Origin: Siphlonurus alternatus
Taxonomy: Eukaryota > Arthropoda > Insecta > Ephemeroptera > Siphlonuridae
Assembly (NCBI GenBank): GCA_949825025.1
Contig: OX463780.1
Coordinates: 49,497,280 to 49,561,279, forward strand
Reading direction: 5' to 3'
DNA: 64,000 bases
The stretch's first letter is position 1, and each line of letters begins with the position of its first letter. Both the position numbers and the translations under genes were made by a program. Below, in pieces: positions 1-64,000 of this stretch. The notes beneath the pieces were generated by a model. The model had not been told where the DNA came from. It ran no database searches and worked only from the letters and a program-made list of their open reading frames with translations.

Positions 1-994
1 ATCGACACCTGACCACAACCGTCAACAGGACCTCCAGCGACGTAACGAGATGGCATACATTCAGACCTCCTTTCATCAATAACAAATTTTTACAGAATGT
101 ACAGTTTTAGTTACAGTACTGTAAAAATTGTTGTCCACTTTATAACCTACTTTTACAGTAAATTTTCAATCAGTACAGAATCTAAATATGTTATTTAATT
201 TGAAGACAAATTATAATCTTGATATACTGTATTTTAAGTTTTGCTTTGATAAAAAAATATACTAAATTGAGTAAATTGAAAACTTCAAGTACATTATGAA
301 ATACAGCACTCATTATGGTTAATCCTTGAAAAAAATATTATTTTTATAATTTGGATCATGCCATAAGTGATGCTTAAATTTCTTTAAAAAATCATAATCT
401 TCTTGTTTCCCCATTTTTGTAGACTTCAAATTTATTCACTTGCATGTGTAAGACAAATCATCTACGTATTTTGTTATGTTTTTAATTTAATTTTTATTAT
501 TTTTAGTTTGAGATCTTATTAAGTATCTACTTATCTACAGATCATGTATTGCATTGCTAAATTGTGCAAGAATGTATTATATTTTTAATTTAACTGCACA
601 ATTATGCTACAATAACTGGAACCTGTATAATGAAATAAAAAAATTATATTTATTCAAAATTAAATAATGGTTTTTGTACTTCATATAATTAGCTGCTCAA
701 AGTATTAAATGTATTTACTCAGTTTTTTAATTAAATGGGGAGGTAGAAAAAATAAATACTTATTTATTAGAGAATTATTTCTTAATTTTTATTTTTATTC
801 TGGCAAGAATAAAACAACAAGCACCTGATAATTAAAAGGTATCAAAAGCCAAAAAAACATTGTTAGGTTAGGAATCATTAAAAAAAAATATCTAGTGTGG
901 AAAAGTTCGCTATTTATAGATAACACCTAGTGGTAATAAAAAAAATATGATGCAGTCTTAGTTGTTGGCTGGCCTCGGAAATGTTGTTCGTTGT
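1..994. other. AT-rich 3' flank of ACAA2, no gene seen
   Basis: This stretch lies downstream of the ACAA2 stop codon on the minus strand. It is strongly AT-rich and has no exon-like or protein-similar open frame. A TTTATT at 794-799, which reads AATAAA on the minus strand, lies about 195 nt past the ACAA2 stop and is a candidate poly(A) signal. That assignment is only a guess, because the hexamer is common in DNA this AT-rich. Confidence 0.6.
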
Positions 995-5635
<4,641 letters not shown>

Positions 5636-6202
5636 CTTGAATTAAATTATGCAAGACGTTAATGTTAAAGTAGGTTGCGATGCGACCAGGAATTTTATTA
5701 AAGAACTTTGCCCTTTAATACTTAGTACAATCAGCAACACAACAGCAGCAGCACTACTCAGCAAAAAAAGATAAAAATACGATTTTAACCACGTCATCCG
5801 CAGTAAATTAAATTTTTTATCAGCTCAGCTGATTGACCTCAGGATTGACCTTGTGTTTACCGGCGGATTCATCCGATTGCATCCGATTACCCCCGATTCT
5901 TCGGAGAATTCGGGAAACGATTCTCATCTCATCAAGTCAGTCGCAAAAAATCGTATATTTTATTGTTTCTGCGCGTATAATGTTCTTATAACCTGAGGAT
6001 AAGCTATGACGTCATAAACTAGGCATATTTAAACCAATTAAAGAGCACTATTTATTCAAATGCTGTGCAATAATGCAATAGTGCTGTAACCCTTTACGAC
6101 AATGACAATACCGAGTCTGAGGTACGCCCCCTTATTGTTACGATTGTTATTTTGCATGTTTTTAAGTTTTTTCTGTGAAAACTTGAAATAATTGTCCTAA
6201 AT
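5636..6202. promoter_or_regulatory. Bidirectional promoter interval between ACAA2 and the glucosyltransferase
   Basis: The ACAA2 start codon (minus) and the glucosyltransferase start codon (plus) are only 567 bp apart and point away from each other, so both promoters and 5' UTRs must fit here unless untranslated first exons lie elsewhere. It is less AT-rich than the introns near 5860-5930 and contains no repeat that I recognise. A perfect TGACGTCA palindrome is present at 6007-6014. No convincing TATA box was assigned. Confidence 0.6.
6007..6014. promoter_or_regulatory. Perfect CRE palindrome (TGACGTCA)
   Basis: TGACGTCA is the consensus site for CREB/ATF bZIP factors. It sits about 190 bp upstream of the glucosyltransferase start codon and about 370 bp from the ACAA2 start, in the shared divergent interval. 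Function is inferred from position and consensus only. Confidence 0.35.
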
Positions 6203-9200
6203 ATGAAGACAATATTAATAATATACATATTTCTTAATGTTCTGTGTTTGAGTTGTGCAAAAAGTCGTAAAGTTGACCCAAAAAAATGTAAAATTTGGGG
6301 TCCTGGTTTGCATGCCGATAAAATTGTCCTGCCGGCAAGATACTTTTACATTCAAGCGTATGACACGACTGGGCAAAAGTAAGTCAACATTTCTTGAAGC
6401 GTTTTTAATACTGTCAGTGGAATATGCCATGCATACTTGTCGAAGAGCGTATTGGTACATAGTATGTATGCACGGTAATGCACAATGTATGATATATACA
6501 GTATACTAGCTGATGTACTGTATACTCCATATAATATATATAATATGTACCGGTGATGTACATATAATATAATATGCATATATACTATTTATGATGTAAA
6601 GGAATTTCTCAGCATAAAAAAAACTTAATTATAAATTGTATTGTATATTGTCTTTAACTGTATTATATATTTTTTTTGTTTTATGTAATTGTGTTATTGT
6701 GTATAGAGGCTTCAAGTGATGCGCTTTCGCTGCGCAACTGTTTGTCGCTAAGGTCCATCTTGCACTTGAAAATGAAGCAAAGTGTTTTTTTAACTTTTCT
6801 CGGTTATAAATCAAGTAAAAAATCTAAATCTTGAATTATGTGCTGTATTTTTCAGTTTGGACCAAAGTTCCGTAAAGGAATTTTCCCTGAAAAATCTTAT
6901 TCTTAGTGAAAAAACGAATTCACGTTTTTTTTTACATAGGTTTGGTATAGCGGGTGGGATCACCGAAAAATCAGCTGACTTGAAGCCTCTATTTGTTTGA
7001 CTTGTTCTAAACATACTGTACATGTATGTCACAGAACTTAATAAAAAATCTGAAATCTGAAATATGCATACTATACAGGAGTGCACAGCCCAGTTTTGGA
7101 TTTTAGCCCTGTTTTGGTTCCGACCTGCTTAATTTTAGGCTCCTTATAATATATAGGCAAAAAAAGTAGAATTTTTTTTTTTTTTTTTTTATTTATTTAT
7201 TCACATTAAATACCAGTTGGTACATTGTGACTACATTATACAGTTATTTAATATCTGAAAACACAAAAAGAAATTAGTAAAACAATACATACATACAATT
7301 TATAATATACAAATAATTCCAATATATATAAAACAAAGATTATCAGAAATAAGAATTGACACGTTCATTATTAATATTTTTCTTGTGAATAGAATAACAA
7401 TTAAATTGTAACTGATTAACCAAATAACCCTCCCTTCCATGAAAATAACAACTGCAATACCTTATTGGTAATCTTTTACTGGTTAAAAAAAAAAAAAAAA
7501 TAAAAAAAAAAGAATAAAAACAGGGTTTTTAACAAATAATTCGTTTTTATTTTTTCTTAATTAACTATAGTATTTAAAAAAAATACCATGGTATTGCAGT
7601 TGTTATTTTTATAAAAAGGCTGATTTGGTTAATGGGTTACAATTTTATTTTTTTACTTTTTTTTGGCTATAAGGAGTCCAAAAAAAAGCAGGCCTGGACC
7701 AAAACCGGGACATTTTTTTTCTCATGTCCCTCCACACAATTTTTTTTTTTTTTTACTCAAAGAGATGCTCTGATATGGAACTGAAATTATGATAAACTCA
7801 ATTGCCGCTACATTCCATTGAACATGATAATAATTTTTTCAGATTTTAAGAACCCTAAATATGGCAGATAAAAATTGTTAAAACTGAAAAATGTCTTAAG
7901 GGGGTCCGTTACCGGGCTGCGTGGTGTACAGGTATTATATTACCGGTATCTTTAGTGGCGGTCATCAGAGCGGTCTAGCGCAGGACCCTCTACAGTACTG
8001 TATGCATAGTGGTCTGGTCTGCATGGGTCCGGGCAAAGTAATTTCTCGAATTTTCAATGGTGATGATTTTTGTTTGTTATTTTTACTAAGGAAAAAAGAA
8101 GAAGGGAAAAAATAAACAAAACGGCTAGCTTATAAAACGACTTCATTGTCAGTTTTATAATGGGTTAATCTGAAGCACTAAAATAAAAAAGCATACATCA
8201 AGTGAGCTGAGATGATTGAACCACGGGCTGCACTGTGATTTTCACGAGGCCGGGCGCAGCAGCCACCCAAATGGGACTCGAAGATAGGTCCTCTAATTTG
8301 TATCGTTTCAATGTAAACCAAAGCTGAAACTTTTCTAAATCTTCTGCCAATTCCCTGCTTGCTTAAAATATATATTATATAGTACATAATTATGTACTGT
8401 ATGTTATCACTTCCTTAGTTTTTGGAAAGACGTCGCTTGAAAGACTGTATGTCACAGACAAATAAGATAAAAACGTGCCCATGAAAAGAAAGAAAGCGTG
8501 CAAAAATTCACCATTGCCTCTGTTGAACAGGCTCGGAGAGGGTGACTAAGGCAAATATTCTGCGCGTCTTCTATAAAAAATTATTTTATGTTTTACTCTT
8601 GTATCAATAGAATGCTCTGCAAAATTACAATAATGTATATTTTCATTATGCATGAGAATATTAAAACTAATTTTTTTTTCTGCAGGATTGAGAAGTCCCC
8701 GGACGATGTATTTAAAGTTGCAATCACCGGCACGTCCAAGGCGGGGGACTGCCGAGTTTGGACGGAGATGCTGGACAGACAGGACGGAAGTTTCATCGTC
8801 AGATTCAAAGTTTATAATTCGTGCAACAATCTTAAAATCGAAGTGAATTATAAAAATGCATTTGTTGCTGATTCACCATATGAGATAGATGGTAACTTAT
8901 TGTAAAATTTTAATTAAGATTTAACTAACAGCAATTTTTAATTAAATGTAAAGAAATTAACCAAGGATTAACTTTCTTTAAATAAATAGTTGCAACTGTT
9001 TTAAGTTGCAATCATTTATTTTAAAGACTATAATTACAACAAAAACTTATGAAGTTTAATAAAAATGCAGATAATATATAATATCTGCATATGCAGATAT
9101 GCAGATATATATAATAATAATATAATAATAATAATAATTATGTTATTTTGTTATTTTTCATCATAATTTTACAAACAGTCTTGTATATTGATTTAAATTT

Positions 9201-12200
9201 GATAGTTTGTTAGAGAAATTAGTCCCTGAAATACCATATTAGAAATTAAATAAATAATTTTAAATTTGAACACAGTTACAGTATGTAAAGTTATTGACAT
9301 AATATAACTTTGATGGACGATAAAATAAAAAATACCATTTTTAACATTTGTTTTCCCTGACGTAGGAACTGTGCATGCCGAGACTTGTTATTGCCCGGCA
9401 CCAGCTCTCTCTAATTGGCTGACCGAGTACGGCTGTGAGGAATCTCACCCACAGATCCTGGCAGATCTTGAGCCGTTCCCAAGTGTCAATTTCTCCGAGT
9501 TTCGATCTGCTACCACCGAGAGATTCAACAGGCCTGGCAGCATGAGCATATGCAACTACGTAATCAAGGACAACCAGGTACCTATCATTAAAAAGTATGA
9601 TTGACATTTCCCAAACTGTTAAGGTAGAGATCTACGTAATCAAGGACAACCAGGTACCTATCATTAAAATGTATGATTGACATTTCCCAAACTGTTAAGG
9701 TAGAGATCTACGTAATCAAGGACAACCAGGTACCTATCATTAAAAAGTATGATTGACATTTCCCAAACTGTTAAGGTAGAGATAACACTGATCAGCTGTT
9801 CAACGTAGTCCTCTTTGATTAACATGTAAACCTTAGCAAATTCACAAAAAATTTGAAAATTTTTTGAGAGGCAGATATTAGTGCCTAAAAGCCATAGAAA
9901 AAATTCAAGACAATTATTCGAGTCAATTTTTTTTTAATTATTATTATTTTTTTTTTTTAATTTTCAGCATAGGACTTTCCCATGGAGAGCCAAACTAAAA
10001 ACTTAAATAAATAAATAAAAAAAAAATTAATAATAATAATAAAATTTAATTTAGGCACTAAAATCGTTCTCTAAAATTTTTTTAAGAATTTTTGTGAATT
10101 TGCTAAGGTTTACATGCTTATCAAATGGGACAACAAAATCAGCTAATTCATGTTACCTTACCCTTAAATCAGTGCAGTATATTGTTGTAATAATGGACAA
10201 TTTGCATCAACTTTTTTTAGTAGCTCAATCGAAAGAGGAGGTCGAAAAATACACCTGTGAATTTTATGCGATTTTTATTCGTACTGCATCATGGCTAAAA
10301 GAGAGGTCACGTGACCTGGAGCCGGCGCCCGTGTCGCCCGTGACGTCATGAACTGTCTGGTCAAGCAAACGATTGTCTATATAACGCTTGTAAACAATAA
10401 ATTAATTGTTGCTTGTTTCCATAGCAACGTGGTTGTTTGCAAGCGTTATAAAGTCGATCGTTTGTTTGACGGAACAGTTAAGTGACGTCACGGGCGACAC
10501 GGGCGCCGGCTCCAGGTCACGTGACCTCTCTTTTAGCCATGATGCAGTACGAATAAAAATCGCATAAAATTCACAGTTGTATTTTTCGACCTCCTCTTTC
10601 GATTGAGCTACTAAAAAAAGTTGATGCAAATTGTCCATTAGCCTGCCACGATCATGTGTAACAGTGAGCTATGTTATATCAGGACAATGGACAACATACA
10701 TGAAAAAATTTTATTGCAGAAATGAATAGAGGGTACCAAATTATACTACTCTGATTTTTTCAGATTTTTTTGAGACCCAGAACTATTTTTAAATAATTAT
10801 TGAAAGTGCGGCCACGCCCCCTGGAGGCGTCAATAGGCGTCCAGTCTCTATCCTTTTTATTAAGGCATCAGGGGTGCCAACTGAAATCACAGGACTTTCA
10901 ATAATTGTTTAAAAATAGTTCCGGGTCTCAAAAAAATCTGAAAAAATTCAGAGTAGCATAATTTGGTACCCTCTATTCATTTCTGCAATAAAATTTTTTC
11001 ATGTATGTTGTCCATTGCAAAGTGCTGCTTATATATCTCTGGTGTGATAGCAGGCAACTCATTATGTTGTGGCGGGCAGATATCTCATTATTCCTGATGA
11101 CGGACGGTAAATTTTTTCAATTGCAATTGACAATAGTAAAGCACATTAATACAGCTATAATTGGGGTCTATTGCTAATGCTCTGTTTGGACTATTTCTTT
11201 CATTTGCAAAGAGGCCACATATTTATGTTACATAACGAGTTGATGCTGGTATTTCTCAGTTGCTATTGTTTTGACAGCAGTTGTGAAATAAGAAGTTACA
11301 CTTACAGTTTGCTTTCTTGAAAATTTTACATGAAGTTGAGACAAATGCAAATGACAAAAAAGAAGAAAGGCATGTTTGAACTTGCACGATTTGCTTTTAT
11401 TGCAGAAATATATAGAGGGCACCAAATTATGCTACTCTAATTTTTTGAAGACATTTTTACAGCCCGGGATGTATTGTTAAAAAGTTACAGTATTCAAAGT
11501 TCAGGTTCACATGCTTCTCTTTTTAGTCCCTATCCTTTTATTAAAAAGTGATGCCTCTCTATGTACCTTCAATAATTTAAAAGAAAAAAAAATCCCTGGC
11601 TGTAAAAAAACTTTAAAAAATACCAAAAATCAGAATATCATAATTTGGTACCCTCTATTCAACAATAAAAAAAAATCTTATAATTTTAATGAACCCATTA
11701 CGTGAATTTTTCAACTGAACAAATTGTATTGCAGTTGTCTTCATTGTTAACATTAAAGGATTGTAATATGGAGCAATCAAGATTTTACATTTGTATCTCC
11801 CATTATTTATTTTAATGACATTTTTTTTCTAAATTTGAAAAAAGAAAGTACTAACTTGATTTTCAGGTGTACAGAAGATGTTACGGAGAGCACGTTGGCT
11901 TCAAAATGTTCTGGGACAACATCTTGCTGTCACTCGCTCGTAAAGTGCGCCTGCCTGACATTGAACTGCTAGTAAATCTCGGAGACTGGCCGCTGGTGCA
12001 CAAAGACAAGGAGCTGCGGCCACCGATGCTGTCTTGGTGTGGATCTGAGGAAACAGCTGATATCGTTGTACCAACTTACGATGTGACGGAGGCATCGCTT
12101 GAGTGCATGGGGAGGTAATTTCTTGTTGATTTCAAGCATGGGTATAAGAAAAAAAGAAAATTTATTTCAAGCTGGTTTTATGATGAGATTTCAATATTTT

Positions 12201-14590
12201 GTTAAGGAGAGTTGAATGAGTTCTACAGTTTATGGAATTAAGAGTATTTAAATTATCCGTGGAGAAGAATGTGTTAAGGTTCATGTTCAAGTACAAATTG
12301 AGGACCTGGCATTTAAATAGATGTTTAAATCATTGCAGATAAAAATCATTATCTTATATTTTTCACCAATTACCTCCCAGCTGAATTTGTTACCTGCTTG
12401 ATTGTCAGCCCAATTATAGAATGTAATGCTAGCTTTATTCAGTTAATTGAAAACAGATAATATCAGCTTTATTATAATTAAAAAAAATAAAACAGTTGCA
12501 ATATATTTGAAACACTGATACGGTAACAAAACAACTTGACTTGTTCATTAAGCCTGTGTTACACAATAAAGAATTTCCTTTACAAGAAAATTTCATCTCC
12601 ATACAAACAAATGGAGTTAAAATTTTCTTGTAATAAAAAATTGTATGCAATAATTAGAAAAATTGTATCATATAATACTGGCTTTAAACAAGTAAACTAA
12701 AAATTTTTGGGCTGCTCTCACTGTTCACTTTCATTTCAGCGGTGATACTTTTTCCATAAACAAACCCTCATTGTTGCAGAGTGACCCTCGACATGCTGTC
12801 AGTGCAAGGGCGTACTCCACTCTCGTGGTCTCAGAGAGCTCCCAAGGCCTTCTGGCGAGGAAGGGACTCTCGTCGGGAAAGACTGAATTTGATCGACATC
12901 GCTCGCAAGAACCCTCACCTTTTTAACGCTTCACTCACTAACTTCTTCTTCTTTAGAGACGAGGAAGAAATTTACGGACCCAAAGAAAAACATGTTTCAT
13001 TTTTTGAATTTTTCAATGTAAGTGGCTTTCACAGTTAATTACCGGAAATTTCACTTTAAATGAATTATCAACAGCAATAAGTTTTATCTCATACAGCAAC
13101 TTTCATTTATTGAGTTAACTTACATTAAAGCCACTTTTCTTATGCAGCTCATCTTTATGTACTGTCATTAATTGTAAAAAAGCTTGCAATGTTCAACACT
13201 ACTAACAAATTTTTTTAAATTGAAAGTAATATATTTATTGTTATTATCTTTTCATAAACAAGCTGCATGAATGTTTTGTATCACAAATAGGGATGAAGGA
13301 CCTCAAGTTGTGTAGTGTCCGTTTTTCCAGATTGTTCTTTACACCCTCAAAATTGAGTCATACCTTTCCCTATACTGTATCATGTTTAATACTTTTACTT
13401 GACATATGATGTCGCAGCATTTTGTAGCAAAATTTCAGGTAGTTCGAGGGTTAATAATTGACGATACAAACCTTGAGGTCCTCTCTATTGAAATATACAG
13501 TAAAGAATTCCAAACTCAATTCTGTGTTTCAGTACAAGTACCAGATAAACATGGACGGCACGGTGGCAGCCTACAGATTTCCGTATCTTCTGGCTGGAGG
13601 GTCACTAGTCTTGAAGCAAGAGTCTGAGTATTACGAGCACTTCTACAAGCAGCTGAAGCCGTGGGAGCACTACGTCCCCTTCACCAGGGACCTCTCTGAT
13701 CTCGTGTCACAGTTAGAGTGGGCCAAGAACAACGATCAAGAGGCACAGAAGATTGCGAGACGAGGCCAGATCTTTGCCAGAGAAAACTTAGCTCCACAAA
13801 ATATAATCTGTTACCATGCAACTTTAATTAAGGTAAGTAATGTTTCAATTTTTTCATAAGCATTCATTGTTTAGACCTGAACCATTACAGGTGAAACTTC
13901 TCTCTTATATAGATTTCCAACAGTTGAGAGTTAAATTTTCTGTAACTAAATGTTTATAAGAATTTCATAAAAAAAAGACTTGAATTGCAACCTTATCCGA
14001 TGGTATAAGACAGAAGCCAAGAACTGCAGGATCATATTCCCATTTCCCATAGATTTTTTTCTTTTCTTCTCTTCTCTTTACTTTAATCTACTTTACTTTT
14101 TTTTTTTTTTTTTCTTTTGCAGTGCAACTTTATTTAATTCTGAGTTGTTTTTTTTTGCTGCAAGGTCAATAAATTGTAAGGAGTTTGGCTTTTTTAGTTG
14201 GGAAAATCTTTTCAAAATAATATTTTAAAAGTATTTTAACTATTAAATTTACATTTAATTTCATAATTTACTAATAATTTTAATTAACTTTAAATTTTTT
14301 ATTTGAAATGTAAAAAATATTTCCAAATCAGTAACAAGTGTACTTGAAAAATTTCACTTTGCAGTTTTTTCATCACCATTCCCCGTAAGAATAACACGTG
14401 GGCTACAAGTGGTAAATGTTTTAAGATAAGGCATGTACCCTTTTTTTTAACTTGTTTGCAGGAATGGCACCGTCGTCTCGTGAGTCCGGTGGAAGTTGGC
14501 AGGCAAATGGAGCTTGTTCCTCAGCCGGAGGTGGATGGCAGGTTCGGCAGCTGTGATTGTCACTCTGCTGAAGTCAAAGATGAATTGTGA
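6203..14590 (+). CDS. POGLUT2: KDEL-containing protein O-glucosyltransferase (POGLUT2/3, KDELC family)
   Basis: This is an ER-lumen glycosyltransferase. Vertebrate POGLUT2/3 add glucose to a serine of EGF repeats in Notch and fibrillins. Exons: 6203-6378, 8686-8891, 9366-9577, 11867-12114, 12780-13017, 13533-13832, 14462-14590, 1509 nt in all (502 aa, the usual family length). All junctions are consensus and in phase. Residues 1-19 form a hydrophobic signal peptide. Next comes the filamin-like domain ([32 protein letters not shown], about 30-135). The CAP10 glucosyltransferase domain (about 195-475) has [49 protein letters not shown] and YYEHFY. The protein ends SAEVKDEL, an ER retrieval signal. 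The first exon was identified from its signal peptide and filamin-domain start, and it joins exon 2 in phase. Whether the ortholog is POGLUT2, POGLUT3 or their single ancestor cannot be decided here. Intron 3 starts with a triplicated donor region (9556-9783). Confidence 0.95.
6704..6991. mobile_element. MITE, TAGAGGCTTCAAG family, copy 1
   Basis: The element lies in intron 1 of the glucosyltransferase gene. It begins TAGAGGCTTCAAGT and ends ACTTGAAGCCTCTA, giving terminal inverted repeats with a TA at each end. Two further members lie at 20283-20535 and 28837-29085, and two of the three share CAGCTGA just inside the right end. It has no coding capacity. TA-flanked ends would suit a Tc1/mariner-type origin, which is inference. 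Confidence 0.7.
7100..7725. repeat. Degenerate inverted-repeat element in intron 1
   Basis: A left arm near 7100-7160 (CCCTGTTTTGGTTCC.. then GGCTCCTTATAAT) is roughly complementary to a right arm near 7664-7725 (GGCTATAAGGAGTCC.. then GGACCAAAACCGGGA). A second inner pair is near 7417-7480 and 7583-7655. The loop is AT-rich with long T and A runs. It looks like an old foldback transposon, perhaps with a retroelement tail inserted at the poly-T near 7170-7190. Confidence 0.45.
9556..9783 (+). repeat. Triplicated 76-bp unit spanning the exon 3 donor splice site
   Basis: Three head-to-tail copies start at 9556, 9632 and 9708, exactly 76 bp apart and nearly identical. Each has the last 22 nt of glucosyltransferase exon 3, the donor CAG|GTACCT (true donor after 9577, copies after 9653 and 9729), about 42 bp of intron, and the first 12-13 bases of the hairpin element that follows (TTAAGGTAGAGAT). 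Because the element end is in every copy, the element inserted before the tandem duplication. Confidence 0.92.
9771..10167. mobile_element. Palindromic TTAA-ended MITE, family A, copy 1
   Basis: The element begins TTAAGGTAGAGATAAC and ends GTTACCTTACCCTTAA, with arms containing TTAACATGTAAACCTTAGC and its complement. TTAA at both ends would fit a piggyBac-type target duplication. Related copies are at 36108-36597, 60820-61201, 61203-61595 and 63029-63423. No coding capacity was seen. Confidence 0.75.
10193..10638. mobile_element. 446-bp hairpin element with CRE and E-box in each arm
   Basis: A nearly perfect inverted repeat centred near 10415. Each arm carries a GTCACGTGAC palindrome (10306-10315 and 10516-10525) and a TGACGTCA site (10341-10348 and 10483-10490). 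Because of the symmetry both strands carry the same short open frame starting [20 protein letters not shown], with one substitution between arms. It abuts the family A element that ends at 10167. It is probably a non-autonomous DNA transposon. The open frame is not recognised and may be incidental. Confidence 0.75.
10684..11017. mobile_element. Hairpin MITE, GAATAGAGGGTACC family, copy 1
   Basis: Inverted repeat beginning CAATGGACAACATACATG and ending CATGTATGTTGTCCATTG. Its arms include TGAATAGAGGGTACC and ACTTTCAATAATT. A diverged copy is at 11395-11672 and another at 16652-16960. It has no coding capacity. Confidence 0.75.
11395..11672. mobile_element. Diverged hairpin MITE, same family, copy 2
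   Basis: The arms TTTATTGCAGAAATATATAG / AGAGGGCACCAAATTATG and the complementary CATAATTTGGTACCCTCTATTC match the element at 10684-11017. The interior is more diverged and partly rearranged. Confidence 0.6.
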
Positions 14591-14865
14591 GCTTGTGGTA
14601 TATATGAGGCCGATTCTTGCATGGTGCTAACTTTTATCAGTAAAGGCCAAATGAATTAAGCAGCTTACTAGTGATTCATTCTAATCATCATAGCATATTG
14701 TAAATGATTAGGTGGCAGCTTATATTATAGATCTGAGGTGAAAAGTATTATGTGATTTCGTTTGAAAACTTTTTTTTAGCAGCCTTACATCTCTACTTTA
14801 TGAAGGGTACCGAATTTTTCTTAATACCCAGCAATGATTAACTAGTTTTTAGAACTAAGTGCAAC

Positions 14866-15220
14866 TTAAGGGTAAGGTAACGCCACCAATGTTAAAAAAA
14901 ATCCCTGTCACAAAAATTCTGAACAAAATTTAAAATGTTCTCCTCTACACCCCCTATCAGTAGCTAAAATATCAGGTATACAAATACGATCTAGTTTTTG
15001 AGTTATGAATTTTTAAAGTTGACCAATTTAACATGGGAGTTTCATTTCTCCATGTTAAAGTAGTCAACTTTAAAAATTTATAACTAAAAAACTAGATCGT
15101 ATTTGTATACCTGATATTTTAGGTACTGATAGGGGGTATAGAGGAGAACATTTTAAATTTTTTTCAGAATTTTTGTGAGAGGGATTTTTTTTAACATTGG
15201 TGGCGTTACCTTACCCTTAA
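14866..15220. mobile_element. 355-bp near-perfect hairpin MITE, TTAA-ended, family C copy 1
   Basis: It begins TTAAGGGTAAGGTAACGCC and ends GGCGTTACCTTACCCTTAA. The arms are nearly perfect complements that meet at a short loop near 15043. Related copies are at 30320-30692 and about 60470-60829. TTAA ends fit a piggyBac-like origin, which is inference from the ends alone. Confidence 0.8.
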
Positions 15221-16439
15221 TTGCTTTTTTTTATTGCAAAATTGTTTGAATATAAAAAAAGAAACTCTTTCATTGTAATATTTATTTTGTTTAAAAAATT
15301 GCATCATACTTTAATATATTTATTTTATATTTTAAACATATAGATCTATGTTGATTAGTTTAGTGTTTATAATTTTATATTTACTATATTAATTTAACTT
15401 TTCATAAGCATTTTTTAATTTTAATAAATAACTTTAATACAAGAAGCTCAATGCTTATCTTTTAGAAAAATTTATGAATGTAACTTTTATACTGATATAA
15501 AGGTAAGCGATATTTTATAAATAAAAACACATTTCATAAATACTGTCTACATAAACATTTATTACAATATTTTTATGTAAATAAGTGTTAACATAAATAT
15601 AACAATCGGTATATTTGATATAATCTTGAGAATCCTCACAAAAAACAATAATAAGAGGGTAATGAATATAAAATTTGTGTCCTCTCTTGTTTTTGTTATG
15701 TAGTAGAATAATTCTTCATTAAAAAACAATCAGACATACTTTATAGATTTACATGAAGCTAAACTGGTTCTTAAACAATGTTTGCTACTCACAGTGGTTC
15801 TGACAAACCATTGTTTATAATGTTTGCCCTTTTTCATTGTTAACCATGGGATGATTTACCTACCAGAGCAGAGAACGTAATGGCGTTGCTGGCGCTGTCA
15901 TTTTCCCTTCACCGGACAAAAACTTTGTTTAGAAACAACGAGCATATTGTTCTTAACTAAGATTATTCTGATTTACAAGAGCTATATTTACTATTAAGTA
16001 CAATATACATGACAATGCTACAAACACGTTTAGAAGAACAGCTTCTAGTAAGCAAAAGAAAGATTAGTAGATTTTCCTGAGAGCTTTTTTTTTTAAATAG
16101 CTTGTTCATTGATTAAATAAACTTCATTTGAATAAGCTCACAGTTTGTAAGCAACAACCACACAAGTTTTTTTAATTTTTTATCAAAATTTCTAAAAATT
16201 GTTACTTCACAAAAATAAAGAGAAAAGGAAGTTAAATGGTCCCCCAAAAAACAGAACCGATAAAATATTAATAACATACCAAAACAGGGATTCATTAAGC
16301 AGACCTCTTCAGTTGGTAGCAATTTGAGCAATACGCTTTTTTTCCTTCTAATTTAAAACAAGATTAAATATAGTTTTAAAAGAAAAACTAAAAGGAGCTT
16401 TAGTTATAAAACATAATGGCTTTTTTTATGGCATATATA

Positions 16440-16475
<36 letters not shown>

Positions 16476-16651
16476 CTATATCATAATAAATTCTGAGCTA
16501 GAAAGATCTTTAAATTGTTTAAAGTAGCACACAGCAACTTCACATACCCAAGTAGAAAAAATATTGAGCAAATAATAATAATAAAAAAAAATGCAATTCA
16601 GGAGTAGACGAAGGGGAGGAGAATTAAATACAAACCAACGATATAATAGAG

Positions 16652-16960
16652 TATTGACCTCAAATTTTTTTATTGCAGAAATGGATAGAGCGTGCAAAGT
16701 TATGCTACCCTGATTTTTTTCAGATTTTTTAGAGCCCGGGAACTATTTTTAAAAAATTATTGAAAGTTTCTTTTGTGACGTCACGAGACGCCGCTCCTTA
16801 ACAAAAAGATAGGACTTGCCGCCGCGTGACGTCACAAGAAGGACTTTCAATAATTTTTTAAAAATAGTTCCCGGGCTCAAAAAAATCTGAAAAAAATCAG
16901 TTGAGCATAATTTTGCACCCTCTATCTATTTCTGCAATAAAAAATTTTGAGGTCAATACT
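16652..16960. mobile_element. Hairpin MITE with a CRE in each arm, copy 3 of the 10684 family
   Basis: It begins GTATTGACCTCAAATTTT and ends AAATTTTGAGGTCAATAC. The arms share ATTGCAGAAATG and ACTTTCAATAATT with the element at 10684-11017. Unlike that copy its centre contains TGACGTCA twice (16776-16783 and 16827-16834). Confidence 0.75.
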
Positions 16961-18297
16961 CCATTTTGAGGAAGCCCCAAAAACATCTAATATAAATTTT
17001 ACTGTAGGGATCTACACCTTTTATGCATGCCAATTAATACTATAATCAATACATCACTTTTTAATTATATATTAGTGAGCTTACCACTTTCAACTCTTGT
17101 AACATACTATTCTCATAAATGGATTATATTTTTAATTAAAATTATTTTATCGTAAGGTAGCTCAGAACATAGAAATATATATTTATATACATTCTCTCAT
17201 TACGAAATATCTGACATGAAATATTTAACTAAGAACCGAGAAATTTGACCAACATCAATATTATGTGATGAAAGCTAGTTTATTTATACAGTATATATTT
17301 TTATTGTTAGCTATTTTTTCCATGTCAGTAAGAGAGATTCTGTAGTAACTATTTGTTAAAAACATACTGATTTGATTACAAGCATTTATATTTGTAAAAT
17401 GCTTGATGGATAATTATTATTCAGTCTCTAAACAACAGGAAATTACACAGTGATTTAAAGATTATTAAATAAAAATTACAGTAAAAAAAAAAAAAAAAAA
17501 AAGTAAATAATAATTACACTTTAATGATTAATAGTAAGATCTATAATTTACAAGTAGCATAATTTGACATAATTATTATCTTGACTGGTCTATTAACAAA
17601 TCTAAGATATGTACACATTATTTATACTGCCTTTAAGTTACATTTTCATTATTTTTTTTCAGTTGGTTTCTTCAGATTTTTTTTGTGCGTTTTTTTTTTT
17701 TTTTTTCTTTCAGGGAATCACTGAAAAAAAAAATGAAAGACATGTTGAAATAATTGAGCAGTGGATCGTGAACCCATACCAACCAGCAAGTAAAAGGGGG
17801 GGGAACTTTGAGAAGGGGCTAACAAAGTTTTTTTACGTGATATCTCAAATGATCTTTGCTGGTAAATCACCATTTGAAGAGCAATGCTTGCTTTTAAATT
17901 TACTAATTTTAAAATGTTGATAAGATTTTGTACCAAACTAGATAACAAAGCTTTAAATTAGATTGAAATTAAATCAACATAAAAAAAAACTTGTTTTTCT
18001 ATTACCAGTAAAGCTTTAACTACACTATTTTGTTTGTTCTCTAAAGAAAAGTAAGTTTACTTTCTCTCAAGTTTCTTTAATTGGCGACGAATACAGAACA
18101 TTTTCATCCACAATAATGAGCAACATCTGCTACATTAGGTGAGTCTCTTGAGACTGCTATGGATGTATTTTTAAATCACTATGTGTAGCACAATGGCATG
18201 CAGTAATTATTTTGACAATTAATGTTTTTATGAATTCTATTACACTGAATTCTGAGCTATAAATCGATACAGCATAGAGCACATTATTGAGGATGAT

Positions 18298-21200
18298 TTA
18301 CAAATTGTTCTTACCCTGATCGAAGCAGCCAGGGTTGATGTAGCTGAGAAGGTCCTTCTCGGACATGAGTTGAAGGTCGTGAGGCAGGATGACGTCTGGT
18401 GATTTCTTGTCGTCACGCAGTCCTGCCGTGCGAGACAACATCGGAGTGACGCTGCCCAGCAGAACGTCCCGCACGAGGGGCCCGCTGCCCGCCTGACTGC
18501 TTTCCGACAGAATGTCCGTGGTGAGCAGCTGGCCCAGCTGGCTGTTGAGGAGATGAGCCTCGGTGACGAGTTCAGACTGGTGCAGAGCTGGCAACATGGC
18601 GTCTTCATGTGGAATGTTTAGCATTGACGATGCATCGACAGAATTATTCATTGTTGTATCAGCTGGTTGATAATGATTAGAATCAGAATTTACTAAAGCT
18701 TGATTTAATAATGTCATTGCTGTAGTATTATTAATATGATTTTCATTTCCAATTAAAGGTTCAACCATAGTTTGTGGAATAACTCCTTGTACATTTTGAT
18801 TTATTAATTGTGCTGATGATACGTTATCAAATGTATTCGTAGTTGGTGAGATTACTTGTTGCATTATTGTTGTCGGTATTAGCGCTGGAGGATTAAGTAA
18901 CTCCATGGCAGGTTGACTCTCCATCAATGGGGGATTGTCGACGGTTGAGTCAGGGTGATTTGACGTCAGAAGAACTTGATTCAGCACGGTAGGGATCATC
19001 TGGTGATCTGAAGTGGTGCTTATTTCAGGTAACCTGAAATCACCTTCCTCTTGCTTCATTGTCATCTCCATTGGATTGTTTGGCATCACTGGATGCACCA
19101 ACAACGGTTCTGATCTTGTTTTTTCATCAATCCCCTTGCATAACAGAGCTTGATGAAGTTGTATAGGAGAGTTGTCGTTATTAATAACTGCCTGAGATTC
19201 CAGAGTTGTGTTTGCATTCAACAGATGACGCTTGGTCTCTAAAAAATCAAGACTTGTGCTACTGACGAAAGATTCGTTACTAGGTGTTTTCACTTTATTT
19301 TCAGATGCTCCGTTTCCTATTTCTGACAGGAATTTCTCGACGCTGCTGCCACTCTGGGCTGGCAGTGGAGAGCCCGTGTTCTCTGACACAAACTGACGCA
19401 GCAAGTTCGCTTCGCCAGGGCACATCGAGGCGGCTGGAGTGTCGGCCAACTTCTGCCGCAGCAGCAGTTCCATCAACACCTGCTGGTTGATGTTGATCTG
19501 GACCTCCTTCACGTTCTGCGACTTCCTCTTGGTGGCAGATTCTGAATAACAAAATTTAGTATTTGATAAGTTACCTGAGAATTGTTTAATTTAAAATCTT
19601 AAAATTAATTAATTAAAATTTAATGCATAATGTAGGCTGACAATTTTTTTGTATTGTAAATATTGCTTTTTTTCTGTTAGTATTATGTTGTTGTGGTGTC
19701 AATTTATTGTTATTTTTTAGTGTGTTGAGATTTTGACGTGATGTATGTTGTGTTGTGTTGGAAGTGAAATTATTATTATTTTACACAACATGATGTATAG
19801 AAGAATCGTGTTTCGGGGTCAATTTTACTCTCTCACATTTCACATACCTTGCAAGGGTGCTTGAGTCAGCATCATCAGAGCAGCAGTGGAAGGTAAGGCA
19901 GCCGTCTTGGGTGGCTGTCCGGCCAACAGGCTTGGCAGTATCAGAGGCATAACCATCCGCTCTTCTAAACAAAAGACAGCTGGGGGTTACAAAAATAACT
20001 GCTACTGATTAATTTTATAAACGGAAGTCTTTGATTTTTAGGGTTGCAGACTACACTACTAGCATTAAACAAAGTACAGTGTTCAATAATGAAAATCATA
20101 CTTTCTTTTGAAACAGTCCACGATATTCACAGTGTAACTCCTTGGGACAGCCTAAGCATTATTCCTTCCGGGTAATTTCACACAATGACGGTGTGTTTAA
20201 CTTAACTTCCTTTATAATAATGTGTGCTTAACTTAATCACTCAATCATCTTTTATGCATGACTAGACCTGCGTGTCTCCAACAGAGGCTTCAAGCGTTCC
20301 CCCACGGTTTCACCATAAGCCTCCATGTTAGAAAATTTGAATGTTTCTCCGTAGCTATTAAAGCAAATAATTTGAAAACCTCTCCAACCCCCTATTTAGG
20401 AGTTTTCTGATAAAAATAAAGAGCTTATTTTCCTATATTTTGTTATGCCAAAAAGCAATTTCATTTTTTTTTTTTTTTACATGGGTTTAGATACACGGTG
20501 GAAACACCACAAAATCAGCTGACTTGAAGCCTCTATTTTAAATGTGCTCGTCTCTTTGACTCTAAGAAATATCAGACGAGATCATGATTCGAAAACTCAC
20601 GTAAAGCAGCGGAGGTTTTGCTCGAGACGATACGCTCAGCCACAGTGGGCAGTGCAGCGACTGCATGAAACAAAAGTATCGGTCAAGCAACAGCAATGGT
20701 TATCAACTTATACTGCATCGCTGGAACAAGATACATGCCTTTGGGGGACTGATACCCAAGCCAGACAAAGAAATTATAAAAATATAAGTAAAAGAACAAT
20801 GCATAAATTATTGCATTTTTTTAATGATATAAATTTGAATGATTAAATAAAAACTAAAAATAAAATAATAATATACAATATGAATTGCAAGGAAAAAAAA
20901 ATCTGGCTTCAGTATGACTCACAGCACCCATGTCTGTATGCAACAAATCAGTTTAACTGGAGGAAAACATTCGCACAGATCACACATCCTAACTCACAAT
21001 TGCACACCCCTTGCTGGATGATATGGCAAGTTTTACAACCTTTATCCCCGAACACAAGAAACTAGTCGTTTTCTCTCTTTTTCTCCCTCCACCAGAGCTG
21101 TCATGGCCCACACTCAGGCATTCAGGTGCGGATCACGGGAATCCAAGAAAGATTCAGAAACATAAGACGTAAGTAGTCCTTTTTTGAAAGTAATAAATTA

Positions 21201-24200
21201 TCAAAAGATAAACGTGAATGGTTAGTGCCTCATCAGTCTCTCTTAGATTATAGGAATAGGGAAAAAAGTGATTTTTCTTTTTAAGTAAAAATGAATTCTC
21301 GCAAAAAAATATATATATTTTGGAATTGTAAGTTTAAAATGCAGACGAATTTTTAATATTTTTTCTGCAAAGTTTGCTTTCACTATTTTACATTTACTTT
21401 TATTATGTTGATAATAACACCATAAAATGTTTAAAACTGAATTTGCATTCAAAATCATCCATTACAATCAAATTTCTGATGATTAAGGCTACATATAGTT
21501 ATGTATATTAAAGAAAGAATATGCTGAAAGGCAGTAAAAATTTAATTCATGTCAAGTTACAAAACTTTTTTTTTTTTTAATTAGGTAAAAAAAATATTTA
21601 CAATAAAAATTCATAATAAGAAATTTTTTAAGTTTTATCGAAGAGTAAAAATAATAAGGGAAAGGGTATAAGACTGTAAAACTACCAAATTACCAAACCT
21701 GCATCTGTTGACTGCTAGTGTGCCCTGGTTTACAATATAAAAAATTAAATTAATTTATAAAAATTTAATATTAAAACTTATTTTATATCATTTGATTAAA
21801 ATTCCAGTACGCACACGTGACAGTCAAGCCCCTTCCTCCCCCCACCCACCCACCCCCCGGCCTCACATTCATCCCACATTTCTCGCACACTATACTCATG
21901 AACACTCTTCTTGCACTCGGGACCACAAGGGACTGTGAGCCCAGATGACAAAAGGAAAGACTTGCTGGTTGACGGGATCATTTCGGATAAAGGTGGTGAA
22001 GGGAGAGGTAACGAAAGGAGCTTTTTTTGACTCCGGAGACGTACCACGCGCCGGAACCTAGTCAGAAATATGGGGGAGAATTATCGTCTCTCCTAGGCAG
22101 CAGCATCAGTTTGACGATCTTGGGGAACAACTGTGAGCAGATACAATAAGCCAGGGTGGGGTTAACATGACATTAAGGTCTAGGGATTTAATATTTTTCA
22201 GCTCTGACTGTAATCTTTAACCAAACAATTATTTACATGTTATATTTAAAATGAATGTGAGATGTTTAAAATTTTAATTAATTTATGAAATCTTATGATA
22301 TTATAATTACAAGTGTGTTCAGATTACAGATCAGAGATATAAATTTTTTTAAATCCCTTCCTTGCATTTTTTGTTTGTTTATAAAGAAAGAAACGAAATG
22401 AATTTAAAAAATAAAATAAAGTATAAACTATTAAGTAGAAAAATAAATGCTCTTATTTTTAAAACTCAAATATAAATTTTCATGTTATTTTTATTAATGA
22501 TATTGTTTAATTTTGAGCATGGCAGTATTTTTGTTTCAGAGAGAACCAAAGAGCTTTAAATTTTACTAGATACTCTGTCTTAGCACGGAACACCAAGATA
22601 GAATAATCTAGAAATGATATGACTCTGAGGTTTGGTAGAAGGGGTAAAGGGCTCTTATTAAACATAAGACCATTTTCCCCCTCTCCACTCCCAAATCACA
22701 AACACTACTTCATCAAAAAAGTGTGCACTTGCCATTGTCATATATATTTTTTTTCCTTTTATATATATTTTTGTGTGACATTATCAGAGATTTGTTTGCT
22801 AAAAGAATACAAGAGTATTCACCGCCATATAACCTCTCAACTATAACGTTGCGCACGGCTGTGCATCCTGATTTGGGCGCTGGCTGGCCCACCTCTTCTC
22901 GCCCTTTTTTCTTCTGGCGGGAGAACAGACAAGTGAGCATACATTTTGCGATTAGTATACAAGTAATAACAATATGGTACTTTCTTCAATATAATTTATT
23001 TTAAAATGAAAAATTTACAATTTTAATACAAATGCAAAGTATTTTAAGATAAATATTGTATACTTTTTTGTTTTAAATAACTAAAACATATTGTTATTAC
23101 TGTAACCAAGTACAATTTTCAACATTATAATTATCATAAATATGTTAAGAAAAAAAAAATGTTTATTTTGTATTAAAAGTTAATTATTTATGAAATTAAG
23201 TTAAACAAGTACTTGGTTTGATTATATAATAAATAAAATAACACACGGATCCTTATTAAGGTATATGGGCTCAAAAAAATATGCAACAAAAATTATTCTT
23301 CCAGACACACACACAATCTACAGGCAAACATTCAATCTTTCTCTCCATATCTCTTTCTCGGGGAAAAGAATCCGTGTGTTTGGGTAACAATAAAAAAAAA
23401 AATAAAAGGTTTGTTTTTTTGTTGAGGCGACGCAAGCCAGCATTGAGGCACAAAATAATTTAAGAGCAATTCCTCCCACTCCCCCACCCTTCCTCCCCAG
23501 CCCTCTAACTGACCTGAACCTAATATCTCACTCCCAGCACACTCCATTCAGCCAAAACCTCAAACCCTCTTGAAAGCATGCAAATTTATACCATCAAAAA
23601 TAAAAGTTACTATTTTGATTAAAAAGAGTACCAAATATTAATAAAAATAATGAGGGTTTGTGTGTCTGGATGAAGTCTACCATTAATTCCAACTAGTCCC
23701 AACCAAACTAAAATTCCTCCTAGCAATATCTCCATCCCTCCCACTCACAGCCATTCACTACAGCAAAGAAAATTAACTTGCTTTAAATGTTAAATCATTT
23801 TCAGAAACTTTTTTTTTTTTTTTTTTTTAATAATCAAGATTTATTTCCACAGTATAATATAGCCAGGCACTTATCAAATTTTAAGTGCTCAAGCATCATT
23901 ATTTATCCATAAACATAGCTTGCGGTGGTTAATGGCTGACAAATCCTAGACTAACTAACTTCCCAGTGCTCCTGCCTGGTTGCTGGTTTGTTCAATCCTC
24001 TGCCACCATCAGATTCACAACTCAAACAAAAATATAGCACAAGTGAAACGCAAAGTTTTAAAAAAAAACAAGAATAGTCAAGTTAAGCATCAACAATAAA
24101 TTATCACATTCGTTATAGTAAGTAAAAGAATTTTGTCCGAGTTATAGATCTCTTGGTGGCCTCATTTATTCGCACACTCACATTTGCTCAACACTTTACG

Positions 24201-27200
24201 TGACAGAGGGGAAGTTAGGAGAGGGGAGGGGAGGTAGAGGGGAGGCAAATCCGTGGCTACAGCCTCTCGCAGGTAGCTTTCCAGAAAAAAAAAAGTGAAT
24301 GGGAGTTTTATAACTTAGCAATCGTGGGGACTTGATACGGAAAGTTAATACAAGAAGCGACTTTTTTAATTATCTGCCGGAGAATAAGAAGAGCAGGATG
24401 AGAAATGACACAAAGTGAATTAAAAAGAAGAAAAATATATATTTTGGTGAATATTAGTTATATATTATGCATTTTGGCAACATGATCTGTTTTAAAATCA
24501 AGCAGGTAGATATTGTAATTATCTCAGTTGCAACAAGGAAATTTTATTTAGTGTTCATCAGGACACTCAATTTATAGGGTTGAACATTGAACATAATTTA
24601 CATTCAATATTTCAGTAACTTTGTTTTAATAAGATTACAGAAATATATCTTCAACTTAATCTAGAACATTCTGGAAAACTACCTTTTTAAAAGAAAGAAA
24701 TCCTATTTGTTAGCAGAAAACATAGTTTTGACAACAAAAAGGTTTAAAAAAACTGAAATTGATTCAAAGTGCGATGAAAGTTGTTATGATGACAAAGACA
24801 GGATTTCTCGTGGCCTGCGAGAGCCTGAGCCCGGCCTTGCCAAAGCAGCTTGCCCCGAGGACAACACCTACCTGCTTTCTGCTGCTGCTGCGGCACAAGT
24901 TTGGCCCCCCTCACGGGGGCACGATTATTGTGAGAGGGCAAGTAAAGGAACGTCTGAGGTTCACTGCACTTGCCACTAGATCTCACAAATAATCGTACGG
25001 TTACTGGCTCTTTTAGGTCCTGCCGGTGAAATGGAGGCACCACACACACGAGATGAGTCTGTCGGAAGATAAAAATAACAGTTGGAGCAACGATAAACAA
25101 AACCTCAAGAGTAATTTTTTCTGCTTTTTATTTGTTTTTAAACCAGATTTATGTATGCAGCTTATACTTACGGGCAATGACTGTTTGGTCCAAAGACCTC
25201 AAAGTCAATACATCAATAAATTAAATTCTATGCAGCTAATAATAAGGTATATATTGTCCAGAATAATCTGACTACCACGATCAAGTCGTTCCATTCATTC
25301 ACCTGATAGCTAATTACTGCACAGGCAGGCAGGGCCAGAATGACCTTTACCCAACATTCTGATTGGTCTACTTAGTCATCAGTATAGAGAAATTGAAACA
25401 GCTGTTTGGAAAACAAATTAGTATCAGTCGAAATTTAAAATTAGTAACAATCTACTAATTTTCGTTACAAAGTTTCCACCAATGACATGACTGTAAATGT
25501 GAACTCACTGGTTATTTAGCCAATGAGGAAGCTCGTTACAAAGTTTCCACCAATGACAGTACTCACTGGTTATTTAGCCAATGAGGAAGCTCGTTACAAA
25601 GTCTCCACCAATGACAGTACTCACTGGTTATTTAGCCAATGAGGAAGCTCGTTACAAAGTCTCCACCAATGACAGTACTCACTGGTTGGAGAAACTCCTT
25701 GTCTGGTGTGACCTCCTCCTCCCACACAAACGAAGATTTGCCAGTCGAGGACGGCAGAGGTTGCTGAAAGACGACTCTCGAGTCCTTCAGGAAGTTCTTG
25801 CCCAGCAGGAAGAGTTCCGCTCCCCCCGTGCTTGGACTCGACTCCAGAGAACGCTTGCTGATTTCCGGTACTCCAGGCAGCTGGGCTGTGCATGAAATAT
25901 TTTTTGTTAAAATCTTTAATGAATTCAGTGCTACTGTAGAAGTTAACAGAGACTTATTCAGACAAGTTGTAGTGCTGGAAATGTTGATAAAAAATGGTAC
26001 ATTTATTGAGAAGGCTGTATCCATACTACCTAGTTAAAAAGAATCTTATCTTCATTTGACTTAGCTGCAGTGAATATTATTGACGTCATAAAGACAGGTA
26101 TGGACATCTGGTGAATTTGAGATAGTCTAAAAACTGGTATTGTTTTTATATCGGAGCTTTGCTATTGGCTAAAGTTTTCAATGCCATCTGCTTGATAGCA
26201 GTGTGTTTTTCAGTAAACATCAGCAATTTAAAACTGTGAACAAAGTACTCACTGCAGGCGATGGACTGCGAGACGACTTGCAGGGTCTCCCAGGCACCGT
26301 CTGGGCGCTCGATGCTGGTGCGGAACACCATGCGGCACCGCGTGGACTTCTTCTTGCTGCGGGGGACCGACTCGTCCGGGAAACGATGCTCCACATCCAC
26401 GTTACGCTCCTTCAGGATGCCCACGCAGTCACACCTGACGTTAACACAATTTTTTTAAAAAGTGATACGGAAAGCAACAGTAAGTTAAGACGGTAATTAG
26501 TAATTATTGTACAAGAACTGTAATAAACAATCTGCAATATTTTTTTTTTACTGCATACTAGAATACAGGATCTACAGTCCATTTTTCCCCAGTTTTTTTG
26601 CAAGTTAAATATTTGCATGACTATTTGCAGCTTGATTTTAAGGAGGTTAGAGGATTTAAGAAAATCTGAAAAAAATGGACAGTACATAACGAGAGGTTCT
26701 TGAACTGACAAACTTCCAAGCAGGTTGCCCACTATAGTAATTTGCAATTAAAAACTGTTTTTAAAGAAAACCAACGAGTTTTCTTTACCCACAGACCAGT
26801 GTCCTTTAATTTCACCCACCCTCCTTGTATTCTTGTACGTTCCTGCAGAATTCAGCAACTTTTGAGTTCAGTATTAAATAGTTTTAATTAATCTACTTTG
26901 AATTGTGTTTTATTTTTTATTTTCTATCTAATATGTTCTATACATGTCTCTTTTTGTGTTCTGACCTATGTCTTTCTTTAATTTTCATCATATTTATGCT
27001 TAACTGTATCTGTACACTATTTGAATTTAATAAAATAAAAATAATCTCTCACGGTTTGCACTACGAACTTGATGACTTACGTGATGACCATGTTCTTTGC
27101 AGGTTCAAACTGCAGTTCTATGACGACGGTTCCCTCGACTTTCTGCTCCGAGCAGGGGGTGGAGTTCTTGCCGCACACGCGACACGCTTGGTAGAACATG

Positions 27201-30200
27201 TGGGGGGCCACTCGCTCAACATCAGAGCCAATGAACACTTGCAGGATGGCCGGCTTGGAGTAGCCTGTCAGCTGTGAGAATGACGGAAACTCCATATATC
27301 TGATATGTCATGGCATAACACAGCAAATGAGGGTGCAAATGAAGAAAATTCACTCATGGTGTAGCAACATAAAAAAAAGAGAGTCCATCTCTGATACTAG
27401 CAGTAACCATCTTAACCATGGGCGAAGAAAAGTATACAACTGAAAGCTTGAACGTTATGATTCAAATTCAAATTAATATTTATTTAGCAACGGTTACATA
27501 ACCAAGGCACTAAATACAATAAGTCAACCATACACTAAAACAAAGCAGATGCAGACTAGTAACATTTTTACAGACTTTCTCACAATAATTTGACATTTAA
27601 TTCAATGTCTACTGCACATTATAATTCCCTGACTTCAGGGTACTGAAACTCTGTTTGATATATTTTTTTTATCTTTCACAAACAAATAAAAAAAGCAATC
27701 TCATATTAATATCAGCACTTCATGCGTCTAATTTGCTATTAAATATTATGTCAGGAGACACAAAAATTCCACTTGAACTAGCCCAAATGTGAATCGCTCT
27801 TACCTTGACGACGGGAAAGCCGTGACCGCTCCTGTCCTTGACGGCTCCGCGGCTGCCCTCGGTCTGGTACCTGGCTCGGTGCTGCTGTTCCGGCTGTGCC
27901 GAGATGCTCAGAGTGACGCGGCCGTCCCGCGTGCTGGCACACACCGGCCCGGACAGCGGGATCCTCGGCACCGAGGGGGCCATTCCGCCCTTGAGCTCCC
28001 GCAGAGGTCCCGAGAAACGGAAGTTATCGCCGGACTCGTCTTCGTCCTCCTCTTCTTCGTCCTCCTCCATTCGCTCGGCCTTGACAGAGAGTCGCGAGCG
28101 CTTCATACGAGGCTGTGAATCTTCGCTGTCACGCGTGTCCTGGGGTAGAAAGTGTTGTTGTAAGACACTCAAATTTATAGGTTAATATTTTCTCAAAAAT
28201 TATTTATGTTGCAGATGTTTCTAGGTTATGATTATGATTAAATGATTATGATTATTTTAAATTTAATATTTAGTATCATCAAGGGGGAAGATGCAAACAA
28301 AACATATTTAATATTCACTATGAAATTCACATTGATTTTAAATTCGGATTTTTTTTAAAACAAATTTACAAGTTTTATACATTAAAATTTGAAATACATA
28401 TTTTAAAATTTACTTTTGTCTGCAATTATACTATTATTTCAAAAAGAATCAGTACTAACTAGTGTATTAAGTGCCAAATATTGCTATGCCCTAAGCTCCA
28501 CTAGGTTTTAATGCAAATATACAACAAATTATACAAGATGATTGTGAAGTTCTAAAATATCAATAAAACCTCATGGTTAGGGCACTAGAAGCAACGCTAT
28601 GCTATACAAAAATTTCTAAGCACATACCGATGACATTAATTTGTTGTCACTTACGTCCGTGATGTTGTCGAGCGACACTGACGACGTGGCAGAGACGTCC
28701 TGCGAGGAGTGCTCCAACCCGAGGCCGGAGTCGTTCGAGTTGTCGCAAGGGTCCATCGCCGCATCGTCATGACCTGATTGTAAATTAGTACACATTTTGA
28801 TGAAGTTCATTAATACAATTTGTGCACTAATCATCATAGAGGCTTCAAGTCAGCTGATTTTGCACTGTCCTATCTAAACCAATGTAAAAAAACAACAACT
28901 AGAAATTGCAATTTTGGCATTAACAAGTATTTTTAGAGGAAAATAAGCTCTTGATTCATCATAAGAAGATCCCTAAATGGGAGGTAGGAGATGGTTTCAA
29001 ATTAATACCTTTAAGTTACTGAGAAAAAATTCAAAATTTTTAACATGGAGGCTTATGGAGAAAACTTTCAAGTTGGTGCTGCATATTGTAGTTATGCTAA
29101 TGTTATGATGGATACTATAAAAAAATACATGTTTTATGCTCTTCAATAATGCCTCTGAATATACTTATTACATAATATAAATAATTATTGAAATGTGTTT
29201 TAAGAATATTCAATATTGACCTCAGTGGACAATAAGATAGATAAAACATTTGTATTTATTTAAATATTCAAATTTTTACTGTATAGAAAAACAGGTTGAC
29301 AAAAGGTGTGAATTTATTCTAAAAATTAAAATAAAAAACAAAATTACGTAACATACAACATAAGAAAATAACTACGTTGTTTGAGCAATGAATACTGCGA
29401 CGTCACCGTTTATTGTCTTGAATTGATAATTGGTGGATGACCTTTACTTATATAAAAGGGCAAATCTGCATTGATACGTACCGTCAGGCGGCATTCTCAG
29501 AGCCTGGCGGTGTCTGCTACCGACGGGGGCCCGTGAGAGGGGGGCCGCGGGGGGCCGCTTGGCGGGGCACGATCGCAGCACCTTCCGCTGAACTCGCCCC
29601 TCGCCAGGACCCAGCTTGCCGGCCGTACCTGATAAACAAAACAGTGACGTCATACACCCTGCGCTGCTGTGATTGGCCCGCGACTGACTTCTGTCACATT
29701 TTTCCGCCGCGGTAAAGTTTTTTCTAGCGCGGCGCGGCAATATGTTTGTTTGTATTTTATCAAAAGCTCTTGGGCGCAGCTTCATGAAAATGTCCATAGT
29801 TCTATACACAGGGTTTATTGGTGAAGTCATGAAAAACTTTTGGCACCAAGGTACAAGAGTGAGTTTATGCACGAAAAATTCCATAAATCATGATAAGAGA
29901 AGTTACCACAAATTTAATAATTTCCTCTGCCGGTCTCATTCAATCATGTTATATTGACTTGTGCGTTTTATGTATTAATTTTTATGTGTTGAATATTTAT
30001 TTTTTATATATTATATATACAAATTTTGACGATGCAGTTTTTTCTGATGTGTGGTGAATGTTCGCTCTATGTATATAGGCTCCTTAGTCTTTTATATTCA
30101 CCAATTTGGTTATTATGTTGTTGCTATTATTTATTTATTTTTTCCCCCTATTCCCTACGGTGTAATTTATCCCAAATAAACAAATATTATTATTATTATT

Positions 30201-33200
30201 AAATAATTTGTAATTAAATAACGAACGATGAAATTCGTTCACACAGTTTCACACCACAAACAATCTGAACATAATCGCAACTCCGCAAAAATCAATCATA
30301 AACTTCTACAATTTAAGAATTAAGGTAGAGATAATACGGGTCAGCTGGCCCAATGCTAAAAAAATCCCATTCATAAAAATTATGAAAAAAATTTAAAATG
30401 TTCTCCTCTACATCCCCTATCAGTAGGTAAAATATCAGGTATACAAAAACGAGCTAGTTTTCGAGTTATTAATTTGTAAAGTTGGCTAATTTAACATGGA
30501 AGTTCCATTTCTCCATGTTAAATTAGTCAACTTCAAAAATTAATAACTCAAAAACTAGCTCGTTTTTGTATACCTGATATTTTACCTACTGATAGGGGAT
30601 GTAGAGGAGAACATTTTAAAATTTTTTCATAATTTTTATGAATGGGATTTTTTTAGCATTGGGCCAGCTGATCCGTATTATCTCTACCTTAACTCACTGT
30701 AAAAATCAAGATCGAGAAAAATAAAAATATTTACGAACGAAAAAAGGAACGATATATCGACTATAAAAACTAAAACATTTTACCATTTTAATGAACAGGA
30801 GCCACCTGACATAGTTTTCGATCTTGCAGCTGATAAAAGATCCCGTCCACATTTGTTCGAACATAATTAGCGCATTCTTGCACCGCTTTGCACTAAATGG
30901 AAGTGAAATAATACATAGAAGAAATTCTCTGCCTTGTTCATTATATTTTTGTACAAAAAATAAAATAAATAAAAACAGGAAATTAAACGGATACAAAATT
31001 ATAGGATCGCGCTAGAAAGACGGCTTTTGAGAATAAAAGTCGCCCGAAACCTTTTTCACTGTAAAAATTTCTTGTTTATTTTTCCGCTCTCTCCCTTGAC
31101 AAAGAATCCCATCACAACAAAAATTTGAAGATTAGGCCAGATTGCAGAAGCCCGACCCGCGGGCCAAGTTTCGTGCAAACTTCTAATGCCGATAGCTTAA
31201 ACTTAATCAAACAATTTAACCTATCAATTGCCCCTCCTTCTTCTCAATACTGACAAATGAATTATGAAATACTAATTAAGTATCAAATTACAATATTTAA
31301 TTGTTCCATTTAACATCTCATAAAGAAAAAGAATGTAATTATAATATAATACGCGCAAGAGAGAGAGAAAAAAAAAAAATACTAGTTCAACAAGTACGAA
31401 ACGATTCATCATGAAAATCACGGAAACAAGAGCTGCAATTATTGAGAACTATGCAGTAGTACAGTACGTAGAGTTGGAAAGTCCAAGAAAGCAAAAACAT
31501 TGGCATCCTTTAATCCTTGATGTTTACATAATTTTGCCACAATTATGTCGGTCATGTATTACGATCATTCACATTTTACAATGACACAATTCTTAGGATA
31601 ATACATTATTTATGACAATATGTCTATAGCAACGTCGTCGGTATCAACTCGCTGCAATGAAACCTATTCGTGTTTATCGACCAATTACTGTCAAAATATT
31701 GACAGAAAATAATCAATTCTGTTATTTTATTTGCTAACAACGCTGCCCTTTCATGACTTTCAAACAATAGCTGATACATATATCGATATTTTTTTCTTGA
31801 AAATTTATCATACTATTAAAAAAGAAGAAACAATTTTATTTTGCTTTTTTTTTTACGTTGCAACGAATAAAATATGACCAGAGTTTTGATACAATTAATT
31901 TTTAATTAAATATTTAATAAACAGTAGCCGAGACAATATTATTGATTTCTTCAGAATTTTATTAGATGATGTCACAAAATAATTTCCTGTTATTGCAGCA
32001 GCGAACTCAAGGTTTTTCTCGCTTGTTATTAATTCAATAAGGAGAGGCAGTAAATTTTGTTTTTAACTACGACTGTTATGGTAATATTGTTTGTTCAGAA
32101 ATTTTATGAGTTCGACCCGTGTCATTAGACAAATATCATGTCAATGGCCTCTTATTGGCTCACTGGCTGCAGCGATTAGCCTGTTTTGTGACCTGCGAGG
32201 CCTTGAAACATTTCTTGTCGTATCAACAGCTACACTGAGATAATTTAACAATTTTCTAAAGAAATATTTTCTAAGATTTTTCGTTCCTTTAAAATAACAT
32301 TTTAAATTGCTGATCCATTTAATCGTCCGAGTTTCAGACATCTACCAAGTATGTACAAACAAAAATTAAATTGTTTATTTATCCATATTTTTTTTGGGGG
32401 GGGGGGGGGCCGCAATTGACAATTTTACAGGCGCGGATCCAGAAAAAAATTTCGGGGGGGGGGGGGGGGCTGCTTCCATAAGGCCAATGTTAAAAAAAAA
32501 TTTGGAGTGGGGGAAATGCCTCTATTGTCCATGTTAAATCCAAAATTTCGGCCCCCCCCCCCCCTGGATCCGCGCATGCACTTTTACCTGTAAATATGCA
32601 TAATTAAAAAATTAATGATAAAATTACTCATGCCCACAGTATTTATTTTAAGGTTCATATTCTCTTGATATTTCGTATAAACATTGAACATGCAAGCATC
32701 AGGGAAAAAGGTGTCAGAGGGTTAAAAAAATCGTCAAAAAGTTGAAAGTAATAAATTGAGGCCCTCAATCTAAATACGCAATAAGAGAAAAAAATCATAA
32801 CATTAAAAAAAAATATAGCATTTCCGATTTTCGTCCATAAAACTGTATGTTAAATTTCTAACTCCATTTTTACATATGACAGATCCACTTCAAAACTTGT
32901 TTACCACCTATTGATGAAGTCAATCGGAGGGAACGTTAAATTAAGCCAACTGTATGTCTGTTTATGTTCAGATATCCGCCACTGCAGACGAAATTGACAC
33001 CTACGCACACACATAAAGATAATAATATTTTTCTGCTACATCAGCAGGGTTCCAGATATCAAATTTTTTATGCTCGTTTATCTACACAACATCATGATAC
33101 AGTCTCTGTGTGTATAAGTAGTTTTGTATGTTTGTTGCTGCTATTTGCACATTCAATATGACACCACGTGATGAAAAAAAGCTTGTGCCATCTTCATAAG

Positions 33201-33786
33201 AATCTACTATTTTTCATTCTTTCCAGAATGGAAGAGTTTAAAAAAATTCAACTAAATACCCTTTTCAATTAAAATAGAAATAAAATATACTGTAAATTAT
33301 AATATGCATAATATACTGTACCTTTCATTAGAATTAAAAAAGCGCTGTCATTAGATTTCTTAGGTTTATGAAGAAAGCTAAAAAAAGCATTCTACATGAT
33401 TTTTTTTTTTTAAACAGCTACTGCAAATAGTAAAATATTTTTAATATTTTCAATTGCAAAAATTTACGACTCGTTAAATTTCTTTATTTTCTGTTTTCAG
33501 TATGTATGAAGTACATAATTACGGTGGCATGTAAACAGAGCGTCCACAAATTTAAAGGAATAATTCACAGTAGGCAAGGAATACTTTGAAATAAATGTAA
33601 GATTGACTCGAATTTACCGACATTAGACTCTTCTGTTTGATAGAACATCAGCTTAATATTAGCTGCACCTTGTCTACACCAGCTCACAGGGTGCAGCGAC
33701 TTCACAGTTTTTGTTCGTAAACCCAAGAAGACCTCTACGGACAGACCAGAATGTAGCTCTACAGATGCCTGCTTGGAATACTCCAT
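18298..33786 (-). CDS. NFAT5: NFAT5-like Rel-homology transcription factor
   Basis: This is a nuclear DNA-binding factor of the NFAT5/TonEBP type. In vertebrates it binds DNA as a dimer without calcineurin control and drives osmotic-stress genes. Exons on the minus strand, 5' to 3': 33618-33786, 29482-29628, 28655-28773, 27804-28139, 27081-27271, 26253-26434, 25683-25885, 24872-25058, 20601-20660, 19848-19964, 18298-19541. They sum to 2955 nt (984 aa) with every phase matching. Residues about 155-165 are basic ([11 protein letters not shown]) and are followed by an acidic run. The DNA-recognition loop [18 protein letters not shown] is near 233-250. The rest of the Rel domain has [32 protein letters not shown] and [13 protein letters not shown]. 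The IPT/TIG domain (about 385-500) has [28 protein letters not shown] and VVPPFHRQ. The C-terminal 480 residues are a Gln/Asn/Ser/Leu-rich activation-type region. The first exon ([14 protein letters not shown]..) is not recognised and rests on its ATG, donor and phase. A strong donor (GG|GTAAGA, exon end 18315) just before the stop may allow another C-terminus. Confidence 0.92.
20283..20535. mobile_element. MITE, TAGAGGCTTCAAG family, copy 2
   Basis: It lies in NFAT5 intron 9-10 sequence upstream of exon 10. It begins AGAGGCTTCAAGCG and ends TCAGCTGACTTGAAGCCTCT. Its left half is the complement of the right half of the copy at 28837, for example CCATAAGCCTCCATGTTAGA. Confidence 0.7.
20661..24871 (-). 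other. 4.2-kb NFAT5 intron 8
   Basis: The exons on either side (24872-25058 and 20601-20660) join in phase without any further exon. The intron is AT-rich with pyrimidine-rich patches near 21820-21850, 23470-23520 and 23690-23750. A GC-richer patch at 22848-22930 could encode a small optional exon, but its donor is weak. A T-run at 23809-23828 may mark the end of an old retroelement. No other gene was seen. Confidence 0.5.
25171..25229. repeat. Short dispersed repeat (possible LINE/SINE 3' end), copy 1
   Basis: CGGGCAATGACTGTTTGGTC followed by AAAGACCTCAAAGTCAATAC resembles sequences at 33878-33930 and 36169-36230. The shared pattern is (G/A)GCAA.GACTG.T.GGTC.A.AGACC..AAGTCA with AAT-rich tails. 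It is probably the 3' end of a truncated CR1-like retroelement, which is inference. Confidence 0.45.
25463..25692 (-). repeat. Four-copy 58-bp array spanning the NFAT5 exon 7 donor
   Basis: Copies beginning CGTTACAAAGT start at 25463, 25534, 25592 and 25650 on the plus strand, with spacings of 71, 58 and 58 bp. Read on the gene strand, each carries the donor context AACCA|GTGAGT, and the last abuts the true exon end at 25683. Reading past the true donor meets a stop codon within one unit (..FLIG then TAA), so use of a decoy donor would truncate the protein. The oldest copy (25463) has about 13 extra bases and is more diverged. Confidence 0.9.
28837..29085. mobile_element. MITE, TAGAGGCTTCAAG family, copy 3
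   Basis: It begins TAGAGGCTTCAAGTCAGCTG in NFAT5 intron 2. The interior includes AACATGGAGGCTTATGG, as in the inverted copy at 20283. The far end is degenerate (ACTTTCAAGTTGG) and lacks a clean terminal repeat, so the right boundary is approximate. Confidence 0.6.
30320..30692. mobile_element. Hairpin MITE, TTAA-ended, family C copy 2
   Basis: It begins TTAAGGTAGAGATAATACGG and ends CCGTATTATCTCTACCTTAA. The core shares ATATCAGGTATACAAA and AACATGG with the copies at 14866 and 60470. The arms are almost perfectly complementary. Confidence 0.8.
32430..32574. mobile_element. Small GC-ended MITE with G/C runs
   Basis: It begins GGCGCGGATCCAG and ends CTGGATCCGCGC, with a long G run inside the left end and a long C run inside the right end. 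Related sequences lie in both arms of the foldback element (about 35205-35398 and 37567-37735), where they read GGCGCGGATTTAGAACCGAA or its complement. Confidence 0.6.
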
Positions 33787-33877
33787 TATTTACACAGATT
33801 AACAAATTAATGAAATAGTGTCTCTCATTACAGAAAGTGAGGCAAACTCTCGCCTCTTATAAATCTATGATGAGTTA

Positions 33878-33930
33878 CGGGCAACGACTGATAGGTCAAT
33901 AGACCAGAAGTCATCAACCAATCAATCTAA
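33878..33930. repeat. Short dispersed repeat, copy 2
   Basis: ACGGGCAACGACTGATAGGT followed by AGACCAGAAGTCATC is similar to the copies at 25171 and 36169. It lies about 100 bp upstream of the NFAT5 start codon. Confidence 0.4.
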
Positions 33931-35437
33931 ATCTATGATGATGCACGCTTCAAGACATTCTTGAGCTGAATTTAAATGCACTGAAGTTTGAATATCTACA
34001 GATGCTGTAGACAGTTGTACAAAGTTTATCATTTTTAGTAAGCGATAAAAAAGATAATTGATTATTTCAAAGAAGAGTGACAACTTTAATAGCCGCTAGC
34101 TATTAGGTAAATAATGTCAAATAGTGCACCACAAAAAAAACTTCCACAAGTTCCAGCAAAGTTCGCCGAGCGAAATTTATTCCATGACAAGTGCATTCAG
34201 CTCCTTCCAAGCTCCAGTTTCTTATGCTTCTATTGCCTACAACCCGGGTCTTACTGGCATACTAGGACACTTGTGTGTACAACTCTAACAGAAAGAGAGA
34301 AAAATGAAGGATTAAAACGATAATGATGACTACGGTATGATACAGTATACATATGCATAGGGTTGTATGCATATCATATGCATACAGCATGTCACTAAAT
34401 GTCTACAAGGCATTTTATGCTAATAAGCACGTACTTCACTTATTCATTTCGTTACATGGTGCCCAAGCAGTGCAGTTACTTTGCATGGATTAATAATTTC
34501 GGACAAATCAACATTCAGGTTTTACGCACAGTAACATAATATGATATATGCATACGAGTTAACTTGAGATAAAGCATATGCATATGTTAGGAGGTGGCTA
34601 CGGTCCATATATTAGGTCTGTTCGTATTAGTCGGGTTGTTAAGCGAAAAAAACGGCCCTTTTGTGATAGAATCCTGAAATTTTCTGTGTGCATTTATGTG
34701 ACCTAAGTAAGCTATTTTAGCGTCGGAGCCCACCTGTATTTCAATTTGGGTGACCTGTGGTGACCTTTGAACTTTGACCTCCTTATTATATTGTTTTGAT
34801 TTTTTTGTGTTGATTCTACTCAATCTAGCAACTTTTTTGTAATAACAAATCATATTTATAATACTACTGCCAATTTACTGATTTTTTTCAAAGCTGAAAA
34901 TTAATATGGAAATTAATTAATCCATAATTAATGAACTTTTTCAGCAATTAATTAGCATATGATATCATAAAAAAATGATTTACACATACCAATTTACTAT
35001 TAACTCCATAGAATAACCTAAATAGCACTATTAAGATGATTTCATAATAAAATTGATTTTTAATTGGTTAATTTAATTAATTAATCAGTAAATTGATATA
35101 ATTAATTAGCATTTCTATTCAATTTTTTGTTTTAATTTTCTTACAATTGACAATATTGTTCTCACTCTTTATACCACTAGTTGGTGTATAGCTTCTAATG
35201 TGACTGGCAGGCGGGGCCCCGGGGGGGGGGGAGAGAAGCGCCCCCCGCACCCTGAATTTTGAAATTTTGGATTTAACAGGGGCAGTGTAGGCATTTCCCG
35301 CACTCCACACTCCATTTTTTTTAACATTGGCGTTATAGAGACGCTAACGCCCCCCCCCCCCCCCCCCCCGAAATTCGGTTCTGGATTCGCGCCTGGTGAC
35401 TGGCAACTTCTTATATTTATTTGCTTATTATATAAAA

Positions 35438-35738
35438 GGGGCATTCACAAAGCACTTTGGCGCGTTTAGCCTCAATTTTTATCCCTGGTGCTAAACCATG
35501 CAGGGGCTAACCATATTAAATTAAATTCTTTATTAATATAGCTTGCGCTAATTTTACATTTTGGTAAAAAACAACATACATATTATATTTATAGTTTGAC
35601 ATAAATTAAACATCCTAGGCATTTATATTTTAAGTATTTGACATATTATATAGTATTACCCATATAAGCTCCTAGTTTAGCACCAGGGATAAAAATCGAG
35701 GCCAAAGTGGGGGTTAAAGTGTTTTGTGAATGCCCCCC
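35438..35738. mobile_element. MITE nested in the left foldback arm
   Basis: It begins GGGGCATTCACAAAGC and ends TTTGTGAATGCCCCC. Inside, ATCCCTGGTGCTAAAC pairs with GTTTAGCACCAGGGAT. The corresponding place in the right arm lacks it, so it inserted after the foldback formed. Its ends resemble those of the hairpin at 45874-46015. Confidence 0.7.
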
Positions 35739-36107
35739 ACAGTAATCAATGGTTACATAATGTATTATAATAATATATAGTACAATAACTACCATAAGGA
35801 AAGAGGGAAATAATTTTATTATATAGACTAATACATAAAGTAACTATAAAGCGTCTTTTTCACCTTATCAATTTATCAGCATAGACAAGTTGTTGATGTT
35901 AGGGGTGCAAAAATTTACATAAGGGTAGCTAAGATACCAAAGTTTTAGACTCCCAAGTTGAAATTTTTGGATTTTGATATTTATTTCATCCCCTCCTGGG
36001 GGTGCAGCACGCATATCTCATTTCTCATTTTTGGGAATTCAACGTTAAAAAAAAATGTAACATTTTTTTGTTTTTAATTATGTGCTGAAAATTTACACCT
36101 GGGGGTT

Positions 36108-36597
36108 TTAAGGTTAAAATAACACGAAACAGCTGATCGATATATTCCCATTTGATTAACATTTTTAGAAGCAATAACTGCTTGGTCCACAGACCCGAAG
36201 TCAATTAATACATCAATAAATTCAATTCAATTTGATTAACATGCAAACCTTATATAGCAACCTCATAAAAATTCTGATTATTTATTTATTTATTTTTTGG
36301 AGACACTCCTTAGCACCAAAAAGTTGCAGAAAAAATTGCAAAACAATTGGACGAGCTGATTTTTTTAAATTAATTTTTTAGTTTAGCTCTTCATGGGAAA
36401 GCCCTGTGCTGAAAACTTAATTAAAAAAAGTCGTCTTTTCGATTGCTTTGAATTTTTTTCTGCAATTTGGTGCTGAGGAATGTCTCTGAAAAAAAAAAAA
36501 AAAATCAGAAATTTTTATGAGGTTGCTAAGGTTTACATGTTAATCAAATGCAAATGGGACTACGTCAATCAGCTGTTCCATGTTGTATTACCTTTAA
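36108..36597. mobile_element. Family A palindromic MITE, copy 2, with a nested short repeat
   Basis: It begins AAGGTTAAAATAACACGAAA and ends TGTTGTATTACCTTTAA. The arms carry TTGATTAACATGCAAACC and GGTTTACATGTTAATCAAAT. The left arm is interrupted at 36169-36230 by the short dispersed repeat, which duplicated the words ATTTGATTAACAT on both sides. Confidence 0.7.
36169..36230. repeat. Short dispersed repeat, copy 3, nested
   Basis: GAAGCAATAACTGCTTGGTC followed by CAGACCCGAAGTCAATTAAT matches the copies at 25171 and 33878. Flanking direct repeats TTTGATTAACAT mark its insertion into the family A element and suggest a target-site duplication of about 12 bp, as expected for a retroelement. Confidence 0.5.
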
Positions 36598-39399
36598 AGG
36601 AGGAGAAATTGAATGTTAGAATTAATTTTTGTGAAAAGTTCGCCCCCAGCTCTGTAAAGGGAACCCTTTGATCGACATTTCTTTAAAATTGCAGTTTAGC
36701 AAAATTATTAGTGGTCTAGTGTGTTATCATGCATGGGCTCTGAACTCAATATTGAACTAATTTTATTCGTAGCACCCTTGCAAGAGGTCACTGATGACCT
36801 CAATTTGATGCATCATTAAAGTTATGCGCTTCCCCTGCAAATTTCGATCTCGGAGGTTTTCGATGTCGCACAACTCGATTTTAATTTTTGTCTTTACCTG
36901 CGTGACCAAGCAAAAGTTCACCGTGTAGACCCTTACTTGACCTCTCGCTAATTTAAGATCATGCAAACCCAACATGCAGGAACGTCTTAATAAGTGTTTT
37001 CGAGACTGCTAAACGTATTAGGTATACATTAACTTATTCTTTCTAGAAAAGGGTGTGACCTTCCAGGAGGTCACTAATGACCTTCTCTTCACCTTTCAAT
37101 TAAATAAATAAATTTAATGTTAAAGCATGGTATTGAGGTTTCCGAGGTCTCCTGTTATTATGTTGACTAACATCTTTACCTGAGACCACGCCAATGGTCA
37201 ATGGTGACCCTTATATGACCTATTGATACCATTGCTCTGTCTTTGCTTGCAGTTCAAGTTCATCCCGTGCAGGAAGGGATGAAAATCCAAAAATTTCAAC
37301 TTTGGATTCATAAAACTTTGGTATCTTTGCTACCCTTATGCAAATTTTTGCACCCCTAACATCAACGACTTAATTGTCTATGTTGATAAAATGACAAAGA
37401 CGCGAGTTACGAATTACGAGTCTAATCAAATTTATATTTCCCTCTTTCTCTCTGGTAGTTAATTATATTATATTATACTATACTATACTTATATAATACA
37501 TTATGTAACCATCGATTACTTTATTATATATAATAATTAAAGAAATAAATTAAAAGTTGCCAGGCGCCAGGCGCGGATTTAGAACCGAATTTCGGGGAAG
37601 GGGGGTATAGTGTCTCCATAAGGCTAATGTTAAAAAAGTGGAGTGTTGGAAATGCCTGCACTGCCCCTGTTCAATCAAAAATTTCAAATTTTGGGGTGCG
37701 GGGGGAACTTCTCCCCCCCTCCCCCGGGGCCCCGCCTGCCAGTCACATTAGAAGCTATACACCAACAAGTGGTATAAAGAGTGAGAACAATATTGTCAAT
37801 TGTAAGAAAATTAAAACGAAAAATTGAATAGAAATGCTAATTAATTACATCAATTTACCGATTAATTAATTAAATTAACCAATTAAAACTCAATTTTATT
37901 ATGAAATCATCTTAATAGTGCTATTTAAGTTATTCTATGGAGTTAAAAGTAAATTGGTATGTGTAAATCATTTTTTTTATGATATCATATGCTAATTGCT
38001 GAAAAAGTTCATTAATTATGGATTAATTAATTTCCATATTAATTTTCAGCTTTGAAAAAAATCAGTAAACTGGCAGTAGTATTATAAATATGATTTGTTA
38101 TTACAAAAAAGTTGCTAGATTGAGTAGAATCAACACAAAAAAATCAAAACAATATAATAAGGAGGTCAAAGTTCAAAGGTCACCACAGGTCACCCAAATT
38201 GAAATACAGGTGGGCTCCGACGCTAAAATAGCTTACTTATGTCACATAAATGCACACAGAAAATTTCAGGATTCTATCACGAAAGGGCCGTTTTCTTGAA
38301 AAAATTGACTTAAGCGTCCTGACTGTAATATGCATAATACACAATCAGAAAAAATCGATTATTTGTGAAATGTACATACATGGAACACAAGGTTCATCAC
38401 AAATAATCGATTCTTCCTGATTGTGTATTTACGAACAGACCTAATATATGAAATTATGCATACAGTACTGTATGCATATTGTACTGCATACATCATACAT
38501 ACAACATAGGAGGTACAACATACAATACATAGAATACATACTGTACATAATATGCATAATATGCATACTGTACAGTACAGTATCATAATATATGCATAAT
38601 ATATATGCATACAGTATTTTATTCTGAAGACAGACAAATGTGAATACAGTATAATAGACTAACTAAACTCAATCTTTAACGTTTAAGTTACAATATTTAC
38701 AATGGGCGTATAATGTCAGGCAGCTTCTATCGACTTAATCATGCTCTCTAATTAAAAATCAATAATTCCATATAAGGGTATAGGGAACATCCGCCATTTT
38801 GTTACTGAAAAATAATATTTTATACAGTACTTACCGGTTGTTTTTAAGACTTTCCCATTAACTCCTGGTTTGTTTCTTCTTTCAGCTTGAGAATATTTGA
38901 TTAACATGTTGAAATCTCACGAAAAAACATCAAACTAAGTAAAAAGATGAGAAAATTGTTAAGATCAGGATTGACCGTGACTGCTCGCATTGATCTTCCA
39001 CCTCCACTAATTTTTTTTCTATTTGTTTTTTTAAGGCAAAGATTGTATACAAGCGAAGTACTATGTGAAAGTCTCATTCTGGTTCATAAATAACTAATTT
39101 TGGTTGGATAGAATATCACGTGATTAAAAACAACCAATTACTTGAAAGTATTTATTTCTGATTTTACTAAAAAGTTCAATATTTTGTCCATAGATGGCGA
39201 AAGCATACAGAATTTGATTTTTTTGTTTTGTGACGTCAATCTTTGTTTATGTTTACGTTTTTCTGCCAGAATCGAGAAGTATTGTTGCCTTTTTTTAATT
39301 TTTGTGCTGCAAATCAAGTTTGATGATCACCAAACTTTTATATTACATTTAGGAAAGTTATATTTATAATAATTTACACTTTTTTGATTTAAATTCGCA

Positions 39400-42300
39400 A
39401 TGGATGATGATTATGATGACACTGACAAAGGCTGGGGAGGCGATACTCCTGATGGAGATGTAAGTTTTATGACCTGGTGCTGTCCGCCAGCTCTTTTTAC
39501 TGGAGTTACATTTAAAATACAGTTATTACAAACTAAAATATTATCACATTCTTGTTGATTGTGTAATATTACTAAAGTACAGTACCACTATTTTGATTTA
39601 CTAGCGTCAAAGATTGCCCTACAGATGTCATAACGACGTATTTCTTTCAGTCTGATGGAGGAGATGAACCCTTGGAGAATCCACAAGAAGTGCTTACAGA
39701 ATGCCTCGAGAAATTCAGCACGCCCGACTATATTATGGAGCCTGGCATCTTCACACAACTGAAAAGGTACAACCAACATTTCTAGAGTACGGTTTCTTTA
39801 ACTATTATTCTAACTGTAGCTGAACTGTCATTGTGTTTATTATCATCAAGACAGTATGGCCGTTTTAAGAGGGGAGAGGTGAAGAAGAGTAGTGTTAAAA
39901 AAGCGGAAATAGAACTTAACACTGCCAAGGTGCGCTCTGAAAATGAGTTTATGAAAAAAATGTTTGATGAGAGGGATAAAAGTGGTAGTTGGAGAAGAAT
40001 GTATCAGCATGTGAAGGGACTTCGGCTAGCAGGAAATCAGATACCAGTGCTAAAAGATACCGGGGGGGGGGGGGTACATACCACAGATAAGGAGAAGGCA
40101 GATGCATGTGCCAGGCAATATCAGGCAGTTTTTCAAGAGGATTCGGAAGCAGGGGAGGTTAGCGACGTAGCAGTTGAGAGACAAAATGAGAATTCTAACG
40201 GTACATAATGCTAAATTGGGTGATAAGAAGAAGTTTAAAATTAGGTTCAAAGATGTACAAAGGGCGCTTAAGTCTCTGACTACAGGGAAGGCAGCTGGCC
40301 CAGATGGTGTACCAGCAGCTTTTTTAAAGCTTAATATAGGTATGCATTGGAGATATCAAACGTTTTTGTTCAAGGCTATTTTAAATGCAGGCGTCATCCC
40401 GCATGGATGGAGGGAAGCATGGGTAACTCCCATTTATAAGGGCGGTGCTAAATGTGAAGCAAAAAATTATCGACCGGTCAGCTTGACCTCGGTGTTTTCC
40501 AAAGTTATGGAAAAAGTAATTGTTCGGTTTATGATGAGAGAGCTAGAGAACCAAAGTTCTTTAGCAAAAGGCAACACGGATTTAGAAAACATTATTCTTG
40601 TGATACCCAGCTGTTGGGTTTTGTGCAGCAACTAGCAGATTGCTTAGACAGTAAAGGGGAAATGCATGCGGTGTTCCTGGACTTTGAGAAGGCTTTTGAT
40701 AAGGTTCCGCACAGCATCGTGATAGATAAATTAAGGAGGAAGTGTATGCTTGATGAATGTTTGGTTGACTTGATACAGGATTTCTTAAGGGATAGGGTTC
40801 AAAGAGTGAAGATTGGATCAACTTTTTCGGATGAGATTAGGGTGACCTCAGGGGTTCCGCAGGGGAGCGTCCTCGGACCAATCTTGTTTTTGATTTTTAT
40901 TGAAGATTTGCCGGAGGGAGTAGATTCTTTAATGAGGTTGTTTGCTGATGATAGTGTTTTGTATAGGAAAATAGTAAATGAGGAAGATAAGAGGAAGCTG
41001 CAAGAAGATCTAGACACTGTAGGTAGGTGGGTGGACAAAAATGGTATGAGTCTTAATGTTGGCAAATGTTCGGTAGTTAATTTTAGTAGGAAAAGAGTAA
41101 AAGAAGATGCAGTATACCTAATGAGAGGCGAGGTACTTAGGGAGGACGATAAATATAAATACCTTGGGGTGGTTCTTCAGAGAGAGCTGAATTGGAATGA
41201 GCATATTAGGTATGTAACGTCAAAGGGAAGGAGAAATTTGGAGTTCGTTATGAGAAATCTGAAAGGGGCGACTGTATTTGTCAGAGACAAGGCCTATAAC
41301 ACCTTAGTGAGACCAATAATGGAGTATGCATGTAGTGCGTGGGATCCATATAGGCAGATTGGAAAGAAGGAGTTGGAAAAGGTTCAGAGGAGGGCTGCTA
41401 GAAGAGTTATGGGTAGAATGAGAAAATGGAGATTAGTTGCAGATGACAAAAAGGTGTGGAAAGATTATGAAAGCGTGTCGAAAATGATTCAGACTTTGGA
41501 GTGGGAGCCACTCGAGGAAAGGAGAAGATACAACCGATTAGGAAATTTGTTTAAAGTTAATAGGGAGATGGCAGGTTGGAGCGAGTTTAGTGACAGAACT
41601 AGGAAAGGTAGATATATTGGGAGGGGGGATCATCGGTGGAAACTGGAGTTCAGGGGTAGTGGAAATGATGTGAGAAAGTACTCCTTCATAAACCGAACAG
41701 TGAGGGGGTGGAACTCCCTGCCGTCCGAGGTGGTGGGGGCGGAGAGTTACGGGGGATTTAAGAGTGCGTTGAGCACTATATTGCGAGCCACCGTGGTTTA
41801 GCCACATTTGCCGCAGATCGTTAAAATCTAAATCTAAATCTCAATTCATCAATGTTGTTGGTTAGTCAAATTTTGTAAGAACGCAGGCTGCATTCAAGAG
41901 AAAAGGGGGGGGGGGGGAACTACTGAGCTTTTACAATACGGCATTATGGGTAATGCTTTCCTTACTTTATTTTTTATTTATTGTAAGCATCACCTTGTGA
42001 AGCTCGTCAGATTCTTTTTCACCTGTTAGAAATTTTTCACTAGATCTATAAAAAAATCGGATTTGGGGGGGAGGAGAAAAAATTATAGACTAAATCAATA
42101 TCATATACATATACACTGTAATATACATATACGTAAATAAAAAATATTGTAACTCATTACTGTGTTATTTTTTTATTACATTGATAAAGATCGTAAGAAA
42201 ATCATGCCACATTTGATTGCAGGTACTTCCAGGCGGGTGGCAACCCCGAGCAGGTCATTGAACTTTTATCGGGCAACTACAGTGCCGTGGCGCAGACTGC

Positions 42301-45300
42301 AAACCTGCTGGCAGAGTGGCTCATTCTCGGAGGTAATATCAAACCTGGGGTCTTAAATTACCAAGTTTCCATCACATGGAAAGAGCTTTCACTTGTTTAA
42401 TACTGAACTATTCCTAATGATTTACTCTAATTTATGTAATACTCAGTAAAATTTTGAATTATGTGTATAGTATAAAGTTAATACTGTAGTAATATAATTT
42501 TACCTATTTTTTTTTTATTACTGTATTATTATTATTGGTGTTACAGTACATACATTTTTTTTTTTTTTTTGCACCTCATAAATTCAGTTTTCCTAATTTT
42601 AGTTTACAATATCTCACATGAGAATTATAACGTCCACAATAATGAGCTATCTGCTATTTCAGGTGAGCACAAAAATGAGCTGTATTTTGTACTGATTTGC
42701 ACTCGCTTTATATAGAAGAAGATTTATTACATTATTTTGTAGGCTATACAGCATAGCACAAGTCACATATGTTAAATCATTACAATAGATAGGTAGCTCA
42801 TTATTGTGAATGAAGGGTTTTTGTATTTATATGACATGTACAGCATTACAAATTTATAAAAGTTGGAATTAAACTAAAGAGCCTAATGGAGCAAATGTAA
42901 AAAATTGCTATATGCAATGCATTGAAATTCATTTCCTTGTCTTAATTCGGTCAATGGTTAATTTGCACTACATTTTTTTTTTTTTTTTTTTTCAGGTGTG
43001 AAAGTAACTGAAGTTCAATCTATGGTAGAAAACCATTTAAAGGAAATGGTTAATTTGCACTACATTTTTTTTTTTTTTTTTCAGGTGTGAAAGTAACTGA
43101 AGTTCAATCTATGGTAGAAAACCATTTAAAGGAAATGGTTAATTTGCACTACATTTTTTTTTTTTTTTTTTTTCAGGTGTGAAAGTAACTGAAGTTCAAT
43201 CTATGGTAGAAAACCATTTAAAGGAAATGGTTAATTTGCACTACATTTTTTTTTTTTTTTTTTTTCAGGTGTGAAAGTAACTGAAGTTCAATCTATGGTA
43301 GAAAACCATTTAAAGGAAATGGTTAATTTGCACTACATTTTTTTTTTTTTTTTTTTTCAGGTGTGAAAGTAACTGAAGTTCAATCTATGGTAGAAAACCA
43401 TTTAAAGGAAATGGTTAATTTGCACTACATTTTTTTTTTTTTTTTTTTCAGGTGTGAAAGTAACTGAAGTTCAATCTATGGTAGAAAACCATTTAAAGGA
43501 AATGGTTAATTTGCACTACATTTTTTTTTTTTTTTTTTCAGGTGTGAAAGTAACTGAAGTTCAATCTATGGTAGAAAACCATTTAAAGGAAATGGTTAAT
43601 TTGCACTACATTTTTTTTTTTTTTTTTCAGGTGTGAAAGTAACTGAAGTTCAATCTATGGTAGAAAACCATTTAAAGGAAATGGTTAATTTGCACTACAT
43701 TTTTTTTTTTTTTTTTTTTCAGGTGTGAAAGTAACTGAAGTTCAATCTATGGTAGAAAACCATTTAAAGGAAATGGTTAATTTGCACTACATTTTTTTTT
43801 TTTTTTCAGGTGTGAAAGTAACTGAAGTTCAATCTATGGTAGAAAACCATTTAAAGGAAATGGTTAATTTGCACTACATTTTTTTTTTTTTTTTTTCAGG
43901 TGTGAAAGTAACTGAAGTTCAATCTATGGTAGAAAACCATTTAAAGGAAATGGTTAATTTGCACTACATTTTTTTTTTTTTTTTTTTTTCAGGTGTGAAA
44001 GTAACTGAAGTTCAATCTATGGTAGAAAACCATTTAAAGGAAATGGTTAATTTGCACTACATTTTTTTTTTTTTTTTTTTCAGGTGTGAAAGTAACTGAA
44101 GTTCAATCTATGGTAGAAAACCATTTAAAGGAAATGGTTAATTTGCACTACATTTTTTTTTTTTTTTCAGGTGTGAAAGTAACTGAAGTTCAATCTATGG
44201 TAGAAAACCATTTAAAGGAAATGGTTAATTTGCACTACATTTTTTTTTTTTTTTTTTTCAGGTGTGAAAGTAACTGAAGTTCAATCTATGGTAGAAAACC
44301 ATTTAAAGGAAATGGTTCTTAAGACATTTGATCCAAAGAAGGCAGACACAATCTTCTCAGAAGAGGGAGAGGTAAGACATCGTTCCTCGACTCTCAGTGG
44401 GTTCTCATCACCGTCTCTTTCCAGACTCCTTCGTGGCTGACCGAAATCATCGAGCACCCCACATGGCGTTCCCTGATCTACAGACTGGCCGAGGAGTACC
44501 CAGACTGCCTCATGTTGAACTTCACCATCAAGGTACGTTCAATTGAAAAACAATTCTGTTGGGGGGTCCAATTTTGTCATAATTTTCTTCTTAAAAATAA
44601 TACTAACTTACTATGTTATGTCAATTGCCATTCCCTTCTTTTCTTGTATAATTTTGTTTTGTTTAATATAACATTTTTAATTTAAATCCTTCCAATTCTG
44701 CACAACATGGGGGGAACAAAGACTTGTAACAATGAGTTAAAATTGTTGCCTTGCAGCTTATCTCAGATGCAGGATACCAGGGCGAGATCACAAGTATTTC
44801 GACCGCCGCCCAGCAAATAGAAGTGTTCTCTCGGGTCCTGAAAACGGCCATCACCGGCTTCCTCACAAATTCGGAAAACCGAGCGAGCAGTATTCACGAG
44901 TGTGCGGTGAGTACAGCAAATGTCAGGGACCTATTGAACAGAACATGACACACAAATTAATTTCTTAGTCAGTTACAGTAAACTTTTAATTTTGTGAAGT
45001 GAAATGTCGGTCCCAGTTAACCACATAGATAAGCCTTTCAATGTTAATACTTTCGATTTTGTGAATTCATATTTTTTTGAGACTTCATGCATAAAATCGA
45101 AAGTTTACTTCATATTATATAGCTCTGGCATCGCACATTGCCATTGTCTGACTCAGTGACATATTTGATGAATCCTGCTAGCTCTTGATTCGTGAAGTAA
45201 GCAACAGCTACTGTATCTTCATTCCCTGAAACTTCTGATCAGTTTTGTGGCAGCAAGAGGTCTCGGAGTAAATACGTGGATGTCAACTTGTAAGATTTGA

Positions 45301-45782
45301 CTTTGTTGTTTCAGAAAATGGTTTGCCACGGCCAGCACACATTCGTCTACAGTCAAGTTTTGTTACAAGTTCTCGGACTGGAGCTCAAAGGAGGTTCAAA
45401 TATGAAAAGATTATCACAAGAAATCACAAAGTGTGCAAGAGAAAAGTAAGAAAGAAATTTTTGTTACAGTTTTCCCTTTTTTGTTCTCTTCCTCTTGCAT
45501 GTAAAAATGATTTTTTTTTGTGCTTCTAATAATTAGGCCACTTCAACTATAGAGTACCTGTTACACTTAAAAATTAAACGAAGTTGGTGCATACAAGATA
45601 ATGTACAATAGTTTTTAGAAAATATATATTTTTGCTTGAGCACTCCATAAATTAATACAATAAAGTTTGCATGTAATTAATTTATGAAAAGAATTTAATT
45701 TAAGCGATACTGTTTGTTTATAAAGAACAACACATATGTTCCAATTTCCAATACAGTTTATGTATTACAAATTTATATACAG

Positions 45783-45863
<81 letters not shown>

Positions 45864-47195
45864 TAGTATCTTTGGGTGGTATTCACGAAGAGTTAAGGAG
45901 CGTTTAAGGGAGAGAAATTTTAAGAAGCGTTTTTTATACCAGGTAACAGGTAAGAAAAACGCTTCTTAAATTATCTCTCCTTAAAACGCTCCTTAACTCT
46001 TCGTGAATACCACCCTATATTTCAAATAACATAATTTTACCCCACTCAATTTATTTCAATGAGATCAGCATACGAAGAAATAAATTTTTTATTGATGTTT
46101 GTCGTTATGACAACAATTCTCCAAACTCTCTGATTGGATCAGTTTTTTATCAATGTTTTAAAATCACTGTGACACCAACAGCTGGATTTCACAATAAAGT
46201 TGAAGTTCAATATCAGATACCACTTATTAATACGAGTGAGTTGGTGATTTTTGCTTTTATTCTTCATGAATTAAAGAAGTCCCTGTAGGAAATTCTGTAG
46301 CCAGTTCAATAGAAGACTCCTACCGAAAAGGTGGTTTCATTCAAATGGCTGATCCTTCTATGTATTTTTTTCTTCCATGGGTTACAAAGAAAAAGTCATT
46401 GTAGAAAGTTTGGTAGATAATGAGCTGGTTTTAATTGATTTCATGAAAACACTGCCCTAAATTAACCCCCAGCCAACACGACGTGACGCCAATCGTGATG
46501 GCGCTTAACGGATCTGCCAGCCACCCGGCCGCCTGCCTGGCCCTCTCCTCGATGCTGTCTCGCAACAGCCTCAACCCCGCGGACATCACCCAGCTGTACC
46601 GACACTACACCTCGACCGATCCTCCGCCCATAGACCTCCTGCGCACACCTCAGTTCTTGGGTGAGTGACTCGGAACCTTGTTGGTCATTTTTTGCATAAG
46701 AATTTCCAGGCATGATAACGACTAATTCAGGCTAGCAACATTCTCTGTTAATCCAATTTGCTATCAATTTTATTTATGTAGGCTTTCCCCGGTGTTCTTT
46801 TCCTATAATGTTAAATTTTTGTTGTGTAACTACTAAAGCTATTAATTTGAAAACATCTCTTCACCTCCCCTCCTCTTCTTTTTTAATCAGAGAAATTTCT
46901 CTCCAGTCTTGCTTCTATGATGAAATGTGTCCTTGATATGAAAAGGATTTGATGATTTTCTCCCTCTTTTAATTATTTTCACACCTCCTTCTCTTTCTGC
47001 TTTGATTGTGAGTCGGTACTGAAGTTAATTACCCATACAAAGTAATAAATTTTATGATAATTTATAATACTGATGCAAATGAACAAAAGCATTTAGCTAA
47101 TTGTTGGAATCATAAATAAACATTGTTATCATACCTAGATTGTCTTGCTAAAATTTTATATTCCTGTTAGGAGCCAAGTTTGTGTGTACAAGAAA

Positions 47196-47235
<40 letters not shown>

Positions 47236-50200
47236 AGGAACAAAGTTTGCGAGTTTGTGTATTACAGGGATCTCTTTTAATAAACTGATTTTATTAAACA
47301 TAAATAGTGTCAAGATACAATTAAACATAAATAAATAAGACATAATTATAATGAACATAGACACAAAAAGAGTTATGGAACCACTGAATTATATATAATA
47401 TGGAACAGAATATTAAATTAAAAAATTGATAAATATAAAATATAAAATAGTTAATAATATAGTATCTCTTTTAATAACGTATCATTAAAATCACTCAAAG
47501 TGAAAAATGCAAAGAATCTTTTCGGCATTTCAAAATTATAAAATGTACATAATATTTTTTTGGCTTAAAAATCCAGGATTCTAATAGATTTAATAGATTT
47601 AATAGATTTAATAGATTTATTCAGTTCTTTAGGCTATACAAATAGCATAGAACAAGTCATATACAGTCACAATACATCAAAACGAAAATACACAAAACAA
47701 CAATAACAACAAACATAAAATAAATACAATAACTAGATAGCCAAATAACACATTATTTTTTTTGTAAAAAATCTTTAACGCTATAAAACAAATTCATCAT
47801 AAGATATTTAAATAATTCTTTCTTAAAAGATGCAAATGATCCAGAATTTTTTATATAATCAGGTAAACCATTAAATATAAGGGGGACAATATAGCTTGGA
47901 TTATGATCACATAATGACAATGTATGATGTTTTATATGTAAATTTTCGCGTTGCCGCGTTCCATAATTATGTACATTAATGTTACTGCTAAATAACTCTG
48001 GATTTTTCTTGGCAAATTTAGCACACTCATATATAAAAACACATGGAAGAGGCAATATATCCAGCTTTTTAAATAGGCTAACACATGACGTAGGCAAAGG
48101 CACACCACACATAGTGCGTATGAGACGTTTCTGCATTACAAAGACAGAAGTTGCTTTAGATGAGTATCCCCAAAAAATAACAGCATATTGTAAGTGGCTA
48201 TAACAATATGAATAATACATAGATTTTAACACCGATTCAGACACGGTATTACGTAGGGAGTGAAGCAAATAAACCCCTCTGCGTAGCTTTGAATTAAGTG
48301 CAGAACAATGATCAGACCAGTTCAAATTTTCAGATAAATGAAGACCTAAAAACTTAGTACATTGAGTGGATTTAATTACGGAATTATTAATTTTTAAAAG
48401 AGGACTGAACGCAATATTTTTTTGATAAGGGTGAAAATGAATGAAGGTTGTTTTTGAAGCATTTAATGTAAGCAAATTATTATTTGACCAATTTTCATTC
48501 TCTTCCACAGCCTGTCTAACTTTAACTAAAACAGTAGCTTGATCTGGATGACATATGATATTATTAGTATCATCAGCGTATCTAACAAGTACACCCTGCT
48601 TGACATATTTTGTCATATCATTTGTATAAAGATTAAAAAGGGGTGGACCGATGTTGGTACCTTGAGGGACACCCTTATTAACGACAACTGAATCTGAATA
48701 AATATTGCTGCTGCTTCCATTATCCAGAAATTGATTAATTACCACCCTCTGTACCCGATTTGACAAAAATGAGCGTATCCATAATAACGCTCTCTCTCCA
48801 ACTCCGTTATCAGCAAGTTTTCTTAACAGTATTGAGTGGTCCAAGGTGTCAAAGGCTTTACTATAATCATAAAAAAGCCCCAAAGTTTCAGCACGAGAGT
48901 CTAAAGAGTTGTAAATTGGATCTAACAAGTTAAATATTGCAGTATTTACAGATTTATGGGGAGTAAAGCCATGCTGGTCTGGAGGTTGCACTGTCAATAA
49001 AAAGTATATAAATTGATTATAAAAAGCCTTTTCAAAGACTTTAGAAAATGGAGATAAATGAACTATTCCACGGTAATTATTTGGGTCTTTTTTACTATTT
49101 TTTTTAAAATATGGATATACTAAAGTATTTTTAAGTTCAGCAGGGAAAGTACCAGTTAAAAAAGATTTATTAATTATTTTTGTAAATGGGGCAGCTATGA
49201 AATTAGTGGATAATTTGACAATAAAACATGGTATATCATCAAGTCCTTTAGCATGAGAATTTGGGAGACTTGCAATGATTTTTTTAGTATCTGCAACACT
49301 TAAGTATTCCAAATCAAATTTAACAGGAGCTTCAGATATTGGAATAGGTTCTTCTAGCTGTATAATCGAGGGCCCCCCTGCAAATGTTAAATTAAAAATA
49401 TCAGCAACTGACTTAGGATCAGTTATTTCAACATCATCTTGACAAAGTACAATATTTGAGTCTGTAATGGATTTTTTACAAAGAGAGGGTACTTGGTTTT
49501 TAATAATATTCCAAGCTGTTTTATTTTTATTATTGGAGGTGTCAATTTTTTTACTGTTAGCTGTTAAGTATGTATTTTCAATTTTTGTCTTATGTAATTT
49601 TAACGCTTGCTTATAGTTATCATTTTCAACGGGGTTAGGATTAATTTTAAGTTTATAATGCCAGTCTCGTAACTTAAAACCTTCTTCAATTATGTCTGAT
49701 GGCATATTTGGTATGCTACATTTACTTGTATTTATAGTGACCTTTTTTTCTGGAAAATATTGTAAAAAATAAAATTTAAATAAATCGATGAAGTTATTAT
49801 ACATTGTATTTACATCATCATTTGAATGCACTTCCGCCCACGTTTCAAGTGATAACGCTAAGCTAAAAGCATTAATTTCATTTTGATTATAAATTCTTTT
49901 CATTTTTATAATTTTAATATTTCTGGTATTTTTTAGGTCTTTCAGAGATAAAAAGACAGCAAAATGGTCTGAAAATCCAGCAGATAATGTGTTACAAATT
50001 AAATAATTAGCATCAATATTTGTAAAATAGTGGTCAATTAAAGTTTTTGAATAGGGACCAATTCTGGTAACATCTGAATTAACAAGTGATAGATTATAAC
50101 AATCCATTAATTCTAGCAGCCTATTTTTTACATTTGTTTCTTTAATAATGTCAATATTTAAATCACCACATACGACTAATTGTGTATTTTTTTTACAGAT

Positions 50201-53200
50201 TTTAGTCAGTGTATTCTCAAGATTGTCAAAAAATGAGTTAATATTATTTATATCAGGGGCTCTATAAATTGCAAGAAGTAAAATTTTTTGATTACACAAT
50301 GATAATTGTATCCCACAACATTCAAAGGATGATACAATTGGGGTAATATCAGCAATAACTTTTATTTTTAAATCATTTTTAATCAATATCATTACGCCGC
50401 CATATCCAATTAGACCTCTTGTAAAATAGTTTGCTGTTTTATAGCCAGGGATAGAAAATACTGTAACCTCATCTTCTGTTAGCCAATGTTCACATATTAC
50501 AATTAAATCAGTGGCAAATGATTTTATATACGATTGAAACAGTAAAAGTTTATTTCTAATAGACTGAACATTTAATAACATTATGGTAAAAAAATTATTT
50601 TTTATGCATTTTTTTACAAATAGTACATCATTCAAATTTGATTGATTTATTGTTACGTTCTATTTGCAGTTTAAATATTTTCGAACTACCCTGGGTTCCT
50701 TACTTGGCATCAGGCATTTTCTAAGTATTGTCATGGTAAAATGTGATGTTCCTATTGAGAGCCGAGTTTATGTGTACAAGAATCCTGTTATTAATTCTTC
50801 AAGTCTAAACCCTATACATTTCATCCTGGCTTAATCGGCACCTCTGATTTCACTAACTCCACTTTGACCTGCCAGAAGAAAATCCTTTTTTTCACCTCAT
50901 CAAAGATAAGCTCAAAATCATTTCTTTTTTGAAGCACTTTACTATAACTGAATCTTGATGTGGATATTGTGATGACTGTAACTGAATGTTGATGTGGATG
51001 ACATATTGTTAGAGCTGCTGGTGGACACGTTGTTCAAACCGTCTGGCAAACTGAACCCCGAACACAAGCCCAAGTACATCTACCTGCTGGCCTACGCAGT
51101 GAGTGTGACCGAGGCGGTACCGGCACGGGGGCGCGGCCAGCCAGCGAGGCCGGCAAGCAAAGAGGAGCTCAAACCCACCATGCAGGCCATTGAGAAGGTG
51201 ACCGCGATCTGCAACACCAACAAAGGCACCAACGAGATCATCGCAGAACTCAACACCCTCTACAGCTGCATCAGGTAACTGGACATGTTAGGCCTGCTCA
51301 GCATCAGGTAACTGGACATGTTAGGCCTGTTAAGCATCAGGTAACTGGACATGTTAGGCCTGTTCAGCATCAGGTAACTGGACATGTTAGGCCTGTTAAG
51401 CATCAGGTAACTGGACATGTTAGGCTTGTTAAGCATCAGGTAACTGGACATGTTAGGCCTGCTCAGCATCAGGTAACTGGACATGTTAGGCCTGCTCAGC
51501 ATCAGGTAACTGGACATGTTAGGCCTGCTCAGCATCAGGTAACTGGACATGTTAGGCCTGTTAAGCATCAGGTAACTGGACATGTTAGGCCTGTTAAGCA
51601 TCAGGTAACTGGACATGTTCAGATTACTCTGAGCATGTTGACGAACAAAATCGTGATGCCATTTGCACTCTCTACCCCACTGGTGTATTACTCTGTGTAC
51701 TCCGAGCAGGGTTTACGAACAAACCTAAAGTTAGGAGAGAACCTAGTGGCAAGAATTCAAACTACATTATATTCAAAGGAGGATAGTTACATGTACATAA
51801 TTAAAATTGTAAATTAATTGCTAATAGCAGAGCCACGGTATAAATGTACAGTTCTTAAAGTTAAAAAATTGGAATACATGCGTTAGAATCTTACCTATGG
51901 TTTCCAATTTTTAACTTTAAGAACTGTACAGAATTGAGAACAAAATAAGCATTTGTAAGATACCTTCTTCAAGTATTATAATGCCTTTCATTTAAATTTT
52001 TTTATTTTTTTTTATTCTCCAATGCTATACTTACAATATTGCTGTAGCCTTTTTGAAACAGTGTAGGTAATAGAGCCAGTATATTTTTCTTTCCTATCCT
52101 ATCCCACTCAAGAGCCCAGTGGCGGCTCGTGGGCTTGGACATAGGTGTGTCTGCTGACAGTGGTGAAGGCAAATACATTCGGGGGGTCTGGGGAGCGGAG
52201 CCCCCCAGTAGCCCGCCGCAGGCGCGATTTTTTTTCGGTTTTCGCTTAAATATCTACCATTTTTTTTTAATAAAAAAATTCATTTAAAATAAATATAAGT
52301 AATATAGTTGCAACCAATATTTATTTTCTGCAAAATGTAATAAGTAATAATTAAACTTTCAGAGTTAAGAGTCGTGAATTTTTTAATATAATTCATCATA
52401 AAATAAATAAATTTATTTCTGAGACGGAGAATATAAAATGAAAATAAACGTAAATATAAAATTTAAACAAAACGAAATACAATAAGTAGGGATGCTAATA
52501 GAATAACATGTAAAATTACTTATAATAATTTTGATTATAATTTTAATCTATTACGAACGGAAAACCTCAAAAAGATAATCTGCTAATGCTCCAGAGACCC
52601 TGCTAATGCTCTGAGATGTTTGAAAAAAAAAAAAAAGACAAAAGATGGCGGAACGTGATGACGGCGTATGCACTCAGTGCTACAAAAAATGTGAAAACGT
52701 TGATAATAACTTGAAGTGTGAAGGTGACTGTGGCAGATTATATCATTATAAGTGTTTTGGCATTAGCAAAGCTAAATTTAAAACCATGAAGCAGCTCGGA
52801 TCTTTGTGGATCTGCTACAACTGCAGCCGCGGAGAAAAGGGACAGGGTGAAAACGAGGACCAGTCAATGGCAGAGACTCTAAAATTAATCTTAGAAAAAC
52901 TTAACAAACTAGATCAAATTGTCCCCAAAGTAAATCAACTGGAGGAAAAATCTATTGCCCTTGAAAAATCAGTGCAACATCTCTCTGATATATACGAAGA
53001 AACCAATAATAAATGCAAGGAAATTATGATTATGAAAAGGGAACTTGAAGAAGTTAAACTAAAAAATCAAGAGATGGCAGCACAGATAACAAATCTTGAA
53101 AATGAGAAATATATCATGAACCAGGCAAAACTAAACTCCGAGCTTATAATAGAGGGAGTACCGGTGCTTGCAGAGGAGAACCTTCCGAATATGATTTGTA

Positions 53201-56200
53201 AAATTGCTACCTTGACCAAGCAAAACTTGTCTAACCAAGACATTGTAAGCGTGAAGCGCTTACCACAAAATCCTCGTAATTTAACTAACCCCACCCGCAA
53301 GACTAGACCTCCGGCTATCTTAGTGAAACTAAAATCTGACGAACTGCGTGACGAGTTTATTAATAATAAAACCCAAAATTTACCAATGATGTTTGTGAGA
53401 GACGTCTATGATGATGAAACCTGTGCTTCTGCTGATGAACGAGTGTTCATCAACAGAGTGTACATCAAGGAGTATCGAGACATCTTCTACTATGCTCGGT
53501 ACAAGCTCAAGAACCGCAATGGTCCTAACTACAAGTACGTGTGGATCACCCGCGAGGGCAAGGTCTTTGCTCGCAAGCTCTTCGACTCCAGGCCTATCTG
53601 GTGCAAGTCTCGCGAGCAAGTTGACACCTTGGCTAATGCAGAATAGATGAGTGACAATCTAATAGTGAGTAAACAATAATAAAAAGCATGCCTTGCAATG
53701 GCTGACTTTAATCTAAGTGACAATGTTGATTTAACTTATTTTAATTTTGGTAACGTAGAAGATTTTAATATCAAAGCAATAGGTAACTTAAATATTCTGT
53801 ATATAAATGTAGTAACTATGCGAGATAAACTGGACTCGCTTGATTCACTAATTAAAAAATTCATATGTACTATTCATATAGTATGTTTAACTGAAACTAG
53901 GCTAAAAGAAAATGAAACGAAATTCTACAATATTGATAATTTTAACCTTGTATTCTCTTGCCGTAACTCTAAACAAAAAAAATCAGGAGGGGGCGTGGCC
54001 ATGCTTATTTGTAAAAATCTATCTTACAATGTTGTTGAAGCAAAAGGTAATGATTATGATAATTTTTTATTCGTTCATTTACCAACTCAAAAAATAAATG
54101 TAGGTGTTATCTATAGACCACCAGACAGTGATCATGGTCGTTTTCTAGAAGATTTTGAACCTTTACTTTCAAACTCTCATACTATCATAGTGGGTGATTT
54201 CAACTTGAATCTATTACAAACAACAGCTCAAAACAATAGCTATACTGATATAATTACGTCTAATGGATATTATTTTGTTAATAAAATTTCGGAATTATAC
54301 CCTTCTAGAACTACTGTAAATACAGCAACATTAATTGACCACTGTATTGCTAACATTTATGATTTAAAAGCGAATTATTCCCTGATAGACCATGACATCA
54401 GCGATCATAAATTAGCTTTGATAAATATCGCTAATAAAATCTTAAATACCGCAGAGAATAATAAAATTGCTTCTAAAAAAATAACAAAATATGACATGCT
54501 TAATAATAACTTAAAAAAATATCCAATTAATTTAATTGAAAGTAAAGATATTAATACTGTATTTAATGCATTTATACAAGACTTAGATGAAAGAATAAAA
54601 AAATGTACAATCACAGCTAATATAAATGTTAATAATAACTCGCGGATTATCAAATGCTGGATGACTCAGGAAATTCTGCTACTTATAAAATTAAAAAATA
54701 AGTATTTTGCGTACAAAAAACTTTATCCCCATATTAAGGGATATGAAGATAAATATAAAGAAATTTGCAATGAAATTACTAAACAAAAAAGATTAGCTAA
54801 AATAAAATATTTTGGAAACCAAACTAAACTTGATTCCCCCAAAAAATGTTGGGACACAATTTATGAAATTATATATAATAAGAAATCTCGTAATGCAAAT
54901 AATATGTTACCAAAATATTTTGTTGATGATAATAATAAGATTATTAAAGAAGAACAAGAAAAACTGAATCATATTAACAATTATTTCTGTAATATAGGAG
55001 CTGAATTAGCAAGTAAAATTGATAGACATAATCTTTTACAAACAAATACCGAATTTACAAACAATGATAATAGTGCCAATGCACCTAAAACTAATATTAA
55101 AGAAGTAGCACAAATCATACATTCTTTAAAAAATAATACCTGTCCAGGAATAGATGGCATTACGTGTAAATGCATAAAGATTTGTTCTGATTGCCTATTA
55201 AAACCAATTACGAAAATTATTAATTTGATGCTAGAAACAGGAGTATTTCCGGATAAGCTGAAATGCGCAATAGTATTTGCAGCATACAAATCTGGAGATC
55301 CATGCCAGGTATGTAATTATAGACCTATCTCAGTCTTAACAATTATATCAAAAATATTTGAGAAAATCTTAGACTTACGACTACAAGCTTATCTTAACAC
55401 AACTCAATTTATTAGTAGTTCTCAATTTGGATTTTGCCCAAATTCTAATACAGAGACTGCTGTTTATGACGTAGTTAATAATTTACAAACCTCGTTAGAC
55501 GAACATAAAGATAATATTGGGGGTCTTCTATTTATTGATTTAAAAAAAGCTTTTGACACTGTTCATCACGCAACATTACTAAAGAAGCTTGAAAATATGG
55601 GAGTAAGAAATAAATTTCTAAAACTATTTCAATCATATCTTACAAATAGGAATCAAGTAATAGTTAATAATAGTAATAAAAGCCAAGAACTTAAAATTAC
55701 CTATGGCATCCCACAAGGGGGAATTGTATCACCGAGACTTTTCAATATCTATATTAATAGTATAACCAATCTAAAATTACGAGGAAAGCTATGGAAATTT
55801 GCTGATGATATTTGTCTACAATACAGTTCTAAAAGTGAAGAAAATATAATAAGTGATATACAACATGACCTAAATTTACTAAATAATTGGTTTAAAACTA
55901 ATTTCTTAACGCTAAATGCAAATAAAACTAAATTTATGATAATAAAAAGAGGACAAAACATAATATGTACTACCTTACCTTCAGTAGATAATATTTTAAT
56001 AGAACAAGTAGATGAATACAAATATCTAGGATTTATCATTGACTCGCAATTAAAATGGGAAAATCATATTAGTTCTATAAAAAAAAAAATTCTCCCAGTT
56101 ATTGGAATCTTATGGCGTACTCGACATTATATCCCTCCCAGTGTTAAAAAACAAATTTATTATTCTTTAGTCCATTCACATTTAAATTATATGGTAGGAA

Positions 56201-59200
56201 TCTGGGGAAATGCCTGCCAAGTTTTATTGAAACCTTTGCAAATCCTACAAAATAAAGCTCTAAAAATACTGTATAATTATGAATGGAGGAAAAATACTAT
56301 TGAACTATACACTGAAACAAACATGCTGAATATTACAGGTTTAAATTCAAAAAATCTTTGTCTATTTGTGTATAAAATTATGAACAATCTCATCAAAAAT
56401 AATTTCTCATTAGTACTAAATAGTGATGTACATAGCCACAATACTAGGCGTTCAAATAATTTTCATATTGATTTTACAAGAACTAATCTAGGTAAATTCT
56501 CCATTCTATGTAAAGCTACCCATTTATATAATGCTCTGCCTGATAACATAAAAAATATAACTTCAATAAAAATGTTCTCAGATAGAGTAAAAAAATACTA
56601 TATTGCTCAACAATTTGTTCTAAGTAGAAATGTGCAAACATGTAGATATTCTTCATTATTATATTATGCCTAATAATTATAAAACCTTATTATAATATAC
56701 AATCTGTATACTAAATAACTATTGATTTGATAATATTTTAATTTTCAATCAATATAATACTATTTCTAAAACATGTGTAATTTGTGTATCTATTTTGTGT
56801 TAGTTTTGACTATTTGTTTAATATATTATAATCCAAACTTATAGTGTTTATATGAATAAGCTACATCAACTTTTTTTCTTAACTAAATTGTTATTGTTAA
56901 TTATGTAGTGAAATATTTCTGTCATCATGTTTTTCTTTTCCAGATGAAACAAAATTTTCATTCCTCTTCTCGAGCTTTAGCTCATTGAGGTATAAATGTC
57001 TTTTTGTATAAATGAAATGTATCATGTTTATTTAAAATGAAATAAAAAAAAAAAAAAAAAAAAAATTTTGCGCACCAGCGCGCCAGGCGCTGTGATTGGG
57101 CAGCTAGGCGCTGTGATCACTGTGATTGGTAGCTCCGCAGCGGCCTCTACAGAAAGGCTGCTCGCTAGTCAGACACACGATCATCATTGAGCGCCCATAC
57201 TGAGCGATAAATTGGCCGAGATAGCGCTACAACGTTAAACGTGTGTCTGAAAGCGCTGCAGTTTTCTTCGTAGTTTTAAACTTTCTGCTTCAATTTTTTA
57301 ACAGAAACTTCTGTTTTTTCAACAAATAACACTATAAACTACCAGAAAATATTAAAAAACATTAAATAAATATCATAATATTAAGAAAAATTATAAATAA
57401 AAATATAGAAATATAATTTAAAAAAATGAAATAATTCTGCCAACTTTGCTGGTGTGGCTGCAGTTCAGCAGTACCCCCCACGAGCCGCCACTGCAAGAGC
57501 CTACAAAAATAGTGCTAAAAGTTAAAAAATTAATAAAGTATTTTTATTTTGGATAGAAAAGTTGCTGTTGGTTGAGTGGTGGAAGATTTTGTATGATGAC
57601 AGAAAGTAAAATAGTCAGAGACCTTTTCGTCTTATGGCCAGAAATTTAACAAAAAAATTGTCACAGTTTTCCAGAAACGTTGGCACCACTTGAAGCTTTT
57701 AAGAGTCGTTAATTCCTGGAACTATATGAGTCAAAATTGTGACCGAAATTTGGACTGTTTGTGAATTTCCTGCCTCTGACTTGTTATTTTATGTACTCAT
57801 GATGGAAATTCAATAAAATAAAAAACAAATAAAAACAGAGAAATCTGATAGTCTTCTCTGATTCTGAACCTGTTAGCCAATATGTCATTATAAAAAGGAG
57901 AAGACAACTCTATTATGCTCTAATAATCTCATTAAATAAGATCTTCATAAAATGAAGATAAAATTAGTCTCTTTCATCTGAGACTGTCAGTTTTACTTTT
58001 TGTGCTAATTATTTACTAATGTTTTCATTGATATAGGTATTGCAATTTTGACTATTGTGCCAATCTTTGTAAATAATTAAACTGATAGCATCTGGCGAAA
58101 GTGAGCAATTTTCTGTGGCAAGTGAAAGTGTCACTCCTTGCAGGTTCCCGGTGGTGTCCGTTAAGTGAAAGTGTCACTCCTTGCAGGTTCCCGGTGGTGT
58201 CCGTTGGGGTGGTTCGCTGGGTGGAGTGCACGGTGACGGAGCCGAGCTACTTCAAGCTGAGTACGGAGCACACCCCCATCCACCTGGCGCTGCTGGACGA
58301 GGTGGTCACGTGCCACCCCCTCCTGCACCCCGCCGTGCTCAGCTTGTTGGTGCGCCTCTTTGAGTCCAAGCAGGACGAACTCGAGATCCTTGTACAGGTG
58401 TGTCCATTTTAAATACCTGTCATATCACATTGTTTCTGGTAGTGAAACTGTCGACGGATAATGAAAATTATATTTAAGTATTATTTGCATCTTGCAAGAG
58501 TCAGAAAATGTTGGTTTTAATGTATCCCATCTCAAAAAGAACTTAACATACATTGATTTCTTAATTTCGTAGCATAGGTCAATTATATAGGAGAATTATT
58601 ATAATGTAAATTGTTCGTTTTTTTTTATTGTGTTTTGTCCTTAATTAAATTGTGAAAAAAATTAAACTGAGCAAAACCCATTCTCTCTGCCTCCAAAACA
58701 AGCGCCGAGTCAAACCTAGAAACACATTGCATTGAATTTCTCTTTTTGTCAATGAACTCAAACTATCTCCCAGCAAATCTTTTTCTCTCGTATGTGTTCT
58801 TATCCTCAAATTGTTTTCAGTAGTAGCTTACTTCCCATGTTTTGGTAAAAAAATAATTGCTAACTTTGATTTGGAGTTGCTGAGATTTTGTCCCTGTCCA
58901 GCTGGAGATGCGCAAGATGCTGCTGGACCGGATGGTGAACCTGCTGAGTGTTGGCTGTGTTGTCCCGGTTGTGCAGTACATCAAGCAGTGCTGGACCCGA
59001 GGAGACACCGACATCTCCCTCATCAGATACTTCGTCACAGAGGTAACACTAGGCACCGATAACGTCACTTTTTAATTTCATAATTAAAAATGTTATATAA
59101 AATTATCCATTTTTTTTTTCAGATTTTTTGAAATTGAAAAACTAATTTTAAAATAATATTGGAATTATATCATAAACTTGCCCTGTGCTTGGTTGAAGAT

Positions 59201-61700
59201 GTTATGGGTATCAAATTAGGTAGCACCACTCTTATTTAGAAAATTGCAATCCTTTTTAAACATTAGTTCCTGCACTTCAAAAGAACTAAAAAAAAAAAAA
59301 AAATCAGAATAATATAATTATACATTTGGATAGTACAAACTTAACTCCTGTCTAACTTGCTTAGAGCACCAATAGACAGAGACATGCAGAATTTCAATTT
59401 TGGGACACTTAACACCCAGTCTATCAATTTGACTGTAAGACAACTTCAAAAGAGTTTAGGTTCACCGTGCCTCCAAGGTAATACCTGCAAACAAAGCAGG
59501 AGTAACGTTGGTACATTTTTTTAATTATGAAATTAAAAAAAAATACCATTATTCTACTGCTGTTGTAATCAGGTGCTCGAGGCGATTGCCCCACCGTACA
59601 CCTCGGAGTTCGTGCAGCTGTTCCTGCCGATGGTGGAGCACGAGGAGGTGACGGGCACCACGCGGGGGGACGGAGACAACGACCCTGTCTCCGAGTTCAT
59701 AGGTGGGACGTCAAATTATTTTACATGGACTCAATTAATGGACTCCTGATGACGAGCTGGTTCAATTCAACTGGCTTGTACTATAGTTCAATTCTTTTCA
59801 TGGAAACCATGCAATATAGTTGAATGTCCTGAAGGCAGTGCATTGAAGTTTTTTTTATACCAACTCAAGTTTGTTGAAAACTTTAAGCTACTGTAGTTAA
59901 AAGCTTGAATGCATTTTATTTTTTTCTTAGTTTTTATAAATGGAAGAAATGGGGGATGTAAATGAAGCAAAATATGAATTACTGTGAGTTCAGGGAAAAT
60001 TACTACTGTATTTAAGTATGTCAGGCAATATATTTTCCCTCTATATAATTATGGTACCTGAGATATATTTAATATTCATTAATTATATGCTTCAGAAACA
60101 AAGATTTGATGGATGATTTTAAAATTTTAGTGAGTAATTTATGTTTTAGATCTTCAAATGAAATTTGGTATAATAATATTCTATATTAAGGCAGTATTGC
60201 TTTTGAAGTTGATTTTTGAATCAAGTTCAAAGTTGTATACACCAGTAGCAGTTGTCCAGCAGTGGCATATTTGAATGCTTTTGTTATATTTATGTATCAG
60301 CTAGGTCAATATTTACCCTCTTGAGAGCTTGTTGTAAAATATTGATATTTTTTTTTTAATTTTTAACACTTTTCTGTGCTTCAAAATATCAAAACTTCAC
60401 CTATAATATATTTCAGAAGAGCACTTTTATGATATTAATTTAAATAATAATTGTAGTAATCTTACAATTAACACGCCCAATGTTAATAAAAATCCCACTG
60501 ATGAAAATTATGAAAAAAAATTAGGATATGTTCTCCTTTACATACCTTTTATCAGTAGGTAAAATATCATGTATAAAGTAAACAAAAACGAGCTAATTTT
60601 CAAGTTATTAATTTTTAAAGTTGACTAATTTAACATGGAAGTTCCATTTCTCCATGTTAAATTAGTGAACTTTAAAAATGAATAACTCGAAAATTAGCTC
60701 GTTTTTGTATACCTGATATTTTACCTACTGATAGAGTATGTAAAGGATAATATTTTAAATTGTTTTCATAATTTTCATGAATGGGATTTTTATTAACATT
60801 GGGCGTGTTATCTCTACCTTAAGGGTATTAAGATAACACGAACAATCGATTGTTGTAGTCCCATTTGATTAACATGTAAACCTTAGCAACCTTATAATGA
60901 TTCTGAATTTTATTTGAGAGGCTGTTTTTGGCACCAAAAAAATATGGAAAAAATTTCAAAACAATCAGATGATTCGATTTTTTTAAATTAATTTCTTTTA
61001 GTTTAGGTCTCCATGGGAAAGTCCTATACTGAAACTTTAAAAAAATTGGATCGTCTGATCGTTTTGAAATTTTTTCCACATTTTTTGGTGCTATATAAGT
61101 AAGGACTGTCTATCAAAAAAAATTCAAAATTATTATGAGGTTACATGTCATGTTAATCAAATGGAACTACAACAATCAATGTTTCGTGTTATCTTACCCT
61201 TGTTAAGGTAGAGATAACGTCGGTCAGCTGTTTTTTTTAGCTCCATTTGATTAACATGTAAATTAGCAAATTCACAAAAATTCTGAATTTTTTTTGAGAG
61301 GCAGATATTAGTGCCTAAAAGTCATAGAAAAAGTTTCAAAACAATTTAACGAGCCGATTTTTTTAAATTAATTTTTTAGTTTGTCTCTCCATGGGGAAAG
61401 CCCTATACTGAAAATTAAATAAATTAATTTAAAAAAATCGGCTCGTTAAATTGTTTTGAATTTTTTTCTATGGCTTTTAGGCACTAATATCTGCCCCTCA
61501 AAAAAATTTCAGAATTTTTGTCAATTTGCTAAGGTTTACATGTTAATCAAATGGAGCTAAAAAAAAACAGCTGACCGACATTATCTCTACCTTAAGACAA
61601 AATAGCAATTTCTTCAAGAGTTTGACTAAAAATTTTCCTTACTCCTGCTTTTTGTTCTTTTGTTTCAGTCTACTGCAAAGCTCACTACGTAAATTTGTAA
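39400..61700 (+). CDS. NELFCD: Negative elongation factor subunit C/D (TH1)
   Basis: NELF-C/D is a subunit of the NELF complex, which holds RNA polymerase II in promoter-proximal pausing in the nucleus. Exons: 39400-39459, 39651-39766, 42223-42332, 44262-44371, 44425-44532, 44757-44906, 45315-45445, 46473-46660, 51013-51274, 58187-58397, 58902-59042, 59573-59702, 61669-61700. They sum to 1749 nt (582 aa; the family is about 580-590) and all phases agree. The start is acidic ([15 protein letters not shown]). Diagnostic stretches, in order, are [153 protein letters not shown] and the tail YCKAHYVNL. The coding part is compact, but introns 2, 8, 9 and 12 are swollen by transposons. Three of its splice sites lie in tandem arrays (exon 4 acceptor, exon 9 donor, exon 10 acceptor). 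Confidence 0.96.
39830..41840 (+). pseudogene. Broken CR1-like LINE reverse transcriptase in NELF-C/D intron 2
   Basis: The remnant is 5'-truncated with no endonuclease domain. The reading frame runs in three pieces (39831-40208, 40174-40635, 40614-41801) and needs two frame changes. Pieces 2 and 3 carry RT blocks: [68 protein letters not shown] (metal-binding FADD) and KYKYLGVVL. The C-terminal end has [11 protein letters not shown] and [14 protein letters not shown], as in CR1/L2-type elements. The 3' end is a short (AAATCT) repeat near 41825-41842, again typical of that group. It cannot be active. A G-run near 40062-40073 lies in the first piece. Confidence 0.85.
42996..44317 (+). repeat. 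15-copy array of the NELF-C/D exon 4 acceptor and exon start
   Basis: Fifteen head-to-tail copies of 87-93 bp. Each has a poly-T tract, CAG, and the first 56 nt of exon 4 (GTGTGAAAGTAACTGAAG.. to ..GGAAATGGTT), followed by the intron segment AATTTGCACTACA. Exon-start positions are 42996, 43085, 43177, 43269, 43361, 43452, 43542, 43631, 43723, 43810, 43900, 43993, 44084, 44171 and 44262. Copies differ almost only in T-run length. Only the last continues into the rest of exon 4 (CTTAAGACATTTGATCC). ATGGTT occurs both in the intron just upstream (42954-42959) and in the exon, and marks the unit junction, which suggests microhomology-driven duplication. Confidence 0.96.
45785..45861. repeat. (TA)n microsatellite
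   Basis: About 75 bp of uninterrupted TA dinucleotides in NELF-C/D intron 7, directly upstream of the hairpin element at 45874. Confidence 0.95.
45874..46015. mobile_element. 142-bp hairpin MITE
   Basis: It begins GGGTGGTATTCACGAAGAGT and ends ACTCTTCGTGAATACCACCC. The arms are nearly perfect complements of about 55 bp around a short loop (CAGGTAACAGGTAAG). Its GG..ATTCAC ends recall the element nested at 35438-35738. Confidence 0.8.
47575..50700 (-). mobile_element. Apparently full-length antisense LINE in NELF-C/D intron 8
   Basis: A non-LTR retrotransposon in the opposite orientation to the host gene. The 960-aa frame occupies 47753-50635. At its 3' side (plus 47582-47625) there is a short tandem AATAGATTT repeat, which on the element strand forms a microsatellite tail as in CR1/L2-like and I-like LINEs, not a poly(A) tail. 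No separate ORF1 was found upstream, so it is either a one-ORF element or 5'-truncated. Both outer ends are approximate. Confidence 0.75.
47753..50635 (-). CDS. LINE endonuclease-reverse transcriptase, intact
   Basis: A single uninterrupted 960-aa frame. The N-terminal APE-type endonuclease has [34 protein letters not shown] (near residue 157), TLIDHYFTN and SDHFAVF. The reverse transcriptase has [43 protein letters not shown] (near 592), [14 protein letters not shown] and [10 protein letters not shown] (near 683), then a CR1/jockey-like C-terminal region. All the catalytic motifs that I can check are present, so the copy could be young and active. The clade assignment (CR1/L2-jockey group) is by motif style only. 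Confidence 0.88.
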   Translation of the reverse strand: MNDVLFVKKCIKNNFFTIMLLNVQSIRNKLLLFQSYIKSFATDLIVICEHWLTEDEVTVFSIPGYKTANYFTRGLIGYGGVMILIKNDLKIKVIADITPIVSSFECCGIQLSLCNQKILLLAIYRAPDINNINSFFDNLENTLTKICKKNTQLVVCGDLNIDIIKETNVKNRLLELMDCYNLSLVNSDVTRIGPYSKTLIDHYFTNIDANYLICNTLSAGFSDHFAVFLSLKDLKNTRNIKIIKMKRIYNQNEINAFSLALSLETWAEVHSNDDVNTMYNNFIDLFKFYFLQYFPEKKVTINTSKCSIPNMPSDIIEEGFKLRDWHYKLKINPNPVENDNYKQALKLHKTKIENTYLTANSKKIDTSNNKNKTAWNIIKNQVPSLCKKSITDSNIVLCQDDVEITDPKSVADIFNLTFAGGPSIIQLEEPIPISEAPVKFDLEYLSVADTKKIIASLPNSHAKGLDDIPCFIVKLSTNFIAAPFTKIINKSFLTGTFPAELKNTLVYPYFKKNSKKDPNNYRGIVHLSPFSKVFEKAFYNQFIYFLLTVQPPDQHGFTPHKSVNTAIFNLLDPIYNSLDSRAETLGLFYDYSKAFDTLDHSILLRKLADNGVGERALLWIRSFLSNRVQRVVINQFLDNGSSSNIYSDSVVVNKGVPQGTNIGPPLFNLYTNDMTKYVKQGVLVRYADDTNNIICHPDQATVLVKVRQAVEENENWSNNNLLTLNASKTTFIHFHPYQKNIAFSPLLKINNSVIKSTQCTKFLGLHLSENLNWSDHCSALNSKLRRGVYLLHSLRNTVSESVLKSMYYSYCYSHLQYAVIFWGYSSKATSVFVMQKRLIRTMCGVPLPTSCVSLFKKLDILPLPCVFIYECAKFAKKNPELFSSNINVHNYGTRQRENLHIKHHTLSLCDHNPSYIVPLIFNGLPDYIKNSGSFASFKKELFKYLMMNLFYSVKDFLQKK
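51272..51622 (+). repeat. 11-copy 33-bp array of the NELF-C/D exon 9 donor
   Basis: GCATCAG|GTAACTGGACATG recurs eleven times at an exact 33-bp period. The donor G positions are 51275, 51308, 51341, 51374, 51407, 51440, 51473, 51506, 51539, 51572 and 51605. The first is the real exon 9 end. Units vary only at a few C/T or A/C positions (CTGCTCAG, CTGTTAAG, CTGTTCAG). Splicing at any later donor would keep AGG TAA and so introduce a stop codon at the junction. Confidence 0.96.
51846..51929. mobile_element. 84-bp hairpin element
   Basis: GTACAGTTCTTAAAGTTAAA and its complement TTTAACTTTAAGAACTGTAC frame a 25-35 nt loop in NELF-C/D intron 9. It is probably a very short MITE. Confidence 0.55.
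52645..53646 (+). CDS. LINE ORF1 protein with a PHD-like zinc finger
   Basis: A 333-aa putative RNA-binding/chaperone protein of a non-LTR retrotransposon. Residues about 8-60 form a PHD-type Cys/His finger ([29 protein letters not shown]). Residues about 75-165 are a predicted coiled coil ([39 protein letters not shown]). Residues about 170-330 resemble the C-terminal nucleic-acid-binding part of such ORF1 proteins ([19 protein letters not shown]). A PHD finger in ORF1 is known in several CR1/jockey-like LINEs and is thought to help chromatin targeting. The last 80 codons are clearly GC-richer than the rest. Confidence 0.82.
   Translation: MAERDDGVCTQCYKKCENVDNNLKCEGDCGRLYHYKCFGISKAKFKTMKQLGSLWICYNCSRGEKGQGENEDQSMAETLKLILEKLNKLDQIVPKVNQLEEKSIALEKSVQHLSDIYEETNNKCKEIMIMKRELEEVKLKNQEMAAQITNLENEKYIMNQAKLNSELIIEGVPVLAEENLPNMICKIATLTKQNLSNQDIVSVKRLPQNPRNLTNPTRKTRPPAILVKLKSDELRDEFINNKTQNLPMMFVRDVYDDETCASADERVFINRVYIKEYRDIFYYARYKLKNRNGPNYKYVWITREGKVFARKLFDSRPIWCKSREQVDTLANAE
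53698..56673 (+). CDS. LINE ORF2 endonuclease-reverse transcriptase, intact
   Basis: A 991-aa uninterrupted frame. The APE-type endonuclease has [24 protein letters not shown] (near residue 165) and SDHKLALI. The RT domain has [42 protein letters not shown] (near 614), [14 protein letters not shown] and [10 protein letters not shown] (near 701), followed by [10 protein letters not shown] and a C-terminal region with [16 protein letters not shown]. Codon usage is extremely AT-rich, unlike the host gene exons. It differs strongly from the antisense LINE at 47753 and belongs to a separate family. Confidence 0.88.
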   Translation: MADFNLSDNVDLTYFNFGNVEDFNIKAIGNLNILYINVVTMRDKLDSLDSLIKKFICTIHIVCLTETRLKENETKFYNIDNFNLVFSCRNSKQKKSGGGVAMLICKNLSYNVVEAKGNDYDNFLFVHLPTQKINVGVIYRPPDSDHGRFLEDFEPLLSNSHTIIVGDFNLNLLQTTAQNNSYTDIITSNGYYFVNKISELYPSRTTVNTATLIDHCIANIYDLKANYSLIDHDISDHKLALINIANKILNTAENNKIASKKITKYDMLNNNLKKYPINLIESKDINTVFNAFIQDLDERIKKCTITANINVNNNSRIIKCWMTQEILLLIKLKNKYFAYKKLYPHIKGYEDKYKEICNEITKQKRLAKIKYFGNQTKLDSPKKCWDTIYEIIYNKKSRNANNMLPKYFVDDNNKIIKEEQEKLNHINNYFCNIGAELASKIDRHNLLQTNTEFTNNDNSANAPKTNIKEVAQIIHSLKNNTCPGIDGITCKCIKICSDCLLKPITKIINLMLETGVFPDKLKCAIVFAAYKSGDPCQVCNYRPISVLTIISKIFEKILDLRLQAYLNTTQFISSSQFGFCPNSNTETAVYDVVNNLQTSLDEHKDNIGGLLFIDLKKAFDTVHHATLLKKLENMGVRNKFLKLFQSYLTNRNQVIVNNSNKSQELKITYGIPQGGIVSPRLFNIYINSITNLKLRGKLWKFADDICLQYSSKSEENIISDIQHDLNLLNNWFKTNFLTLNANKTKFMIIKRGQNIICTTLPSVDNILIEQVDEYKYLGFIIDSQLKWENHISSIKKKILPVIGILWRTRHYIPPSVKKQIYYSLVHSHLNYMVGIWGNACQVLLKPLQILQNKALKILYNYEWRKNTIELYTETNMLNITGLNSKNLCLFVYKIMNNLIKNNFSLVLNSDVHSHNTRRSNNFHIDFTRTNLGKFSILCKATHLYNALPDNIKNITSIKMFSDRVKKYYIAQQFVLSRNVQTCRYSSLLYYA
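58121..58206 (+). repeat. Duplicated acceptor of NELF-C/D exon 10
   Basis: Two copies of a 43-bp unit (AAGTGAAAGTGTCACTCCTT, then GCAG, then GTTCCCGGTGGTGTCCGTT) place acceptors before 58144 and 58187. Only the second continues into exon 10 (..GTTGGGGTGGTTCGC). Use of the first gives FPVVSVK followed by TGA, so productive splicing must skip the first AG. Confidence 0.93.
60470..60829. mobile_element. Hairpin MITE, family C copy 3
   Basis: Core words AAAATATCATGTATA and ATACCTGATATTTTACC match the copies at 14866 and 30320. It begins near ACACGCCCAATGTTAAT and ends ATCTCTACCTTAAGGGT. It directly adjoins the next element. Confidence 0.75.
60820..61201. mobile_element. Family A palindromic MITE, copy 3
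   Basis: It begins TTAAGGGTATTAAGATAACA and ends TGTTATCTTACCCTT. The arms carry TTGATTAACATGTAAACC and its complement. It shares its left boundary with the element before it and its right boundary with the element after it. Confidence 0.75.
61203..61595. mobile_element. Family A palindromic MITE, copy 4
   Basis: It begins TTAAGGTAGAGATAACGTCG and ends CGACATTATCTCTACCTTAA, with long complementary arms (TGGCTTTTAGGCACTAAT against ATTAGTGCCTAAAAGTCA). It ends 73 bp before the last NELF-C/D exon. Confidence 0.8.
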
Positions 61701-61750
61701 ATTGACTAAATTCACCTGATTATTGTGTCATCTTATCAAATTGGCTAATT

Positions 61751-61756
61751 AATAAA
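61751..61756 (+). terminator. Candidate poly(A) signal of NELF-C/D
   Basis: AATAAA located 51 nt downstream of the TAA stop. It is the first canonical hexamer after the coding region. The sequence is AT-rich, so chance occurrence is possible. Confidence 0.45.
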
Positions 61757-63028
61757 ATTGTTTTTTCTTTTATATATTAAGTTATTGTTTTACTATTGCT
61801 CTATTTTCTCCATTATTTAAAATTTGAAAGATGTGGATTCTGGTATTTATATTCGATCAACTGACATCTTAACTATTTATTTTTATTTGGAAGTAACTCA
61901 AAAGTCTGTATTAATTTACATTTAAAGACACGCATGTGCTAGAAGATTTTCAACCTGTTGTGACAATTTTCAACCATTAAATTGTTACTGGTTATTGCTA
62001 TATTATTAGCATATCCTTTGATTTTTCATATAACAGATTCACTACACACCCTTCCCCCCCCCCATTTGAATTAATTGCTTTTTATTCATATGATATAAAA
62101 AATTGAAGTTGTGTTCTAACACTCTATTATCATGAATTGTAAAAGGATCTACACATAAACAATTCAATTAAGGACTACATACTATTTTACATGATGTTTA
62201 TTACAAAAAATTAACTACTAATTTTACATTTGAAATACAATGTTTTTGTATTGCCAATTAATTAATTTATAATTAGTTTTAAACTTACACATATATCCAT
62301 TCAAACTTACAGAAACTATAAAAAAAACATGAATGTATACATATATACCAAATGTATGAAATATGTTATAAATTAGTTTGGATGAAACTATTTTAACGAG
62401 AAATTTTGGTGACAAAAGAAAAATGAAATAGTACTTACTAAACAAATAAAAAGTTTCAGATAGTTATGTTGTCCAACATTATAAACATGTGGTAACAATA
62501 AATCTAGCTGTAAAAATAAATGAAACAAATAATCTTGAAATCTATAATTATAGTAAAGGTTACCAAAGAAATTTAATGAACCAATTTGTTAAATTATAAA
62601 AAGCAATGAACCAAGAGTAACATGAATTCAATAAAAATAGGTCACCACATTTCTTTTAAACAAAATTTACACTTGCTATGTTTTAATCAGTTAAATTGAA
62701 TCCACATAATATACAAAAATTAATTAAAACATTATATTATAAGCAAGACAAAATATAGACATTCTTTCATTTCAAAATTTTATACTCAGAACGTAACTGC
62801 AAAATTTTTACACTTTCTTTGCACATCAACAGCATTAAATATTTAACCAAATCTTTCAGAGATTTTTTATACAAGAAACTGCAGTATATGTTGATCACTA
62901 AGACAGGTCTTGAATTAAAATGTTATCAGTATTTGAAGTCAACTTGTCTCAAAGCCAAACTCTACTCGGACCTTTTCAAACAACAACTGATATAAAATAT
63001 ATGTACTGGCATGGAATTTAATGTTTCT

Positions 63029-63423
63029 TTAAGGGTAAGATAACACGAAACATTGATTGTTGTAGTCCCATTTGATAAACATGTAAACCTTGGCAACCTC
63101 ATAATAATTCTGATTTTTTTTTTAGAGACAGTTCTAACTTAGCACCAAAAAAATGTAGAAAAAATTTCAAAACAATCGGACGATCCAATTTTTTTAAATT
63201 AATTTCTTAGTCTAGGTCTCCATGGGAAAGCCCTATACTGAAAATTTAAAAAATTAATTTAAAAAAATTGGATCGTCCGATGTTTTAAAATTTTTTCCAT
63301 ATATTTTTGATGCCAAAAACTGCCTCTCAAAAAAAATTCAGAATCATTATGAGGTTGCTAAGGTTTACATGTTAATCAAATGGGACTACAAAAATCAATG
63401 TTTTGTGTTATCTTACCCTTAAA
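63029..63423. mobile_element. Family A palindromic MITE, copy 5
   Basis: It begins TTAAGGGTAAGATAACACG and ends GTGTTATCTTACCCTTAA, with inner AACATGTAAACCTTGGC and its complement. TTAA flanks both ends. Confidence 0.8.
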
Positions 63424-64000
63424 GAATTGGCGAGCCAGCACAATGCACTTGTCAGTGGAATTTAGTGGGAAAAAACTATGAAATGAAAAAATTAAAAATT
63501 AGGTTATATGCTAGTGTACACTTAAATTACAAAGTTCTATCACAAAAACAATTATAGTGAAGACGATGAAATTTTCCATTATTATTATTTTTTATTCTAT
63601 TAAGTCTTGCTCAAAAAAATTATTTCATATAATTATGTACATTTCAAACGCTATATATACAAACATTGCCTGAACAATCGGTACAAAAAAAAAAAAAATT
63701 AATGCAAACAAGAGTTTAAAAAAAATCTATGACAGCTGATGTTTAAGTTTTGGGTTTTAAGATTAATCCAGAAATTCTCAATTTGAGAGCTATTAAAATC
63801 ACCGTAAACACTTTTATTTTACACTGACTTTAAATTTTTTCATTAAAAAAAAGTACAGTACTCTCTATATCTTTTAATGTAAAAAAAACTTTTAAAAAAA
63901 CTCGATTTAACTTTCGTATATATTGTTCATGATGTCAAATACATTTAACTATTTTTTATATATGTTGATTAATTTGAAAAATCATACTAAAAACCATGTT

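Follow-up and report, generated by a model that had tools for sequence, protein, structure and literature searches.

Genes and Tandem Arrays of the Window

The window that we have analyzed, a 64-kb stretch of the genome of the mayfly Siphlonurus alternatus (455,680,777 bases in 102 contigs), contains four genes that were identified from Pfam matches and homologues and that code for a thiolase, a POGLUT2-like protein, an NFAT5-like protein and NELF-C/D (Table 1). In a tree of 42 NELF-C/D rows the window sequence groups with three mayflies (support 100/100), with Ephemera its nearest relative (92% identity over 507 columns; support for the pairing 87/64), and since in Ephemera danica the POGLUT and NELF proteins have neighboring gene numbers, on contigs of equal listed size, the data suggest that this gene neighborhood is conserved between the two mayflies. 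Exons have a GC content of 0.529, as compared to 0.313 for the rest of the window. To obtain junctions, conserved reading frames were linked to one another at GT/AG sites and the result was checked against homologues, leading after correction to a list of 63 from which some thiolase and NFAT exons may be missing; a prior sequence-only reading of this DNA had arrived at 70 splice sites.

Table 1. Genes, tandem arrays and related repeats in the window and arrays in the kinase loci
Feature	Position	Strand	Description
Thiolase gene	1000..5554	-	ends approximate; no array
POGLUT2-like gene	6190..14590	+	filamin repeat and GT90, C-terminal KDEL; outer coordinates approximate
NFAT5-like gene	18298..28773	-	contains Rel homology region; approximate ends; model possibly short of some exons
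NELF-C/D (TH1) gene	39400..59702	+	model without last short exon
Array 1	9556..9783	+	76-bp unit x3.0 on donor, with 22 bases of exon and 54 of intron; intron 9578-11866 of POGLUT2-like gene
Array 2	25503..25687	-	58-bp unit x3.2 on donor (last exon base 25683); NFAT5-like gene, intron 25682-25059
Array 3	51268..51619	+	33-bp unit x10.7; donor in 11 copies, the first (intron base 51275) used in NELF-C/D model
Array 4	42953..44317	+	92-bp unit x15.1; acceptor in 15 copies, with NELF-C/D frame joined only at the last (first exon base 44262)
Array 5	58120..58205	+	43-bp unit x2.0; perfect duplication of acceptor (first exon base 58187), NELF-C/D
Diverged tandem pair	50941..50999	+	lag 34; 13 bases before acceptor at 51013, junction outside pair
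Non-tandem repeats	36776-37083, 60900-61374		lag scan
CaMKK acceptor array	L047		49 bp x3.6; on HRD exon; PDB match CaMKK2, E 2.5e-24
CaMKK donor array	L047		47 bp x16.8; on an upstream exon; PDB match CaMKK2, E 2.4e-8
ERK gene array			starts after 11 intron bases
BRSK gene array			82% matches; starts after 8 intron bases
Kinase-set array			ends 49 bases before an acceptor
Array in inverted repeat	L040		MITE-like; kept as a miss in probability counts
A-rich array	L043 1864-1911		left out of probability counts
AT-rich array, 80%	L048 998-1047		left out of probability counts

Using TRF with a minimum score of 30 we find five arrays with a period of at least 25 bp in the window, with 96-100% matches; further periods are listed as well for arrays 2 and 4. 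Each array contains exactly one junction of our list, with three donors (9577|9578 and 51274|51275, plus 25683|25682 on the minus strand) and two acceptors (44261|44262 and 58186|58187) involved. The POGLUT2-like and NFAT5-like genes each have one such array and NELF-C/D has three, so that unrelated genes are affected, and arrays 3 and 5 form the opposite ends of a single NELF-C/D intron, 51275-58186. Our models and TRF thus reproduce what had been read from the sequence, namely that five tandem arrays sit on splice junctions in three of the four genes. The further statement that the window has no other array of comparable period is borne out by TRF as well, although a lag scan (15-400 bp), more sensitive than TRF, adds a diverged tandem pair close to an acceptor, which is possibly an older case although the junction lies outside it, along with two non-tandem repeats. 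The lag scan detects no arrays away from junctions in the introns that make up most of the window, and no array lies inside any of the 34 modeled exons. Rfam and tRNA scans gave no match, nor did a comparison of array 4 with phage records, which is uninformative.

Structure of the Arrays and Consequences for the Reading Frame

The donor arrays start in the exon and extend into the intron, with the reverse arrangement for the acceptor arrays. Reading across the array junctions agrees with homologous proteins. Among the copies tested only the one flush with the exon preserves the protein; all of the others lead to a stop. This holds for the second donor of each donor array (1, 2 and 3) and for every acceptor upstream of the flush one, of which array 5 has one and array 4 has 14. 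Homology at the termini varies, with none for arrays 1 and 5 that have whole copy numbers, 11 nt for array 2, 22 nt for array 3 and 7 nt for array 4, and because of these differences it is likely that the arrays began by more than one route. An 11-bp filler in array 3 has no match elsewhere in the window that could be its source.

Several observations bear on age. The exon copies of array 4 are identical in 15 of 15 units, so that this array is either young or homogenized. A search for remnant copies with 60-bp probes at 62 junctions, extending 2 kb to each side, returned scores of 70-120 for the five array junctions and of at most 29 for the other 57, with a 95th percentile of 29 for 300 control positions. 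There are, therefore, no remnants detected at these 57 junctions, from which it follows that the arrays are all young or that turnover is fast. With regard to the introns themselves, an Ephemera danica protein model (P0014), one of 120 listed homologues, has a gap over residues 52-95 whose right edge falls exactly on the array-4 junction, weakly suggesting that this intron may predate its array; the left edge of the gap matches no junction and P0014 may be a flawed model. A comparable gap edge was not found for the other array junctions among the 120 listed homologues.

Frequency of Junction Arrays in the Window and Beyond

In order to judge how often five arrays would fall on junctions by chance we have multiplied the overlap probabilities of the individual arrays, obtaining 3.4e-4 for whole footprints, 2.0e-6 for single units and GC-matched positions and 6.7e-7 when units lying wholly within exons are excluded. 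These values were calculated after the fact for a window picked as odd, and they overstate the case.

An out-of-sample comparison is provided by 22 loci of 3,024 bases each (66,528 bases) from the same genome, picked solely by a kinase motif. Eight TRF arrays with a period of at least 25 are found in these loci, two of which contain a junction, one a donor and the other an acceptor, both in one CaMKK gene (Table 1). Considering arrays with at least 90% matches and with the low-complexity row dropped, we obtain a probability of 0.015 to 0.095 for at least two of five containing a junction and of 0.002 to 0.037 for at least three of the same five lying within 11 bases of one; adding the more diverged BRSK array gives 0.0002 to 0.009 for at least four of six. 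The ranges reflect the assumption that each locus has 3 to 8 junctions, as these loci carry no annotation, and the numbers are small. Pooling window and kinase set (seven of ten) leads to 1e-7 to 7e-6, a value in which the window part is selected. The arrays of the ERK and BRSK genes start just inside the intron, so that the splice signal is not part of what is duplicated, and this suggests that it is position, rather than the splice signal, that matters for where arrays are sited.

A different picture emerges from 20 random pieces of 10 kb, two of which are satellite. The remaining 18 contain 12 TRF arrays with a period of at least 25, none of them confirmed to hold a junction in these pieces where exons are without annotation, and several resemble mobile-element or AT-rich repeats. 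A perfect 77-bp duplication (L022 3544-3695) has no recognized exon close by. Siting at junctions is, therefore, an enrichment and not a genome-wide rule, and the clustering on junctions is real in the window and recurs in the small kinase sample, but the statement that all arrays sit on junctions does not carry over to the genome at large, as the random pieces include arrays with no recognized exon close by. Exon counts for these pieces were not based on a coding-potential model trained on the window exons, since none of ten predicted coding stretches tested from the random pieces had a Pfam match; the model had recovered 27 of 32 window exons along with 15 other calls and made 89 calls in the 18 pieces. 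Two further observations concern the random pieces. One 126-bp array may, on our reading, be coding. A diverged lag-120 duplication (L013 1840-2023) has an alignment score of 137, as compared to 41 for the best of 200 shuffles; it resembles an older acceptor case and was kept out of the counts as its exon is unconfirmed.

Relation to Known Systems

The closest known kind of repeat is the mirage minisatellite of amphioxus, and we regard the window arrays as minisatellites of this type in an insect. Two reports describe mirage as a border between exon and intron repeated in tandem, at donors as well as acceptors, in several unrelated genes (PMC3087553, PMC3902484), including globins (PMC3087553) and PGBD5 (PMC3902484), with Adh and TnC cited there. 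Units measure 10-72 bp in Adh3, about 150-160 bp in the globins and 60 and 108 bp in PGBD5, many of them carry AG/GT, and both length variation between haplotypes and normal splicing are reported (PMC3087553, PMC3902484). The mayfly arrays are similar in that the repeat spans the exon-intron boundary in all five window arrays and in the two of the CaMKK gene, in that both boundary types are hit (three donors and two acceptors in the window and one of each in the CaMKK gene) and in that several unrelated genes (POGLUT2-like, NFAT5-like, NELF-C/D and CaMKK) are involved. They differ in that the host is an insect and not a cephalochordate, in reaching up to 15-17 copies and in having some arrays that begin only after the first few intron bases. 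No report of mirage in an arthropod was found in the literature searched, a search that most subscription journals lie outside of.

Two other systems share some of these features. Introners (PMC9860276) are also repeats tied to introns, but they are dispersed in many genes, whereas queries around arrays 1, 3 and 5 each have a single full-length match in the genome. Introns can also be gained by tandem genomic duplication of exon sequence bearing AGGT, according to a review (PMC3443670) and a description of Drosophila cases (PMC2891723), and in the mayfly arrays, too, splice signals lie within short segments duplicated in tandem. In that process, however, the duplication becomes the intron, while the arrays described here decorate one end of longer introns.

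Origin of the Arrays

On balance we lean toward an explanation in which the arrays are mirage-type minisatellites that result from a hot spot for duplication where exons border on introns, subsequent growth and the purging of exonic copies. Small tandem duplications would arise at the borders of the mayfly genome, with the hot spot placed within some tens of bases of them, and would grow, in some cases to 15-17 copies, through slippage or unequal exchange. From the reading frames we infer that the exon-flush copy would be the one spliced, with the array leaving along with the intron and the protein unchanged. Selection would purge duplications inside exons and leave those that keep a flush junction. 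Candidates for the origin of the hot spot include the sharp step in GC content, from about 53% in exons to about 31% elsewhere, and nicks or breaks linked to transcription or splicing.

The main competitor, which we consider unlikely, dispenses with the hot spot and holds that duplications arise evenly, with exonic ones purged and those at junctions surviving because the flush site restores the message. The absence of internal arrays from the modeled window exons and the damage expected from use of a wrong copy both fit. Intron interiors should, however, tolerate duplications at least equally well, but none was detected in the window at a distance from junctions, and the null that excludes wholly exonic units still gives the lowest of the three window probabilities. 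Tolerance thus accounts for absent exonic copies and not for absent intronic ones, so that some positional bias is needed, and we favor a border hot spot. Of the two causes offered in the sequence-only reading, a mechanism tied to splice sites (involving, for example, R-loops or the spliceosome) and selective tolerance, the first would supply such a bias while the second, on its own, leaves the array-free intron interiors unexplained.

It is improbable, in our estimation, that the repeated splice sites have a selected function, tuning splicing or alternative splicing in the manner of decoys or buffers. The 15 acceptors of array 4, intact and with similar scores, and the 11 identical donors of array 3 would suit such a role, but the other copies lead to stops, the genes are unrelated, the splice signal is not copied in arrays that start just inside introns, and the amphioxus authors report regular splicing without interference. 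Still less credible is an error of assembly or polishing. A precedent is found in an amphioxus globin case that was misassembled in one draft; the mayfly units, however, differ by locus, base variants occur within arrays 1 and 3 and poly-T lengths vary in array 4, the single full-length matches described above argue against it, and an assembly error has no reason to prefer splice junctions. Chance, amplified by the choice of an odd window, draws on the after-the-fact selection and on the most conservative null (whole footprints), but two more junction arrays turned up in loci chosen by kinase motif alone and we give it very little weight. Least probable of all is the intron gain hinted at in the sequence-only reading: AG|GT is indeed present in four of five units, but it is unremarkable, being no commoner there than at other junctions (in the set compared, it occurs at 15 of 27 donors and at 8 of 32 acceptors), so that we no longer treat it as a special property of arrays, and the array-bearing introns, of 624 to 6,912 bp with the array at an end, are not unit-sized, none of them consists of a duplicated segment with copies at both ends (the lone two-array intron has differing units of 33 and 43 bp), and, as weaker evidence, the array-4 acceptor matches the gap edge of the Ephemera model.

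If duplication prefers exon-intron borders, as a border hot spot would have it, then splice sites combine the roles of conserved signal and mutational hot spot. With an assembled mayfly genome of 456 Mb this would be measurable for every junction, something the few genes known from amphioxus did not permit. It is conceivable, although less likely than not, that a border-directed duplication process active in animals as distant as amphioxus and mayflies keeps making junction minisatellites, in which case a few per cent of junctions would bear a young array at any given moment and duplicated splice sites would constantly be presented to the ends of exons. A border preference, if true, would bear on the origin of cryptic splice sites, alternative exons and new introns.

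Repeats in the window and in random genome pieces

In L013, one of 20 random 10-kb pieces of the genome, we find a diverged duplication that is possibly an older mirage (an amphioxus-type minisatellite of tandem exon-intron border copies), as well as an array that appears to be a putative open coding frame made of repeats. A perfect 77-bp duplication (2.0 copies) at L022 3544-3695 has no recognised exon in its vicinity. Of the 20 pieces, L010 and L025 consist of satellite arrays (345 bp and 476 bp). For the dispersed-element fragment 3' of array 1 (the array on a donor of the POGLUT2-like gene), a genome search returned at least 16 further matches. The NELF-C/D introns house three reverse-transcriptase elements.

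Coordinates of repeats and elements
Feature	Location	Strand	Remarks
Diverged lag-120 duplication	L013 1840-2023		Spans acceptor of a putative exon (acceptor likewise putative)
126-bp array, 9.8 copies	L013 8203-9442		
Dispersed element	window 60850-63087, 36137-36247, 9820-9850		Ends like CCATTTGATTAACATGTAAA
Reverse-transcriptase element	window 39800-41800	+	Recognised by translation only
Reverse-transcriptase element	window 47753-50659	-	RVT_1 and endonuclease domains (Pfam scan)
Reverse-transcriptase element	window 53683-56673	+	RVT_1 and endonuclease domains (Pfam scan)

Gene order

Because the Ephemera danica POGLUT (P0121, EDAN001679) and NELF (P0014, EDAN001682) proteins carry neighbouring gene numbers, conservation of the POGLUT-NELF gene order with this species is suggested.
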